Part shown: piece by piece, positions 1 to 64,000 of the stretch | Numbering within the stretch: the first letter of the stretch is position 1 | Layout of the letters: the number at the start of each line of letters is the position of its first letter | Source: Flavisolibacter longurius | GTDB taxonomy: Bacteria > Bacteroidota > Bacteroidia > Chitinophagales > Chitinophagaceae | Direction of reading: 5' to 3' | NCBI GenBank assembly: GCA_014163555.1 | Contig: JACJGO010000007.1 | Location: 62,001-126,000 of the forward strand | DNA: 64,000 nt | Program-made: the position numbers and the translations under genes | The notes under the pieces: generated by a model | What the model saw: only the letters and a program-made list of their open reading frames with translations | The model's database searches: none | Told to the model about the DNA's origin: nothing

Positions 1-41
1 GTGTCCTTAATACCCTAAAGAAAAAACGCTGAATCCGTACT

Positions 42-3000
42 ATGAAAAGACTTTTACTTTTCTCCCTGGTCCTGTGGACCCATGGCCTCAATGCGCAAAA
101 AACCGCGCAGTTTATTTCCCTCTCCGAAAATGGCTGGGTAACCGCAGCCAACTGGTCAACTTTCTCCCGTCCGGGTGCTACTGATATTGCCTCTTTTGGC
201 CTGTTGCCCAGCGGAAGTGGTTCCAACAATGGTTGTGTTATCAACTTTAATGACCCTTCCTTCGCTGCAAAAGAATTGGCCGTCGGCGCCATCCGGGTGT
301 TACCTGTCCGCTTACAGGATATGAATATCGGTAACGCTTCGCCCAACAGCGATGGCACTCTGGTCTTAAACGGGCTAACCATCAATAATATACCTGGCGT
401 AGTGGTAGATAACCAGATGCCACTGAACGCTCTAAACCTGAAGGAAGGGATCGTTGGAAACAACCGCTTATTAAATATTGCCCTTGGACAAGAAGCTGTG
501 TTTCTCGGGGTACCGGGAAGCACTACCGAAATCAGCGCCAAGGTTTCCGTCGCCGGTAACGTAACCGTGAACGGCGGAACGCTGAAACTGGCCCGCACCA
601 GTGGTTTTACGTTCCCGGAGACCACCAATTTTAAGGTAGCCAGCGGCACTTTACGCATCAGCACCAACCAGGTTATCAATGACCTGGACCTGGCCCCGGG
701 ATCTATCCTTCAGATCGATGACAATGCCACCCTTACGGTAACCGGAAACTTTTACCAGCGGGGCGCCACCATCCTAAAAACAGGAACGGGCAAAGTGGAT
801 TATACTGCTTCCGGAACCTTGGAATACGTAGGTCTTTTGCCCCAGACCGTCAGCAGCATCGAATGGCCGGTAAAAGGCGGCCCCAAAGATGTGCTCATTG
901 AAAACAAGATGGGGGTGATCCTGTCCGGTGACCGTACCGTCAGCGGCTCTATCTCCGTAAACGGGTTATTGGTAACCGGTACCCATAAAGCCGCAGCAGG
1001 CACGGTAACCGTCAATAGTGGCGGCATGATAAAGGTAGGTTCCACCAGTTCGCAAGGTGCTTTTGAAGGCGCTTTCGGATCGGCAAAAATTACGTTGAAA
1101 GAAGGATCCTGGGTGGAATACAACGGTGCCGGCCGTCAATATCTTTCCGGCCTGGAATACCAGAACCTGTTTATCGACAATCACGGTTTTGGATTAACGT
1201 TAGCCGGTGATGCCACGGTAAAAGGTGAATTGAAAGTGGATGGATTGCTGGAGTTGCCCGGTGCCACCAAAATCGATCTTGCCGGAAAGGCGCTGACCCT
1301 GGGGGGTACCGTCAACGGTTTGATATCGTACAGAGGTTCTGCTGAATCGGGATTGAATATCGCCACCAAACAGGGGATTGGCACTCTGCATTTTGACCAG
1401 GATGCTGACGGTACTTCCAATGCCTTGTCGCAGTTGTCCATTTCTTCGGGCGCAGCCGTTCTGGGTGGAAAACTTCACCTGTTTACCAGATTGAACGTAG
1501 CCGGGGGCAGTATTGACTTAGACAACAAAAACCTGGTGCTAAAATCAACGGCTCAAAAAACGGCCTATGTGGCCGAGATCAAAGGCACCCTGAAAGGGGA
1601 GACCAATGTAACCGTGGAGCGTTTTTCCCCGGCCTGGTCGGGCCGCCGCTACCGCCTGATGACAGCCCCTGTACTGAATACAACCATCAATGATGCTTGG
1701 CAGGAAGGGGACAAATGGAATGGAAACGGTAGTGCCGGTGGAAATGGATATGGTACTCTCATTACCGGTCAATCGCAGGGATCGGCTGCGAACGCGAACA
1801 AAAACGGGTTTGATTTCTGGAGCGCCATTGCCGGCGGGCAGGCCTCTGTACGCGTATATGTACCGTCTTCGTCGGCCAGCGGTGCCACCTGGCAGGGCAT
1901 CACGTCGACGCTAACCCCCAATGCGTTTGACAACCATGAAGCCTACCTGGTATTTATCCGCGGCGACCGTTCGGTAGCCACGGGTACAACAGCGGGTGCC
2001 GCCACCTTGCGTGGAAACGGGAAATTGAAAAGAGGAAGCTTTACCATCCCGGTACCGGCAAAACAAAGCCATACCCTGGTGGGCAATCCGTATGCCGCGC
2101 CGCTGGACTTTAAACTGGTTTATGATGGCAACAACACAAAGATTCAGCCCCATTTCTGGGCCTGGCAGGCAGGCTTGGGAACAGGAACAGGAGGCTACGT
2201 CCTGGTTCGGCCGGTATCGCCGGGGAGTAGCCTATACGAAGCGATTCCTGGCGACGGTTCCAAATCGGTTTCCAACCGCCTGATCCACTCGGGTGAAGGT
2301 GTTTTTCTTCTCCCGGCAAAAGACGCATCCACCACCAATGCCATCACCATTCAGGAAGCGCACAAAGCCACCGGTACGCCGACAATTTCAATTTTCCGCC
2401 AAATGGGAACGGACGAACCGGCCAAGATTTATGTGAACATGTTAACGACGATAGATGGCAATAAAGCCTTGCTGGATGGGATTATGGCAGAATACAGTGC
2501 AACAGGAAGCAGCACCGGCGTGGGCAAATCCGCCAATGCCACGGAAAACCTTTCGATCCTGCGCAACAGCAGCGACATGATTGTAACCGGCGGTCCGCTG
2601 CCGGCCATTACCGATACGTTGAAATTACGGTTATGGAACACCGTGACCAAAGACTACCAGCTCGCGATCCGGACAGATAATTTTACAGGCACGGGGTTGG
2701 CGCCGGTACTGGTTGACCGTTACCTGCAAACGGAAACACCGGTAAGCACCGGCAGTGATATAACCTATCATAATTTCCAGGTAACGGCCGATGCGGGCTC
2801 CCGGAACCAACAGCGTTTTTACATTAGCTTTCAAAAAAACATTACGCTTCCGTTGGTGATAACCTCTATCCATGCGGAAGTCAAACCGGCCGGCAATGTG
2901 GCGGTTAACTGGCGGGCTGCCGATGAAACGGGCATCACCTCGTACCAGGTTGAGCGTTCCTTCGACGGGAATAACTTTACAACGCTGGCAACCCTCGCGG

Positions 3001-3404
3001 CTCGTGTGGGTTCGGGTGACCAGTCGTATGCTTACCTCGATTCGCAGGCTTCGTTACTGAATTATTACCGGGTTCGCATGACGGGTACAGCTGGGGAAGT
3101 GAAGTATTCAAGTATTGTAAAAACCATGCTCCCAAAAAATAGTGAAAGCTTTACGCTTTATCCCAACCCGGTCAGGGGTTCAAACTTTAACCTGCAGTTT
3201 TTAAACAAACAAAAGGGGACGTATACACTGAACCTTTATACCATCACGGGCCAGGTGGTGATGACAACAACGATTCTACACCGCGGAGGAACGGCAACCG
3301 AGTTGGTGACCCTGGCTGAAAGTGTACGGCCGGGAAACTATAAACTGGAGGTAAAAAGCGAGACTGGGTTAAAAGAATTTCTGACTGTCAGTTTACTAAA
3401 ATAA
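42..3404 (+). CDS. Giant secreted surface protein 1 with T9SS sorting domain
   Basis: Predicted 1120-residue exported protein. Residues 1-18 form a signal peptide with a Lys-Arg n-region, a Leu-rich core and a cleavage site near NA|Q. Residues about 20-520 are Gly/Thr/Asn/Val-rich with repeated short beta-strand patterns (GTLxxNG, VEYNGAG), as in beta-helix or adhesin-like passengers. From about residue 523 comes a roughly 600-residue module shared with the three other giants in this window: [65 protein letters not shown] fibronectin-like stretch (YQVERSFDG) follows, then a type A T9SS sorting domain at about 1037-1120 with LYPNPV. Only 41 bases precede the start, so its promoter is probably outside the window. 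A hairpin terminator follows the stop. The protein is likely exported by Sec and the T9SS and anchored at the surface. Its molecular function is not known; adhesin or matrix protein is an inference. Confidence 0.9.
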   Translation: MKRLLLFSLVLWTHGLNAQKTAQFISLSENGWVTAANWSTFSRPGATDIASFGLLPSGSGSNNGCVINFNDPSFAAKELAVGAIRVLPVRLQDMNIGNASPNSDGTLVLNGLTINNIPGVVVDNQMPLNALNLKEGIVGNNRLLNIALGQEAVFLGVPGSTTEISAKVSVAGNVTVNGGTLKLARTSGFTFPETTNFKVASGTLRISTNQVINDLDLAPGSILQIDDNATLTVTGNFYQRGATILKTGTGKVDYTASGTLEYVGLLPQTVSSIEWPVKGGPKDVLIENKMGVILSGDRTVSGSISVNGLLVTGTHKAAAGTVTVNSGGMIKVGSTSSQGAFEGAFGSAKITLKEGSWVEYNGAGRQYLSGLEYQNLFIDNHGFGLTLAGDATVKGELKVDGLLELPGATKIDLAGKALTLGGTVNGLISYRGSAESGLNIATKQGIGTLHFDQDADGTSNALSQLSISSGAAVLGGKLHLFTRLNVAGGSIDLDNKNLVLKSTAQKTAYVAEIKGTLKGETNVTVERFSPAWSGRRYRLMTAPVLNTTINDAWQEGDKWNGNGSAGGNGYGTLITGQSQGSAANANKNGFDFWSAIAGGQASVRVYVPSSSASGATWQGITSTLTPNAFDNHEAYLVFIRGDRSVATGTTAGAATLRGNGKLKRGSFTIPVPAKQSHTLVGNPYAAPLDFKLVYDGNNTKIQPHFWAWQAGLGTGTGGYVLVRPVSPGSSLYEAIPGDGSKSVSNRLIHSGEGVFLLPAKDASTTNAITIQEAHKATGTPTISIFRQMGTDEPAKIYVNMLTTIDGNKALLDGIMAEYSATGSSTGVGKSANATENLSILRNSSDMIVTGGPLPAITDTLKLRLWNTVTKDYQLAIRTDNFTGTGLAPVLVDRYLQTETPVSTGSDITYHNFQVTADAGSRNQQRFYISFQKNITLPLVITSIHAEVKPAGNVAVNWRAADETGITSYQVERSFDGNNFTTLATLAARVGSGDQSYAYLDSQASLLNYYRVRMTGTAGEVKYSSIVKTMLPKNSESFTLYPNPVRGSNFNLQFLNKQKGTYTLNLYTITGQVVMTTTILHRGGTATELVTLAESVRPGNYKLEVKSETGLKEFLTVSLLK

Positions 3405-3443
3405 ACACCAAAAAACAATTTTTTCTCAATTAAATATGATAAG

Positions 3444-3484
3444 AGGAGTTACAAATATTCAATTTTGTAGCTCCTTTTTCTTTT
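3444..3484 (+). terminator. Rho-independent terminator after giant protein 1
   Basis: An 11-bp stem pairs GGAGTTACAAA (3445-3455) with TTTGTAGCTCC (3464-3474), with one G-T wobble and an 8-base loop, followed by TTTTTCTTTT. It lies about 40 bases after the stop of the first giant gene and before the small downstream gene, so the two are probably separate transcripts. Confidence 0.85.
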
Positions 3485-3518
3485 AGCCCTGTTATTAACA
3501 ATGCGGATATTTTTCTGC

Positions 3519-3538
3519 TATATTTGAGTTTAATTTTG
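3519..3538 (+). promoter_or_regulatory. Candidate tandem Bacteroidota -7 boxes before the PID-CTERM-like gene
   Basis: TATATTTG (3519-3526) and TAATTTTG (3531-3538) both match the TAnnTTTG -7 consensus known from Bacteroidota. No clear TTTG -33 box sits at the right distance, and both boxes are very close to the ATG at 3543, so the second would give an almost leaderless message. The region is AT-rich, so chance matches are possible. Confidence 0.3.
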
Positions 3539-3542
3539 GTGT

Positions 3543-3848
3543 ATGTGGATTGATCGGAAATTCCTTATTGTATTTTTTCTTCTACTGGGATCTTTTTCCT
3601 TGGGAATACAAAAGGCTTCTGCACAATTTGGTGACCCACCTTCTGATGATGATCCGCCTACGGGCGATTGTTATGTAATTTGTAATCCCGATACCGGCGA
3701 GTGTCCTCCGTTACCACCGCATTGCATTCCGATAGATGGCGGCTTGGCTTTATTACTGGCTGCCGGTGCTGGATATGGTTTTTTACGAAATCGCCCATCG
3801 AATCGAAGAGACCAGAGTGATACCCCAAAACACGACTGCAAATATTAA
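3543..3848 (+). CDS. Small PID-CTERM-like surface-sorted protein
   Basis: Predicted 101-residue protein. Residues 1-27 form a signal peptide (hydrophobic core FLIVFFLLLGSF, cleavage near ASA|Q). The short mature part is rich in Pro, Asp and Cys (DDDPPTGDCYVICNPDTGEC). Near the C-terminus comes PIDGGLALLLAAGAGYG, followed by a basic stretch (FLRNRPSNRR). This has the layout of the PID-CTERM tail known in Bacteroidota: PIDGG motif, short hydrophobic helix, positive cluster, which is thought to be a protein-sorting signal. An unusual point is that the tail continues about 20 residues past the helix. No sorting enzyme is visible in the window. It stands alone between a terminator upstream and a 436-base gap downstream. 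The signal peptide and tail are clear; any role in the cell envelope is inference. Confidence 0.75.
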   Translation: MWIDRKFLIVFFLLLGSFSLGIQKASAQFGDPPSDDDPPTGDCYVICNPDTGECPPLPPHCIPIDGGLALLLAAGAGYGFLRNRPSNRRDQSDTPKHDCKY

Positions 3849-4284
3849 TTCTATTCTATTCAAGACACGGAAGCAAACGTCATGAAATGAAATTGATTCG
3901 ATTCTAATCCGTCAATTTACTTTCAGCTCATGTTATAATTTACGAAAAGAACATTTCGCTTCCTTTTTACGATAGTTATAAAAGTAATGTACATCGTAAC
4001 GCCAGACAGTCTTCCATTCAGTTTTCAATATTTGATGTATTGGAAGATAGGTTGGCAGTAAGAATAAATTTTTATAAATTATTATAAAAATTTATATTTG
4101 TTTTCGTGTGCCTGCCTTGCTGCTTTCTGCTCGAACGCAACCAATATCAGAACAGACCTCTTGCTGACCTTTTCACGGATAGAATAGCCAGGACCTAGTT
4201 AAACAGGTCCACAGATTCTGGCAATCGATTGTTTCCTATGGATGCCTTAAGCGTACCGATTAGGACAACAAAACCAACTGCAAT
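3849..4284. other. Non-coding leader of giant protein 2
   Basis: This 436-base stretch has no convincing gene. Its first part is AT-rich. Around 4063-4100 there is a run of A/T with a self-complementary AAATTTTTATAA / TTATAAAAATTT stretch, ending in a TATATTTG box. The last 180 bases are of mixed composition and would be the 5' untranslated leader of the next giant gene. Confidence 0.6.
4093..4100 (+). promoter_or_regulatory. Candidate -7 box for giant protein 2
   Basis: TATATTTG matches TAnnTTTG exactly, 185 bases before the ATG at 4285. There is no good TTTG -33 box at 17-20 bases upstream; the region there is a run of A and T. An in-frame stop at 4261-4263 shows that the long leader is not translated in the gene's own frame. 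Confidence 0.35.
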
Positions 4285-7200
4285 ATGAATCATCCTGCTG
4301 CCTCTATTCTTCTTGTGGCTTGTTCAGCTGTGCCTTTACTGCATACCATAGCACAACAAACCATTTCTGTCGTCAACACACCAATTGTGCAAAACTTTAA
4401 CACCCTGCCCGGCACCGGTGCTGACTTGCCTGCAATGGGCAGCATCTTCACGGAAGGATGGTCCTTTCTGGAAAACGGCACGGCCAAAAATGCACTTTTT
4501 GGGACCGGCAATGGCAGCAGCAATACAGGTGACACTTATAGTTTTGGTACCACAGCCAGCATAGAAAGAGCCTTTGGTATGCTGCAATCCGGCAGTGTAA
4601 CCACCATCATCGGCTATAAATTCATGAACAATACAGGCCAAACCATTTCCTCGATCCGGATCGGGTTTGCAGGAGAACTGTGGCGGTTTAGTGCTTCGGC
4701 CGATGCCTTGGCCTTTTCTTACCAGGTGGGTAATGTCGCACTGGATGCCGGAACGGGTTGGAACCTTGTATCTGCACTTTTGTTTTCCACGCCGGCTACG
4801 GGAACTGGTATGGTGGATGGAAACAGCTCCACCTATCGAACGGCCCTCTCCCCGGTAACAATTACGGGATTGACGATAGCGCCGGGTGCGGTAGTAACCT
4901 TCCGCTGGGTCGATGCCACCGCTACAAATTCAGCCGGCATGGCCATCGATGATTTTAGCCTGACGCTTTTTCCGGCTTTTACCGGTTATTTCAGGAGCCG
5001 CGGAAGTGGCGATTGGAATGACGCCAACGCCTGGGAGATCAGCAACGATAACCTTTCGTGGTCACCAACAGCCACGGTGGTGCCGTCAAGCCTCGCAGCA
5101 GGTATCATGGTCCAGACGAACCATACCCTGGCCATAACCAACAACACCTCTGTCAATAAACTATCCGTTCAACCAGGTGGGAAACTGGTCTGGTTAGCTG
5201 GAACCTTAACGGTAGCAGATGGGCCGGGAGAGGACTTTGTCATACAGGGTGCGGGCAGCGAATGGGAAGTGGCTACCAATGCAAGTCCTGTACTTATAGG
5301 GGCAGCCTCTGTTCGGGTAGGGTCGGGCGCCATACTAAAACTGAACGGCACCAATAATGTTTTAGCCTATCACGGCAATGCGTACACGTATGGCGACAAA
5401 GCCGTCTTTGAATACAGTAACACGGCTTCGCCAAACATCACCGGTACATTTTTTAGCCTGCAGGATGCCGGTGCCATTCCCGTTTTCCGGTACAATTCAC
5501 CCGTACTAACTTCTCTCGGCGGAAGCGGGGCGACCGTGGTGAATGGAAGGGTAGAGATAGTAACGGGGAGAACGCTTAACCTGAATGGGGTAACAGGAGC
5601 CCTGGTTCTGCGAAACGGAATAACCGGCGATGGGAACATCAGTTCACTGACCAACATGCAACTAACAGGTTCTACCGCTATTCTCGGAGGTACAGGCACG
5701 ATAAACTCTCACCTGACCATTCAGCCGGGTTGCACTGCCACTGTTCTTGCCGATAAGGTTTTTTCAGCGGGCCGAAACATAACGGTAAACGGGGTTCTGG
5801 ATTTCGAAATACGTCAGTTTCGAACGGTTTCCGGAACGGCTACGCTTGTTAACAATGCAACAGGCGTTCTCAAAACGGCAAGTCCTTTTGGTTTACTTTC
5901 CGAAAACGGTTCCCTGAAAACGGGTGCCTTCACCCTGAATTTTTCAGCCGGTTCTACGGTTGAATATACCGCAGCAGCTAACCAGCAGGTTTCCATCCTC
6001 AATGTACCGGCCTACCAAAATCTTCTTCTTTCCGGTATGGGTACAAAATCAGTGCAAAGTGGCGGAAACCTGGTTATACAGTCCGCCTGCACGATACAAC
6101 CGGGTTCTATTCTGGCATTAACCGGTAACGCTGCTGAAAATGTATACCTGAACAACAATGCATTGCTGGATGTCAAAGCGGGGGCCACCTTCGACAACGG
6201 TGGTGAAAGCAGCATCACCGCCTCCGCAGGAACGCCTTCTGTTCTGATTGCGGGAACTTTCCGCACAAGGGATGCGCAGGGCTTTACCGGGTCCGGTGCG
6301 GCTATCCCTTCCATCATTCCGGTGCTCTCCAATGGGTCCACCATCGAATACGGTCGGTCTGGCGATCAGGACATCCAGGCAACCCTGACCTACCATCACC
6401 TGGCCTGCAGTGGAGCCGGTATCAAAACGCCTTCAAACGCTGTTACGCTGAACGGTACGGTAACGGTTAGTGAATCAGCGGTGTTGAATGGCGCTTTCCA
6501 CACAATCGGTGGCCCTCTCAATAACCTGGTCATGACAGGAACAAGCCGCCTGGTTGTCGGTGTTACGGGAACCCAGCCGGCTATGGGAGGAAATTATTCA
6601 CTTTCATCCGGAACGACCATCGAATTTGCCAACAATAACAATACGACGGCAACCATCCGGCAGGGCGGTAGTCCTGTTATTTCGTATGCAAACATCGAGA
6701 TAACCGGAAGCAACATAACGGCGCCGCACAGTGGCATCACGCTGCAAGCGGGTGCAACCTTCAGCGTGAAAAACGGCGGCACGCTGAAGCTGACGTCCGT
6801 TAACGGCCTGCATGCCGCTTCCGGTGCGGCGGTTCTCACCAGCAATTCGCCGGCACTTGTTTTGGAACCCGGGTCTACCATCGAATACGGTGGCGGGGCG
6901 CAATCCATCACCAGTCTGGCGTACCATCATCTCATTATCTCCGGCACGGGGGCTAAAACGGCTTCAACCCCGTTTTCGGTTTCGCAAACCTTTACCCGGA
7001 GTGGTGATGCCACCTTGCTCGGAAACAGCCCGGTGTATGGCGCGGGAGCCACCCTTGCGTATGTTGACGGTGCCGCGGGGCGTACCTACACGCAGGTGTT
7101 GGAGTGGCCGGTGGTTTATCCACCGCAAAACATACGGGTAAATTTAACCGGTTCTGGCCTGCCAGCCTTGCGGTTAAATAGGAACCAGGCAATTCCGGGA

Positions 7201-9357
7201 GACGTCACCCTGGTAGCCGGTTCCCTGCAGCTGGACGGCTATCACCTCGAAATCAGCGGAAGTCTGTCCGGCGGCGGAACACTAACAGGGAGCCCTGTTT
7301 CTGCATTGACGTTTCAGGACGGCAACAGTACGGTAAGGTTTACCCAGTCGGTAGACGGAACCTCCAATGCGTTGGCTTCGCTGGCAGTCAGGAAAGGGGC
7401 CATTCGGCTGGGGAATAGGCTTCAGGTTTACGAAGTTTTGGACCTTGCAGGTGGCAGCCTGGATCTGAATCATCAATCACTCGTGTTGAAATCCGGCCCG
7501 GTACAAACCGCACGGGTAGCGGAACGCAAAGGAGCGTTAGTGAACGCAACAAACGTAACGGTGGAACGCTATATAGCGGGTACGTATCCGCGTCGGTGGC
7601 GGCTGCTCACGGCTCCTGTCACCGGAGGCTCTGTCCAGGCAGCCTGGCAGGAGGGGCGAACCTGGAACGGTGGTGCCAGTGATAATGCTTCGCCGGGCTA
7701 TGGAACACTGATCACCGGGCAGCAACAAGGCACGGCCGTTGTGGCCAATGCAGCGGGTTTTGATTTCTGGACCCAGGTCGCCGGTGCCCAGGCATCCATC
7801 CGGCGGTACCAGGGTAGTTCGTCATCTTCGGCCGCTTCCTGGCAACCGTTGTCCTCAACACATGCCTACAATTTTACCAACGGGGAGGCTTATTTGCTTT
7901 TTGTTCGCGGCGACCGTTCCGTTTCGGTTTCTGGTGGCGGAAGTACCGTGCTAAGAGCCACAGGTGGGCTGAAAGAATTCTCCACCATAACCGTTCCGGT
8001 AAATACGACAAATAGCCATACGCTGGTAGGCAACCCCTATGCGTCACCGTTGCATTTCCGTAAACTCCACCAGGATAATGCAGGCGTCATAAAGCCTTAT
8101 TTCTGGATCTGGCAGGCAGCCTTGTCCGCTACCGGCGGCTATGCCCTGGTAAAACCGGTTACTGAAGGAAGTGCGTTTTACGAAGTAATCCCCTCCGGAA
8201 GCAATGTGGGTACACCCGTGGAGCCGGTTATTCATTCGGGGCAAGGTTTCTTTGTGGTTCCCGCAGTGGCGCCAACGTCTTCGAATCTGGTGATTCAGCA
8301 GGCACACAAAACGGCGGATAATCCTACGGTCTCCGTCTTGCGGGAAACAGGTGGGGAACCTGCGAAACTATACATAAATTTTTTTGCATCCGGCAGTAAC
8401 GAGGAGACCTTGCTTGATGGCGTTTTGTTGCAGTGGGAAAAGGATGCCAATCGCCTTCCGCTGGAAAGTATTGGCAAAGCCATAAACAGTGGCGAAAATC
8501 TCTCTATTCATCAACCGGGCAAAGACTGGCTGGTAAAGCAGGAGCCAATGCCGGACAGGGATGGTGAAATTCAGTTGCGGATCTGGAACACAACGCCGCG
8601 TACCTATAAATTTCAGATAAGCTGTCAAAATCTGGGTGGGCAGGGCCAACGGCTCTGGTTATTGGATCGTTACCGGGAGAAAGAAATACCGCTGATTCCG
8701 GGCAACTCGAGCCATGCATACGAGTTTACCATCAACAGCGAGGAGGCTTCCCGTGACCCGCTTCGGTTTAAAATCATTTACAGGGTTTCGGTGACACTTC
8801 CGCTACCGGTGCAACTGACCAACCTGAAAGTGGTAGAGAAAGAAAACGGTGTGCAGGTAGCCTGGGAGGGAAGGGGCGAAGAGCGGAAAGGGTCGTATAC
8901 GATCGAACGGTCACCGGATGGGCAGCATTTCTTACCGTTAGGCAAACTGCCTGCGAAAGGAGGCGCAGGCCCCAACGCGTATGCCTTCCCGGACCTTCAG
9001 CCATTGCCTCTAAATTTTTACCGGGTAAAGTGCGAAGAAGCAGATGGATCCTACCACTATTCCGCCGTGGTAAAATGGGCCAAAGGGACGGTTAGGGAAG
9101 GTGTTGTGATTTTTCCCAATCCTGTAACAGGCGGCAAGATGCAGGTGCAGCTGCGGGCAAAGCCCAAAGGTCGGTATAAGTTTCTTGTGTATACGCTGGA
9201 TGGCAAGGCGGTCTGGCAGCATCCTTTTGACCATGTCGGCGGTACGGCGACCCTTGTTTTGGACACCGGTAGAAACTGGCCGGCTGGCATTTACACAATG
9301 GAGATCAGGTGTGTAGGAGGGAAGCCAGAGCGTCTGGCTATTTTTTATTGGCCGTAA
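4285..9357 (+). CDS. Giant secreted surface protein 2 with T9SS sorting domain
   Basis: Predicted 1690-residue exported protein. The N-terminus has a hydrophobic export signal ending near TIAQ, unusual in having no Lys or Arg before the core. The start is fixed by an in-frame stop 24 bases upstream. Residues about 25-230 look like a beta-sandwich (NFNTLPGTG at the start, AIDDFSLT at the end), resembling domains at the N-termini of other secreted Bacteroidota proteins. SGDWNDANAWE (about 237) opens a long parallel-beta, Gly/Thr/Asn-rich stretch with repeated GSTIEYGG-like rungs up to about 1090. The conserved C-terminal module covers about 1091-1600 ([67 protein letters not shown]). The T9SS sorting domain is at about 1608-1690 (IFPNPV). 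Surface anchoring is well supported; the ligand or function is unknown. Confidence 0.9.
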   Translation: MNHPAASILLVACSAVPLLHTIAQQTISVVNTPIVQNFNTLPGTGADLPAMGSIFTEGWSFLENGTAKNALFGTGNGSSNTGDTYSFGTTASIERAFGMLQSGSVTTIIGYKFMNNTGQTISSIRIGFAGELWRFSASADALAFSYQVGNVALDAGTGWNLVSALLFSTPATGTGMVDGNSSTYRTALSPVTITGLTIAPGAVVTFRWVDATATNSAGMAIDDFSLTLFPAFTGYFRSRGSGDWNDANAWEISNDNLSWSPTATVVPSSLAAGIMVQTNHTLAITNNTSVNKLSVQPGGKLVWLAGTLTVADGPGEDFVIQGAGSEWEVATNASPVLIGAASVRVGSGAILKLNGTNNVLAYHGNAYTYGDKAVFEYSNTASPNITGTFFSLQDAGAIPVFRYNSPVLTSLGGSGATVVNGRVEIVTGRTLNLNGVTGALVLRNGITGDGNISSLTNMQLTGSTAILGGTGTINSHLTIQPGCTATVLADKVFSAGRNITVNGVLDFEIRQFRTVSGTATLVNNATGVLKTASPFGLLSENGSLKTGAFTLNFSAGSTVEYTAAANQQVSILNVPAYQNLLLSGMGTKSVQSGGNLVIQSACTIQPGSILALTGNAAENVYLNNNALLDVKAGATFDNGGESSITASAGTPSVLIAGTFRTRDAQGFTGSGAAIPSIIPVLSNGSTIEYGRSGDQDIQATLTYHHLACSGAGIKTPSNAVTLNGTVTVSESAVLNGAFHTIGGPLNNLVMTGTSRLVVGVTGTQPAMGGNYSLSSGTTIEFANNNNTTATIRQGGSPVISYANIEITGSNITAPHSGITLQAGATFSVKNGGTLKLTSVNGLHAASGAAVLTSNSPALVLEPGSTIEYGGGAQSITSLAYHHLIISGTGAKTASTPFSVSQTFTRSGDATLLGNSPVYGAGATLAYVDGAAGRTYTQVLEWPVVYPPQNIRVNLTGSGLPALRLNRNQAIPGDVTLVAGSLQLDGYHLEISGSLSGGGTLTGSPVSALTFQDGNSTVRFTQSVDGTSNALASLAVRKGAIRLGNRLQVYEVLDLAGGSLDLNHQSLVLKSGPVQTARVAERKGALVNATNVTVERYIAGTYPRRWRLLTAPVTGGSVQAAWQEGRTWNGGASDNASPGYGTLITGQQQGTAVVANAAGFDFWTQVAGAQASIRRYQGSSSSSAASWQPLSSTHAYNFTNGEAYLLFVRGDRSVSVSGGGSTVLRATGGLKEFSTITVPVNTTNSHTLVGNPYASPLHFRKLHQDNAGVIKPYFWIWQAALSATGGYALVKPVTEGSAFYEVIPSGSNVGTPVEPVIHSGQGFFVVPAVAPTSSNLVIQQAHKTADNPTVSVLRETGGEPAKLYINFFASGSNEETLLDGVLLQWEKDANRLPLESIGKAINSGENLSIHQPGKDWLVKQEPMPDRDGEIQLRIWNTTPRTYKFQISCQNLGGQGQRLWLLDRYREKEIPLIPGNSSHAYEFTINSEEASRDPLRFKIIYRVSVTLPLPVQLTNLKVVEKENGVQVAWEGRGEERKGSYTIERSPDGQHFLPLGKLPAKGGAGPNAYAFPDLQPLPLNFYRVKCEEADGSYHYSAVVKWAKGTVREGVVIFPNPVTGGKMQVQLRAKPKGRYKFLVYTLDGKAVWQHPFDHVGGTATLVLDTGRNWPAGIYTMEIRCVGGKPERLAIFYWP

Positions 9358-10096
9358 CGGGTGAGGAGAACATTCCATTTGCATCGGTGCCTGTTTTCTC
9401 AGCCTGGATATGAAAGAAAGGCAAGTGGCTTGCCCGTGTTGCCCCTTTTCTTCCTTCCGGCTTGCCACTGGTCATTATACGCCAGGGCGAAGCGGCGGAC
9501 TTTCGTGCCCACCTTTTCAAAAAGCGGAGGCACAGCAAATGTACCGCCTTGGCCCTTCGTAAGAGAGAGGGGATCGATAGGCGTCCTGGATACAGGCCGG
9601 CTGCAGTAAGAAGCCACCCTTTCTATCCCTTCTTTGTCATCGTGAGGAGCGATTGTGCTCCGAGCCTGATATAGAACCCTGAAAAACAGGCAGATGGCAA
9701 TCATCTGCCCGGCTAAGGAAAAACTTTGATGGGTATCTATGAATTTCTTATTATATTAATTATCTTGCAGCCGATTCCAACCTGCCGAAAAACTGCTTCC
9801 GGTTCCTTTGAAATTAACCCCTTTCCAATTTTCTTCGAAAGCCCTATTGAAAACTGTCGCCGATCCGCATGCTAGGAGTAGCCCGGAAGGTTGTGGTTTT
9901 CCCATTTCCTGGAAGAACTACTCATCTTAACAATGACTATTCATGCAACCCGGGTTATGAAGAATGCATTCTTTTTAATGGATTTTTACGCTGCGCCACA
10001 TACATGTGTGCAAGCCTCGCTGCCATTTTTACGTACAAGTATTTCACATATTCTCTACACTGCTGTTCATTATGCTTCAACCACTAACCATGCTTT
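9358..10096. other. Long non-coding leader before giant protein 3
   Basis: This 739-base gap shows no gene I can support; short open frames on both strands overlap each other and have no recognisable sequence. It holds a small hairpin GGCAAG-TGG-CTTGCC at 9420-9434, which could weakly terminate the upstream gene but has no adjacent T-run. It also holds GGAGC-GATTGT-GCTCC around 9646-9661, a perfect 8-bp hairpin at 9689-9709, and TTATCTTGCA at 9760-9769, which also occurs upstream of giant protein 4. The GC content is high up to about 9715 and drops afterwards. Confidence 0.6.
9689..9709. repeat. Intergenic hairpin
   Basis: GGCAGATG (9689-9696) pairs perfectly with CATCTGCC (9702-9709) around a 5-base loop. 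It is next to a second small hairpin, CCTGAAAAACAGG. There is no T-run on the + side, so I do not call it a terminator. It may be a leftover of a repetitive intergenic element. Confidence 0.5.
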
Positions 10097-13000
10097 ATGA
10101 AAAAATCTTTACCCTTCACTAAACTCCTTTTATTTGCTACATTATTCATCGGTACATGGCTGACCACAGCCACGTATGGGCAAACCAGCCAAACCTTTAA
10201 CGCAAATGGAACCTTCACAGTGCCAGCCAATGTGAATGTAATCATCGTTGAAGCGTGGGGTGGGGGAGCCGGTGGGCGAACTGCAAATAGCAGACCTGCT
10301 AATGGCGGTGGTGGTGGTGCTTATGCCAGAAGTGTCTTAACCGTGACACCGGGAGCTAATATACCGTATACGATCGGTGCCGGTGGTGTTATCGATGGTC
10401 CTGGTGGAAATTCAGTATTTGGTGCCAACTTGGTTGTGGCTGCGGGTGCAGCAAATCAAAATGGTGGTCTGGCTTCAGCGAGCACTGGACAGGTGCGGTT
10501 TAGCGGCGGTATTGGAGGGAACAATTCAGGTAATAGTAATAACAGTGCAGGTGGTGGTGGGGGCAGTTCGGCCTCTTTTAACGCGGACGGTGTTCCAGGA
10601 GCGGATGGCTCAGGATCTGTTGGGGGTGCGGGAGGCAACGGACCTGATGGAGACGGTGGTAGGGGAGGAGATGGTGGGTCCACTAACATTCATGGTCAGC
10701 CCGGGACAGCACCCGGAGGTGGCGGTGGTGGAAAAGGAGCCAACGGAAACTCCGCTCCAGGCGCTGCCGGACGAATTGTTGTACACTATTATTTAATCAA
10801 CAGTGCATCGGCTTCTTCTGCTGCCTGTCCTGGTAATTCTTCAACAATCACCCTTTCGTCGGCTTCTCTTCTTGCCGGAAAAACATACACAATAACGTAT
10901 ACCCTAAGTGGTGCGAATACCGGTTCTGGTACAGCTACCATGGTTGTCAGTACTGACGGTACCGGAACGTTTACAACTTCGGCATTAGCCAATGCTGGCA
11001 ATACAACTCTAACGATTACCAATATTTCAACGGGATTTATTTCCATGGCGCCTTCGGGAACCACAACGGCTTCTATCACGGTGGCACCGTTGCCGCAATC
11101 GGGTACGGTAACAAAGGCGGCGGCTGTGAATGTGGCGGCTGTCTGTAGCGGCATTGCGGTATCGGCAACGGCCACTCCGGGTTCGGGTGGTGCGGGGACG
11201 ACCGCGGATTTGCTGCTGTACCGTTATGACGGCACGGGCAACTGGACGACCTATGTCGCCGGTACGGAGATTCCCACCACCGGCCATACCAAGGTGGAAA
11301 TTCAGACCTACCGAACGGCCAACGGTACAGGGTGTACCCAGTCATCCCCGGTGATTGTGGCATGGACCATCAACCCCCGGCCAACGGTAGGGCTGACGAT
11401 CAATGAAAACCCGCTGGTTGGGGCCCAGGATGCCACCATTTGTACCGGCGGCGAGGTGACACTGACCGGTAACGGCGGTGGCTCTTTGGCGCCCTACACC
11501 TATGCCTGGGTAACGGGTGCGACTACCTTTGCCACTACCCAGTCAGTAACAGTGGACCCTACCGCCAATACCGACTACCTGGTAACGGTGACGGATGCCA
11601 ACGGCTGTACCAATACCCGGACGCAGACGGTGACCGTTAACGCATTGCCTACGGTAAGCATCGGCATTAACGAGAGTCCACTGGTTGGGGCCCAGGATGC
11701 CACCATTTGTACCGGCGGCGGTGTGACACTGACGGCCAGCGCTGGTTCATCGTATGCGTGGAGCGGCGGCAGCACAGCGACCTCACAAAACATTACGGTC
11801 AACCCGGGTGCTACCACCACCTATACGGTAACCGTAACCAACGCCAACGGTTGTAAGGGCACGGCCAGTCAGACCGTGACAGTGAACCCCTTGCCGGTGG
11901 TGAGCTTTACGGCCGCACCCAGTGCACCGGTTTGTGCTGGCAGCGAGGTTACCTACACCACCCAGGCCGGCCAGTCCAATTATACCTGGACCTTGCCTGC
12001 GCCGGCTTCTGATTATACCATCACCGGTGGCAGCACCACCAGCAATACCCTTACCCTGCGTTGGAACAGCGGCGGTGCCAAAATCGTACGGGTGAACTAT
12101 ACCAACAGCGATGGCTGTACCGCTACCACACCCGCCACCACCACCACCACCGTCAACGCCCTGCCAACATTCGGAAGCGTTTCTTCCAGTACAACAGAAC
12201 TTTGTTCCGGCGGAAGTGCTACCATCACGCTGAGCGGTTTGTTACCGGATAAAACGCAAACCATCACTTACACGATTGGCGGACAGTCGCAGTCGGTTAC
12301 CGTAACCTCAAACTCTTCAGGTACTGCTACGTTTACTACCATTGCGCTGAGTTCAGCCAACAGCGCACAACCTCTGATCATAACCGGCATTACCCGGACA
12401 GATGTATCCCCAAATTGCAGTGTATTGAGTCCCGCCAATGCTCAGACCACGCTCCCCAAGGTTACCGATACGGACCTTATTGCTCCGACCATTGCCAAGC
12501 CGGCTGCAATCAATGTTGCTGCAGTGTGTGCCGGACAGCAACTGACGGTGATAAAAACGGCCGATGGTAGCGGTGGTGTGGCCAACCAGCAGGACCAATA
12601 CCGCTTTTCGACTAACGGCGGTACCACCTGGTCGAACTGGAGTACAACCATACCGAGCTTTGCAGCTGTAGCTCCCAGCCGAAATCTTATTCAGTCCAGA
12701 AGATGGGCAACAGGGGGAGTTTGCGATGCATCCGGAACAAACACCCAATTCTGGGACGTAACGGCGATGGCTACTGTATCTGCCCCTTCGCCAGCCGTAC
12801 AAAATCTTTGTTTGGGAGCAGCCGTAACCTCCTTAAGTGTTACCGTCACCGGAGGGAACGGGGCCTTTACCTACCAGTGGTATTCCAATACAAACAACCA
12901 GAATAGCGGAGGAACAGAAATTGCTGGCGCCACCGATCCGACCTATACCCCTTCTGCTAGTGCGCCGGGTACAACGTATTATTATTGTATTGTGACACAG

Positions 13001-16000
13001 GCCGGTGTTGGCTGCGGTTCTGTGACTTCTGCCACGGCTTCTATCACGGTGGCACCGTTGCCGCAATCGGGTACGGTAACAAAGGCGGCGGCTGTGAATG
13101 TGGCGGCTGTCTGTAGCGGCATTGCGGTATCGGCAACGGCCACTCCGGGTTCGGGTGGTGCGGGGACGACCGCGGATTTGCTGCTGTACCGTTATGACGG
13201 CACGGGCAACTGGACGACCTATGTCGCCGGTACGGAGATTCCCACCACCGGCCATACCAAGGTGGAAATTCAGACCTACCGAACGGCCAACGGTACAGGG
13301 TGTACCCAGTCATCCCCGGTGATTGTGGCATGGACCATCAACCCCCGGCCAACGGTAGGGCTGACGATCAATGAAAACCCGCTGGTTGGGGCCCAGGATG
13401 CCACCATTTGTACCGGCGGCGAGGTGACACTGACCGGTAACGGCGGTGGCTCTTTGGCGCCCTACACCTATGCCTGGGTAACGGGTGCGACTACCTTTGC
13501 CACTACCCAGTCAGTAACAGTGGACCCTACCGCCAATACCGACTACCTGGTAACGGTGACGGATGCCAACGGCTGTACCAATACCCGGACGCAGACGGTG
13601 ACCGTTAACGCATTGCCTACGGTAAGCATCGGCATTAACGAGAGTCCACTGGTTGGGGCCCAGGATGCCACCATTTGTACCGGCGGCGGTGTGACACTGA
13701 CGGCCAGCGCTGGTTCATCGTATGCGTGGAGCGGCGGCAGCACAGCGACCTCACAAAACATTACGGTCAACCCGGGTGCTACCACCACCTATACGGTAAC
13801 CGTAACCAACGCCAACGGTTGTAAGGGCACGGCCAGTCAGACCGTGACAGTGAACCCCTTGCCGGTGGTGAGCTTTACGGCCGCACCCAGTGCACCGGTT
13901 TGTGCTGGCAGCGAGGTTACCTACACCACCCAGGCCGGCCAGTCCAATTATACCTGGACCTTGCCTGCGCCGGCTTCTGATTATACCATCACCGGTGGCA
14001 GCACCACCAGCAATACCCTTACCCTGCGTTGGAACAGCGGCGGTGCCAAAATCGTACGGGTGAACTATACCAACAGCGATGGCTGTACCGCTACCACACC
14101 CGCCACCACCACCACCACCGTCAACGCCCTGCCAACGATTTCGGGCGTATCTACCGTTACGGCAGTGTGTGGAAGGAATGTCGATCAAATCACATCATTA
14201 AGTTATTCCTCTACGTCAAACAGCCCAACTTCTTACAGCATTGACTGGAGTGATGCTGCCAATGCAGCCGGACTGGTTGACCAAGCCAATGCAGCTTACG
14301 TCTTTGCTTCTGGCGCCGGTACAATCAATACGATCCGTATTCCAGCCGGTACGCTTGAGGGGATCTATAGCGGGGTACTTACCATTACCAATAACAACGG
14401 TTGTACCAGTTCCCAGCCTATTTCAGTTAATGTAAGTCCTTACCCTTTTTTAACCATGGAAGCAGCGGCCAAGCCGGTTTGCTTTAGTGCGACCGCCCAG
14501 TCTACAACCCTGGTATACAGCTTTGCCTATGCTACACCAACAACCTACAGTATCACATGGAGCGGGACCCCTACCAATAGTTTTGCACCTGTCAGCAATG
14601 CAACCTTACCAGCAAGCCCGATAGCCATCGCTGTTCCTGCAGGAACAGCAGCGGGTACCTATACGGGAACCCTGACCGTGAAAAATGCCGCCGGTTGCGA
14701 AAGTGCGCCGGTCAACTTCACTGTGACGGTGAATGCCCTGCCAGCGATCGCCAGCATTACGCCGGCCACCCCGGCTGTTTGTGTAGGCAGTACGATTACA
14801 CTTGCCAATGCGAATGCGGGTGGTAGCTGGTCCAGCCTGAATACGGCGCAGGCAACAGTGGTCAGTGCGACGGGAGTGGTGTCGGGGCTAACAGCCGGAA
14901 TCGCAACCATTCAATACACTTCCCCTGCCGATGCCAACGGCTGTACCAATAGCACGACCACTACCGTAACAGTTAACCCGTTGCCAACGGCCACCATCAG
15001 CGGCACAACGGCGGTTTGTAAGGATGCCACTACGGCACCACTGGTGACCTTCACCGGCGCCGGCGGTACCGCCCCTTATACCTTTACCTACAAGATCAAT
15101 AACGGAGCAGATCTCGTGGTGACCTCCGCCAATGGCACCAGCACGGCAACGGTAACGGCACCGACCAACGTTGTGGGCACCTTTAGCTATACGCTGGTAA
15201 GTGTACAGGATGCCACCTCCACCCAGTGCTCCCGTACGATAACCGCCACACCGGTTGTGGTGACGATCAATCCGTTGCCAACGGCCACCATCAGTGGCAC
15301 AACGGCGGTTTGTAAGGATGCCACTACGGCACCACTGGTGACCTTCACCGGCGCCGGCGGTACCGCCCCTTATACCTTTACCTACAAGATCAATAACGGA
15401 GCAGATCTCGTGGTGACCTCCGCCAATGGCACCAGCACGGCAACGGTAACGGCACCGACCAACGTTGTGGGCACCTTTAGCTATACGCTGGTAAGTGTAC
15501 AGGATGCTTCTTCAACAAAGTGTATCGCTGCCGTTACAGGCGAAAGTTTAACCGTGACTGTCAATGCCATGCCAACCGCCAATGCGATCACTAACCAAAC
15601 GGTTTGCAACAGCAGCCCAACGACCGTCATCAACATATCCGGCAGCAACGCCACATCCTACAACTGGACAAACAATACGCCGTCGATCGGTCTGGCAGGA
15701 AGCGGTACCATCACCGGCAGCAGTGGCAGCATTCCTTCGTTTACTGCCATCAACACCGGAAACGCACCGGTGATTGCAACCATAATCGTTACACCGGTGA
15801 ATACAGCAAACGGGATCTCGTGTGCAGGAGCACCGGTGACATTTACTCTCACGATCAATCCGACCAATACGGTTACCGCAGCCTCTTCTGCCCCCACCGT
15901 ATGTATCAATACACCACTGACCGCGATTACACATACCACCACCTGGGCTACCGGCATTGCCAACAACAATGTGGCCGGCGCCAATGGATTGCCACCGGGT

Positions 16001-19000
16001 GTCAGGGCAAGCTTTGCTTCCAATACCATCACCATTTCCGGTACGCCCACACAAGCGGGTAGCTTTGCCTATAGCATTTCGCTGACTGGCGGTTGCGGTT
16101 CGATCAACGCCACCGGCACAATCACGGTCACTCCGGTTTCGGTAGGCGGAAGCATTACACCTGCTGCCGTCTCCCTTTGTTCCACCGAACCCGGTGGCGA
16201 CCTGACGGTCAGCGGTTACACAGGGGACATCAAAATGTGGCAATACTCAACCGACGGCGGGGCGAACTGGATAAACATTACCAATACATCCAATACACAG
16301 CCGTATACGTCTGCTAGAACAACACTCTACCGGGCTGTTATACAAAACGGTCCCTGCAGCGTTGCTTATTCCAGTACAACCCTGATCAGTGTTATCGGGC
16401 CGGTCCCTCCGGTAGTCAGTGCCTCGCCGGCCACCATCTGCCTGGGGGAAACCTCGACACTCACCGCCCTAACGCCCGGCTTCCTTACTGCTGGAGATGT
16501 AGACGGTACATTTAACCAGGCAAACCCCGACGGGTGGCGGGTAACTGACAACGGAAAGGAAATCAAGTTTCCTGCCGATGCGAACAATGCCAGTACCTTC
16601 CCCTGGAGTGAAACCAATGGTCCCAAAACGCCGTTCAACGGTGGCACCACCTACGATAACCTGCAAACAGACGGGAAATTTGCAATTGCTTCGGGCACCG
16701 GTACCACCACCCTGGAATCGCCTGTTTTCAGTACGGTAGGCATGACATCGGCTGCCTTTGAATTATACCAGGCCCTTGTGTTTGCAGCAGGAGCCAGCGG
16801 CACAATTGAGCTCTCGACTGATGGTGGTGTCAACTACACCACGACCTTAGCACAATACACGGGGCCATTGTCCATTGGTACCCCTGCCAGCAGCTGGGAG
16901 AAGCTAAGTCTCGACTTATCCGCTTTCCTGGGCCAGACCAGTCTCCGGATCCGTTTTACCTATAAGGGTGCCAACAACAGCAACTGGGCGATCGACGGAA
17001 TGAAGATCCCTGGCCCGGGCCCCAACGTACATTATGCCTGGGTACCCACCAACGGTTTACCGCCTTCTGAAGGTAAAACAGTAACGGTTTCACCAACGTC
17101 TACAACTACCTACAACTTATCAACCACCATCAGCGGCTGTCCGGGTGGCATGACGCCGGTAACCGTGAACGTTAGACCCTTACCAACGGCTACCATGACG
17201 GTGAGCTCCACGGACGTTTGCGAGGGCGGCCCTGCGCCTTCATTGACCTTTACCGGCGCCACCGGCACAGCTCCCTATACGTTTACCTATACCGTAAATG
17301 GGGCTACGCAAACCATCAAGACTTCCTCAGGTAACAGCGTTACCATTACCCTGCCCACCACCACAGCAGGCACCTTTACGTATAACCTGGTAAGCGTAAG
17401 CGAAAGTTCGTCCACAACGTGTTCGCAGGCACAAAGTACGACACGTGTCATTAAGGTAAATCCAAGGCCTACGGCCACCATCAGCGGCGGCGCTGCCGTT
17501 TGCCAGAATGCTACCGCCCCGTCAGTTACCTTCACCGGTACCAATGGAACAGCCCCCTATACATTTACCTACACGGATCCAACGGGTGCAACAAAAACGA
17601 TCACCTCGCAGGGTACGAGTAACAGCGTTACATTGCCGCAATCCACTGCAACGGCAGGTACTTACACCTATACACTGGTGAGTGTACAGGATGCTTCATC
17701 AACCACCTGCGCACGGACCATCACAGGACAAACGGCATCCATCATCGTTGACCCTGAAACAGTCATTTCGGGCACCATCACCGGAACAAGAAACTACTGT
17801 CTGACCAATAGTGCAACACCGTTAACAGTTAACGCTTTCGGTAAGGGACTATCTTACCAGTGGTATACAATGGCAGGCCAGGTTCCTGCTCCGGCTACCG
17901 ATCCGAAAGTCGGAAATAACAGCAATTCCTTCACACCGCCGATAGCGGAAGGCACGACCAGCTATTATGTTGTTATTACGGGTGCTTGCGGGATGGCAAC
18001 AAGTGAGATTGTACCGGTAACCGTAATTCCGCCACTGACCCTCACACAGCAGGCGCCGGTAACGCCATGTTACCAGACCGAAGTAAAAATGACCGTTTTG
18101 GCTTCTGTGCCATCGAGGGTAATAAAATACCAGTGGTTCAAAATGGTAGGGTCCACCCGTAACCCAGCCGCCGATACAAAAATTGGTACCAACAGCCCGA
18201 CGTTTACAATCGCTTCCGTTACGGCTGCCGATAACGGGAACTATTACCTGGAAGTAACCGGCAATGCACCCTGTAGTGAGGTGCTGTATTCTGATCCGAT
18301 TACGATCAACAGCTCCACAACAGATGTCACCACCTGGGTCTCTTCTACGGAAGACCCTACCGAATGGCACCTGGAAAAAAACTGGACCTGTGGTATCCCT
18401 AACCTATACCGGGATGCGATTGTGCCCATTTCCTTTAATAATCAGTATCCCTACATCAACAACGATCCCGCTTTGCCTGGTCAAACAAGAGACCTTCGCA
18501 TTGATGCAGGTGGGCCCAAAGTAACACTGGATGGTCTTCTCCAAATGGCGGGGAATGTAACCAATAACGGTAACCTGGATGCTTATCTGACGGGGACTAC
18601 CAGTACGGGTACTCTTGAATTTGTCTCCAATATTAATTTTGGTTCTTATCCTTCCAATGACCCTGCTTCTGAACTGAAGACGCTGGCCGGCACGGGTTCG
18701 ACACAAACCCAACATCTCCGGATCAGCCGAAATGTTTCGTTCGCGAAGGCTGTTGATGTTTACGGAAAAGTTATGTTCGGGGGCAGCAACAGAACCTTAG
18801 CGACGGGTGATATACTCACATTAAAATCTGTTTCATCGCTGGTGAGTGCCATGGTCACCGACCGGACCAATAACGGAACGGTATCGAACAATGCAATCAA
18901 TGGACAGGTCACCGTAGAGCGTTTTATCGATGGCGCTCTGGGCCGCAAATTCCGGGTAGTAACAGCTCCGGTAAAAGACGTTACCATCAACAAAGCCTGG

Positions 19001-20722
19001 CAGGAGGGCATGACGATGAACAACGGAAGCCATGTTTTATTGGGCACCAACACACCGGTTACGCCGCCAACGGGTTTTGGCACCCTGATCACAGGAGGAG
19101 GGGCTCTCTATCCAACTGCCAGCGCAGCCAATGCTGCCGGATTTGATTTCTGGGATGCCATTGCTGGTGGAACAGCATCGATTAATACGTATACCGGCAA
19201 TCCCGATTGGCGTCAGGCACGGTGGACACCTGTGACAACGACAAAAACAACGGGTTATAACGATCACCAGGCGTACCTGATTTATATTCGCGGCGACCGC
19301 TTCAAGGATATTGGGACTGCCAGCAATCACACCGTTTTGCGGCCGAAGGGTTCCTTGAAAGAAGAACTGGAACACCAGTTTACAGTCCACGCAACCAATT
19401 CCCATACGCTCGTTGGCAACCCGTACGCCTCGCCGCTCGATTTCCGCAAAATTTACAAGGCCAATATTCCCTCTATACAGCCTTATTATTGGATCTGGCA
19501 GGCAGTGCTAACCGCTTCCTGGGGTGGGTATGCCGTAATAAGGCCACAAGCTGCGGGAAGCGACGAGTACGAAATGATTCCTTATGAGTCCACGACAGCC
19601 ACAAAAGTGGAACCAATCATCAGCTCCGGGCAGGGCTTCTTTGTGATCCGTGCCACCAGTCCAACCAGCCCGACCATGACCATCCATCAAACCCACAAAT
19701 CGGATGGCAACTCTAAAATTTCCGTTTTCCGTGAAACCGGTGAGAAGCCTAAGAAGCTTTTTGTAAATGTCTACACGCCGGCAAGCATTGGAGGAGAAGC
19801 CGTGTTGCTGGATGGGGTACTGGCTGAATTTACCAGTGAGGATAAAAAAACAGGGATCAGTAAAATGTTACAATCCGGCGAGAACCTGTCGGTTTGGAAA
19901 AATAGCCGTGATCTGATCGTATCGGTGGATGCACTTCCGCAGGTAGGAGATAAGGTGCAGTTGAAACTCTGGAATACCAGTGTTAAAGGGTACCGTTTGG
20001 GCATTAAGAGCGCCAATTTTAGCGTTCCGGGTGTGGCGGCCTACCTCGAAGACAAGTTTCTGGGTACCGAAACCCTGATCACACCGGGTGATGCCATCAC
20101 CACCTACGACTTCCAGGTAACGGGGCAGGCGGCATCCAGAGATCCTCAGCGGTTCGCCATTGTATTCAAAGTGGCACCGCTGCCGGTAGTAACCCTAGAA
20201 GGCATTGAAAACAGAAATGGTGTCAAACTGCAATGGCAGGCTGCCGAAGACCTCACCGTTGCGTATTATGAACTGGAAAAATCAATCGATGGTGCTGCCT
20301 TTACAACGATTAACAAGACGGCTTCCCGCCGCCGTGCCGAAACCCAGCAATACGATCATCTCGACGGGCAGGCGGCCATGCAGGCACGGTACCGGGTGAA
20401 AATGACGGGTGTCACAGGAGCTGTTGGCTATTCCAATATAGTAACGGTGGAATTGAAACAAGCCTCCGGTCTCACCATTTACCCCAACCCGGTTACGGGT
20501 CAGACCGCCAGCCTGCAGTTCACCGCCAAGCCAAGGGGCCGGTACAATATAATCGTGTATGCACCCACAGGGCAGCAGGTGGCCAGCCAGGTGGTTGAGC
20601 ACAACGGTGGCATGGGAATCTATGAGATTTCGGTGGGCAATTTGGCAAGTGGTTCCTACACCCTGGAAGTGTGGCATCCCGATAACCGGAAAGAAAAAAT
20701 CCGGTTGGTGATTACGCATTAA
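10097..20722 (+). CDS. Very large (3541 aa) modular surface protein with T9SS sorting domain
   Basis: Domain order: signal peptide (1-29, cleavage near TYG|Q); glycine-rich head (about 50-235, many GGGGG runs); a long array of Ig/PKD-like modules of roughly 80-100 residues, each with a Cys near VCxG and a linker like TVNPLPT (about 240-2120); an inserted beta-sandwich resembling jelly-roll/MAM-type domains (about 2128-2305, ends [11 protein letters not shown]); more modules; an Ig-like pair (about 2560-2740, YQWFKM); a [13 protein letters not shown] stretch introducing beta-helix-like sequence; the shared C-terminal module (about 2937-3450: [52 protein letters not shown]); and the T9SS domain (about 3458-3541, IYPNPV). 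Two repeat pairs at DNA level lie inside it. A strong terminator follows. It is a probable long stalk-like adhesin; this is inferred from architecture only. The exact repeats make assembly errors possible here. Confidence 0.92.
11066..12168 (+). repeat. 1.1-kb direct repeat, copy 1
   Basis: 1103 bases that recur at 13034-14136 with no difference found by eye. The distance between copies is 1968 bases, exactly 656 codons, so both copies are read in the same frame (residues about 324-691 here). The unit starts at ACGGCTTCTATCACGG and ends at CCCTGCCAAC. It covers about four Ig/PKD-like modules. Confidence 0.9.
13034..14136 (+). repeat. 1.1-kb direct repeat, copy 2
   Basis: Second copy of the 1103-base unit (residues about 980-1347), separated from the first by 865 bases of unrelated module sequence. 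Identity at third codon positions points to recent duplication or ongoing gene conversion, not to selection on the protein alone. Confidence 0.9.
14978..15213 (+). repeat. 98-codon tandem module, copy 1
   Basis: 236 bases starting at CCGTTGCCAACGGCC that recur 294 bases later (98 codons). One difference was seen: C at 15001 against T at 15295. The unit encodes an Ig/PKD-like module with [19 protein letters not shown]. More diverged relatives lie at about 17,180-17,740. Confidence 0.85.
15272..15507 (+). repeat. 98-codon tandem module, copy 2
   Basis: Second copy of the 294-base-period tandem module. After position 15507 the two copies diverge at once (GCCACCTCC in copy 1, GCTTCTTC in copy 2). 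Confidence 0.85.
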
Positions 20723-20742
20723 GGAGCGGAGAATTACGTAAG

Positions 20743-20803
20743 GGCCGGGCAGCAAACCAAAACCGGAAAATAATTTCAGGTGGTTTGTTGTCCGGCCTTT
20801 TTT
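20743..20803 (+). terminator. Strong Rho-independent terminator after giant protein 3
   Basis: A 17-bp stem pairs GGCCGGGCAGCAAACCA (20743-20759) with TGGTTTGTTGTCCGGCC (20781-20797), with two G-T wobbles, followed by TTTTTT. It lies 20 bases after the stop codon. Confidence 0.92.
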
Positions 20804-21367
20804 GGCCAAAACAATAAAAAGAAGCCCAATTCACACAACATTAGACAGGAAAGAGAAGGTGGGCAATTCAAGGAAAGACAATCGTTACATTTTGTCAATC
20901 AATATTATATAAGGGAAAAGAATCCGTCCTTTCCAGATCCGGCCTGCATATATTTCTTGGTAGGTTTTTCATTCAGTGCCTGCCAATGCGTCTTTCACAC
21001 ACCGGTTTTTCCAAGGAAATAGAAAGTATAACTACGAATGAAAAACCACAAGAGTCAAATCACAACCGCACATTTTCATCCGAACCTGTCAATGCTAATT
21101 TCCGGCTTCACCGGTCCGCTAAGGGTTTTCACCGAATAACTCCTAGGGGTACTTGTACGTAGGAAAAATCCGTTTTATCTTGCACGCGGTTTCAAGCCTA
21201 ACAGTATACCGGACCGTATTTTCCGAAGTATTATCCAACCTCCGACGAAACGCCTGACCAAACAGTCGCTGTCCTGCTGAGCGGTATACCGACTGAATCG
21301 ATTAACGCCACTTCCTCTGTAAGACCACCCAATTGAAAACTGCACCCACGGTGCCTATCTAAACCTT
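20804..21367. other. Non-coding leader before giant protein 4
   Basis: About 560 bases between the terminator and the next giant gene. An 80-codon open frame starting at 20780 begins inside the terminator and has no recognisable protein features, so I do not call it. The only landmark is a promoter-like element near 21153-21183. The remainder is unremarkable. Confidence 0.6.
21153..21183 (+). promoter_or_regulatory. Candidate promoter for giant protein 4
   Basis: TTG (21153-21155) is followed after 20 bases by TATCTTGC (21176-21183), which resembles the Bacteroidota -7 box TAnnTTTG with one T missing. The ten bases TTATCTTGCA also occur at 9760-9769 upstream of giant protein 3. It would give a leader of about 185 bases, like that proposed for giant protein 2. 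Confidence 0.3.
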
Positions 21368-24300
21368 ATGAAGAAATTTTACATGCCTTCTGCTTGTGCA
21401 AACGGTATTGTTTTTAGTCCCGTTTTCTTTCTTATCTGTACAGGCAATTTTTTCCGAAAAGCAGCAGGCTTCCTGGCCTTTGCCCTTTTTTCATTTTTCT
21501 TTTCCAACGGACAAAACGCTACGGCTACCTGGTCCCTGACCAGCACATCCAATGTGGCGATCACTGGAAACCTGTTAACCAACAGTACCAATATGGCAAA
21601 GGGTTCCGGGCTTGTTTTCACCAATTATACAGGCAATGCTTACGGTGTGAGAGACGGGGTCACAAGCAGCCTGTCTGCCGCAAAGGCGGCTGATGACTAC
21701 CTTCAGTTCAGCGTAGCTCCTGCTGCCGGCTTTACCTTCACGCTGGGTAGCATCAGCAGCACCCTCAGTGTCTCGGATGTAGCCCCCACCAACAACGCGA
21801 GGTACCAGGTTCAGTATTCTACGTCGTCTACCTTTAGTAACAACGTGGTGAACCTTGGCAATACCGAAGCATTGACGATGGGAAGTGTTAGCTTTACCCT
21901 CAATGCGAACATTTTGGTTGGTGCCGGCCAATCCCTATATTTTCGGATCTATTTATGGGGTTTACAGAATACAAATACCACCTTCCGCATCAATAATTTT
22001 AGAATTCAGGGCAACGCCTGCCCGGCCGTTGAAATCAGCTATCCAAAAGCTGCGTTCTGCAAAGACCCGGGAGCTACAGCAACGCCTACCCGCACGGGCA
22101 CAGCAGGCGGCACCTATTCCGCACCGGCCGGCCTCGTGATGAACAGCAGTACGGGAGTGGTCGATCTGGCGGCCAGTACAGCCGGTACATATACGGTTAC
22201 CTATACCGCTGCGACAGGAATTGCCGGTTGCGCCACCGTATCAGCTACCACCAATGTAACTGTAAACGATCTTCCTACTGCCTTTACACTGACGGGTCCC
22301 GACGGCGCTACCGGTTCTTTTTGTACCAATGGTACACCGGCTACTTTCACCTTAAGTGGCTCGCAGGAGGGTGTTACTTATACCTTTAATGCCATCAACC
22401 CGGGCGGCAATACTCCTCCCGGACAAAACTTCACGGTAGAAGGGGTGGGTGGAACCCTTGAATTTGTACAGACACCCGATGGAAAATGGAGCTATAAAGT
22501 TACCGGTCAGGATGATGTAACCGGATGTACCAATACCATGCAGGGGTTACTGACAGCAGTAGACGGTCCGAAAGTCACCAGCCAGCCGGAAGCCACTCGT
22601 ACCGTTTGTTCCGGTTCTACAGTAACGTTGACGGTAGGTGTCAGCAACGCAACGTCTCTTGCCTGGGAGGTGAGCCCCAATGGCATGACAAGCTGGACCT
22701 CATTGGCGGCAGGTGGTCAATATTCCATTTCAAAAAACGGGACCAGCTCCACCACGCTGACCATCAGCAATGTCTCGGTTGGGCTGAATGGCTACCGTTA
22801 CCGGGCGGTGTTTGGCGGGCCTTCAGCCTGCCCGATCAATTACAGCGGGGGCACCATGCTGGCTGTTTCCGCTCAGCCGGTGATAGCGACGCAACCGGCT
22901 TCTAAATCCATATGTATCAATAGTAATTTTCAACTGGCCGTTTCAGCACTGTATGGGACTTCTTATCAATGGTATAAGAACGGGGTGCTGCTGACCGGTG
23001 AAACCGGGACAACCCTAACACGCAGTTTTACCTCTGCCTCAGAAGCCGGCACCTACTACGTAATGGTTACCGGGAGCTGCGGGTCTGTTCGGTCAAATGA
23101 TGCAATAATGAGTGCGAATACAACACCGACATCTACCACCTGGCAAGGCCCCGTCCCGGGAGCAAACACCGGCAATGGCACAGCCTGGGAAGTGTCGGCG
23201 AACTGGAGCTGTGGTGTGCCTACCCGCACCATCGATGCCATCATTCCAGCTGATATCATGGATGGTTTTCCTACCATCAAGCCGGCGGTTAGCGGAGAAG
23301 TGCGGAACCTTACCATCCAGGCGGGGGCCCTTGGCGGTTTCCTTACCGTAGATGGCAGGTTACAAATTTTCGGTGCCGTTAGCAACAGTGGGGTGTTCAC
23401 GGCCGACAACGGAACCATTGAATACAGCGGCAGTACAGCGCAGACCATTGCAGCCAATACGTTTGCTAACAACACCGTAAAGAATCTGGTAATTAGCAAC
23501 AACGTAAGTCTGAACGGCCCACTCAATCTTACCGGAACACTTTCCTTCGGTGAAGTAAACAATAGAATTTTTACAACCAATCATCACCTGACGCTGGCCT
23601 CATCGGCCTCCGTTACGGCCAGAATAGCGGATATCACAAACAATGGTGTAAATGCGGGTAATGCAATTACCGGCAATGTTGTGGTAGAACGGTTTATTCC
23701 GCAGCACAGCAGCCGCCGTTACCGGCTGGTTACGGCGCCCGTTAAAGGCGTTAGCATTAACCAGGCCTGGCAGGAAGGCCGCACCTGGAATGGTGTTACG
23801 ACCGAAACAAGCGGCAATGGTACCCTGATTACCGGTCAGCAGCAAGGGACAGCCACTAATGCCGCTTCAAAAGGGTTTGATTTTTGGCCGGCAATCGCCG
23901 GGGGCGGCGCTTCTGTACGCAAATATGTGGGTTCATCTTCCGCCTCCAGCAATATCGACGCTACCTTTGCGCCGGTAGACAATACCGTTACCGCTGGTTT
24001 TTCCAGCCACGAAGCCTACCTCGTGTATATACGGGGCGACCGCTCGGTCTCTACCGGTACCGCGGCAGGCAGTGCCCTTCTTCGCGCCAAAGGGCCCCTG
24101 AAGCAGGAAACGGCTTATACCATTCCGGTTTCCAATACGCAAAGCCATACCCTGATCGGCAACCCTTATGCTTCTCCCATCAATTTCCAGAAACTATACG
24201 CTGATAACAGCACAAAGATTCAACCGTGGTACTGGACCTGGCAGGCAAGCCTCGGCAGCAATATGGGCGGTTATGTACTGATGCTTCCCGATGGAGAAGG

Positions 24301-25453
24301 TGGCTATGAGCCCGTACCATCCGTCAGTGGCAGTTCTACCCAACCAGTTATTGGTTCTGGTGAAGGGTTTTTTGTGGTGCCGGCCCCAGGTGCGGCTGCC
24401 GGCAATGCAATCCTGCTGAAAGAAATGCACAAGGATAATAATCGTCCGACATTAGCTCTTTTCCGCCAGGCAGGCCCTACGGCCGCAAAGGTCCGGGTCA
24501 ATCTTTTTGCCCAGCTCAATGGCGAAAAAACCCTGTTGGATGGTGTGTCCGCTCGGTTTGGGGAAGGTCAAAACATTAACCTTAACAAAGCTGTCAATAC
24601 AGGGGAGAACCTGACAATTTGGAAGGGTGGAAAAGACATGATTGTTGCCAGCAGCAGCCTGGCCCAGGCCGGGGATTCCATCCAGCTTCGTTTCTGGAAC
24701 CTGGCGGCCCGGTCGTACACCCTTGAACTGGGCAACAACCGCCTGCCCCAGGGTGTGCAGGCCGTACTCTTCGACCGGTACCGGGGTACAGAAACAGCCC
24801 TGGGAGCAGGTCCTGAAACCGTTTATTCTTTCGAGGTCAATGCCGATGCCGGAAGCAAGGCACCTCTTCGGTTTGTCATCCGTTTTAAAAAACATCAGGT
24901 GCTCCCGGTAAAGCTTGTTTCGTTTACAGCGCAGCAGGGAACGAAAGCCGTGAGCCTGGAATGGAAAGTAGAAGAAGAGGGGGCCGTACGGGATTACACA
25001 GTAGAAAGAAAAGGCGAGATGGGTGAATTTACACCGGTGCTGACACAGGCGGCCCGTGGTGCAGTTGGCGCTCAGGTCTATGGGGAAAGCGACAGGAACC
25101 CCATCGCGATGGCCTATTACCGGCTCAAAATCCGGGAGCATTCGGGTGCCTTTCATTACTCTGATATTGTGAGGGTGCAAAGCGGGCAACCTGCAGGAAC
25201 CGTTTCTCTTTATCCAAACCCGGTTCAGGGCAAAACAGTAAATCTGCAGATGGGTGCGAAACCAAAAGCTGTGTATACACTGACCATGTATTCACCCGCT
25301 GGCCAGGTGGTGGCAATCAGGGACATACAACACGCGGGGAACAGTGCCGTTTACCCCGTTTCCGTACAGGCATTGGCCAGCGGAACCTACCTGCTGGAAC
25401 TCACCGATGCTGGCGGCAAAAAGGAGAGAATGCAATTGGTGGTAGCAAAGTAA
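21368..25453 (+). CDS. Giant secreted surface protein 4 with T9SS sorting domain
   Basis: Predicted 1361-residue exported protein. The N-terminus is long: a hydrophobic stretch at about 12-26, then a second (FLAFALFSFFF) with cleavage near SNG|Q at about residue 49. The true signal peptide may start at a later codon. Residues about 50-215 form a beta-sandwich-like N-domain. Ig/PKD-like modules follow to about 580 (ITVNDLPT-type linkers, a SYQWYKNG Ig-like segment at about 535). WEVSANWSCGVPTRTID introduces a beta-helix-like stretch. The shared module runs from about 770 (VVERF, RRYRLVTAPV, AWQEGRTWNG, GFDFW, RGDRSV, SHTLIGNPYASP, WYWTWQA, GEGFFVVPA). The T9SS domain is at about 1279-1361 (LYPNPV). 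It is the last giant before the polysaccharide operon. Export and anchoring are well supported; function is unknown. Confidence 0.9.
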   Translation: MKKFYMPSACANGIVFSPVFFLICTGNFFRKAAGFLAFALFSFFFSNGQNATATWSLTSTSNVAITGNLLTNSTNMAKGSGLVFTNYTGNAYGVRDGVTSSLSAAKAADDYLQFSVAPAAGFTFTLGSISSTLSVSDVAPTNNARYQVQYSTSSTFSNNVVNLGNTEALTMGSVSFTLNANILVGAGQSLYFRIYLWGLQNTNTTFRINNFRIQGNACPAVEISYPKAAFCKDPGATATPTRTGTAGGTYSAPAGLVMNSSTGVVDLAASTAGTYTVTYTAATGIAGCATVSATTNVTVNDLPTAFTLTGPDGATGSFCTNGTPATFTLSGSQEGVTYTFNAINPGGNTPPGQNFTVEGVGGTLEFVQTPDGKWSYKVTGQDDVTGCTNTMQGLLTAVDGPKVTSQPEATRTVCSGSTVTLTVGVSNATSLAWEVSPNGMTSWTSLAAGGQYSISKNGTSSTTLTISNVSVGLNGYRYRAVFGGPSACPINYSGGTMLAVSAQPVIATQPASKSICINSNFQLAVSALYGTSYQWYKNGVLLTGETGTTLTRSFTSASEAGTYYVMVTGSCGSVRSNDAIMSANTTPTSTTWQGPVPGANTGNGTAWEVSANWSCGVPTRTIDAIIPADIMDGFPTIKPAVSGEVRNLTIQAGALGGFLTVDGRLQIFGAVSNSGVFTADNGTIEYSGSTAQTIAANTFANNTVKNLVISNNVSLNGPLNLTGTLSFGEVNNRIFTTNHHLTLASSASVTARIADITNNGVNAGNAITGNVVVERFIPQHSSRRYRLVTAPVKGVSINQAWQEGRTWNGVTTETSGNGTLITGQQQGTATNAASKGFDFWPAIAGGGASVRKYVGSSSASSNIDATFAPVDNTVTAGFSSHEAYLVYIRGDRSVSTGTAAGSALLRAKGPLKQETAYTIPVSNTQSHTLIGNPYASPINFQKLYADNSTKIQPWYWTWQASLGSNMGGYVLMLPDGEGGYEPVPSVSGSSTQPVIGSGEGFFVVPAPGAAAGNAILLKEMHKDNNRPTLALFRQAGPTAAKVRVNLFAQLNGEKTLLDGVSARFGEGQNINLNKAVNTGENLTIWKGGKDMIVASSSLAQAGDSIQLRFWNLAARSYTLELGNNRLPQGVQAVLFDRYRGTETALGAGPETVYSFEVNADAGSKAPLRFVIRFKKHQVLPVKLVSFTAQQGTKAVSLEWKVEEEGAVRDYTVERKGEMGEFTPVLTQAARGAVGAQVYGESDRNPIAMAYYRLKIREHSGAFHYSDIVRVQSGQPAGTVSLYPNPVQGKTVNLQMGAKPKAVYTLTMYSPAGQVVAIRDIQHAGNSAVYPVSVQALASGTYLLELTDAGGKKERMQLVVAK

Positions 25454-25704
25454 AGGGGAAGGATCGGCAGTGAACGGTGAGGAAATGTCGTCAGGGAAAG
25501 CATAAAGGTATTCTTCAGAAAACGGTGAAATTGAATTTTAGCAGCAGAAAGACCAAAATGCTTTTGCTGTTATGCCGCGGAAGACAAAGGCTGTCTATTA
25601 ATAGGATAACCGAAGCCCTGAACCACAGATCGCAATGGCAAACCCTAACGTTTTCCAACCCGTCCTGCCAGCTTTAAAGACAAACTGTTGGAACTGACCG
25701 ACTC

Positions 25705-25734
25705 TTGGCAGCTTTTTATAAAATTTTAATTTTG
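25705..25734 (+). promoter_or_regulatory. Candidate promoter of the polysaccharide operon
   Basis: TTGG (25705-25708) is followed after 18 bases by TAATTTTG (25727-25734), matching the TTTG / TAnnTTTG pattern of Bacteroidota promoters. It is about 80 bases upstream of the first operon gene. It is the best promoter candidate in the window. Confidence 0.5.
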
Positions 25735-25763
25735 CTGTTAGGTAAACAATACTAATTTTAAAA

Positions 25764-25799
25764 ACCCGTTTTTAAGTGTAAACCCTAAAAAAATCGGGT
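25764..25799 (+). promoter_or_regulatory. Leader hairpin before the wza-like gene
   Basis: ACCCGTTTTT (25764-25773) can pair with AAAAA-AT-CGGGT (25788-25799), giving a 10-bp stem with a small bulge. There is no T-run directly after it, so it is not a standard terminator. Because a UpxY-like antiterminator is encoded in this operon, the leader is a plausible place for it to act, but that is inference. Confidence 0.3.
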
Positions 25800-25814
25800 C
25801 CAGACGAAATACCT

Positions 25815-26570
25815 ATGTTAAAAGCCTGGCCACTACTACCTGCTTTTCTGCTGTGCATGGCTGCACTGAATGGCCTGTTGGGCTGCCAGCCGGTGAAAAA
25901 CACGGCTTACTTTCAAACCCTCTCAAAGGATACAGTTCTACGCAATACGACAACACGCAATTTTGACCTGGCCATAAAGCCCGGTGATATCCTTTCCATC
26001 GCCATCGCCAGTGCTTCGTCCGAACTTTCCGCCTCCTTCAATACAGCACCGGCCGGGGAAGGTAGCAACGGGGGTTATCTGGTTGACAAACTGGGAAACA
26101 TCGAACTCTATAAATTGGGATCGATAAAAGTCGCCGGTATGAACAAGGCTGCTTTACAGGATAAGTTACGGCAGGAGCTAACGCCTTATTTAAAAGACCC
26201 GGTTGTCACGGTGCGTTTTGCCAACCACCGGGCGACGGTTTTAGGTGCAGTTGGCAATCCGGGCGTAATTCCGCTTTCGGCCGAAGGGGTGACGGTACTG
26301 GAAGCCATCGGGCAGAGCGGTGACCTGGCTGAAAACAGCAAACGGGACAAGGTCCTGGTGATCAGGCAAACAGACGAGGGCAAGGTGTTTCACTTCCTGA
26401 ATCTTCTCGATCATTCAGTATTCACCTCGCCCTATTTCTACCTGCAAAATGAAGATGTGGTTTATGTGGAACCGGAGACGAAAAAAGAAAAGATAGGCCC
26501 CACGCAGGTGTTCTCTTATATAATTTCAGGTATCTCTATTTTATCACTGATCATCAGCCGCATACGCTAA
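25815..26570 (+). CDS. wza: Wza-like polysaccharide export lipoprotein
   Basis: Predicted 251-residue outer-membrane lipoprotein of the polysaccharide export family. A lipoprotein signal ends at LLGC with the lipid-bearing Cys at residue 24. The Poly_export domain covers about 45-140 (LAIKPGDILSIAI), and an SLBB-type domain about 142-205 (VTVLGAVGNPGVIPLSAEG). A hydrophobic helix closes the protein (about 233-250, SYIISGISILSLIIS). In E. coli Wza this helix forms the outer-membrane channel; here it is short, as is usual for Bacteroidota versions. The protein is smaller than E. coli Wza (about 380 residues). It is the first gene of the operon and lies 7 bases before the tyrosine kinase gene, its usual partner. 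Family assignment is secure; pore formation is inferred. Confidence 0.93.
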   Translation: MLKAWPLLPAFLLCMAALNGLLGCQPVKNTAYFQTLSKDTVLRNTTTRNFDLAIKPGDILSIAIASASSELSASFNTAPAGEGSNGGYLVDKLGNIELYKLGSIKVAGMNKAALQDKLRQELTPYLKDPVVTVRFANHRATVLGAVGNPGVIPLSAEGVTVLEAIGQSGDLAENSKRDKVLVIRQTDEGKVFHFLNLLDHSVFTSPYFYLQNEDVVYVEPETKKEKIGPTQVFSYIISGISILSLIISRIR

Positions 26571-26577
26571 CCTAACC

Positions 26578-29034
26578 ATGAACGAGCAGATCCAGAATAA
26601 TCAGAGCGACCAGTTCTTCAAGGAACGCACGGAGACCAACATGATCATCCAGTTGATCCACCGCTACCTGCCCTTCTGGCCCCTGTTTCTTATCACGGTG
26701 AGCATGTCTATGTGTGTTGCTTATGTTTACCTCCGGGCCCAGCCGCGGATTTACATGGCCTACGGCCGGGTTTTGCTCAAAGATCCCAATCGCGGCGGCT
26801 CGGAATCCAAAGTGCTGGACGCCCTGAACATCTTCGGCGAAAAAAAGATTGTTGAGAATGAGATCGTGGTGCTTCGTTCCTCCAGCGTCATGCAGGAAGT
26901 GGTGCGGCGGCTGAACATTTATGCCAGCATTTACAGCCAGGGACGGGTACGCACAGAGGAACTGTATGCCGCCAACGCACCGGTCAGTTTTGTTGCGCTG
27001 AACGAAGATTCTATTACATGGGGTGGCCGGTACTCCTTTGATGTGGACTGGGAAAGAGGGGGGATTGTCCTGAATGAAAAGCTTTATCGCTTCGACAGCA
27101 CCCTGACGATCGCCGGTACTGTTTACCGGATCGTGCCCACAAAGGGATACAATCGTACGGCGATCAACGGGAAAAACTTTTTTGTGGAATTCCGCAACGT
27201 GGAAGGTGCCGCCGGGGGATTGATCGGCGCGGTAAGTGCAGCACCTATTTCCACCCAGTCAACGGTACTGGATGTAAAAATGCAGACCCAGGTACCCGAA
27301 AAAGGGCGGGACGTGCTGAATATGCTCTTTACGGTTTATAACGAATACACCATTGAAGACAAAAACCAGATGGCGGCCAAAACCCTGGCCTTTATTGAAG
27401 ACCGCCTGGCGATGGTGATCGGCCAGCTCGACAGCGTGGAGCGGGACGTAAGGGATTACAAAACATCCAACAATATTTATGACCTGGGCTCTCAGGCACA
27501 GACCTATCTTGGGAATGTACAGAGCTTCGATCTGAGAAAAGGAGAGATCGATGTCCAGCTGGAAGTACTGGCTTCTGTCTCGGATTACATCAGCAGCCGG
27601 GGTGGCAAAAAAAGCACCCTGCCTTCCCTGCTCCTCGTAAATGATCCGACACTGGCAGGTCTGCTTCCCCGGCTATACGAAGCCGAGGCAGTGCTGGAAA
27701 AAGCCTTGCTGGCCGGTGGGGTGCAGAGCGACCCGGTGGTAACGGCCGAAGAAACCGTACGGCGGTTAAAGGAAACCATCCGCGACAACATCGCTACCAT
27801 CCGCACCAACCTGCTGACCGCCCGTTCGGCCATCAATAACCGTATCAACGAAAGCAACAGCCTGCTGAAGGCTGTACCCCAAAAAGAGATCGGCCTGGTG
27901 AACATCAGCCGGCAGCAGTCCATTAAGAATAACATTTTTACCTACCTCCTCCAGAAACGCGAGGAAACCGCCCTGAACTCGGCTTCCACGATCGCTGATC
28001 TGCGGGTGATTGAAAAGGCCTCGGTCGGAGGACCCATCAGTCCTATCCCCAAAAATTATTATATCACCGGTTTGTTGGTTGGCCTCCTGCTGGCCGCCGG
28101 CTTTATTGCCACGCGGGAACAGCTCAACCGCAAAGTACTGTTCCGGCAGGAGATCGAAGCCAGGGTGAGCATCCCCGTGATTGCCGAGCTTCTCCAATTG
28201 CACAATTCCGCTCCGGTGGTAGTGCGTGACGGCAAACGCTCAGCGATTGCAGAGCAGTTCCGCTCCCTGCGCACCAACCTGGCCTTTATGGGGGTTTCCG
28301 AAGAGACCAATGCCGTTCTGCTGACGTCCAGTGTTTCCGGCGAAGGAAAAAGTTTTACAGCCATCAACCTGGCCATTTCCTTTACCCTCACCGGAAAGCG
28401 AGTGGCCTTGATGGAGATCGACCTGCGCAAACCCAAGATCAGCAAGCACCTGGGGGTGGAACGCTCTCCCGGTATCACCAATTATGTGATCGGGCAGGCG
28501 ACCCTGGAAGAAATCGCCAGGCCCACCGAGTTTGCCAACCTCTTTGTCATCCCGGCGGGCACCATCCCGCCCAACCCATCGGAGTTGTTGCTGCGGGAAC
28601 GGTTTGCCGACCTGATGAAGGAGGTAAAAGCAGAATTTGATTACGTGATCATCGATACAGCGCCAATCGGGCCGGTAACGGATGCTTTCCTGCTGAAGGA
28701 TTTTGCCGATGTGACCATTTATATGATCCGCCACGATGTAACCCCCAAGGTTTACCTCAAGCTGATCAACGATATGTACAAACAGGACAAGTTCAACAAC
28801 CTGACGATTGTATTCAACGGGCTGAAGCGCCGGGGCTTTGCCTACTATGGTAGCGGCTATGGCGACGATGGCTATAACTACGGCTACGGCTATGGTTACG
28901 GCTATGGGTATGGCTACGGCTATGGCTACGGCAACAGCGGCTACTACCTGGATGATAAACCAAAGAAAAAGGATGGTATCCGGGCCATCCCGCGGCGCAT
29001 TGCGAGGAAGATCCGGTCGCTTAAGGTTTGGTAA
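26578..29034 (+). CDS. wzc: Wzc-like chain-length tyrosine autokinase
   Basis: Predicted 818-residue inner-membrane bacterial tyrosine kinase fused to a Wzz-type co-polymerase domain. The Wzz domain has a first membrane helix at about 36-52 and a periplasmic part with helices (about 250-450). PISPIPKNY precedes the second helix at about 490-507. The cytoplasmic kinase shows Walker A (SGEGKSFTAINLA, about 586-598), Walker A' (MEIDLRKPK, about 611) and Walker B (YVIIDTAP, about 690). The C-terminal tyrosine cluster is exceptional: at about 755-793 a run of alternating Gly and Tyr, encoded by GGCTAY-type hexanucleotides. In the family, autophosphorylation of this tail controls oligomerisation and chain length. 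It probably works with the upstream Wza-like protein. The call is secure. Confidence 0.95.
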   Translation: MNEQIQNNQSDQFFKERTETNMIIQLIHRYLPFWPLFLITVSMSMCVAYVYLRAQPRIYMAYGRVLLKDPNRGGSESKVLDALNIFGEKKIVENEIVVLRSSSVMQEVVRRLNIYASIYSQGRVRTEELYAANAPVSFVALNEDSITWGGRYSFDVDWERGGIVLNEKLYRFDSTLTIAGTVYRIVPTKGYNRTAINGKNFFVEFRNVEGAAGGLIGAVSAAPISTQSTVLDVKMQTQVPEKGRDVLNMLFTVYNEYTIEDKNQMAAKTLAFIEDRLAMVIGQLDSVERDVRDYKTSNNIYDLGSQAQTYLGNVQSFDLRKGEIDVQLEVLASVSDYISSRGGKKSTLPSLLLVNDPTLAGLLPRLYEAEAVLEKALLAGGVQSDPVVTAEETVRRLKETIRDNIATIRTNLLTARSAINNRINESNSLLKAVPQKEIGLVNISRQQSIKNNIFTYLLQKREETALNSASTIADLRVIEKASVGGPISPIPKNYYITGLLVGLLLAAGFIATREQLNRKVLFRQEIEARVSIPVIAELLQLHNSAPVVVRDGKRSAIAEQFRSLRTNLAFMGVSEETNAVLLTSSVSGEGKSFTAINLAISFTLTGKRVALMEIDLRKPKISKHLGVERSPGITNYVIGQATLEEIARPTEFANLFVIPAGTIPPNPSELLLRERFADLMKEVKAEFDYVIIDTAPIGPVTDAFLLKDFADVTIYMIRHDVTPKVYLKLINDMYKQDKFNNLTIVFNGLKRRGFAYYGSGYGDDGYNYGYGYGYGYGYGYGYGYGNSGYYLDDKPKKKDGIRAIPRRIARKIRSLKVW
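28882..28932 (+). repeat. Hexanucleotide (Gly-Tyr) repeat in the wzc-like gene
   Basis: Imperfect GGCTAC / GGCTAT units, about eight in a row, encode the alternating Gly-Tyr tail of the kinase. Slippage by whole units keeps the frame and would only change the number of tyrosines. Confidence 0.8.
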
Positions 29035-29446
29035 TGTAAGAATGAGGTTGAGGTTAAGGTTAAGGATGGGGAGAAGGAGTTATTGAGTTATTAGGTTGTT
29101 GGGTGGCCCCCCTCGATCCCCCCAACGGGGGGAGGAGTGGCTCCGTAGCAGGTGTTCGGTTGGATAAAAGGGTAGGGGAAAAGGGTATGTGAATGAGGAA
29201 GTGTATAATCCTGAGCCTGTCGAATGGTGCCGAAGGGTTGCAGAAGACCTTGTCAGTCGGAGCCTGCCGAAGACAAAGAAAAGAAGAAGGGAAACGGGTT
29301 AAAAACCCGGTTATAGGTAATACAAAACAGGTCGGGTCCATTTAGGTGGCCGGAACCTATTTCACGTCTCACGTTTGTCGTTTGACGTTCAAAACCCACC
29401 TTCAGCCACACAATCGGGTGTGACTGAGGGACAGCGAAGCTTTGCC
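29035..29446. other. Intergenic region with repeat remnants before the UpxY-like gene
   Basis: 412 bases without a supported gene when the ATG at 29447 is used as the next start. It contains GGTTGAGGTTAAGGTTAAGG micro-repeats (about 29045-29065), a C6/G6 hairpin (29118-29132), and two related copies of GAGCCTGYCGAAKG (29213-29226 and 29260-29272). The latter resemble a short palindrome-associated sequence common between bacterial genes. No promoter was recognised. A TTG at 29375 is in frame with the next gene but would add 24 residues unlike the family. Confidence 0.6.
29118..29132. repeat. C6/G6 intergenic hairpin
   Basis: CCCCCC (29118-29123) and GGGGGG (29127-29132) flank the loop AAC. 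A similar hairpin, CTCCCC-GGA-GGGGAG, is at 33506-33520. Such short GC-rich palindromes are scattered between genes in many bacterial genomes. Confidence 0.5.
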
Positions 29447-30007
29447 ATGTCAGAACAGGATCACCACTGGTACGCCGTCTACACCCGCCCCCGCTGGGAA
29501 AAAAAGATCGCCCAAAAGCTGGAAGCAAAGGGCTACGAAGCCTATTGCCCCCTGAACCGCGTTGTGCGGCAGTGGAGCGACAGGAAAAAAACCGTACACG
29601 AACCCCTGTTTAAAGGCTATGTTTTTGTGCAGGTGGCGGAGGAAGACAAATGGAAGATCCGCGAGATCGATGGGATCCTGAACTATGTCTACTGGAATGG
29701 TAAACCCGGTGTCATCCAGCACAGCGAAATTGAAACCATCAAACGCTTTTTGAACCAGTTTACCGATGTGACGGTTACGGAATACAAACTGGCACTGGAA
29801 ACCCGGGTAAAGATCAAAGCGGGTATCCTCATGAACTATGAAGGCACGGTGGTGGAACTCCAGGGCAACCGGGCCGTCGTAAAGATCGAGTCCATGGGCA
29901 TCCAGCTCTCCGCCGTTTTTGAAAAAAAGAACCTGGAACCGATAGAAGAGAAGGCTGAGAGGCATAAAGGCAACGAGGCAACAAGGCAACAAGGAAGAAC
30001 GAAATGA
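29447..30007 (+). CDS. UpxY/RfaH-like NusG-family antiterminator
   Basis: Predicted 186-residue NusG-like transcription factor. The NGN domain covers about 7-110 (WYAVYTRPRWEKKIAQKL at the start, PLFKGYVFVQV in the middle), and a KOW domain follows at about 120-170 (VKIKAGILMNYEGTVVEL, then GNRAVVKIESMG). The start at 29447 puts the family's WYAVYTRPR motif eight residues in; a TTG 72 bases upstream would add unrelated sequence. Specialised NusG paralogues of the UpxY type in Bacteroides and RfaH in enterics bind elongating polymerase and let it read through long surface-polysaccharide operons, which fits the 34-kb array downstream. Unusually, it is the third gene of the operon, whereas upxY genes normally come first. 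It overlaps the next, broken gene by 4 bases (ATGA). Confidence 0.9.
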   Translation: MSEQDHHWYAVYTRPRWEKKIAQKLEAKGYEAYCPLNRVVRQWSDRKKTVHEPLFKGYVFVQVAEEDKWKIREIDGILNYVYWNGKPGVIQHSEIETIKRFLNQFTDVTVTEYKLALETRVKIKAGILMNYEGTVVELQGNRAVVKIESMGIQLSAVFEKKNLEPIEEKAERHKGNEATRQQGRTK

Positions 30008-30362
30008 CACCTGGTAACAGTTATCGGGATTTACTGGTTTGGCAGAAGGCAATGCGCTTTGTTACAGATGTGTATACGATTTCGCGGTTTTCCCGTCCAC
30101 TGAGATATATGGACTCACCAGCCAGATGCGCCGGTGTGCTGTTTCCATACCAAGCAATATTGCTGAAGGCTATGGGCGGCATTCAACGGCAGACTATAAA
30201 CGATTTTTACAAATCGCCGTCGGCTCATTATTTGAGCTGCAGACACAAATTGAAATAGCATTCCGCCTGAATTACATTCAGAAAGAACAATTCGACACAT
30301 TCTTTGAAAAAACGAATGAACTGGACAAAATGCTTTATTCCCTGATTGCAAAAATCAAGTGA
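30004..30362 (+). pseudogene. Four-helix-bundle (S23-type) protein, frameshifted
   Basis: The first part reads SYRDLLVWQKAMRFVTDVYT in one frame; the rest reads PSTEIYGLTSQMRRCAVSIP and then SNIAEGYGRHSTADYKRFLQ in the next frame. Together they match the four-helix-bundle family named after the 23S rRNA intervening-sequence protein, about 120 residues. The break falls in the TTTT at 30088-30091. Adding one T would give the expected YTISRFFPSTEIYGL, so this looks like a one-base loss in a homopolymer. It may be a real inactivation or a sequencing error. Members often sit alone between operon genes in Bacteroidota with no known role there. Its start overlaps the UpxY-like stop by 4 bases. Confidence 0.8.
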
Positions 30363-30436
30363 TGAAATAAGCAGGTGGGCAAAAAAAAAAATTCTCTTTG
30401 CCTCTTACCTCCCTGCCTCTTGCCTAATTAAAAAAA

Positions 30437-32257
30437 ATGTGTAGAATCGCCGGCATAGTATCCCGCCACCTTTCCCAGGAAGAACGCCAACAAACCGTTC
30501 GGGCCATGTGCTATGCCCTGCAGCATGGCGGGCCGGATAGTGAAGGCATCTACGAAGACCCTGATCACCACCTGGTGTTGGGCCACCGGCGCCTGGCCCT
30601 GCTCGACCTTGAAGCGACCGGCCACCAGCCCATGCACTACCTGAACAGGCGATACACCATCACCTACAACGGCGAACTGTATAACTACAGGGAGTTAAAA
30701 GAAGAACTGGAAGAAAAGGGCTTGCCTTTCCGCTCGACCAGCGATACGGAAGTGATCCTGGCGGCATATGCTGCCTGGGGAACGGCGGCATTTGGCCGGT
30801 TCAACGGTATGTTTGCCTTTACCCTTTTTGACCGGCAGGAGGCCCGTGTTTTCCTGGTGCGGGACGGCATGGGCATCAAGCCCCTTTATTACCGCCTGAA
30901 CAGGGGAGGGCTTGTGTTTGCGTCCGAGGTGAGAGCGTTTTACCAGCTCCCGGAAGCCCCGGCGGAAAACCCGCATTGGCCCGTTTACCTGATGGCCTAC
31001 GGGCACCTGCCCGAACCGGTGACGACCTTGAAAGGGGTTCGGCCCCTGCCCAAAGGAAGCTTTCTTTCCTACAACACCCAGAATGGCACCGTTCAAACGG
31101 CAATCTTTGATGCCCGCAATTTTGTGGAAAAAGAAGAAAACCGTCGTGACGTCCTGCAACAGGTGGGCAGCGGCCTGCGGGAAGCGGTAACCCGGCACCT
31201 CCTGGCCGATGCACCGATCGGGGTCCTGCTGAGCGGCGGCGTCGATTCTTCTATCATCGCCCTGCTGGCAGGGGAAACCAAAGGCCCGGCCCTGAACACC
31301 CTTTCCATCGATTTTACCGAAAAAGCTTATTCGGAACGGGCCTTCCAGGACCGGGTGCAACAAAAACTCGGTTCAACGCACCACCAGTACCGGCTGACAA
31401 AAGAAGAATTTCATTACCACCTGCCCGACGTACTGGAAGCCATGGACCTTCCCGGTTCGGACGGCATCAATACCTGGTTTATTTCCCGCTTTGCACGACA
31501 GATCGGCCTGAAGGCTGTGTTGTCAGGCGTTGGAGGCGACGAGCTGTTTGGCGGCTACCCTTCCTTCCGCCGCATCCGCACGGCTTCCTGGCTTCAGCAA
31601 ACGGCCGGGTCGGCCCTAAAAAGCTTCCGCTATGCAACGGATAAAAAACTGCGTCGGCTGGCCTACCTGGGCATCCCGGGACTGGCCGGGCAATACCTTT
31701 TTTTACGGGGCTTTTTCAGCCCGCTGACCATTGCCCGCTACCTCGACCTGGCGGAAGAAGAGGTTTGGGACCGGCTGGAAACCGAACCGGCCCTGCCCGA
31801 TTTGACCCACCTGACAGCGGAAAACAGGGCCAGCTGGATGGAGCTGAACCTCTACATGCAAAACCAGCTGCTTCGCGATACCGATGTCATGAGCATGGCG
31901 CATGGGGTGGAAGTCAGGGTGCCTCTTCTCGACCGGGACTTCATGAAGCTCGCCATGCGCATCCGCTCCTCTTTAAAATACGGGGGACCCCAGACCAAAC
32001 AGTTGCTCGTGGATGCCTTTCGCACTACCCTGCCCCGCGAGGTTTGGGACCGCAAAAAAATGGGCTTTTCCTTTCCTTTTGCCGAATGGCTGAAGGAAGA
32101 CGAATGGGTCCGTTCCCGGGTGGCCGGGGGCAGCCGCTCTTCCGTGCAGCTCATGCAGCAGTTCGACCGGGGCGGCCTCCATTGGTCGGGACTCATGTGC
32201 ATCCTTATTTTACGAACCCACCAGTATGCCAAACCGCATTCTTTTCTTAACGCTTAA
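30437..32257 (+). CDS. asnB: Asparagine synthase (glutamine-hydrolysing) family protein
   Basis: Predicted 606-residue class II glutamine amidotransferase plus synthetase. The nucleophile Cys2 directly follows the start Met (MCRIAGIVSR), which fixes the start. The glutaminase half covers about 2-220 (HRRLALLDLE, YNGELYNY). The ATP pyrophosphatase half has the PP-loop LSGGVDSS at about 264-271 and GGDELFGGY at about 366-374. Family members make asparagine from aspartate, but copies in polysaccharide clusters are often thought to amidate a uronic acid or other carboxylated sugar; the position here favours that, without proof. Its 3' end overlaps the following GT4 gene by 32 bases, so the two are translated together. 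Confidence 0.92.
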   Translation: MCRIAGIVSRHLSQEERQQTVRAMCYALQHGGPDSEGIYEDPDHHLVLGHRRLALLDLEATGHQPMHYLNRRYTITYNGELYNYRELKEELEEKGLPFRSTSDTEVILAAYAAWGTAAFGRFNGMFAFTLFDRQEARVFLVRDGMGIKPLYYRLNRGGLVFASEVRAFYQLPEAPAENPHWPVYLMAYGHLPEPVTTLKGVRPLPKGSFLSYNTQNGTVQTAIFDARNFVEKEENRRDVLQQVGSGLREAVTRHLLADAPIGVLLSGGVDSSIIALLAGETKGPALNTLSIDFTEKAYSERAFQDRVQQKLGSTHHQYRLTKEEFHYHLPDVLEAMDLPGSDGINTWFISRFARQIGLKAVLSGVGGDELFGGYPSFRRIRTASWLQQTAGSALKSFRYATDKKLRRLAYLGIPGLAGQYLFLRGFFSPLTIARYLDLAEEEVWDRLETEPALPDLTHLTAENRASWMELNLYMQNQLLRDTDVMSMAHGVEVRVPLLDRDFMKLAMRIRSSLKYGGPQTKQLLVDAFRTTLPREVWDRKKMGFSFPFAEWLKEDEWVRSRVAGGSRSSVQLMQQFDRGGLHWSGLMCILILRTHQYAKPHSFLNA

Positions 32258-33419
32258 GGTGTTTTCTGCCACGGGCGGCATCGAAAAGGTCTCCCGCATG
32301 GCGGGCAAAGCCCTCTATGATGAAGCCGGGGAAAAGGGGGCTGCCCTCCGGGTGTTTTCCCTTCACGATAGGGATGGAGAGGTACAGGAAAAATATTTTC
32401 CCGCCCCCGTGTTCAGGGGCTTTGGGGGCCGCCGCGTGGCCTTTGTGCTCCGGAGCATCCGCGAGGGCCGGGGCGCCGCCTTGGTGCTGCTCAGCCACGT
32501 AAACCTGCTGTCGGTGGGCTATGCCATCAAAAAGACCTCTCCGGGCACAAAGCTCGTTCTCCTGGGCCATGGCATCGAGGTCTGGGACCCGGTACCCGCC
32601 TGGAAGCGGCGCATGCTCCGGTCCTGCGACCAGGTGCTGCCTGTCAGTGAATTTACCAGCCGGAAAATGCAGGAGCTTTATGGCCTGGAGGAGGAGAAGA
32701 TGCGGGTGCTGAACAACGGCCTGGATCCCCACCTGCCACCGCCGGTAGCAAAAGGCTCGGTGCGCCTGCGGGAGAAATACGGCCTGGCGACGGACGCCCG
32801 GGTGCTGCTCACCCTCACCCGTCTTTCCGAAAAAGACTGGTACAAAGGCTATGACGATGTGATCATGGCTCTGCGGTCGCTGAAAAAAGGGGGCCCTTCC
32901 CTTCGCTACCTCTTGCTGGGCAAATACGATGAGGATGAAAAGGCCCGCCTCGACCGCCTTATCGCCCAGCAGGGCCTGCAGGGAGAAGTGATCTTCACCG
33001 GCTTTGTCCCGGACGAAGAGCTGGCCGAACATTTTTCCATTGCCGACATTTACGTAATGCCCAGCCGCAAGGAAGGTTTTGGGATCGTATTCATCGAAGC
33101 CCTTTATTACGGCCTCCCGGTGATTGCCGGGCGGGTGGATGGCTCCGTGGATGCCCTCGATGGCGGAAAGCTGGGCGCCCTCGTGAACCCCGATGATCCC
33201 GGCGAGATCCGGGAAGCTCTACGGTTGGCCCTTCGCAAAGGGAAGGCTGCCGTGCCGGGCCTCGAGACCGTCCTGGGCCGCTTTGGTTTCCCGGTTTACA
33301 AAAGGGCCCTCTGGAAGGCGATCGAACCTTTTCTGCAACCGGGTGAAAAGAAAAAGCAAGTCCCATGGACACGAAGGCAGGAACTGGTAGAAAAAGTAGT
33401 AGAAAAAAATGGTTTTTAA
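32226..33419 (+). CDS. GT4-family glycosyltransferase
   Basis: Predicted 397-residue GT-B fold glycosyltransferase, cytoplasmic. The N-terminal acceptor domain starts with LFLTLKVFSATGGIEKVSR, a typical GT4 glycine loop. The C-terminal donor domain shows VLNNGLDP, LLTLTRLSEKDWYKGYDDV, and the E-x7-E-like motif SRKEGFGIVFIEALYYGLPV at about 279-298. The start overlaps the asparagine synthase gene by 32 bases. The GC content is high, like that of the genes up to the ABC permease. It probably adds a hexose to the repeat unit; donor and linkage cannot be told. A 167-base gap with small GC hairpins follows. Confidence 0.92.
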   Translation: MPNRILFLTLKVFSATGGIEKVSRMAGKALYDEAGEKGAALRVFSLHDRDGEVQEKYFPAPVFRGFGGRRVAFVLRSIREGRGAALVLLSHVNLLSVGYAIKKTSPGTKLVLLGHGIEVWDPVPAWKRRMLRSCDQVLPVSEFTSRKMQELYGLEEEKMRVLNNGLDPHLPPPVAKGSVRLREKYGLATDARVLLTLTRLSEKDWYKGYDDVIMALRSLKKGGPSLRYLLLGKYDEDEKARLDRLIAQQGLQGEVIFTGFVPDEELAEHFSIADIYVMPSRKEGFGIVFIEALYYGLPVIAGRVDGSVDALDGGKLGALVNPDDPGEIREALRLALRKGKAAVPGLETVLGRFGFPVYKRALWKAIEPFLQPGEKKKQVPWTRRQELVEKVVEKNGF

Positions 33420-33505
33420 CCCTCCATGATTGGGTGCCTACTTGGTTTCGTATAAAAAAACAATTCACGACAAAGCCCCACAAACCGACCTGCGGCGACA
33501 ATCTC

Positions 33506-33520
33506 CTCCCCGGAGGGGAG
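33506..33520. repeat. GC-rich intergenic hairpin
   Basis: CTCCCC (33506-33511) pairs with GGGGAG (33515-33520) around GGA. A second hairpin, GGGGTG-GGTT-CACCCC, lies at 33553-33568, just before the ABC permease start. Neither has a T-run. The first resembles the C6/G6 hairpin at 29118. Confidence 0.5.
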
Positions 33521-33586
33521 CAATGGCGGAAAGACAAAGAATAAAGGACCGAGGGGTGGGTTCACCCCAATAAACCACTGATCAAC

Positions 33587-34516
33587 TTGAACACAACCAC
33601 CGAAATAGCAAAACTGCCTGAATCCAAAGGCCTGAAGTCCATTCCGGAGCCAACCTTGCCGCAAACGCCGGAACCCGAAGACTGGGACCTCGTGATCGAA
33701 CCCAAAGGGGGTCTATTTTCCTTGAATCTGAAAGAGGTCTGGCAATACCGCGACCTGCTCTTGCTTTTTGTAAAGCGGGACCTCACAGCCCAGTACAAGC
33801 AAACGATCCTTGGACCCCTTTGGCATTTTATCCAGCCGGTCTTCACCACGGCTGTCTTCCTGGTGCTTTTTAAGGCCATGGCCAATTTCCCAACAGACGG
33901 GATACAACCCGTGCTTTTTTATATGAGCGGCATTACCATCTGGAATTACTTCAGTGCCTGCTTTCTGGCTACCAGTAATACTTTTTTGTCCAACTCAGGC
34001 ATCTTTGGAAAAGTATATTTTCCTCGCCTGATTATGCCTTTAAGCATCGTGTTGGGCAACATGGCTCGGTTTGGAATCCAGTTACTTCTCTTAATTGGAG
34101 TAATCATTGCCTTTGCCATCCAAGGGGATAATTTTCATTTCGGCTGGAGTTGGCTACTCATCCCTGTTCTTGTTCTCATGATGGCAGGGATGGGGCTTGG
34201 CCTGGGTATCATCATATCGTCATTAACTACAAAATACCGTGATATGCAAGTGCTCATTGGTTTTGCAGTACAATTGATGATGTATATGACGCCCATCGCT
34301 TATCCACTTTCCTTCCTGAAAACAAAAACCTTTGCAGCCTGGATCGCATGGAACCCACTTTCCCCGGTGGTGGAAGGCTTTCGTTATGCTTTATTTGCAT
34401 CAAAAGACTTTCAGCTTGCTTCCTTAGGATATAGTATTGCCGTTATGTTCGTACTACTTATTACCGGTATTCTCCTTTTCAACAAGGTAGAAAGAACCTT
34501 TATGGATACTGTGTAA
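33587..34516 (+). CDS. wzm: ABC transporter permease, Wzm-like polysaccharide exporter
   Basis: Predicted 309-residue inner-membrane ABC-2 type permease. A Pro/Glu-rich cytoplasmic head (about 1-45, TLPQTPEPEDWD) comes first, then the conserved amphipathic entry (DLLLLFVKRDLTAQYKQT, LGPLWHFIQPV), and about six membrane helices from residue 82 on. The start must be TTG at 33587, because the next in-frame ATG would remove the conserved entry. It pairs with the Wzt-like ATPase encoded one gene downstream to export lipid-linked polysaccharide. The methyltransferase gene between them is an arrangement worth noting. The family call is firm; the substrate is unknown. Confidence 0.93.
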   Translation: MNTTTEIAKLPESKGLKSIPEPTLPQTPEPEDWDLVIEPKGGLFSLNLKEVWQYRDLLLLFVKRDLTAQYKQTILGPLWHFIQPVFTTAVFLVLFKAMANFPTDGIQPVLFYMSGITIWNYFSACFLATSNTFLSNSGIFGKVYFPRLIMPLSIVLGNMARFGIQLLLLIGVIIAFAIQGDNFHFGWSWLLIPVLVLMMAGMGLGLGIIISSLTTKYRDMQVLIGFAVQLMMYMTPIAYPLSFLKTKTFAAWIAWNPLSPVVEGFRYALFASKDFQLASLGYSIAVMFVLLITGILLFNKVERTFMDTV

Positions 34517-34591
34517 GAAAATCAGGCTTTTCAAGAGCCATTACTACTGAAACTCTTTTATCAAACAATTGGACACAATCCGAGAACCTGT

Positions 34592-35311
34592 ATGATCAGA
34601 TCCGTATTTCCATCTGCTTTTAAAAAAAAGGTCCGGCAATTCGTAAAAGGCTCCCTGCATTTCAGAGAATACAGTGATTTCCTGCAGGAAGAAAGGGCTG
34701 AAAGAGCGGCGGTTGATGGCCGTATTCCGCGGTACAACCTGGAACAGCGGCACATCAGGAACCTGGAGGTGCTCACCGATCGCGAAGCCTTATTGCATCG
34801 AATGACCAAAGACGGGACTGTTTCCGAACTGGGCGTGAACCGGGGTGGATTTTCGCAACGAATTATAGACATCGCAGAACCGGCAAAGTTGCACCTTATT
34901 GATGCTTGGGGAAACCCGGAACGTTATCACGATGGTTTAAAATTAGAGGTAGCGGAAAAATTCGGAGCAGAGATAGAAGGCGGCCGGATTGAGGTAAATG
35001 TTGGTTATTCAACTGAAGTATTAAAGCAGTTCCCCGATCATTATTTTGATTGGGTATACCTGGATACCGATCATTCTTATATTGTAACGGCAGCCGAACT
35101 GGCTATTTTAAAATTGAAAGTTAAACCGTATGGCATCATTGCTGGCCACGATTACAGTATAGGTAACTGGGTGGGCAATGTGCGGTATGGGGTCATTGAA
35201 GCGGTACACGAATTCTGTGTCAAAGAAGACTGGGAGTTGGTGTATGTTACCATCAATGTGGCCGAAAGCCCCAGCTTTGCCATCCGGAAGATCAAAAAAG
35301 AAGAAGAATAG
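34592..35311 (+). CDS. Class I SAM-dependent methyltransferase between the two exporter genes
   Basis: Predicted 239-residue cytoplasmic methyltransferase. The SAM-binding glycine motif is SELGVNRGGFSQ at about 78-89, followed by LHLIDAWG and the acidic motif YLDTDHSY at about 156-163. The C-terminal part (AGHDYSIGNWVGNVRYGV) resembles enzymes of the Methyltransf_24-like group. The first 70 residues are helical and basic. It sits 75 bases after wzm and 44 bases before the wzt start. In E. coli O8/O9a-type systems a methyltransferase/kinase caps the growing chain and the Wzt C-terminal domain recognises that cap; the gene order here invites the same idea, but this enzyme is not WbdD and the role is inference. 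Confidence 0.85.
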   Translation: MIRSVFPSAFKKKVRQFVKGSLHFREYSDFLQEERAERAAVDGRIPRYNLEQRHIRNLEVLTDREALLHRMTKDGTVSELGVNRGGFSQRIIDIAEPAKLHLIDAWGNPERYHDGLKLEVAEKFGAEIEGGRIEVNVGYSTEVLKQFPDHYFDWVYLDTDHSYIVTAAELAILKLKVKPYGIIAGHDYSIGNWVGNVRYGVIEAVHEFCVKEDWELVYVTINVAESPSFAIRKIKKEEE

Positions 35312-35355
35312 CAAAACAATTCAAGGCGAGCAAACAGCAATAAAATTCGTTGCCA

Positions 35356-36609
35356 ATGGCCAAAACTGTAATAAAGGTTGACAATCTTTCCAAGCAATAC
35401 CGGCTGGGGGCTGTTAGCTCCGGCTCTATCAACCATGACCTGAACCGGTGGTGGCACAAGGTGCGTGGCAAAGAAGACCCTTACCTGAAAATTGGCGAAA
35501 CAAACGACCGCACAAAGAGAGGGGTCAGCGAGTACATATGGGCCCTGCAGGACGTTAATTTCGAAGTAAAACAAGGCGAAGTTTTGGGCATTATCGGGCG
35601 GAATGGTGCCGGGAAAAGCACCCTGTTGAAAATCCTGAGCCGTACAACGGCACCAACCACAGGAAAGCTGCGGATGAAGGGTAGAATTGCGAGTCTTCTG
35701 GAGGTAGGAACCGGCTTTCACCCGGAACTAACAGGACGGGAAAACGTTTACCTGAACGGCGCCATCCTTGGAATGTCAAGAGCGGAGATCAACAGGAAGT
35801 TTGATGAGATCGTGGACTTTGCAGGTGTTGAACGTTACATCGATACGCCTGTGAAGCGATATAGTAGTGGTATGTACGTGAGGCTGGCCTTTGCAGTGGC
35901 AGCTTTTTTAGAGCCGGAAATTTTAATAGTGGATGAAGTGCTAGCCGTTGGAGATATTGAATTTCAAAAGAAATGTCTCGGACGAATGCAAGACGTAAGT
36001 GTTAACGACGGACGAACAATTTTATTTGTGAGTCACAATTTAAATGCAATACAAAAGTTGTGTTTAAAATGTATTTACTTGGAACAGGGAAAACTGATTG
36101 TTCAAGATCAAACAGAAAAAGTTCTAAAAACATACTTATCAAAGGCAAAGAAACTTGAATATTTTGCTACTGACCTTAAACTTAATAATGATGTATTTGT
36201 AAAACAAGCTAGCGTTGACAATAGAATAACATTGGAGAACGGGCTTGTTTATTTTGACCTAATTGTAGTTAGCAAAAGCACTTGCAAAGTTTCAATCGAT
36301 TTGCGCATTAGTTCTACAATTTCTATACCTGTTGCTTTTTCTTCAATAGGCACCTTAAATTATGAAGATTTGGTGCATTTGAAAGTAGGTGAAAATCGCA
36401 TCTCATTTTTTTTGGATGCCAAGTTGTTGGCAGTTGGAGAATATAACGTTAGCATTGACGTTACAGTTCCTAACGTTAAGTATTTTGATAGATGTGACGA
36501 TTGCCTAAGTTTTGAGGTGCTAAATTCGGAAGATGACGATCGTAAGTTGAACCAGATGTGGAATTTAGGATATGTTCAATTACCAATAGAGCAATATGCG
36601 ATTCAATAA
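35356..36609 (+). CDS. wzt: ABC transporter ATPase, Wzt-like with C-terminal glycan-binding domain
   Basis: Predicted 417-residue protein. The nucleotide-binding domain spans about 1-240: Walker A GRNGAGKST at about 81-89, signature YSSGMYVRLAFA at about 169, Walker B ILIVDEV at about 189-195, and SHNLNAIQ for the H-loop. Residues about 250-417 form a beta-rich domain of the Wzt C-terminal type, which in O8/O9a systems binds the end of the finished glycan. ATG at 35356 is preferred over the TTG two codons upstream. Base composition changes inside the gene: about 47-50% GC up to roughly 35,930, then near 30% GC for the C-terminal domain. The glycan-binding half therefore looks acquired separately. 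It overlaps the next gene by 14 bases. Confidence 0.93.
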   Translation: MAKTVIKVDNLSKQYRLGAVSSGSINHDLNRWWHKVRGKEDPYLKIGETNDRTKRGVSEYIWALQDVNFEVKQGEVLGIIGRNGAGKSTLLKILSRTTAPTTGKLRMKGRIASLLEVGTGFHPELTGRENVYLNGAILGMSRAEINRKFDEIVDFAGVERYIDTPVKRYSSGMYVRLAFAVAAFLEPEILIVDEVLAVGDIEFQKKCLGRMQDVSVNDGRTILFVSHNLNAIQKLCLKCIYLEQGKLIVQDQTEKVLKTYLSKAKKLEYFATDLKLNNDVFVKQASVDNRITLENGLVYFDLIVVSKSTCKVSIDLRISSTISIPVAFSSIGTLNYEDLVHLKVGENRISFFLDAKLLAVGEYNVSIDVTVPNVKYFDRCDDCLSFEVLNSEDDDRKLNQMWNLGYVQLPIEQYAIQ

Positions 36610-37294
36610 ATTTTTTTTTCGACCTCGAGAAAACAAATTCTTAAAAGAAAATACAGACATTTTCTCCGATTCGAGATTGAATTTTTCATCTTTTACAACT
36701 GTGTTTGATATTGGTGCACATCATGGTAATACAATTTCAAAGATTTTACAGTTGACACCAAATGCTAGTATTCATGCGTTCGAGCCTTTCCCTAAGTCGT
36801 TTGAGATACTAAAACAAAAGTATTCGAGTTCAGAGCAGATAAAGCTAAATAATATGGCTTTGTCAAATTTTCCTGGCACCTCTGAGTTTTTTTTTAATTA
36901 TAATGAGGAGACGAACTCTTTACATAAAAGTGTTATAGTTGGAGATAAAAGTCTAGATCATTTAACAAAGAATATTGGATATATCAAAGTATTTGTAAGT
37001 ACGTTAGACCAATATGTTTTTAGTAAGAAAATATCATCAATAGATTTTTTAAAGATTGATGCTCAAGGAAATACGTTTGAAATTTTAGAAGGTGCGAAGT
37101 CAATTCTTAATGCAAAAATTCCAAAAAGAATTTATGCTGAAACGGAGTTTGTTGAAATTTACGAAAATGAGAAACGATTTTCAGAAATTGAGATTCTCAT
37201 GAGAAGCTTTGGATACAAATTGGTTAAATTTTACAATATGAACTACACTTCCTCAGGACTATTAGCTTGGGCAGATGCATTGTTTATCGCATAA
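36596..37294 (+). CDS. FkbM-family methyltransferase (copy 1 of 5)
   Basis: Predicted 232-residue cytoplasmic SAM-dependent methyltransferase. The SAM motif is VFDIGAHHGNT with Asp38, followed by HAFEPFPKSFEIL. The family's second signature DFLKIDAQGNTFEILEGA is near residue 150. FkbM enzymes usually O-methylate sugar hydroxyls. It starts 14 bases inside the wzt end and lies in the first AT-rich islet. The target position on the glycan is unknown. Confidence 0.88.
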   Translation: MRFNKFFFRPRENKFLKENTDIFSDSRLNFSSFTTVFDIGAHHGNTISKILQLTPNASIHAFEPFPKSFEILKQKYSSSEQIKLNNMALSNFPGTSEFFFNYNEETNSLHKSVIVGDKSLDHLTKNIGYIKVFVSTLDQYVFSKKISSIDFLKIDAQGNTFEILEGAKSILNAKIPKRIYAETEFVEIYENEKRFSEIEILMRSFGYKLVKFYNMNYTSSGLLAWADALFIA

Positions 37295-37440
37295 TAAGAA
37301 AATGTGAAACATAGTTAGATTTCTATTTGAAATTTTAATACACCAAGTTGATACAATAATACCTCTTAGCAAAGGCAATCAACCAAAATAATAAAAAGAT
37401 AGGATCAACACTTTAATATAAAAGCCAACTTTAGATAAAA

Positions 37441-38145
37441 ATGATCTTTAAACGGAAAGATGGAAATGTAAAGAGAAAGCAAGAGATTTTAAGTAGATCA
37501 AAATCGTCTTTTTCTCAATGTGGTGAAGATCTAATTGTAGAATACATTTTTAGATTGAGAGGAATTGAACTGCCATCTTATATTGACATCGGTGCAAATG
37601 ATCCCTTTTATTTAAACAACACTGCTCTGTTTTATGAAAAAGGATGCAGGGGAATAAATATTGAGGCAAATCCCAAACTAATAAATGCATTGAACAAATA
37701 CCGTCCCGAAGATAAAAATCTGAATCTTGGTATTGGTTCAACTGAAGAAGAGCTTATATTTTATATAGTTAATGATCACACCTTGAGTTCATTTTCAAAA
37801 AAAGAAATTGAAGTAATTACTTCAACCGGAAAATATAAGGTTGAAGAAGTTATCAAAATAAAAGTTCTGACTGTTGAACATGTGTTGTCTAAATATTGGA
37901 AAGATGATTTTCCAGACTTTTTAACATTGGATGCCGAAGGAATGGATTTAGAAATTTTGAAATCAATTAGATTTTCAATTCATCGGCCCAAAGTGATGTG
38001 TGTGGAAGCAGCTGAATATTCCAAAATTGGTGCTGGTAAAAGAAGAAGAGATTTGATCGATTATATAACAAGTCAAAATTATTACGAATATGCAAATACG
38101 AATCTAAATGCAATCTTGGTTGATAAAGATTTTTGGTTCATTTGA
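37441..38145 (+). CDS. FkbM-family methyltransferase (copy 2 of 5)
   Basis: Predicted 234-residue methyltransferase. SQCGEDLIVEYIF at about 23 is typical of an FkbM subgroup. Then come YIDIGANDPFYLNNT (SAM site, about 44), INIEANPKLI, and DFLTLDAEGMDLEILKS. It is quite different from the preceding FkbM gene, so not a recent duplicate. It is separated from it by a 146-base AT-rich gap in which I see nothing. The stop is followed after one base by the next gene. Confidence 0.88.
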   Translation: MIFKRKDGNVKRKQEILSRSKSSFSQCGEDLIVEYIFRLRGIELPSYIDIGANDPFYLNNTALFYEKGCRGINIEANPKLINALNKYRPEDKNLNLGIGSTEEELIFYIVNDHTLSSFSKKEIEVITSTGKYKVEEVIKIKVLTVEHVLSKYWKDDFPDFLTLDAEGMDLEILKSIRFSIHRPKVMCVEAAEYSKIGAGKRRRDLIDYITSQNYYEYANTNLNAILVDKDFWFI

Positions 38146-38146
38146 T

Positions 38147-38932
38147 ATGGAAAGAATTTTAGTCTCTATAGTAATTCCCACTTATAATTCGGCGGAATGT
38201 TTAGAAAGATGCCTAAATAGCATTAAAATACAGTCATTTACCAATTTCGAAGTTATCGTTATTGATAATGTTTCAAATGACAAAACTCTTGACATAGTCA
38301 ACAGATTTTCGAAAGGTGGCTTGATGATCAATTGCATTTCGAGAAAAGATTCTGGTGTTTACGACGCGATGAATAATGGTATAAAAGAAGCGAATGGTGA
38401 GTGGATATATTTCTTAGGAAGTGATGACTACTTATTAGACAATTATGTTCTCCTTAAGTTCAGTGAATATATTTCTGACTCTAAAATGAAGGCACATTTA
38501 ATGTATGGAAACGTAAACTCTCATTTTTATGGCGACAAATATGCAGGTGAGTTTGATGTTCATAAGATAATGACTAAGAATATTTGTCATCAGGCAATAT
38601 TCTACAATAGAAAGATTTTTGATCTAGTTGGGCTTTTCAATTTAAAATACAAGATTCTGGCAGATTACGATTTCAACTTACGTTGCTTTTTTTCTCATCG
38701 CGTCAAAGTCAAATATATTGACATGACAGTTGCATATTTCTCTGACGGTGGGATAAGTAATACTATAGTGGATGATATTTTCTATTCAGATTATTCAAAC
38801 AAAGCGGAAATTGTAAAAAAAGTCGGTTATAAAAAATTAACAATAAAAGAATTACGACCTTATTATGATTCGTCAACTGAATTATTACTAGTGATAATTA
38901 AGAAATATTTGAATAGATTATTTACGCATTAG
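38147..38932 (+). CDS. GT2-family glycosyltransferase
   Basis: Predicted 261-residue GT-A fold enzyme. VSIVIPTYNSAECLERCLNS opens the nucleotide-binding domain, FEVIVIDNVSNDKT follows, and the metal-binding region is FLGSDDYLLDN at about 95. The ATG at 38147 gives the normal short GT2 N-terminus; an earlier in-frame ATG at 38108 would overlap the FkbM gene by 38 bases and add 13 residues. KDSGVYDAMNNGIKEANGEW is typical of EPS GT2 enzymes. It lies in AT-rich islet 1. A gap of 184 AT-rich bases follows with no recognised feature. Confidence 0.9.
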   Translation: MERILVSIVIPTYNSAECLERCLNSIKIQSFTNFEVIVIDNVSNDKTLDIVNRFSKGGLMINCISRKDSGVYDAMNNGIKEANGEWIYFLGSDDYLLDNYVLLKFSEYISDSKMKAHLMYGNVNSHFYGDKYAGEFDVHKIMTKNICHQAIFYNRKIFDLVGLFNLKYKILADYDFNLRCFFSHRVKVKYIDMTVAYFSDGGISNTIVDDIFYSDYSNKAEIVKKVGYKKLTIKELRPYYDSSTELLLVIIKKYLNRLFTH

Positions 38933-39116
38933 AAAATATTGCTTTTTATAATTATTTGGATTGTAAGTTTTATACACTTCTATGAAATTGGCTAGGCTTG
39001 ATAACATTTTGTGTATTTCAGTTTAGTCTATTTTCAAATTTTAACTTGATAAATTGTATCGGTACAAAACTTAAAATGTTCCTACTAAAATATCTAGTTC
39101 GCAATTATTAATAGTT

Positions 39117-40208
39117 ATGAGCAAGATAAGGCCAATAGCAATTTATCTGCCTCAATTTCACCCAATTCCTGAAAACGATGAATGGTGGGGTAAGGGATTT
39201 ACTGAATGGAAAAATGTGGTTAATGCAAAACCACTTTTTAAGGGTCATAATCAACCGCATTTACCTTCTGATTTAGGTTTTTATGATTTAAGGCTAATCG
39301 AAACGATGCAAGCTCAGGCAGAGATTGCAAAAGAATATGGATTGACGGGGTTCTGTTATTATCATTATTGGTTTAACGGAAAGAGACTTCTTAATACTCC
39401 TCTTGATAATATGCTCCAACACAATAAGCCTGACTTTCCCTATATGCTTTGTTGGGCAAATGAAAATTGGACAAGGCGATGGGATGGAAGAGAAAATGAG
39501 GTTTTAATAAAACAAGAATACAGCAACGAAGACCACTATAAGCATGCAACCTTTTTGTGTCAGTCCTTTTTCAAAGACGAGCGATACATTAAGGTAGGAA
39601 ACAAACCTGTATTTGTTATTTACAAGGCAAGTTTGATCCCAGATTTGAGAAATGCATTGGAAATATGGAATAAAACTGTTTCTTCTTTTGGCTTTAATGG
39701 GCTCTATCTTCTTTGTATGGATAATTTTATAGGTAATCCAGCTGAAGATTATGGATTTGAAGGTGCAATACATTTCCATCCGGACTTCCGATATTTCAAC
39801 CGAGTTAAACCTAGTTTTGCCGCAAGATTTTTGAAGAAAACTGGACTTAAAGAATCTGTATTATTCAGGCATCATGTCGAAGACTATAAAAGCTATTATA
39901 AAGCCATAGAAAATCAACGTAAGCTTATCTCAAAAAAAGTTTTTCCAGGGATCACACCAATGTGGGATAATACAGCTAGAGTCCAAAGAAATGGAATAAT
40001 TTTTAAAAACAGTTCTCCTTTATTATACTTTGAAGCAATTACAAAAGCACTAAATAAGTTTGAGCCATTTAGTTCAGATGAAAATTTTTTCTTTATAAAC
40101 GCGTGGAATGAATGGGCTGAGGGAAATCATCTGGAGCCATGTCAAAAATATGGACACGACTACTTAAAGATGACCAAGAAAGCAATTGACTTGAGAAACA
40201 ATATCTAA
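39117..40208 (+). CDS. WbsX-like glycosyltransferase
   Basis: Predicted 363-residue protein of the WbsX family, recognised from AIYLPQFHPIPENDEWWGKG, FTEWKNVVNAKPLFKGHNQP, GFCYYHYWFNGKRLL and CWANENWTRRWDG. AWNEWAEGNHLEP near the C-terminus is also characteristic. These proteins occur in O-antigen and capsule clusters and have a glycoside-hydrolase-like look; their precise reaction is not settled. It lies in AT-rich islet 1, six codons' length upstream of the GT8-like gene. Confidence 0.88.
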   Translation: MSKIRPIAIYLPQFHPIPENDEWWGKGFTEWKNVVNAKPLFKGHNQPHLPSDLGFYDLRLIETMQAQAEIAKEYGLTGFCYYHYWFNGKRLLNTPLDNMLQHNKPDFPYMLCWANENWTRRWDGRENEVLIKQEYSNEDHYKHATFLCQSFFKDERYIKVGNKPVFVIYKASLIPDLRNALEIWNKTVSSFGFNGLYLLCMDNFIGNPAEDYGFEGAIHFHPDFRYFNRVKPSFAARFLKKTGLKESVLFRHHVEDYKSYYKAIENQRKLISKKVFPGITPMWDNTARVQRNGIIFKNSSPLLYFEAITKALNKFEPFSSDENFFFINAWNEWAEGNHLEPCQKYGHDYLKMTKKAIDLRNNI

Positions 40209-40217
40209 GCGAAATTG

Positions 40218-41231
40218 ATGGAGATCGTTTTTACAATTTGTTCGAACAATTATTTAGCGCAAGCCAATGTTTTAGGTTGTTCTGTTGGTAAGTATGAGCC
40301 CGCTAGTAAGTTTATTGTAATTATTGCTGATAAGAAGTCTAATGAAATAAACTATGAGGATCTTCCTTTTGATTATTTATTTATAGAGTCAATTTTTTCT
40401 GATCCTCAATCATTGGTAGAAAGGTTTGGTGTCATTGGGTTAAATACAAACATCAAGCCTATTGCTTTTCAATATCTGCTAAAGCAGTATGATTTGGAAA
40501 CTGCGACATATTTAGATCCTGATGTTAAGTTGTTTGGCAGTTTGGCACTTGTCAAACAGGGATTGAGAGAACATGATATAATCTTAACTCCGCATATATA
40601 CACGCCGATCGATATGGATGGCAAATCGCCTTCCGAAAATACTTTTCTAAATTTTGGACTTTATAATTTGGGATTTATTGGATTAAAGAATAATGCTAAT
40701 GCTTTACACTTTTTGAAATGGTGGCAGATGCAAACGCTGACGGTGGGATTTATTGATGTTGCAAATGGATATTTTGTTGATCAGTTATGCATCAATCATG
40801 TTCCTATCTTTTTTAAAAATGTTTTAATTATCGATCATGTTGGGTACAATATGGCGCCATGGAATTTACATGAGCGTTATCTAACAAAAGATGGCAATCA
40901 CTATTTAGTTAATAAAGAAGTTCAATTGATATTTTACCATTTCAGTTCTTTCAACTTTGAAACCATTGAACTTCCCCTTCATAAATTTAATCGGTTTACC
41001 TTGAAAGAACGCAATGATTTATTAGACATGTATCAACGTTATAGAGACGAACTGCAAAAAGCTAATTTCACGTTTTATAGAAAGATTAAATGTGCTTACA
41101 TCGTACCGCGCCTTGAGCCTGTAGAAGAACCTAATTTATGGACAAGGTTAGCAATAAGAATTTCTCAGTTGATTCCAGAAACTATCCTAAACAGGATGAG
41201 TTTTATTATTTCTAGATCTACTCAAAAGTGA
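40218..41231 (+). CDS. GT8-like glycosyltransferase
   Basis: Predicted 337-residue protein. It begins MEIVFTICSNNYLAQANVLG, and has a DxD-type metal site TYLDPDVKLFG at about 94-104. NFGLYNLGFIGLKN resembles the acceptor-side motif of GT8-like enzymes, and YFVDQLCINHV is typical of small families that transfer onto polysaccharide repeat units. I prefer the ATG at 40218 over the TTG one codon earlier. It lies 9 bases after the WbsX-like stop, so the two are probably translated as a pair. The exact CAZy family is uncertain. A 107-base AT-rich gap follows. Confidence 0.75.
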   Translation: MEIVFTICSNNYLAQANVLGCSVGKYEPASKFIVIIADKKSNEINYEDLPFDYLFIESIFSDPQSLVERFGVIGLNTNIKPIAFQYLLKQYDLETATYLDPDVKLFGSLALVKQGLREHDIILTPHIYTPIDMDGKSPSENTFLNFGLYNLGFIGLKNNANALHFLKWWQMQTLTVGFIDVANGYFVDQLCINHVPIFFKNVLIIDHVGYNMAPWNLHERYLTKDGNHYLVNKEVQLIFYHFSSFNFETIELPLHKFNRFTLKERNDLLDMYQRYRDELQKANFTFYRKIKCAYIVPRLEPVEEPNLWTRLAIRISQLIPETILNRMSFIISRSTQK

Positions 41232-41338
41232 AACTCGTTTTTGTCGTCGTAGTTCGAAGCTAATTAAATTGCTAATGTTGCTCAATAAACTGCATAAGAT
41301 CGATAGTTTCGACTCCAAGCAATTATATACTACATAAA

Positions 41339-42295
41339 ATGCTGCCAAAAATTTCAATAGTTACGCCATCTTATAATCAAGGGGTATATATTGAGGAAAC
41401 GATATTATCGATAATTAACCAGGGTTACTCAAACTTGGAATTAATTATAATCGATGGTGGCAGCAAAGACGATACAGTTGATATCATTAAAAAGTATCAG
41501 GATAAAATTGCCTATTGGGTGAGCGAGCCTGATAATGGGCAAGCGCATGCCATCAATAAAGGTTTACAGTTGGCAACCGGCGAGGTCTTTAACTGGATCA
41601 ATAGTGACGATATTTTGGAAAAAGATGCACTGAAAACGGTAGGTGATTTCTTTCAAAAGAACAATGATAAGAATGTTTTGTGTGGCTTAACGCGTTGTTT
41701 CTGGCAGGATACGAACGAAACAAGCCATGAATACAGGATGGGCCTGAAAGGCTCCGTTCTGGAAACCATTACCGGGATAGAAATGAACCAGCCCGGCACG
41801 TTTTACCGTACCAGTGCCGTAACAACACTTGGCGGGGTGAATGAAAGTCTTTGCTATGTGTTTGATGATGAGTTGTGGTTGCGCTATTTATGCGCCTATG
41901 GCTTGTCCGGAATTGGCCTTACGGAAAAGCGGCTGGCGCAGTTCAGGCTTCACCGAAACTCAAAATCTGTCAGTGAGGGTTCTGCTCCTTTCCGAAAAGA
42001 AAGGCATAGCCTTTACATCGATATCGCCCGGTCGGCGGGTGCATTTGAATGGCTGATTGAAAAAATGTGTACAGAAGCACACGCAGAGACATATACATCC
42101 AAAAAGCCCTGGAATTTGCAGGAACTGGATACTGAAAAATACAAGGCGCAGTTTGCTGCCAACTATCTGCACACGCTTTACCTGGAAGGCAGGAAAAAGG
42201 AGGCAAAAGAAGCGTTGAAGCTGATTGTGAATAATGATTGTTTCGTCTGGAACCGAATTTTTACAAGCCTCAGGGTTAAACTGATGTTTTCATAA
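41339..42295 (+). CDS. GT2-family glycosyltransferase, composition switch inside
   Basis: Predicted 318-residue GT2 enzyme: KISIVTPSYNQGVYIEETIL, LELIIIDGGSKDDT, WVSEPDNGQAHAINKGLQ and the metal site WINSDDILEKDAL at about 91. The first 60 codons are AT-rich like islet 1; from about 41,520 the composition becomes GC-richer. The switch sits just before the SEPDNGQAHAINKG stretch, which is conserved in many GT2 genes and so a good place for recombination. The C-terminal helical part (about 230-318) is acceptor-specific. It probably acts in repeat-unit assembly. Confidence 0.9.
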   Translation: MLPKISIVTPSYNQGVYIEETILSIINQGYSNLELIIIDGGSKDDTVDIIKKYQDKIAYWVSEPDNGQAHAINKGLQLATGEVFNWINSDDILEKDALKTVGDFFQKNNDKNVLCGLTRCFWQDTNETSHEYRMGLKGSVLETITGIEMNQPGTFYRTSAVTTLGGVNESLCYVFDDELWLRYLCAYGLSGIGLTEKRLAQFRLHRNSKSVSEGSAPFRKERHSLYIDIARSAGAFEWLIEKMCTEAHAETYTSKKPWNLQELDTEKYKAQFAANYLHTLYLEGRKKEAKEALKLIVNNDCFVWNRIFTSLRVKLMFS

Positions 42296-42300
42296 TTTCC

Positions 42301-43083
42301 ATGGGATTACAATACAGATTGAAAGCCAGTTTTGCCGAAAATGTAAACGTTCCATTCCGGATCCAAACCAAGTTATTTCACATTTTCAAGCGAACCCATT
42401 CTGTAAAGAACATACCCATCTTCATTAATAATTATAACCGGCTGGACTATCTGCAAAGACAAATCGACTGGTTAAGGCGCAGCGGGCACAATAATATTCA
42501 CGTGATTGACAATTGCTCTACCTATGCACCCCTGCTAAACTATTATAAAAAAATACCGGCGACTGTTTACCGACTCGACCGGAATATGGGGCATGAGGCA
42601 TTTTGGCGAACCCATATTTTCCTGCGATACAATAAGTCATTTTATGTTTTAACGGATCCTGATGTGGTGCCGGGCGATGACGTGCCCCCGGATTTTATGC
42701 AATACTTTATTGATGTGTTAAACCGCTATCCAGCTTTTAAAAAAGTTGGTTTTGGATTGCGCACCGATAACCTGCCGGATCATTATCCCAAAAAACAGGA
42801 GGTTATTCGATGGGAGGAGCAGTTTTATGAAATTGAGATTGAAAAGGGCCTGTTCAAATCCAAGATTGATACCACGTTTGCCTTGTACAGGCCAGGGTCA
42901 AAGTTTCAGTGCTGGAATGAAACCATTCGAACAGGGTCTCCTTATATGTTAATGCACCTGCCATGGTACGAGGATCCATCAATGATCACGGCAGAAACGG
43001 CCTATTATTTAGAAAGTTGTAATGCATCCAGTTCATGGTACCAGGCAATTAGTGGGAGGAACAAGCGCTATGAATTGCGGTAA
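42301..43083 (+). CDS. GT-A fold glycosyltransferase-like protein
   Basis: Predicted 260-residue protein. IPIFINNYNRLDYLQRQIDW at about 39, IHVIDNCSTY, and the DxD-type site LTDPDVVPGDDVP at about 118 place it near GT2-type enzymes, but it is not a canonical GT2. RLDRNMGHEAFWRTH and MHLPWYEDPSMITAE are distinctive. Similar proteins occur in capsule clusters. It follows the upstream GT2 by 5 bases and precedes the next by 5 bases, so it is co-translated. Donor and acceptor are unknown. Confidence 0.7.
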   Translation: MGLQYRLKASFAENVNVPFRIQTKLFHIFKRTHSVKNIPIFINNYNRLDYLQRQIDWLRRSGHNNIHVIDNCSTYAPLLNYYKKIPATVYRLDRNMGHEAFWRTHIFLRYNKSFYVLTDPDVVPGDDVPPDFMQYFIDVLNRYPAFKKVGFGLRTDNLPDHYPKKQEVIRWEEQFYEIEIEKGLFKSKIDTTFALYRPGSKFQCWNETIRTGSPYMLMHLPWYEDPSMITAETAYYLESCNASSSWYQAISGRNKRYELR

Positions 43084-43088
43084 ATTAT

Positions 43089-44069
43089 ATGCTATTGAAA
43101 AATCAAAAACTGCACATGCGTACTAATGTTTCCGTAATTCAAGCCGAAACAGGAGGGAAGGTCCAAAGAAATGAAATCATGGTTAGCGTTTGCATGATCA
43201 CCTATAACCACGAAAACTTTATCCGCCGGGCAATTGAGGGTGTGCTGGCGCAGGAGGTAAATTTCCCCTTTGAGCTCCTGATCTTTAATGATGCATCTAC
43301 CGACAATACGGACGGTGTTATTCGCAACCTGATGCAAACGCATCCAAAGGCAGGCCTGATCAAATATGGGGTTCATGAAAAAAACATCGGCCTGCCGGCG
43401 AACTATGCCTGGTCAATCAATAACTGTAAGGGTAACTTTATTGCCATCTGTGAAGGGGATGATTATTGGATTGATCCCAAAAAATTACAAAAACAGGTAG
43501 ACTTGCTGGAACAAAACCCTGCCTGCAGTTTTTGTTTTCACCAGGCATTACGGATTGACACCGTTACCAATCAGTACAGTGTATACCCCGTGAATGATCG
43601 AACCATTTTTGATGCGGCCAGCTTTTTTCAAATGACCACCATCCCCATGGCCAGTGTTGTTTTTCGTAATTCGGTTCCCCGGCATTTTGTCAATGGGCAT
43701 ATGCAGCTTGATTTTGCCTTGTTGTGCAACCTGCTTTCGCACGGCACGGCCTATTTCCTGCCGGAGGTGATGTCGGTTTACCGGGTACATCCCAATGCCT
43801 TTACCGCCAATAAAGGGCTGCTTTCCTATATGCAAAAAATGATATCAGATATACGGGAGGCGTCCGGACTGCAACAGTACAGTAAACCCGTTCGCAGACA
43901 GGTGGCCCGGGTTTATATGCTTCACGTTCTGCGCCTGATTGAAGCGCATGGAAACAAAATTTCAAGAGGGCAAAGAGTCCGGTACCTGCTGCAATTTTTA
44001 AAGACGGGCAGGCCCTCGCGGCTGTACCTGCCACTTTACCGCAGCCTCCTTGCATCAGTTGTAAAGTAA
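43089..44069 (+). CDS. GT2-family glycosyltransferase
   Basis: Predicted 326-residue enzyme. MVSVCMITYNHENFIRRAIE opens the GT2 core at about residue 31; the 30 residues before it are unlike the family, so the true start may be a later ATG. LLIFNDASTDNTDGV, NIGLPANYAWSI and CEGDDYWIDPKKLQ (about 118-131) are typical of a GT2 subgroup common in EPS loci. An 85-base gap follows before the next gene. Confidence 0.88.
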   Translation: MLLKNQKLHMRTNVSVIQAETGGKVQRNEIMVSVCMITYNHENFIRRAIEGVLAQEVNFPFELLIFNDASTDNTDGVIRNLMQTHPKAGLIKYGVHEKNIGLPANYAWSINNCKGNFIAICEGDDYWIDPKKLQKQVDLLEQNPACSFCFHQALRIDTVTNQYSVYPVNDRTIFDAASFFQMTTIPMASVVFRNSVPRHFVNGHMQLDFALLCNLLSHGTAYFLPEVMSVYRVHPNAFTANKGLLSYMQKMISDIREASGLQQYSKPVRRQVARVYMLHVLRLIEAHGNKISRGQRVRYLLQFLKTGRPSRLYLPLYRSLLASVVK

Positions 44070-44154
44070 ACGGATCACTTTTCGCCTCTTTTTCAACGGG
44101 ATAATAAAGCTGCAGGTCAACGCAGCGTTCAAACAAAAACAAGGAGAAAACCGC

Positions 44155-44946
44155 TTGACCATTCCAAAAATTTTTAAACAGGCGTTTCACCGACTGACAC
44201 TCGGTGGGTTCCGGAACCAGGTCCTGGCCGAGCAGAAAGCAGCCCGGGCCCGTATGGACCAGTTATACGACCAGTTGTTTCTGAATAATCCTGTTTTGCT
44301 CCTGCCAGGTGTCAAGATCTTCCTGCCCCTGTTTTACGTTGATCACATTCAAAAGAGCATTTACGAGACCAGGAATTTCTATGAAATTGATACCCTGGAA
44401 TTTCTTCGTCTCCATTACCGGCATTTCGGTTCTATCGCTGAAGTAGGGGCCAACATCGGAAACCACGTGTTGTACTACTGCAGCCAGCTCTCAGCAGAAA
44501 AAGTATATTGTTTTGAACCGGGAAAGTTTTCTCTGGAGACCCTGAAACAAAACATAGCCATCAATTACCTCGAAGACCGGGTGACGGTTTATCCCATCGC
44601 CCTGGGTTCTAAAAACGGCAATGGGCAGCAAACAGGTTTCCGGTTGGCAAACACGGGCATGAACCGGGTGCATGCTACGGAAGGGGAAAGCGGTGGTACG
44701 GCGGTGGAAATACGGACGTTGGATTCTTTTGCGTTTGACAAGCTTGATTTTTTGAAGATTGATGTGGAAGGTGCGGAAAGGGATGTACTGGAAGGTGCCA
44801 CTGAAACCATAGCCCGGTGCAAGCCGGTAATCCTTGTGGAAGTGTTTGATGAAAACCTTCAGCACATCCGCCAGTGGATGGAAGACAGGGGTTATCAAAA
44901 ACTAATACAACTGGGACTTCATAACCAGTTATTTGTGCCGGTGTAA
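44155..44946 (+). CDS. FkbM-family methyltransferase (copy 3 of 5)
   Basis: Predicted 263-residue methyltransferase with AEVGANIGNHVLYY at about 97-110, VYCFEPGKFSLETLKQN, and DFLKIDVEGAERDVLEGA near 200. The start is TTG at 44155. It has an AAGGAG sequence at 44141-44146, 8 bases upstream, one of the few clear Shine-Dalgarno-like sites in this window. It sits between a GT2 and a GT4 in the GC-richer part. It probably O-methylates a sugar of the repeat unit. Confidence 0.88.
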   Translation: MTIPKIFKQAFHRLTLGGFRNQVLAEQKAARARMDQLYDQLFLNNPVLLLPGVKIFLPLFYVDHIQKSIYETRNFYEIDTLEFLRLHYRHFGSIAEVGANIGNHVLYYCSQLSAEKVYCFEPGKFSLETLKQNIAINYLEDRVTVYPIALGSKNGNGQQTGFRLANTGMNRVHATEGESGGTAVEIRTLDSFAFDKLDFLKIDVEGAERDVLEGATETIARCKPVILVEVFDENLQHIRQWMEDRGYQKLIQLGLHNQLFVPV

Positions 44947-44969
44947 AATACAGGGTAAATAGGCCATTT

Positions 44970-46163
44970 ATGCACATTGCTTTTTTTGTTTCCTCCTTCC
45001 CGGTTTTATCCGAAACATTTATCGTGAACCAGATTGTTGGGTTGAAACGGTGCGGCCACAAGGTGCATATCTATGCGCAGACAGGATCAGCAGAAGAGCA
45101 AGTGCAACCGGCTGTACTGGATTTTGATTTGTTATCGGATACTATTTTTCTTGACAGGCTTCCCAAAAAGAGGGCAGCAAGGATCTTGAAGCTACTGGCC
45201 TGTTTGGTGCGGATACGAACACTGACGGATCTGCGATTGTTCACTTCTTTTTTAAGAAGAGCAAGAAGCGAAAACCTGTCGGTTTATGAGTCTGTTTTTT
45301 ATACAGGCAAGCCGCACTATGATGTCGTACATGCGCATTTTGGTGTAAATGGTAATTACGTTGCCAAACTAAAACGCCTGGGCCTTTTCTCCCAAAGCCG
45401 GTTTGTAACCACTTTCCATGGCTACGATCTGGAAGCATCGAAGGCCAGTTATACGAACCTGTTCCGGGTTGGCGATGTATTTGCCACAAACTCAGACTAT
45501 TCGGTTCAGAAGCTTGTGGCGCTGGGTTGTCCGGTCCAGAAATTAAAAAAGATTCCCGTCGGACTGGATGTAACATATTTCAACAATGGCCTGTCCGCGC
45601 AAAAGGATGATAAATGTTTTACCATTCTATATGTCGGCCGTTTGGTTCCATTCAAAGGCCCGGACATGGTGATTCGTATTTGTGATTGCCTCCGGCAGCT
45701 AGGACTTTCCTTTCAGGCAAACATCGTGGGGGAGGGAGAAATGAGGAAGGATCTGCAAGCAATGATTACGGAATACGGTCTTGAAAGGAATGTAAGGCTG
45801 TTGGGGGCTAAAACGCAAGTTGAGGTACGTACGTTAATGTCCCTTGCGGATGTTTTTCTGCTGCCTGGACGAACAGTGAACGGTAGAGCGGAAAACCAGG
45901 GACTCGTGATCCAGGAGGCACAGGCAATGGGGTTGCCGGTTATCGTATCAAATGCCGGGGGGATGAAAGAAGGAATAACAGATGGTGAAACAGGATTTGT
46001 TGTGGCTGAAGATGACATCGTTGCCTTTGCTAACAAAATTGAAAGTTTGGCTACCAACGAAGACCGAAGGAAAACACTGGGTAATGCCGGCAGAGAACTA
46101 GTCATCAGGAAATTTGATATGACATTGTTAACAGGAAAATTGCTGGAAATCTATGCAAACTGA
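44970..46163 (+). CDS. GT4-family glycosyltransferase
   Basis: Predicted 397-residue GT-B enzyme. It starts AFFVSSFPVLSETFIVNQI, the typical opening of a GT4 subgroup in EPS clusters (compare WcaL/AmsK-type enzymes). VHAHFGVNGNYVAKL, TFHGYDLEAS and VGRLVPFKGPDMVIRI follow. The donor loop is LPGRTVNGRAENQGLVIQEA at about 292-311. It overlaps the next gene by 11 bases. Donor is probably a hexose nucleotide; linkage unknown. Confidence 0.92.
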   Translation: MHIAFFVSSFPVLSETFIVNQIVGLKRCGHKVHIYAQTGSAEEQVQPAVLDFDLLSDTIFLDRLPKKRAARILKLLACLVRIRTLTDLRLFTSFLRRARSENLSVYESVFYTGKPHYDVVHAHFGVNGNYVAKLKRLGLFSQSRFVTTFHGYDLEASKASYTNLFRVGDVFATNSDYSVQKLVALGCPVQKLKKIPVGLDVTYFNNGLSAQKDDKCFTILYVGRLVPFKGPDMVIRICDCLRQLGLSFQANIVGEGEMRKDLQAMITEYGLERNVRLLGAKTQVEVRTLMSLADVFLLPGRTVNGRAENQGLVIQEAQAMGLPVIVSNAGGMKEGITDGETGFVVAEDDIVAFANKIESLATNEDRRKTLGNAGRELVIRKFDMTLLTGKLLEIYAN

Positions 46164-47037
46164 AAAGGCAGGAAGCCAGGGCCGCAAACCTATTTTTTCA
46201 GTATTGGTTGCGAACTACAACAACGGTACATTTTTTAAGGATTGTTACCAATCCTTGTGCAACCAGACGTACAAGGATTTTGAAGTGGTTATCGTGGATG
46301 ATTGTTCAACTGATGATTCGGTTCAATTGATTCAGGATACGATAAAAGGAGATGCCCGTTGCCGATTGTTTTTAAATGATCAGAACAGGGGTTGTGGTTT
46401 CACAAAAAGCAGGTGTGTTGAACTTGCCCTTGGAACGATCTGCGGATTTGTAGACCCGGATGATGCCATACGGGCAGATGCCATACAAACCCTGGTGATG
46501 GCTCACGAGGCAAATCCGGATGTGGCACTTGTTTATTCGACCTTCACATTTTGCAACAAAGACCTGCAGCCATTGGAGGTTTATGCCACAGCAGGGCCAG
46601 TCACTGTTACACCTTCATTTACCAATCTCGATGGAAAGGTTAACCATTTTGCCACCTTCAAGCGATCTTTTTACAATAAAACTTCCGGTATTGATACGGG
46701 GTTGCGGCGGGCAGTTGACCAGGACTTATATCTAAAGCTTTCTGAGACAGGAAAGTTTCATTTCGTGAATCAAGCACTTTATAATTACAGGATCCATGAC
46801 AGCGGAATTGCCACGGCAAATGTTGACAAGGCATTTTACTGGTTTTTAAAAGTGATTGCGAAGGCTGAGGAGCGGAGGAATATAAACCTTGAAAGTGAAG
46901 TTGGCGTTTTTTTAAACCGTACAAATCCGAAGAATCTTACGCAAAACCTGTCCAATCCACGCTACCTGTTGGTGAAGCTGCGTGACGCATTCAAAGCAAA
47001 GCCCACACGGTTTATTAAGCGATTGTTAGTAGGTTAA
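46153..47037 (+). CDS. GT2-family glycosyltransferase
   Basis: Predicted 294-residue GT2 enzyme: FSVLVANYNNGTFFKDCYQS, FEVVIVDDCSTDDSVQLI, RGCGFTKSRCVELALG and the metal site VDPDDAIRADAI at about 96. The last part (about 230-294) is helical and basic. It starts 11 bases before the end of the upstream GT4 gene and ends 7 bases before the next GT2, in a compact run of four glycosyltransferases. Confidence 0.9.
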   Translation: MQTEKAGSQGRKPIFSVLVANYNNGTFFKDCYQSLCNQTYKDFEVVIVDDCSTDDSVQLIQDTIKGDARCRLFLNDQNRGCGFTKSRCVELALGTICGFVDPDDAIRADAIQTLVMAHEANPDVALVYSTFTFCNKDLQPLEVYATAGPVTVTPSFTNLDGKVNHFATFKRSFYNKTSGIDTGLRRAVDQDLYLKLSETGKFHFVNQALYNYRIHDSGIATANVDKAFYWFLKVIAKAEERRNINLESEVGVFLNRTNPKNLTQNLSNPRYLLVKLRDAFKAKPTRFIKRLLVG

Positions 47038-47044
47038 ATTTTTT

Positions 47045-47923
47045 TTGCAAAAGTTGCCAGTTATATCCGTTATCGTTCCAACCTATAATCATGGTTGCTT
47101 TCTGGAAGAGGCCATAAACTCCGTAGCGGCGCAAACGTTCAGTGATTGGGAATGCCTGATCATAGATGACGGCTCAACAGACAATACAGAGGAAATTGCC
47201 ATGCGTTTATGTCGTACCGACAACAGGGTACACTACATAAAAAAGGAAAACGGGGGATTAAGCTCGGCAAGAAACAGGGGACTTGATTTGGCGAAGGGAC
47301 TATTTATCCAGTTCCTCGATGCAGATGACCGTTTGGATGCAGAAAAATTTTCGGTTTCTCTTCCTTACAAAAACGAAGCTGAAATCATCATGACTAACTT
47401 CTATGCGTTTACCGATTCTGAAAAGATGTTGCCGCCGCCATTCCAGCTAAATTCCGGTAACTTTTCCTTTAGATCGATTTTGACGCAATGGGACGAAGGA
47501 TTTGTATTTCCGCCCCATTGCGGTATTTATAAATCTTCATTATTTAGGGATCTGCGGTTTAATGAAACGCTTCAAGCAAGGGAAGACTGGCACATGTGGC
47601 TGCAGCTTTATTTAAAGAATGTAAAAACAGTTTTCATTGATAGACCTCTAGCGCATTACCGCTTGTCACCGGGTAGTATGTCACAGAAAAAAGAGATCAT
47701 GGATATGTCACTGGTAAGAGCTTACCAGCTTATTTGTCCATTCGTGCCGGAAATGCACAAAGACCTTTTTTTCCAGACGGCATTGAACCGTTTAGGATCT
47801 ATATTAAAAGAAACGCACCGTCAACTGCACACGACCAGACAGTCAAAGAGTTACCGGCTCGGAAATTTTTTCGTCAGGAATTTTAGAAAGTTTCAAACCG
47901 TTTTAACCCGAAAATTGCAGTGA
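47045..47923 (+). CDS. GT2-family glycosyltransferase
   Basis: Predicted 292-residue GT2 enzyme: ISVIVPTYNHGCFLEEAINS, WECLIIDDGSTDNTEEIA, ENGGLSSARNRGLDLAKGLF and QFLDADDRLDAEKF at about 91-104. The start appears to be TTG at 47045, seven bases after the upstream stop; no ATG gives a complete domain. It overlaps the next gene by 4 bases (GTGA). It has the canonical features of repeat-unit glycosyltransferases. Confidence 0.9.
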   Translation: MQKLPVISVIVPTYNHGCFLEEAINSVAAQTFSDWECLIIDDGSTDNTEEIAMRLCRTDNRVHYIKKENGGLSSARNRGLDLAKGLFIQFLDADDRLDAEKFSVSLPYKNEAEIIMTNFYAFTDSEKMLPPPFQLNSGNFSFRSILTQWDEGFVFPPHCGIYKSSLFRDLRFNETLQAREDWHMWLQLYLKNVKTVFIDRPLAHYRLSPGSMSQKKEIMDMSLVRAYQLICPFVPEMHKDLFFQTALNRLGSILKETHRQLHTTRQSKSYRLGNFFVRNFRKFQTVLTRKLQ

Positions 47924-48885
47924 ACAAGATTTCTGTAGTTATACCTGTTAGAAATGGCGAGTCAACTCTGGACAAGTGCCTTCAAAGTATCAGGAGCCAA
48001 ACGCTTTCCGATGCTATTGAAATTATTGTACTGGATTCGATGTCTACAGACCGGAGCCGGGAAATCGCGTTAAAATACAATGCCCGCATTATCCCGGTTA
48101 CGGAAGGCAGTTTCAATCATGGCCTGACCAGGAATTTAGGTGTGGAACATGCGAACGCTGATCTGGTGTATCTGACCGTTCAGGATGCCTGGATTGCAGA
48201 AACTGATATGTTGGAGAGAATGTCAGCCCACTTTGAAAAAATAGAAATTGCCGCTGTTTGTGGTCACCAGGCCGTTCCTCATGAAAAAGATAAAAATCCT
48301 TTTTTTTGGAGAAGGTCATTTTCCGAACCAATACCTAATTACAAAGAATTGAATGATGTGGATACATTCAATGCGTTGGATCTTGAATCAAAAAAAGATT
48401 TGATTGCTTGGGATAATGTAACTGCGATGTATAAGAAATCTGCTTTGATTCAGTTGCCTTTTGAAAATACAGAATTCGCTGAAGATTGGCTTTGGTGTTA
48501 TAATGCGTTATTAAAAGGCTGGCGCTTGTTGTATGATCCAAGTATAGTTGTTTATCACTATCATCATGGTACATTTTCTTACACGTTTAAGGTAAACTAC
48601 ACTGTTAACTATCATTTTTACAAATACTTCGCTTTTGAACCTACAATTCCGGGTGTTTTAAGACCCATAGTTGAGCGGTCCTACCATTTAATAAGGAATA
48701 GACAACTATCGCTAGGGGAAAAATTTTTTTGGATACTTCATAATGCTGAAAATATTGTTGCTACAAATATTTCAGTTATCAACTTTTTAATCCGGCTGAA
48801 ATTAGGAAGATTATACAGTGTTGAAAGTGGATTCAAAAAATACTGCAGTAATGTGCCACAGGGTAAACAAAACCTAAGTATATAA
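47920..48885 (+). CDS. GT2-family glycosyltransferase, rhamnosyltransferase-like
   Basis: Predicted 321-residue GT2 enzyme starting at GTG. ISVVIPVRNGESTLDKCLQS is followed by GSFNHGLTRNLGVEHANADL, VQDAWIAETDMLERM and VCGHQAVPHEKDKNPFFWRR, which recall rhamnosyltransferase-type GT2 proteins. The metal-binding position carries VQDAW, not a DxD. The gene becomes AT-rich from about 48,300, so its second half belongs to AT-rich islet 2. Rhamnose specificity is only suggested by resemblance. Confidence 0.85.
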   Translation: MNKISVVIPVRNGESTLDKCLQSIRSQTLSDAIEIIVLDSMSTDRSREIALKYNARIIPVTEGSFNHGLTRNLGVEHANADLVYLTVQDAWIAETDMLERMSAHFEKIEIAAVCGHQAVPHEKDKNPFFWRRSFSEPIPNYKELNDVDTFNALDLESKKDLIAWDNVTAMYKKSALIQLPFENTEFAEDWLWCYNALLKGWRLLYDPSIVVYHYHHGTFSYTFKVNYTVNYHFYKYFAFEPTIPGVLRPIVERSYHLIRNRQLSLGEKFFWILHNAENIVATNISVINFLIRLKLGRLYSVESGFKKYCSNVPQGKQNLSI

Positions 48886-48937
48886 ACAACAGTCATAAAT
48901 TAAGAAGCATTTTCAAAATCAAGATGTCTGTTTAACT

Positions 48938-49930
48938 ATGAAAGTAGAGAAATGGAAAATTGATCTCCCAGTAAACTTAATATCTGAGGATTTACCCTGT
49001 TTTGAAAAAAATCAATCATGGGCTTATCAACTTCCTCTAATAGTAAAGCGGAAGTTGGTGATCGTTTACCCAAAAGGGTATTGCACAAGTTGTTTATTTG
49101 ATCCAATTGAAAATATTGCTCCATGGAAGGAGTTTTACAATTCTTTTCATAAAAATTTCTTCATCGGTCTATTTTTGAAATTTCTTTTTAGGTTCAAAAT
49201 TAGAGTCATTGCAACGGCCACTTATTATTATTGTGTAAATGAATTTTCTGAAAATTATTTCCATTGGTTTACTGAAGTTGTGCCTAAGATGTTATCAGTT
49301 AGAAAGATAGACAAAGAAGCAGTCTTTTTCTTGCCTTTTTCTTTGAAGCCCTTTCAATTGGAATCATTAAAAGAATGTGACATTAATTTTGTGACTAGTG
49401 ATGATCAAATTTCTATCTTCAGGAAAGTATGGGTTGTCGAAAATCCAACCGTATATCCAGGTATCTATCACCCAGATTTAGTTAATGAGGTAAGAACTGT
49501 TTTTAAACCTAGTTGCTTAACTGGAAATAAAAGAAAAATATATATTACAAGAAGATCTTCTCACAGACGAAAGTTATTGAATGAACATGCGATAATTCCA
49601 ATCCTAGCGAAATACTCAATTGAAATTTTCGACTTTGATCTACTAAGTTTCGATGATCAGTTAGCTATATTGCACAACACTTCTCTTTTGGTGTCAATAC
49701 ATGGGGCAGCCCTGACAAATATGCTGTTTCTGCCTTCGAATTCAAAAGTCATTGAGATTTTGCCAGTTGCGATACCAAATGACAAATGCTACTTTACATT
49801 GGCTGGAACCTTAAACGTGCAATATTATTATATTGACTGTGAAATGGATGGCAATAATCATGTGACTGCAAATTTTTTAGTTGATCCGGAGGAGTTTGAA
49901 AAACAATTGTTGATAGCAACGTTGCAATGA
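48938..49930 (+). CDS. GT61-family glycosyltransferase (DUF563-like)
   Basis: Predicted 330-residue protein. FSENYFHWFTEVVPKMLSVR at about 101 and the C-terminal KIYITRRSSHRRKLLNEHAI, VSIHGAALTNMLFLPSNSKV and EILP are the hallmarks of the GT61 family. These enzymes transfer xylose, N-acetylglucosamine or other sugars in eukaryotes; bacterial members are poorly studied. It lies wholly in AT-rich islet 2 and overlaps the following FkbM gene by 4 bases. A 52-base gap separates it from the GT2 upstream. Confidence 0.88.
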   Translation: MKVEKWKIDLPVNLISEDLPCFEKNQSWAYQLPLIVKRKLVIVYPKGYCTSCLFDPIENIAPWKEFYNSFHKNFFIGLFLKFLFRFKIRVIATATYYYCVNEFSENYFHWFTEVVPKMLSVRKIDKEAVFFLPFSLKPFQLESLKECDINFVTSDDQISIFRKVWVVENPTVYPGIYHPDLVNEVRTVFKPSCLTGNKRKIYITRRSSHRRKLLNEHAIIPILAKYSIEIFDFDLLSFDDQLAILHNTSLLVSIHGAALTNMLFLPSNSKVIEILPVAIPNDKCYFTLAGTLNVQYYYIDCEMDGNNHVTANFLVDPEEFEKQLLIATLQ

Positions 49931-50793
49931 TGAATAAATCTTTGAAAATATCCGTGACGAGAAAGTTTCTATATAAATTCTTACAGTTTATTTCCTTTAA
50001 GATTATTGGTAGGAAACAAACAAAGCTTTGTCTACTTAAACTTTTTGAAGCATTAGATTTGGACATTTTAACAGTAGCACATGCACAAAGCGGTATTGGC
50101 ATTTACGGGAATAGCGATCAAACTGGCGAAGCTCATTTCTTGAACAAGTTTGTTTTCAATGAATTAAAAGATAAGCAGTGTATCATATTTGATGTTGGAG
50201 CGAACATCGGGGAGTATACATTAGCACTTGGTAAAAAGTTTCATTTAGCCAATATATACAGCTTTGAGCCTAACCTAGCGTCCTTTAAGACACTCCTAAA
50301 AACAACGGAAGGATATGATAATATTAAACCGGTTAATCTCGGCGTTGGGAAAGGTTGCTGCAAAGAAAAAATTTATTCTTATTCTACAAATCCTGCATCT
50401 GAACATGCGTCAGTCTTTAAGGATGTATTGACAGATATTCATCGGGCAGATAATTTTGTAAGTCAAGAAATAGACATAATTGATTTAACGACTTTTTGTC
50501 ACAGTAAATCGATAAAATTTATCGACCTTCTCAAAATTGACACAGAAGGATATGAAATGGAAGTATTGAAAGGCGCTGAGTCACTGATTAGGAATAGGCA
50601 GATAGGAATTATTCAGTTTGAGTTTAATGAAATGAATGTCATTTCGAAAGTGTTCTTAAAAGATTTTTATCAATTATTGAGGGATTATAAATTTTTCAGA
50701 TTGTGTCCAGCTGGAATGATTCCATTGGGTGAATATAATCCTTCAAACGAAGTTTTTAAATATCAGAACATCGTATGCATTTTAGATTCTTAA
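49927..50793 (+). CDS. FkbM-family methyltransferase (copy 4 of 5)
   Basis: Predicted 288-residue methyltransferase: IIFDVGANIGEYTLALGKKF at about 87-106, YSFEPNLASFKTLLK, then IDLLKIDTEGYEMEVLKGAE near 200. It is AT-rich like its neighbour and starts inside the GT61 stop (ATGA overlap), so the pair probably moved together. An 89-base AT-rich gap follows. Confidence 0.88.
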   Translation: MMNKSLKISVTRKFLYKFLQFISFKIIGRKQTKLCLLKLFEALDLDILTVAHAQSGIGIYGNSDQTGEAHFLNKFVFNELKDKQCIIFDVGANIGEYTLALGKKFHLANIYSFEPNLASFKTLLKTTEGYDNIKPVNLGVGKGCCKEKIYSYSTNPASEHASVFKDVLTDIHRADNFVSQEIDIIDLTTFCHSKSIKFIDLLKIDTEGYEMEVLKGAESLIRNRQIGIIQFEFNEMNVISKVFLKDFYQLLRDYKFFRLCPAGMIPLGEYNPSNEVFKYQNIVCILDS

Positions 50794-50882
50794 GGGCGCA
50801 ATTAATGTCTTTGATGGATGTCTTAATATATAGATTAAGCATGCTAAATATCAATTAAGTCTGAATATAAATTGTACTATTA

Positions 50883-51809
50883 TTGCCTTCTGTTGCTCTC
50901 ATAATAATTTACAATCACCAATACAATCGCAATATTCCAGAATTAGAGCGATTGTATCAGCACCGGTTTACACACATATATCATCTAGTGCCATTTTATT
51001 CCGGCGAACAGGAAAATGTGATACCGGTCTATTGTAGCTCAATTTATTTCCAAGGTTACGTGGCGCAGGGATACAAGTCCTTTTTCAAAAAAGAGTTTAG
51101 TCATTATTTTTTTATAGCGGATGATCTTATTCTTAATCCGTTGATCAATGAAAAAAATTACCGGCAGTATTTAAAGCTAGGAGCCAGCACTTGTTTTATT
51201 CCACGACTCTCAGCGCTGGCCGAAAACAGAAAATTTTGGCCAGTCAATTTTCATGCTTTGCTCTACGAAGTAGAAAGCCCAGGGGTTGAGGCAAAAAGCC
51301 AAATTCCTTCGTATGCGGAAGCATTAGAATTATTGCAACGCCATGGATTGGAAAATAAACCGTTGACCGTAAATCAGGTTTGGAAAAAACCTGAATCGGT
51401 CAAGGAGTGGTGGAATACGGTCAAGCGTGATCACAGATACTTGGGTAGGGCCCTCAGAGCGAAGCTGGGAAAAGATGAAAAACATCCGGCCTATCCATTG
51501 GTGAGAAGCTATTCGGATATTTTTGTGGTCAGCGCCGATGCGATTAAAAAGTTTGCTCATTATTGTGGCGTTATGGCTGCCACGCGGCTATTTGTAGAAT
51601 TGGCGATCCCCACATCGATGGTCTTTGCTGCAAAAGAAATTGTCACAGAAAAAGATCTAGAATTACAGGGATCTGCCTTGTGGACAGAAGAAGATTTTAC
51701 GTTACTGAACAAATACCAGAATAATTTACATAGTCTCCTGGAGGATTTTCCAGAAGGAAGACTTTATATCCACCCTGTTAAACTTTCCCAGTGGAAAACA
51801 ACCCATTGA
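50883..51809 (+). CDS. Protein of unknown family in the glycan cluster, possibly a glycosyltransferase
   Basis: Predicted 308-residue cytoplasmic protein that I do not recognise with confidence. It opens with a hydrophobic beta-strand and an Asn-His-rich loop (VALIIIYNHQYNRNIPELER), followed by FTHIYHLVPFYSG, and an acidic motif HYFFIADDLILNP at about 76-88 that could be a metal-binding DD pair of a GT-A fold. YSDIFVVSADAIKKFAHYCG near 220 looks like a second core strand. There is no signal peptide or membrane helix. The start is TTG at 50883, as no early ATG exists. It overlaps the next gene by up to 19 bases, which suggests the two products work together. Confidence 0.6.
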   Translation: MPSVALIIIYNHQYNRNIPELERLYQHRFTHIYHLVPFYSGEQENVIPVYCSSIYFQGYVAQGYKSFFKKEFSHYFFIADDLILNPLINEKNYRQYLKLGASTCFIPRLSALAENRKFWPVNFHALLYEVESPGVEAKSQIPSYAEALELLQRHGLENKPLTVNQVWKKPESVKEWWNTVKRDHRYLGRALRAKLGKDEKHPAYPLVRSYSDIFVVSADAIKKFAHYCGVMAATRLFVELAIPTSMVFAAKEIVTEKDLELQGSALWTEEDFTLLNKYQNNLHSLLEDFPEGRLYIHPVKLSQWKTTH

Positions 51810-52792
51810 AGTACATTGTTATCACCTCCATTTTCCGGCCGACAGAAGCTGTAATGAAATTTTCACTACTGGATAATCATCGGCTTCTTGTTGTCGGTGA
51901 CAACAAAACGCCGGGTGACTGGCACTGCAACGCAGTTGAATTTCTTTCAGTCGAGAAGCAACGCCATACCGGTTTCCAGTTAGCGGCCGCATTGCCTTTT
52001 AATCATTATTGCCGGAAAATGATTGGTTACCTGGAAGCGATTAGAGCAGGAGCGGAGGTCATCATTGATACGGATGATGACAATATCCCAAAAAAGGATT
52101 GGGGATTCCCTGATTTTGAAGGTGCGTTTCGTCATATCCAGCCAGGAAAAGGATTTTTTAATGTTTATCAGTTGTTTACCGATCAGAAAATCTGGCCAAG
52201 GGGTTTACCGCTTCGTTTGATCAATGAAGTAACAGATTTTAAAAACCCTGTTGCAGAAAAAAGCTGCAGAGTTGGTGTGTGGCAGGGGCTGGCAGATGAA
52301 GACCCCGATGTGGATGCGGTGTACAGACTAACGAATAATACGCCTTGTTTTTTTCGCGAGGAGCAACCAGTAGTCTTAGCAAAGGGAACACTCAGCCCTT
52401 TCAATTCTCAAAATACGGCGATACGAAAAGAATTATTCGCCTTATTATACCTGCCCACAACTGTCACGTTTCGGTTCACTGATATTTTGAGAAGCCTGGT
52501 GGCCCAGCCCATTATGTGGCTCTACGATTTTGAATTGGGATTCACCGGGGCAACCGTTGTTCAAAAGCGCAATCCACATGATTATATGCAGGACTTCCGT
52601 TCGGAAATACCTATGTATGAATTCGGCGAACAGGTTATAGAATGGGTGGAAAAGGCGATCTCTCCGGCAGCTTCTATAGGTGACAATTTAATGAATGCCT
52701 ATCACAGTCTTTTGCACGCTAATATCGTTGGCAAGCAAGAATTGTTAACGGTGGAAGCCTGGTTAAATGATATTACAAATAAAACACTGTAA
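51791..52792 (+). CDS. STELLO-like (DUF288-type) glycosyltransferase
   Basis: Predicted 333-residue protein. KYIVITSIFRPTEAVMKF, VVGDNKTPGDW, the acidic VIIDTDDDNIPKKDW at about 90-104, DPDVDAVYRLT at about 171 and FNSQNTAIRKELFALLYLP resemble the STELLO / DUF288 family and the related reversibly glycosylated polypeptides. FRFTDILRSLVAQPIMW is also typical. The start may be GTG at 51791 or TTG at 51806; the latter would give a 4-base TTGA overlap with the gene upstream. Plant STELLO proteins act in cell-wall synthesis; bacterial members are found in polysaccharide clusters, with no settled donor. Confidence 0.7.
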   Translation: MENNPLKYIVITSIFRPTEAVMKFSLLDNHRLLVVGDNKTPGDWHCNAVEFLSVEKQRHTGFQLAAALPFNHYCRKMIGYLEAIRAGAEVIIDTDDDNIPKKDWGFPDFEGAFRHIQPGKGFFNVYQLFTDQKIWPRGLPLRLINEVTDFKNPVAEKSCRVGVWQGLADEDPDVDAVYRLTNNTPCFFREEQPVVLAKGTLSPFNSQNTAIRKELFALLYLPTTVTFRFTDILRSLVAQPIMWLYDFELGFTGATVVQKRNPHDYMQDFRSEIPMYEFGEQVIEWVEKAISPAASIGDNLMNAYHSLLHANIVGKQELLTVEAWLNDITNKTL

Positions 52793-52801
52793 GCCTTACC
52801 C

Positions 52802-53554
52802 GTGAACAAAAACAACAGGCTGACAACAAGAGAATTTTGGACAACCCCTAATCCGGGCTTTGCCTTCGAGCGCCATCGCGATCATGCCATCGAAAGGCTG
52901 ATTAAAAAATTTATTCCTGCTACAAATAACGGTGAATGCATCGAGATCGGCAGTTATCCTGGGCCTTTTCTGGCTGCATTTGGTGACCTTGGTTATACCT
53001 TACATGGCGTTGATTTTCACCCGCGCAATGAAGATGAGTTACCGGAATGGTTGCGCAGCCAGGGATTTCAAATAGGTAAATTTGTAACCGAAGACTTTTT
53101 CACGTTTAAAACGAAAAAAAGATTTGACATCGTAGCTTCTTTTGGATTCCTTGAACATTTTGAAGACTATAAAGACGTGATCTCTCGCCATGCTGCCCTG
53201 GTGAAGGAGAACGGGTATTTGGTGCTCACCACTCCGAATTTCAGGGGTTGGGTGCAGCGGTGGTTGCATAGAACCTTTGACCAGGAGAATCTTACTTTCC
53301 ATAACCTGGAAAGTATGCGACCTAACGAGTGGGCTTTACTGTTGGAATCGCTAGGGTTTGAAATTATCTTTAAAGGCCACGTGGGTGGGTTCATTTTTTG
53401 GAGAGCCAATGATCCGCTGACAAGTTTCAGGAGAAAAGCACACTGGCTGATATCCAGGATGATTCCCCGTATCAACAAACTGTTGTGGTTTGATTCACCG
53501 GGTTTTTCCGGTTACTGTGGTGTTGTAGCAAAAAAACGGAATTCAAAAGCATGA
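52802..53554 (+). CDS. Class I SAM-dependent methyltransferase
   Basis: Predicted 250-residue methyltransferase of the Methyltransf_23-like type. The SAM motif is CIEIGSYPGPFLAAFGDLGY at about 40-59, then HGVDFHP, the post-I region FDIVASFGFLEHFEDYKDVI, and YLVLTTPNFRGW. The start is GTG at 52802, nine bases after the upstream stop. It overlaps the following GT2 by 4 bases. Its small-molecule or glycan target is unknown; similar enzymes methylate sugars or act on lipid-linked intermediates. Confidence 0.85.
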   Translation: MNKNNRLTTREFWTTPNPGFAFERHRDHAIERLIKKFIPATNNGECIEIGSYPGPFLAAFGDLGYTLHGVDFHPRNEDELPEWLRSQGFQIGKFVTEDFFTFKTKKRFDIVASFGFLEHFEDYKDVISRHAALVKENGYLVLTTPNFRGWVQRWLHRTFDQENLTFHNLESMRPNEWALLLESLGFEIIFKGHVGGFIFWRANDPLTSFRRKAHWLISRMIPRINKLLWFDSPGFSGYCGVVAKKRNSKA

Positions 53555-54405
53555 AGAAACCACAGCCAATTGTCAGTGTTCTCATGACGGCCTACAACAG
53601 GGAGGCCTACATTGCGGAAGCCATCGAAAGTGTTTTGGCCTCCACGTTTACTGATTTTGAGTTGCTGATCGTGGATGACTGTTCCACAGATAAAACAGTG
53701 ACAATTGCAAATAGCTATGCGCAAAAGGATGCCAGGATAACTGTTTTCCAGAATGAAAAAAACCTGACACAATTTGGCAACAGGAACAAAGCGGCGGCAT
53801 TGGCAAACGGCAAATACATAAAATTTGTTGATTCTGATGACATTATCTATTCCCACACACTAGCTGCGATGGTAGATGCTATGAACAAATTTCCGGAAGC
53901 TGGCCTTGGATTTTGCCTGACCCACGGTCCATGCAAGAAACCCCTGCCATACCTGGTCAGCCCCGAAGATGCTTACCGGCAGCATTTTTTTGATGGTGGC
54001 TTATTGTTTGTTGGTCCATCCGGATTGATCGTTCGATCGGATGTTTTCCATCAAGTGAAAGGATTTGAAGAATATGGCATGCCATCAGATAACCATTTTA
54101 CACTTAAGGTGGCATCGAAATATCCTGTCGTCGCCCTGGAAAGGGATTTGTTCTGGTGGCGCCAGCACGAAGGGCAGGTATTTCACCAGAATAAAGGGAA
54201 TTATTATAACCTAATCAACAACTATCGTTATACGAAAGACCTGATACGCAACTATTCACCTTTACCGGAACCTGTTAACCGAAAGGTTCTTTTCAACACG
54301 AAGAAAAACTTCCTCCGGCATATTTACCGCTTGATCGTTAAAAAGGCCAAACCAGGTTTAGCCCTCAGGCTATTATTGGAAATACAAAAGAAACCGAAAG
54401 GATGA
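53551..54405 (+). CDS. GT2-family glycosyltransferase
   Basis: Predicted 284-residue GT2 enzyme: VSVLMTAYNREAYIAEAIES, FELLIVDDCSTDKTV, NLTQFGNRNKAAALANGKYI and FVDSDDIIYSHTLAAM at about 90-105. ATGA overlaps with both the upstream methyltransferase and the downstream GT4 gene show strict translational coupling of a methyltransferase-GT2-GT4 trio. Confidence 0.92.
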   Translation: MKKPQPIVSVLMTAYNREAYIAEAIESVLASTFTDFELLIVDDCSTDKTVTIANSYAQKDARITVFQNEKNLTQFGNRNKAAALANGKYIKFVDSDDIIYSHTLAAMVDAMNKFPEAGLGFCLTHGPCKKPLPYLVSPEDAYRQHFFDGGLLFVGPSGLIVRSDVFHQVKGFEEYGMPSDNHFTLKVASKYPVVALERDLFWWRQHEGQVFHQNKGNYYNLINNYRYTKDLIRNYSPLPEPVNRKVLFNTKKNFLRHIYRLIVKKAKPGLALRLLLEIQKKPKG

Positions 54406-55763
54406 AAGTGATCCTGTGTCTGCATCATTTTTTACCAGCCTTTATCGGCGGGACCGAGGTCTATACGTTTAACCTGGCAAAACGCCTGCAAAAACAGGGC
54501 ATTGAGCCCTTGATCCTGATTCCCAATTTTGATGATATCGAAAACCATGAATACGGGTATGAAGGAGTACGGGTGATAGAATATGCCGAAGCCAGTACAG
54601 AGGACCGTCAAATGATTATGGGTAAGAAAAAACCTGACGGCCTCGCAATGTTTTCCAGAATCATAAAGGATGAACAACCTGATATCGTTCATTTTCATGA
54701 GCTGGCTCCTGGAAGAGGTATCAATATCTTTCATGTGGAAACTGTTTTCGAAAAAAAGATCCCAGTAATTCTGACCTTTCATTTATCGTTTTACACCTGC
54801 ATGAAAGGCTCATTGTTGTATCGTGACGAAAAAAGCTGTGATGGCGTGATCAGGCCAGGCCAATGCACGGCTTGTATATACCATGAGAAAGGCATAACGG
54901 GAATAAAATCGGCATTGCTTGTCGGTGCTGCACAAACTTTTTTTAGACTGGGCGTAGACCCGACTGTGATGAACAGCAGTATTGGTACCGCATTGGGGTT
55001 TCCTTTCGTAATAAATAAAATAAAAACGGATTTGTTGCGGATGGCCGCTATGGCAAGTACGATTGTTGTGTTGGCTGATTGGTATAAAGAGGTCTTGCTG
55101 AAGAATGGTGTGCCACGGGAGAAATTGGTTTACTTGCCACAGGCAATTGAAATGGAAACAGATTTTCCGAAAAGCAAAATTCGCGAAATCGTTTCACCGC
55201 TAAAGGTTGTTTACATTGGTCGGATCAGTGAACAGAAAGGCCTTCATCTTCTGACGGATGCTGTCTCTATGCTGCCGGAAGAAAGTATTTCGCTGACCAT
55301 TTATGGACCAGATGCAGATGCAAATTATGCGAGGGCAATCCGACAAAAGACCGCGTCAAAAGATAATATTCATTGGATGGGAGCAATACCTTCTTCCGAG
55401 GTTGCTTCCGTATTGTTGCAGCACGACGTGTTGTGCATCCCCTCAAAATTTGAAATGAGCCCACTGGTTATCCAGGAAGCTTTCGCGGCTGGTCTCCCTG
55501 TACTTGCATCGGACGTTTATGGTAATGCAGAGCAGATAAGAAATGGCGAAAATGGATGGTTGTTTAAATATAAAGACGCGAAAGACCTTTCTTTAAAGTT
55601 GTCAATGTTGAGTGAGGATCCAGATTTGGTCAAAACTGCAAAACAACGATTGCCGGTACCCCAGCGGTTTGAATCAATTGCTTTAAAATATGCTGAATTG
55701 TATGCCTCACTGCTAAATATTAAAAGCTTGAAAGTTGAAAATTCTATTTCTGACAACCCATAA
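54402..55763 (+). CDS. GT4-family glycosyltransferase with a Cys cluster
   Basis: Predicted 453-residue GT-B enzyme. CLHHFLPAFIGGTEVYTFNL opens it, IVHFHELAPGRG follows, and FHLSFYTCMKGSLLYRDEKS, CDGVIRPGQCTACIYHEKG at about 126-163 carries four Cys, a feature of one GT4 subgroup and possibly a zinc or disulfide site. The donor domain shows VYIGRISEQKGLHLLTDAVS and KFEMSPLVIQEAFAAGLPV at about 349-367. It overlaps the following gene by 29 bases. The Cys cluster's role is not known to me. Confidence 0.9.
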   Translation: MKVILCLHHFLPAFIGGTEVYTFNLAKRLQKQGIEPLILIPNFDDIENHEYGYEGVRVIEYAEASTEDRQMIMGKKKPDGLAMFSRIIKDEQPDIVHFHELAPGRGINIFHVETVFEKKIPVILTFHLSFYTCMKGSLLYRDEKSCDGVIRPGQCTACIYHEKGITGIKSALLVGAAQTFFRLGVDPTVMNSSIGTALGFPFVINKIKTDLLRMAAMASTIVVLADWYKEVLLKNGVPREKLVYLPQAIEMETDFPKSKIREIVSPLKVVYIGRISEQKGLHLLTDAVSMLPEESISLTIYGPDADANYARAIRQKTASKDNIHWMGAIPSSEVASVLLQHDVLCIPSKFEMSPLVIQEAFAAGLPVLASDVYGNAEQIRNGENGWLFKYKDAKDLSLKLSMLSEDPDLVKTAKQRLPVPQRFESIALKYAELYASLLNIKSLKVENSISDNP

Positions 55764-56943
55764 TTTGGCGTCAAACCCAAGGCTGGTAAAGGAAATAAGA
55801 ACCTGTCAACAGCTCGGACATAAAATCTCCGTATTGTCATTCGTATTTAACAATTGGAGTAAGGATTTAAACGATGACTTGATTTGCGAGTTGGGAGAAA
55901 AAGTGGACTTTATCACCTTACCCGGTGATAGGAAAGACAAAGCAGCCTGGATTTGTTCTACCATCGTAAGTTTTTTTTCACGCATTTTATTGCGCTTTGT
56001 ACCGGGGCATCCAGCACTTCTATCATATACATCATTCAAAAGAAGCTGGCTTCTATCCCGGGCGGTAAAAAAATATCGAGGTAAAGCCGATTTTGTGATT
56101 GCTCACAATCCTGGAGCCTTTTTTCCTGCTTTGCAGGCGGTAAAGAAAACCGGGGCTAGGTTGGGTGTAGATGTAGAAGATTATCATCCTGGCGAAACAA
56201 ACGAGCCGGATAAAATAACAAAGCAGAAATCACTTATTCGACATATACTTCCCGTTGCATCATACTGCTCCTATGCCTCTCCTTTGATCGCAAAAGAAAT
56301 AGCGAAAGATGTGCCGGGATTATCGTCGTCACAGCTGGTGATACTGAACGGGTTTGAAAAAACAGAGTTTTTACCACCTATGCAGGCTGAGGATAATTCA
56401 TTACGTTTTGTTTGGTTCTCTCAATATATCAACAGCAATCGTGGCCTTGAGAATATTCTCGCGTTTTTTGAATCGTTACCGCCCCTGGCCAGTTTGCACC
56501 TGATCGGGCATATGGATCCAACCTTTTATGAACGGCACATTAAAGGCAAAAACGGAATTGTTATTCACCCACCAATGGCACAAAAGGCACTGCATAAATT
56601 CCTTGCATCCTGCCATGTTGGACTTGCCTGCGATTTGCCTGTAAATAAAAACAGGGAATTGGCATTAACGAACAAACTCATGGCTTATGCGCAGGCAGGC
56701 TTGCACATAGTGGCTACTGATACAAAAGCTCAGAAAGAGTTTCTAAATGATAGTGGTTTGTTCTTTACACTAACAGACGGCAGCGTGTGCTCATATAAAA
56801 AAGTATTTGACAGGCTATTAATCCAATGCGACTTATTGGGAGCACAAAGAAACAAACAAAAAATCGTGGCTGAAAAGTACGATAGCAACATCCTTTATCA
56901 GCCACTGGTTCGCATTTTAAGCAAGTCGTATGATGGACATTAG
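55735..56943 (+). CDS. GT4-like GT-B glycosyltransferase
   Basis: Predicted 402-residue protein. KILFLTTHNLASNPRLVKEI is a typical opening of a GT-B group in Bacteroidota EPS clusters. FVIAHNPGAFFPALQAVKKT, GVDVEDYHPGE, VILNGFE and RFVWFSQYINSNRGLENIL follow. The C-terminal donor loop (LALTNKLMAYAQAGLHIVAT) lacks the canonical E-x7-E, so donor binding may differ. The start is TTG at 55735, inside the upstream gene by 29 bases. It overlaps the next gene by 14 bases. Confidence 0.8.
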   Translation: MKILFLTTHNLASNPRLVKEIRTCQQLGHKISVLSFVFNNWSKDLNDDLICELGEKVDFITLPGDRKDKAAWICSTIVSFFSRILLRFVPGHPALLSYTSFKRSWLLSRAVKKYRGKADFVIAHNPGAFFPALQAVKKTGARLGVDVEDYHPGETNEPDKITKQKSLIRHILPVASYCSYASPLIAKEIAKDVPGLSSSQLVILNGFEKTEFLPPMQAEDNSLRFVWFSQYINSNRGLENILAFFESLPPLASLHLIGHMDPTFYERHIKGKNGIVIHPPMAQKALHKFLASCHVGLACDLPVNKNRELALTNKLMAYAQAGLHIVATDTKAQKEFLNDSGLFFTLTDGSVCSYKKVFDRLLIQCDLLGAQRNKQKIVAEKYDSNILYQPLVRILSKSYDGH

Positions 56944-57847
56944 CGTTGTCATCGGTGTAAACAAGAGGGATTTATGGCTCTGTCGTATTTGTGTGGCTAG
57001 CATTCGCTACTATTATCCTGATGTAAAAATCTATCTTTTAAAGGATGAGCTCAATGGCAAGTTTTCAACAAAAGAGGTAGAAAAAAACTGGAATGTAGAG
57101 CAGATTAAGTACCCTGTTAAGCGGTTTGGCTGGGGTGCAGCAAAAATGCACTTTTTTTGCGATCAACGATTTGCAGAACGTAAGTTTTTAGTACTGGATT
57201 CAGACATCGTTATTACAGGAAGAATATTAGATGAACCTTTCTTGAAAAGATTTGATCAGGATATAATTATCAGTGAGGAATACCCGGTTAACCCAAATTC
57301 GAAATGGTTTACGCAAACCTATTTCGATTATGACGTCATTAGAAGCCATGATCCGGATTTTACATTTGGTGGGTTTACGTTTAATACAGGTCAAATCTTT
57401 TGTAAAGGCAGTTTTCTTGATCCCAAAATTGTTGAGCCTTATTTTAATTTCAACGGAATGCCCAGTTGGAAACGAATGGACCTGTTCCCATTGGTTGATC
57501 AGTCTGTTTTGAATTATGTTTTGCCCCAGCAGTTAAAATCTGGCAACATTCGTATAGGAAGACAATCGTTTATGCTGTGGAGTGAGACTGACAGGGTCAA
57601 AGGATTGAGCTTGGATGAAATTAAAAGCGGTGAAAGTCTTCCGTTTGTCATTCATTGGGCAGGGGCGTTTAGAACGCCTTTGCTAGGGAAGATGACGCGA
57701 GGTGACATTCTATCATTTTTTGAAAAAAAATATTATGAAAAGATTTTTGGGGGAGCAGTTCTCCGATATACCAGGAGAATAAAACCCTTTATTATTTATC
57801 AAATGCGAAAAGTTTATCATCAAATCAAACAAAACCTAACGAATTAG
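56930..57847 (+). CDS. GT8-like glycosyltransferase
   Basis: Predicted 305-residue protein. ISVVIGVNKRDLWLCRICVA, the DxD-type site KFLVLDSDIVITG at about 85-97, FGGFTFNTGQIFCKGSFLDP and VIHWAGAFRTPLLGKMTRGD resemble GT8-like enzymes (cation-dependent, retaining). The His-Trp-Ala-Gly stretch matches the conserved HWxG region of that fold. It is the last gene of a tightly overlapped block; a 47-base gap follows. The exact family is uncertain. Confidence 0.72.
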   Translation: MMDISVVIGVNKRDLWLCRICVASIRYYYPDVKIYLLKDELNGKFSTKEVEKNWNVEQIKYPVKRFGWGAAKMHFFCDQRFAERKFLVLDSDIVITGRILDEPFLKRFDQDIIISEEYPVNPNSKWFTQTYFDYDVIRSHDPDFTFGGFTFNTGQIFCKGSFLDPKIVEPYFNFNGMPSWKRMDLFPLVDQSVLNYVLPQQLKSGNIRIGRQSFMLWSETDRVKGLSLDEIKSGESLPFVIHWAGAFRTPLLGKMTRGDILSFFEKKYYEKIFGGAVLRYTRRIKPFIIYQMRKVYHQIKQNLTN

Positions 57848-57894
57848 GCAAGTCATACCAATATTGATTTCTTAATCTCTTAGTACTACAATGT

Positions 57895-59187
57895 TTGAAC
57901 GCAAAACTGCCTCTTGTGCAAAAAATCCTTATCATAACTCCGCATTATCCCCCTTCAAATTTGGCTGCCGTACACCGTAGCCGCTTGTTTGCTAAGCACC
58001 TCCCGGCCTTTGGTTGGGAGCCAATCATCTTAACGGTGGACGAGGACTATTACGAAGAGGCACTTGACTGGAACCTTCACAAACTACTTCCCGGTGGGCA
58101 GCGGGTAGAAAAAGTAAAAGCCCTGGCGGTCACCCGACCGCGTTTGATCGGCGATATCGGGCTGAGGGCCTTTTTCCAACTTCGTAAAAAGGCCCTGCAC
58201 CTGGTCAGGCAGCAGGATATCCGGTTTGTGTACATTACCATTCCTTCGTTTTACACGGCGTTGCTCGGGCCTTACCTGTACAGGAAGACCGGTGTGCGCT
58301 ATGGCATTGATTATATTGATCCCTGGGTACACCATTTTCCAGGTTCGGAGAAAACGTTTTCAAGGCATTGGTGGAGTACAAAGCTGGCGGCCTGGCTGGA
58401 GCCAATCGCGGTAAAAAAAGCGTCTCTGATAACAGGCGTGGCCGAAGGCTATTACCAGGGCGTGATCGAAAGAAATCCTGCATTACAGTCAACCTGTGTG
58501 TTTGGTGCCATGCCTTATGGCGGTGAGGAGGAAGATCATTCAAGGGTCGAACAAATGGCACTGGAGCCTTACCTGTTTCCGAAAAAAGAAGACGTTTTAC
58601 AACTAGTTTATGCCGGTGCTTTCCTGCCAAAGGCTTTCCGTGTATTAGAGCAGGTGTTTAAGGCGATTGCAGAAGAAAGAGGACTGTTTAAGGGCGTCGA
58701 AATTCATTTTATCGGCACAGGCAAAAAGGCAACAGACCCAACGGCTTTTTCCATAAAGCCGGTTGCTGAAAAATACGGTCTGTGGCAAACAAGTATTTTT
58801 GAACACCCTCAGCGAATTCCCTACCTCGATGTTCTGGTACACCTGCATGCCGCAGGGGGTGTGTTCATACTCGGCAGTACTGAACCTCACTACACGCCGT
58901 CGAAAGTGTACCAGGCCGTTTTAAGCAAAAAACCGGTACTGGCCGTTTTACACAAAGACAGTACCGCCTGCACAGTCATTAAAGAAGCAGCGGCAGGAAC
59001 GCTTTTGCCGTTCGATGGAGAGTCGGGGTTGCCGCAGGTAGCTGTAAACTTTCCGGCGGTCTTTACGGCGTACAAAGAAAGCCTTAATGGCCGGCAATCT
59101 TTTGCCATCAAAAAAGAGGCTTTTGAAGCCTATTCTGCTTTTGCCATCACGGGCCGGCTTGCCGGTTTGTTAAACACAGTGGCCTGA
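57895..59187 (+). CDS. GT4-like GT-B glycosyltransferase
   Basis: Predicted 430-residue protein. ILIITPHYPPSNLAAVHRSR is a typical opening of a GT4-type group; KHLPAFGWEPIILTVDEDYY and YGIDYIDPWVHHFPGSEKTF follow, and the donor domain has LVYAGAFLPKAFRVLEQVF and STEPHYTPSKVYQAVLSKKP. The start may be TTG at 57895 or GTG at 57916; the second gives the normal short N-terminus. GC content is back to about 50%. It ends 2 bases before the FkbM gene. Confidence 0.82.
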   Translation: MNAKLPLVQKILIITPHYPPSNLAAVHRSRLFAKHLPAFGWEPIILTVDEDYYEEALDWNLHKLLPGGQRVEKVKALAVTRPRLIGDIGLRAFFQLRKKALHLVRQQDIRFVYITIPSFYTALLGPYLYRKTGVRYGIDYIDPWVHHFPGSEKTFSRHWWSTKLAAWLEPIAVKKASLITGVAEGYYQGVIERNPALQSTCVFGAMPYGGEEEDHSRVEQMALEPYLFPKKEDVLQLVYAGAFLPKAFRVLEQVFKAIAEERGLFKGVEIHFIGTGKKATDPTAFSIKPVAEKYGLWQTSIFEHPQRIPYLDVLVHLHAAGGVFILGSTEPHYTPSKVYQAVLSKKPVLAVLHKDSTACTVIKEAAAGTLLPFDGESGLPQVAVNFPAVFTAYKESLNGRQSFAIKKEAFEAYSAFAITGRLAGLLNTVA

Positions 59188-59189
59188 CC

Positions 59190-60035
59190 ATGCGATTTTT
59201 CCGGCTAACGAAACAGATTTTTCGCTACATCAACGAAAGCCCTTCCAACAAAGGGCAAAAATTGTATCGCTTTTTCCTGGCCATTCTCTGGCAGGTCTAT
59301 AAAAGAACGGTTGGGCTTCCCCTGGTCTCGAAGCTTGACAATGGTGCCAGCTTTATCTTATTGCCAAATTCCACCAACAGTACCGGAAATATTTATGTCA
59401 AGACATATGAGGCGGAATACATTTATTTTTTGCGCAAACAGGTAGAAAGGGGCGGAGTGTTGCTGGATATCGGGGCCCACATGGGCCTGTACACACTTCT
59501 TTTAAAGGACAGGTTTTCTGCCGGCTACTGCTTTGAACCGGCAGGAGATAACTTCCGGGCCCTGCGAAATAATATGGCCCTCAATGAGCTTACAAACGTT
59601 TTTGAATGCATCAACATGGCCGTTTCCAATATGAATGGTGAAGCCAGCTTGGAAATAACCGGGGCGTATTCCGGAATGAATGGCCTGACAGACAGGACCG
59701 GAAGTGCAGCGACCGTAACGGTGAAAACGACTACAGTGGATAGCTTTGTAAAAGAGCGAGATATAGAAGAGAAGATCACCCTGATCAAGATCGACACGGA
59801 AGGGCACGAAGTAAACGTTTTAAAGGGCGCCAGGGAAACTTTACGAAATAACCCGGCCACGCTTGTTTTGTTTGAGAATTCCGAACTGCCGTCAATTATC
59901 CGGATCTTTGACGAGCTTTCCTTTACCGTATATGGGATCAGAAAAGACGGTACACCGAGTCGGAGGCCTGTAGACTTGGCAAGCTCCTACAACCTGGTAG
60001 CAGTTGGTCCGCATCATCCCCTTCAAAAGCAATAA
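59190..60035 (+). CDS. FkbM-family methyltransferase (copy 5 of 5)
   Basis: Predicted 281-residue methyltransferase: GVLLDIGAHMGLYTLLLKDR at about 88-107, YCFEPAGDNFRALRNNM and ITLIKIDTEGHEVNVLKGAR near 196. The N-terminal 60 residues are basic and helical. It is GC-rich, unlike the two FkbM copies in islet 1, so it has a different history. It is coupled to the upstream GT-B gene by a 2-base gap. Confidence 0.9.
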   Translation: MRFFRLTKQIFRYINESPSNKGQKLYRFFLAILWQVYKRTVGLPLVSKLDNGASFILLPNSTNSTGNIYVKTYEAEYIYFLRKQVERGGVLLDIGAHMGLYTLLLKDRFSAGYCFEPAGDNFRALRNNMALNELTNVFECINMAVSNMNGEASLEITGAYSGMNGLTDRTGSAATVTVKTTTVDSFVKERDIEEKITLIKIDTEGHEVNVLKGARETLRNNPATLVLFENSELPSIIRIFDELSFTVYGIRKDGTPSRRPVDLASSYNLVAVGPHHPLQKQ

Positions 60036-60039
60036 ATTG

Positions 60040-60915
60040 ATGAACAAGAGCCTTGTGTATGTATCCTTTCCAAAAACCGGTCTTGGCAACCTGTTGCTTG
60101 TCTGGTCCCGGGCGAGGCTGTTCAGCCACTTGAACGGGCTTCCCCTGGTTACATCCAGCTGGTGGGGGATTCGGTGGGGGAGCTGGCTGCGTAATGAAAA
60201 CAGGAAGCGGCTTTATTATGGTTACTTCAGGGAAAGTTCCCTGGTTGACAAGCTGAAGGTAGTCGCCTTCAAAGGCCTTGCAGAGGTGGTACAGGAACCG
60301 GTTTTAAAAAAAGAAAACAACAACAAGAAAAAGGTGTTATACCGCTTCTCCTCGGTTGTCACCCAGGACAGCTTGTTTGGGGAAATACAGCCTTACCGAG
60401 AGTTTATCAAGGCAGAATTGTACCGGATGATCCATCAAAACCTGCTGTCGGCACTTGCCTGTTATGAAAAACCGGTAATGGCTGTGCACATTCGCAGGGG
60501 CGATTTTAAATATGGCAATCCCCTTACATCGGAAGAGTTTTTTATTCGCTGCATCCGGTTTGTGCGGACCACAATAAAACAAGAATTACCCGTCACTGTT
60601 TTTACGGATGCAGATCCCAGTGAGATCCGGCAGGTGATGGCGCTGAATAATATCCGGTTAGCAGAAAAAAAGCCCGACATTCTGGATATGCTGCTGTTGA
60701 GCCAAAGCCGGGTTATGGTGCTATCGCAAAGCAGTACATTCAGCTATTGGGCTGCCTTTCTTTCGGATGCCATTGTCATCCGGCCGGAGGGCGACTGGCA
60801 GAAACAGATCCGCCCCGATGCTGTAAATAAACATAAATTCGAAGGAATGGTGGCCATTGATGATCCATCATCGCTAGTACGACTTTCCTTCGCCTTAGAG
60901 AAAGAAGAATGGTAA
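60040..60915 (+). CDS. GT11-like (alpha-1,2-fucosyltransferase-like) protein
   Basis: Predicted 291-residue protein. VYVSFPKTGLGNLLLVWSRA resembles the N-terminal glycine loop of GT11-type enzymes. The motif VMAVHIRRGDF at about 147-157 is the GDP-fucose-binding HxRRxD of this superfamily, and LSQSSTFSYWAAFLSDAIVI near 230 matches the third conserved region. The ATG at 60040, four bases after the upstream stop, is better than an ATG at 60004 inside the upstream gene. It overlaps the next GT4 by 7 bases. Fucose as donor is plausible, not shown. Confidence 0.72.
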   Translation: MNKSLVYVSFPKTGLGNLLLVWSRARLFSHLNGLPLVTSSWWGIRWGSWLRNENRKRLYYGYFRESSLVDKLKVVAFKGLAEVVQEPVLKKENNNKKKVLYRFSSVVTQDSLFGEIQPYREFIKAELYRMIHQNLLSALACYEKPVMAVHIRRGDFKYGNPLTSEEFFIRCIRFVRTTIKQELPVTVFTDADPSEIRQVMALNNIRLAEKKPDILDMLLLSQSRVMVLSQSSTFSYWAAFLSDAIVIRPEGDWQKQIRPDAVNKHKFEGMVAIDDPSSLVRLSFALEKEEW

Positions 60916-62090
60916 GCAGGTTACCAAGGCTAGCGATTCTTACCACGCATCCCATTCAATATAATGCACCCCTTTTTGCCCTGCTGGCGCAGCGCCGTAA
61001 GGTCGATATAAAGGTGTTTTATACCTGGGGCCAGTCGGAAATGGCAATTTATGATCCTGCTTTTGGCCATACACGGGTTTGGGATATTCCTATTCTGGAA
61101 GGCTATGCCCATTGTTTTGTTACCAACACAGCCAAAAATCCGGGTTCGCATCATTTCAACGGCATCAACAACCCCGAACTGGTTACACAAATACAGGCCT
61201 GGCAACCCCAGGCCATCCTGATATTTGGCTGGGCCTTTCAAAGCCATCTGGCCTGCATGCGCGTTTTTAAAGGTAAGATTCCTGTTTTTTTCCGGGGCGA
61301 TTCAACCCTGCTGGACGAAACCCCCTCGTTAAAAACGGTTGGGAGAAGGCTCTTCCTACGTTGGGTGTACCGGCACATTGACTTAGCCTTTTATGTAGGT
61401 GAGCACAACAAGACATATTTTAAAAAGCATGGACTGAGTACTGCCCGGTTGGCATATGCACCCCATGCCGTAGACAATAACCGGTTTGCACAATTAGGCC
61501 AAACTGAAGAAGCGGAAACAGCCCGGTGGCGCACCCGGCTTGGGTTGAAGCAAACGGATTGGGTAGTCCTGTTTGTGGGTAAGCTGGAAGAGAAAAAAAA
61601 CCCGGCGTTTATACTGCAATTGGCAGAAAGGCTGAAAGACCCGGGCATCAAATTCCTCTTGGTAGGCAATGGAAGGCTGGAAAAAGATTTGAAAGCGCAG
61701 GCTACAGACAGTCGGGTAATCTTTCTCGACTTTCAGAACCAGTCGCAAATGCCGCTCGTCTACCGCTTGGGGCAGGTGTTGGTGCTGCCCAGTAAAGGTC
61801 CGGGTGAAACCTGGGGGCTTGCGGCCAATGAAGCCATGGCCTGCGGGCTGCCGGTGATCCTTTCGGAAAAAGTTGGCAGTGCGCCGGACCTGGTGGGCGA
61901 CAAAGAAACGGGTTTGGTCTTTTCTACGGGCGATGTTGACAGCGTGGCCAGCTATATTTGTAAGCTTCAAAAGGATGGGACTTTTTATGAAAGAACAAGT
62001 GAAAACGCAAGACAGCATATCCGGTCCTTCTGTTTTGAAAAGGTAGCAGAAGCCATTGAAGAACAAATGCAGGAAATAGCAGCAAAATAA
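60909..62090 (+). CDS. GT4-family glycosyltransferase
   Basis: Predicted 393-residue GT-B enzyme: RLAILTTHPIQYNAPLFALL is a typical opening; FRGDSTLLDETP, YAPHAVDNNRF, VLFVGKLEEKKNPAFILQLA and the donor loop LPSKGPGETWGLAANEAMAC at about 295-314 follow. It is GC-rich. Four bases separate it from the polymerase-like gene, so it is co-transcribed. Confidence 0.92.
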   Translation: MVSRLPRLAILTTHPIQYNAPLFALLAQRRKVDIKVFYTWGQSEMAIYDPAFGHTRVWDIPILEGYAHCFVTNTAKNPGSHHFNGINNPELVTQIQAWQPQAILIFGWAFQSHLACMRVFKGKIPVFFRGDSTLLDETPSLKTVGRRLFLRWVYRHIDLAFYVGEHNKTYFKKHGLSTARLAYAPHAVDNNRFAQLGQTEEAETARWRTRLGLKQTDWVVLFVGKLEEKKNPAFILQLAERLKDPGIKFLLVGNGRLEKDLKAQATDSRVIFLDFQNQSQMPLVYRLGQVLVLPSKGPGETWGLAANEAMACGLPVILSEKVGSAPDLVGDKETGLVFSTGDVDSVASYICKLQKDGTFYERTSENARQHIRSFCFEKVAEAIEEQMQEIAAK

Positions 62091-62093
62091 GGC

Positions 62094-63497
62094 ATGCGTT
62101 ATGTGATTCTCACCATCATCTGTTTGGGCTTGTATGCTGTTGTTGGCCTGGGCTTTCTCAGCAGCCTGGCCATCGCCCTTTGGATCTGGTTCCTGCAGGA
62201 ACTGTTTGAGAATTCCAATGACAGTATCGCCTTTAAGGAATTTATCCTGACACTCTATGGGATGAACTACCTGTTTTCACCCGCCTTTTCCTACCTGAAC
62301 GATGTTAGCAGTGTGTACCGGATGAAGATCCCGGAAGAGGACTATTTTCTCCTGGCCATCCCTTCCATGCTCCTGTTGCGGGCCGGGATGAATCTAATTA
62401 AAACGCCGATCTTTCAATTTCATTTTCGCACGGTGCAGTTGCAGTCGGTACTGAACCAAAATGTACTGGTTACCTGGCTCTACGCCGGAACGGTGATCCG
62501 CTTTTTTAATTCCTATATCCCGGGCGATCTGTCCTTCTTTTTTTACCTCCTGAGCAGCGTACGGTTTGTAGCCGCCTACGGGCTTTTTGTGATGGATGCC
62601 CGGCGGTACAAATGGCACCTCGTGGCGATCCTTTTCCTGGAGCTCCTGATGGCCCTTCAACAGGGGATGTTCCACGATTTTGCCATGTGGCTGATCTTTT
62701 TCGGCATTTTCTGGGTTTACATCAAAAAACCTTCCCGCAACCTGAAGCTGGCGCTGGGGGTGGGTGCTGCCTTTCTTTTTTTCATGATCCAGGTGGCCAA
62801 ATCCGAATTCCGTTCCAGCCTGGGTACCAATCAGGAGGCCTCGGGGTTGGCTCTTTTTCAGAATGCGGTGGAAAAAAACATGCAAAGCGAAGAGGGTCTG
62901 TTCAGCAGCGCCAATACCCAGGGTTCCATGACAAGAGCCAACCAGGCCTGGATCTTTGCCAGTACGGTCAATTATATGGATCATTTCGGTGACCGGCAGG
63001 GGGTGGCCCTTCTGGGCGAATATGCCAAGGCCGCCTTTCTGCCCCGGTTTGTGGCGCCTGATAAAATGAAGGCCGGTGACAAAACAATCTTTAACCGTTT
63101 TTCGGGGCACCGGGTAAATTCCGGGACTTCGATGGGCCTGGGCTTTTTTGCCGACGGGTACATTGCCTACGGGCCCATGGGTACCTATGCCTTTGCCTTT
63201 CTCCTGGGGCTGATCTTTGCCGGCGTGTTCAAGCTGGTGGAAGGCTGGTCCCGCATCTCGCCTTTTTTTATCCTGCTGATGTTTCCCATCCTCCACTACG
63301 CCGTGCGGCCGGATTGTGAAACGCAGACGGTGATGGGACATATTGTCAAAGGCATATTTGTGTTTGGCTGCCTGATGTGGTATTACAGTGTCTATTTTGC
63401 CAAAGTAGTTGACCAGATTGCAAAAGACCAGGCGCTGACCGATGTTTGGAAAAGGAGGCTGGCCGCAGCCCAAAAACGAAAAACCGGCGTACAGTGA
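62094..63497 (+). CDS. Multi-spanning membrane protein, Wzy-like polysaccharide polymerase candidate
   Basis: Predicted 467-residue inner-membrane protein with about ten hydrophobic helices (for example at 3-34, 83-101, 145-166, 172-210, 218-234, 345-378, 384-400, 408-433). A large hydrophilic loop at about 235-345 contains FRSSLGTNQEASG and FNRFSGHRVNSGTSMGLGFF; such a large loop near the C-terminal third is typical of O-antigen or EPS polymerases. Sequence conservation in that group is low, so the call rests on topology and position at the end of a glycosyltransferase array. If correct, it sits oddly beside an ABC exporter, which normally needs no Wzy. It overlaps the next gene by 4 bases (GTGA). 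Confidence 0.65.
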   Translation: MRYVILTIICLGLYAVVGLGFLSSLAIALWIWFLQELFENSNDSIAFKEFILTLYGMNYLFSPAFSYLNDVSSVYRMKIPEEDYFLLAIPSMLLLRAGMNLIKTPIFQFHFRTVQLQSVLNQNVLVTWLYAGTVIRFFNSYIPGDLSFFFYLLSSVRFVAAYGLFVMDARRYKWHLVAILFLELLMALQQGMFHDFAMWLIFFGIFWVYIKKPSRNLKLALGVGAAFLFFMIQVAKSEFRSSLGTNQEASGLALFQNAVEKNMQSEEGLFSSANTQGSMTRANQAWIFASTVNYMDHFGDRQGVALLGEYAKAAFLPRFVAPDKMKAGDKTIFNRFSGHRVNSGTSMGLGFFADGYIAYGPMGTYAFAFLLGLIFAGVFKLVEGWSRISPFFILLMFPILHYAVRPDCETQTVMGHIVKGIFVFGCLMWYYSVYFAKVVDQIAKDQALTDVWKRRLAAAQKRKTGVQ

Positions 63498-64000
63498 CCC
63501 TCACCATTTATATCGACTGGTTCCTGCCCGCCTACAAGGCCGGCGGCCCGGTGCAAACGGTGGCCAACCTGGTGGCCCGGCCCTTGCCCGGCTGGCAATA
63601 CCGGATCATCACCTCCAACCGGGAATGGGATGGTACGGTCATCAATGTCATGGCCAATCAGTGGCTTTCCTACAATCCCTGGACAAAGGTCTATTATGCC
63701 TCCCGCGGGACTTCCGCGAAGCAGTTGGGAGAGGAATCTGCGATACTTTATCTCAACGGCATCTACTCCTGGTCCTATGTGCTGAAACCCCTCCTGTTTT
63801 CAAAAGCAGGAAAAAAGATCCTGGCGCCCCGGGGCATGCTGCTGGAAGGCGCCCTCTCACAGAAGGCCTGGAAAAAAAGGCTTTATTTACAGCTTTGGAA
63901 ATGGGCAGGTCTGCACCGCAGGGTGGCCTTTCATGCCACGGACGGGGCAGAGGAAGCCGCCATCAAAAAGGTTTTTGGGGCGGGGGTAAAAGTGTACCAG
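63494..64000 (+). CDS. GT4-family glycosyltransferase, cut by the window edge
   Basis: The first 169 codons of an open frame that runs off the window. It starts at GTG 63494, overlapping the stop of the polymerase-like gene (GTGA). It reads TIYIDWFLPAYKAGGPVQTV (GT4-type glycine loop), RIITSNREWDG, LYLNGIYSWSYVLKPLLFSK, ILAPRGMLLEGALSQKAWKK and VAFHATDGAEEAAIKKVFG, all typical of the acceptor half of one GT4 subgroup. No stop codon occurs before position 64000. The donor domain is outside the window. Confidence 0.88.
   Translation, partial: MTLTIYIDWFLPAYKAGGPVQTVANLVARPLPGWQYRIITSNREWDGTVINVMANQWLSYNPWTKVYYASRGTSAKQLGEESAILYLNGIYSWSYVLKPLLFSKAGKKILAPRGMLLEGALSQKAWKKRLYLQLWKWAGLHRRVAFHATDGAEEAAIKKVFGAGVKVYQ

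Follow-up and report, generated by a model that had tools for sequence, protein, structure and literature searches.

An array of giant predicted T9SS cargo proteins with a common C-terminal core, tied to one lineage of polysaccharide-export operons in Flavisolibacter and related genera

The operon adjacent to the genes described here belongs to what we take to be the class of Bacteroidota Wza/Wzc/UpxY capsule or exopolysaccharide operons, with which it shares wza, wzc, a NusG-like gene, glycosyltransferases, and an ABC-2 exporter. It differs from that class in that an array of giant secreted proteins, designated P1–P4, heads one operon lineage. The array proteins can be compared with (i) RgpB, a T9SS type A cargo protein with an IgSF domain and a C-terminal sorting domain (CTD) at its C terminus (PMC4804311). 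P1–P4 likewise have an Ig/FN3-type spacer ahead of a C-terminal sorting tail, but upstream of that spacer they carry a further core of ~405 residues, and their passenger is a giant repeat protein instead of a peptidase. (ii) The gliding adhesins SprB and RemA are surface adhesins of T9SS bacteria, as is proposed here for P1–P4; a cited title describes RemA as a mobile cell-surface lectin, and a published passage ties it to exopolysaccharide on neighbouring cells. Unlike SprB and RemA, P1–P4 have a type A tail and no lectin domain that was found, and they are encoded in an array before wza. (iii) In PEP-CTERM/exosortase loci beside exopolysaccharide genes (PMC7468200), a group of sorted surface proteins is also tied genetically to polysaccharide genes, but in P1–P4, which are not members of that system, a T9SS tail replaces the PEP-CTERM signal.

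The window, that is the whole stretch of DNA analysed, comprises 64,000 nucleotides of Flavisolibacter longurius (GCA_014163555.1, contig JACJGO010000007.1, positions 62,001–126,000, forward strand). Its features, in window positions, are as follows.

42..3404, + strand: P1, 1120 residues; signal-peptide-like start, beta-solenoid-like repeats (shape inferred), core, FN3-like domain, T9SS CTD
1608..2828, + strand: P1 core (VERF ... RFYI), from the block alignment and core profile
2829..3401, + strand: P1 FN3-like domain and T9SS type A CTD
4285..9357, + strand: P2, 1690 residues; signal-peptide-like start, beta-solenoid-like repeats (shape inferred; weak G8 match), core, FN3-like domain, CTD
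7555..8778, + strand: P2 core, from the block alignment and core profile
8779..9354, + strand: P2 FN3-like domain and CTD
10097..20722, + strand: P3, 3541 residues; glycine-rich domain, 8 Ig_7 stretches and other Ig/PKD-like matches, core, FN3-like domain, CTD
18908..20164, + strand: P3 core, from the block alignment and core profile
20165..20719, + strand: P3 FN3-like domain and CTD
21368..25453, + strand: P4, 1361 residues; Ig_3 domains, core, FN3-like domain, CTD
23678..24883, + strand: P4 core, from the block alignment and core profile
24884..25450, + strand: P4 FN3-like domain and T9SS type A CTD
25815..26570, + strand: Wza-type polysaccharide export protein (Poly_export, SLBB)
26578..29034, + strand: Wzc-type protein (AAA_31, GNVR, weak Wzz), which defines operon clade A
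29375..30007, + strand: NusG-family (UpxY-like) antiterminator
30437..32257, + strand: AsnB-type glutamine amidotransferase
32226..33419, + strand: group 1 glycosyltransferase
33587..34516, + strand: ABC-2 polysaccharide exporter membrane subunit (Wzm-like)
35350..36609, + strand: ABC exporter ATPase (Wzt/TagH-like)
36596..62090, + strand: remaining polysaccharide cluster, with glycosyltransferases, FkbM methyltransferases, WbsX, GT61, and several frames without a family match

The four giant frames called in a first-pass annotation are present at these positions and, as it had claimed, lie directly ahead of the polysaccharide operon (wza from 25815, wzc from 26578). The C-terminal block of ~600 residues that it ascribed to all four is confirmed and is alignable end to end over 623 columns, with 42–45% identity to the P1 block and a mean column identity of 61%, which rules out chance or low-complexity similarity. 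The block begins at residue 523 in P1, 1091 in P2, 2938 in P3, and 771 in P4; the first two starts had been placed exactly, and the other two (2937 and 770) were each off by one. The motifs reported for it all occur in order, with small departures (GNGTLITG in P4, FPNPV in P2). The 598-residue P1 block, used as a query against its own genome, finds the other three at E values of 1e-135 to 1e-146, and 20 further places match from query residue 328 onward only, mostly as FN3-like and CTD pieces. The block is made of three pieces: the ~405-residue core, a fibronectin-like domain of ~100 residues that is optional in core-bearing proteins elsewhere, and the T9SS type A CTD. A core-only profile detects exactly four copies in the genome.

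The description of the block as unnamed and much larger than a sorting domain is upheld by Pfam and NCBIfam scans: a named domain was looked for, and none was found above the cut-off. Scans of the four proteins and of 12 members at E values up to 10 gave no consistent named domain for the core (best single E 0.023). A PDB sequence search matched only the C-terminal FN3-like and CTD parts (E 0.016 at best) and not the core, and no description of the core or the arrays was found in the open-access literature searched. Two AlphaFold2 models have mean pLDDT values of 66.7 and 57.7, and neither resolves the first ~185 modelled residues. For the first model Foldseek returned generic beta-sandwich matches, which include the T9SS proteins PorU (rank 14, query TM-score 0.13) and PorZ (rank 39, query TM-score 0.11). 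For the core model, whose first ~185 residues are unreliable, the best E was 0.11, which is not significant. No carbohydrate-binding or lectin family was found in the core by Pfam, nor by a significant Foldseek match within the same limit of the model. With the core, a large domain family of secreted Bacteroidota proteins that has no name as yet is delimited, and it is ready for profile building. The core adjoins the C terminus in 50 of 53 copies examined, being followed by only 86–195 residues (FN3-like domain and CTD, or CTD alone); two of the remaining three are cut by the end of the locus, and one has a second core after it.

By their sorting tails, P1–P4 are predicted T9SS type A cargo. 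Against TIGR04183 (Por_Secre_tail, cut-off 23 bits), P1 and P4 score 29.5 and 35.7 bits in the protein scan; P2 and P3 fall below the cut-off in that scan (19.3 and 20.4 bits) and reach 23.8 and 28.8 bits in the genome search. The first 60 residues are signal-peptide-like, as judged by eye, in all four, and the genome encodes SprA (TIGR04189, 2412 bits). There are 68 sorting-tail matches in the genome, and the core is present on these four alone.

The N-terminal halves, said earlier to differ, do present different regions, but common stretches extend upstream of the block for a further ~160–290 residues in P1 and P2 and ~270–500 residues in P3 and P4. The suggestion of swapped passengers proved mostly wrong, and mobility of the module is not supported. 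In P2–P4 the N-terminal parts are about as conserved between species as the cores (45–66% identity where aligned versus 48–70%; for P3 over about 2000 of 2937 residues, its orthologues ending at locus or contig ends). The N-terminal part of P1 alone, with 32–39% identity versus 57–68% for its core, looks replaced or fast-evolving. In a tree, cores from three Flavisolibacter species group by array position and not by species, the P1 group being weakly supported, and the array is older than the split of these species. Homogenization of the cores by recombination within the array was not seen; they pair with their orthologues. The core is better conserved between species than the tail in P2 and P4. 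F. longurius keeps the order P1–P4-wza-wzc-upxY-asnB-GT-wzm-wzt, although additional genes separate wzm from wzt. In F. nicotianae the order of array and operon is kept but split over contigs; P4 is located elsewhere, and a upxY match was not seen.

A check of proximity within 30 kb, proposed in the first-pass annotation, gave a divided answer: a general link between core and polysaccharide genes is not supported, but one Wza-Wzc operon lineage has core genes upstream. Most listed core copies are distant from wza, so the core itself is not polysaccharide-specific. Among 89 listed copies outside the genus, at least 3 have a Poly_export gene within 30 kb (about 5 expected), a lower bound because at most 7 candidates were scored per genome, so that wza-linked copies in genome G526 were missed, and because the list of matches was itself capped. 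When all candidates were scored in 14 well-assembled genomes, 15 of 98 full copies were within this distance (about 5 expected), 12 of them in three arrays before one operon type; two of these genomes, G655 and G675, were picked knowing that they hold the clade A operon, and excluding them leaves 7 of ~70 (3.5 expected; the denominator comes from a count by hand whose total is higher by one than that of the scored set). Poly_export genes within 5 kb of a full core number 4 of 38, a value reached by 22 of 2000 random placements in a test with the same genome-choice bias and rough contig offsets.

The lineage is delimited by Wzc, clade A comprising operons with Wzc at ≥49% identity and clade B the next-closest operons. 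Of the 15 clade A loci that could be evaluated, 11 have core-bearing genes immediately upstream of wza and on its strand (8 full, 3 half-core; the other 4 have no core gene upstream), versus 0 of 24 clade B loci (first 5 kb, in loci with at least 3.9 kb upstream); two loci of each clade, with under 0.6 kb upstream, were left out. Fisher's test gives 8e-7 by locus and 0.0045 by genus (3/3 versus 0/9), clade A being represented in the sample by three genera only. The full-core genes end 361–542 bp before wza in all 8 full-core loci. The placement of the array before the operon is found in other genera too: arrays of 4–5 large genes also precede wza in G526, G655, and G675, which belong to another genus (two genera altogether). 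These arrays are interrupted by an opposite-strand half-core gene in G526, two small opposite-strand open reading frames in G655, and a sorting-tail gene without the core in G675. The wza-linked cores do not form a single clade: there are 7 label changes among 74 cores versus 17.8 in shuffles, and an AU test rejects a common clade for the 8 linked cores of genus g4 (p 6e-5, for a group named after the first tree was seen). The arrangement is therefore not a single inherited gene. Before trees were built, identical cores, loci L001–L032 and eight short loci of the genus (as duplicates), and cores under 330 positions or 60 bits were dropped; the 74-core tree additionally omits three distant rows (L043, L048, and L051). 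The polysaccharide link is real but specific to one Wza-Wzc operon lineage.

Gene rows before the same operon in related bacteria suggest a joint use of the proteins and the sugar coat. We tentatively favour a reading, held at somewhat short of even confidence, in which P1–P4 are surface adhesins or matrix proteins built on a common core as stalk base and used with the adjacent capsule or exopolysaccharide. They would cross the outer membrane via T9SS, lose the C-terminal tail by cleavage (by homology), and be tethered to a surface glycolipid. The core, sometimes with the fibronectin-like spacer, would form the base of a stalk close to the membrane, with the passenger at the distal end, made of beta-solenoid-like repeats in P1 and P2 and of Ig-type repeats in P3 and P4. 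The array would have expanded in the genus before three of its species split and would still head one Wza/Wzc operon because its proteins, which may hold, cross, or bind the sugar layer, are used together with the polysaccharide. This recurrent array tied to one polysaccharide-export operon lineage offers a concrete deletable unit for testing the joint organization of giant secreted proteins and capsules on the Bacteroidota surface. Co-transcription of array and wza is doubtful because the intergenic gaps of the window are long (361–880 bp), no leader upstream of wza is conserved across genera (short pairwise matches occur among near relatives only), and a match to the Bacteroidota-type promoter TTG-N-TAnnTTTG starts 110 bp upstream of the wza frame; such a match occurs in only 3 of 15 gaps examined. 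Joint transcription of P4 and wza in particular is not supported.

The partnership has one substantial competitor, possible though somewhat doubtful, in which T9SS cargo of Chitinophagaceae and relatives uses the core as a general-purpose C-terminal spacer, and the arrays beside wza are tandem duplications at a variable surface-gene locus with no working tie to the sugar. The breadth of the family speaks for it, with core matches in at least 85 of 244 genomes of the family sample and at least 30 of 296 of the phylum sample, as do the many copies away from wza, other tandem groups with no wza nearby (such as three genes in G380), and the lineage specificity of the arrays. The contrast between clades A and B, on one strand and across three genera, and the narrow spacing to wza argue against it. 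An assembly of protein and polysaccharide on the surface, in which arrays of 4–5 giant T9SS proteins have a dedicated stalk base in common and its core docks onto the polysaccharide of the adjacent operon, is unlikely; species-specific passengers would then be shown through or upon the capsule of each species, and the small half-core proteins would be base units without a passenger.

Quite improbable is a role of the operon in making all or part of the glycolipid or linking sugar for cleaved T9SS cargo, the array adjoining it because its proteins carry that glycan. Besides the window, 6 clade A loci (G535, G532, G333, G091, G526, and G033) have an AsnB-type amidotransferase gene following, the operon includes an exporter of the ABC-2 type, as O-antigen loci do, and in P. 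gingivalis the uronamide form of the linking sugar is produced by WbpS, an AsnB relative (PMC7468200). However, with 372 bits the window enzyme stays below the TIGR03108 cut-off of 817, whereas it does pass the model for plain asparagine synthase, so that assignment as a WbpS-type amidotransferase is not supported, and in G675, G483, and G420 no AsnB match was seen in the stretch covered after wzc. Families indicative of WbpA/B/D/E or VimA/E were not found among the window proteins scanned (all but frames 60004 and 63442, four others by NCBIfam only), where no exosortase was recognised either. One locus for four cargo proteins would also be odd in a genome with so many sorting-tail matches. 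Least probable of all, the core would be a folding or secretion aid that, as conserved C-terminal parts do in autotransporter passengers, is the first to fold on the outside and so draws the long passenger through the T9SS channel; its position next to the CTD, its conservation relative to the tail in P2 and P4, and the great length of the repetitive passengers (frames of up to 4876 residues among the matches listed) fit this, but of the 68 sorting-tail matches in this genome, 64, in open frames up to 2148 residues, have no core, and half-core solo proteins exist with almost no passenger.

The core, a stretch of about 405 residues near the C-termini of the four giant ORFs (P1–P4), represents a real, large and unnamed domain family. 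The four ORFs are as follows.

42–3404, + strand: P1, C-terminal block from residue 523
4285–9357, + strand: P2, block from residue 1091
10097–20722, + strand: P3, block from residue 2938
21368–25453, + strand: P4, block from residue 771

All four N-termini are signal-peptide-like as judged by eye, and in an alignment of the four proteins they can be matched from the block start through the C terminus. The only named family in the block is the T9SS type A sorting domain (TIGR04183), which occupies its last ~75 residues; P1 and P4 score over the cut-off in the protein scan and P2 and P3 slightly under it, and all four are over it in the genome search. The genome contains 68 sorting-tail matches and SprA, and P1–P4 are the sole matches to a core-only profile (406 positions). 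In keeping with the first-pass annotation, which could not name the module, the core lacks a named domain, with no Pfam or NCBIfam model matching it consistently even at E values up to 10. The common block of ~600 residues that the annotation described is real but is a composite of core, spacer and sorting tail, as seen when 53 distinct cores taken from fetched loci were compared (median pairwise identity 32%). Behind the core lie 185–195 residues (FN3-like domain plus CTD) in 31 of these copies and 86–123 residues (CTD alone) in 19, so that the FN3-like part is optional; of the other three, two are truncated by the locus end and one has a second core behind it in the same ORF. A tandem pair of cores lies in a 2627-residue ORF of genome G466 (contig C5:159563–162415, locus L066).

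Half-core proteins of 351–455 residues have just the second core half (model positions ~250–395) with the FN3-like domain and the CTD, and their existence indicates that the core consists of two or more parts. AlphaFold2, supplied with 12 sequences, yielded a usable model of the second core half, the FN3-like domain and the CTD; its prediction for the first ~185 modelled residues was not usable. Half-core proteins with little or no passenger stand beside wza or arrays in loci L130, L131, L153, L167 and L172. Conservation reaches ~30 residues upstream of the VER motif, in a segment (LTLKS..TARVA...G) capping a ladder of short repeats that, from its inferred shape, looks like a β-solenoid. In genus copies L086, L087 and L093 the start of the core is replaced by a CHRD-like stretch (NFHT..F.GGEIRGQI). 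P3 contains direct repeats of 1.1 kb (11066–12187 and 13034–14155, 99.4% identity) and 239 bp (14975–15213 and 15269–15507, 99.2%), identities that point to recent internal duplication.

With partial matches counted (E ≤ 0.001), the core was found in 85 of 244 sampled same-family genomes, representing 41 of 101 genera, and in 30 of 296 genomes of the phylum sample; a second family of the class likewise has full-length matches. Copy numbers per genome from these two samples are lower bounds; among 14 genomes in which every candidate was scored, one has as many as 26 matches (E 1e-10). Three copies in genome G526 (C1:71579, 82961 and 2512914), two adjacent and one distant, are giant ORFs with equal core scores and probably reflect recent dispersed duplication.

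Within the genus, F. longurius (G535, JABUMY010000022) has the order P1-P2-P3-P4, wza, wzc, NusG-like, AsnB, glycosyltransferase, ABC-2 subunit, extra genes and ATPase. In F. nicotianae (G532, NZ_RBCI01000013/14) P1-P2 sit at the end of one contig and P3-wza-wzc-AsnB at that of another, with no NusG-like match between wzc and AsnB, and P4 lies away from both pieces. All twelve genus cores form one clade (100/100), in which ultrafast bootstrap is 100 and SH-aLRT 93–99 for each of the groups P2, P3 and P4, and the P1 group is weakly supported (81/8). Between species, P2–P4 have N-part identities of 45–66% where aligned and core identities of 48–70%; identity is only 34–38% for the FN3-CTD tails of P2 and P4, and in F. 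nicotianae the FN3-like part is missing from the P4 tail. Core and most passengers are therefore stable, and two of the four tails drift or have been replaced. The swapping of passengers proposed earlier fits P1 alone (N-part 32–39% versus core 57–68%), the N-parts of P2–P4 being about as conserved as their cores. At L098:13795–14502 (contig C55, ~13.8 kb beyond the window end), the end of a 235-residue ORF resembles the FN3-like domain and sorting tail alone (40% identity to P4 across 115 residues); the own-genome match there crosses a TGA and is perhaps a remnant.

The array-plus-operon arrangement is recurrent and lineage-specific, and a general link between module and polysaccharide genes is not supported. 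Counted from the module side, the answer is mostly no: among 30 genomes that carry the core, a PF02563 gene is found within 30 kb of 9 of the 18 copies listed inside the genus and of only 3 of the 89 listed outside it (~5 expected). A set of 14 genomes with no more than 10 contigs each holds 98 full copies, of which 15 are this close (~5 expected), 12 of the 15 in three arrays. From the operon side, the answer is yes for clade A, the distinct Wzc lineage that includes the window operon (17 loci at ≥49% identity among 394 family genomes, 15 evaluable with sequence upstream).

Upstream genes in evaluable clade A loci
Full core gene before wza, same strand, ending 361–542 bp from it (8/15): window, G535, G532, G333, G526, G655, G675, G579
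Half-core protein before wza, 837–1559 bp (3/15): G483, G420, G582
No core gene upstream (4/15): G091, G033, G635, G677

All 26 loci listed for clade B, the next-closest operons (36–42% identity), were fetched; in the 24 with at least 3.9 kb upstream, no core gene occurs in the first 5 kb, and in G636 a half-core ORF lies 9.2 kb away. The difference is significant by locus (Fisher exact, 8e-7) and by genus (0.0045; 3/3 versus 0/9), only the latter allowing, in part, for relatedness. The polysaccharide link of the first-pass annotation thus survives for clade A operons and not for the module generally.

Four full core genes precede wza in G526 (3328, 2152 and 2261 residues, the fourth an open frame of 2158), five in G655 (open frames of 1448–4263) and four, together with half-core proteins, in G675, all full core genes being directed towards the operon. 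The arrays are interrupted by two small opposite-strand ORFs in G655, an opposite-strand half-core gene in G526 and a 666-residue sorting-tail gene without a core in G675. In G354, from another genus, a core gene and a Poly_export gene point away from each other across a gap of 0.4 kb. Linkage changes seven times on a 74-core tree (shuffle mean 17.8), and a single clade of the eight linked cores of genus g4, a group named after the first tree, is rejected (AU p 6e-5); the arrangement is therefore tied to the operon lineage while its genes turn over.

In T9SS cargo generally, a type A tail is known to be cleaved off, after which the protein is attached to a surface glycolipid. In a plausible mechanism for P1–P4, the base of a stalk would be formed by the core, together with the FN3-like domain where present, with solenoid or Ig-repeat passengers outside, and such proteins could serve, for example, as adhesins or matrix proteins holding or reaching through the sugar layer. 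In RgpB, the sorting tail follows an Ig-type domain that has been proposed to act as a spacer (PMC4804311). Three genera have kept core-bearing genes ahead of one capsule or exopolysaccharide operon, which suggests that these proteins and the polysaccharide are used jointly. A precedent is RemA of F. johnsoniae, a gliding adhesin with a link to extracellular polysaccharide (PMC8481357). A more specific possibility is that the window operon makes the anchor sugar of T9SS cargo, since it encodes an AsnB-type enzyme, for which WbpS is a precedent (PMC7468200); however, this enzyme is under the TIGR03108 cut-off, the stretches fetched after wzc in three further clade A loci showed no AsnB, and the scan of the cluster proteins turned up no recognisable Wbp or Vim genes. 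The window cluster contains five FkbM-type methyltransferases (36596, 37441, 44155, 49927 and 59190), a number that makes a methylated glycan its likely product.
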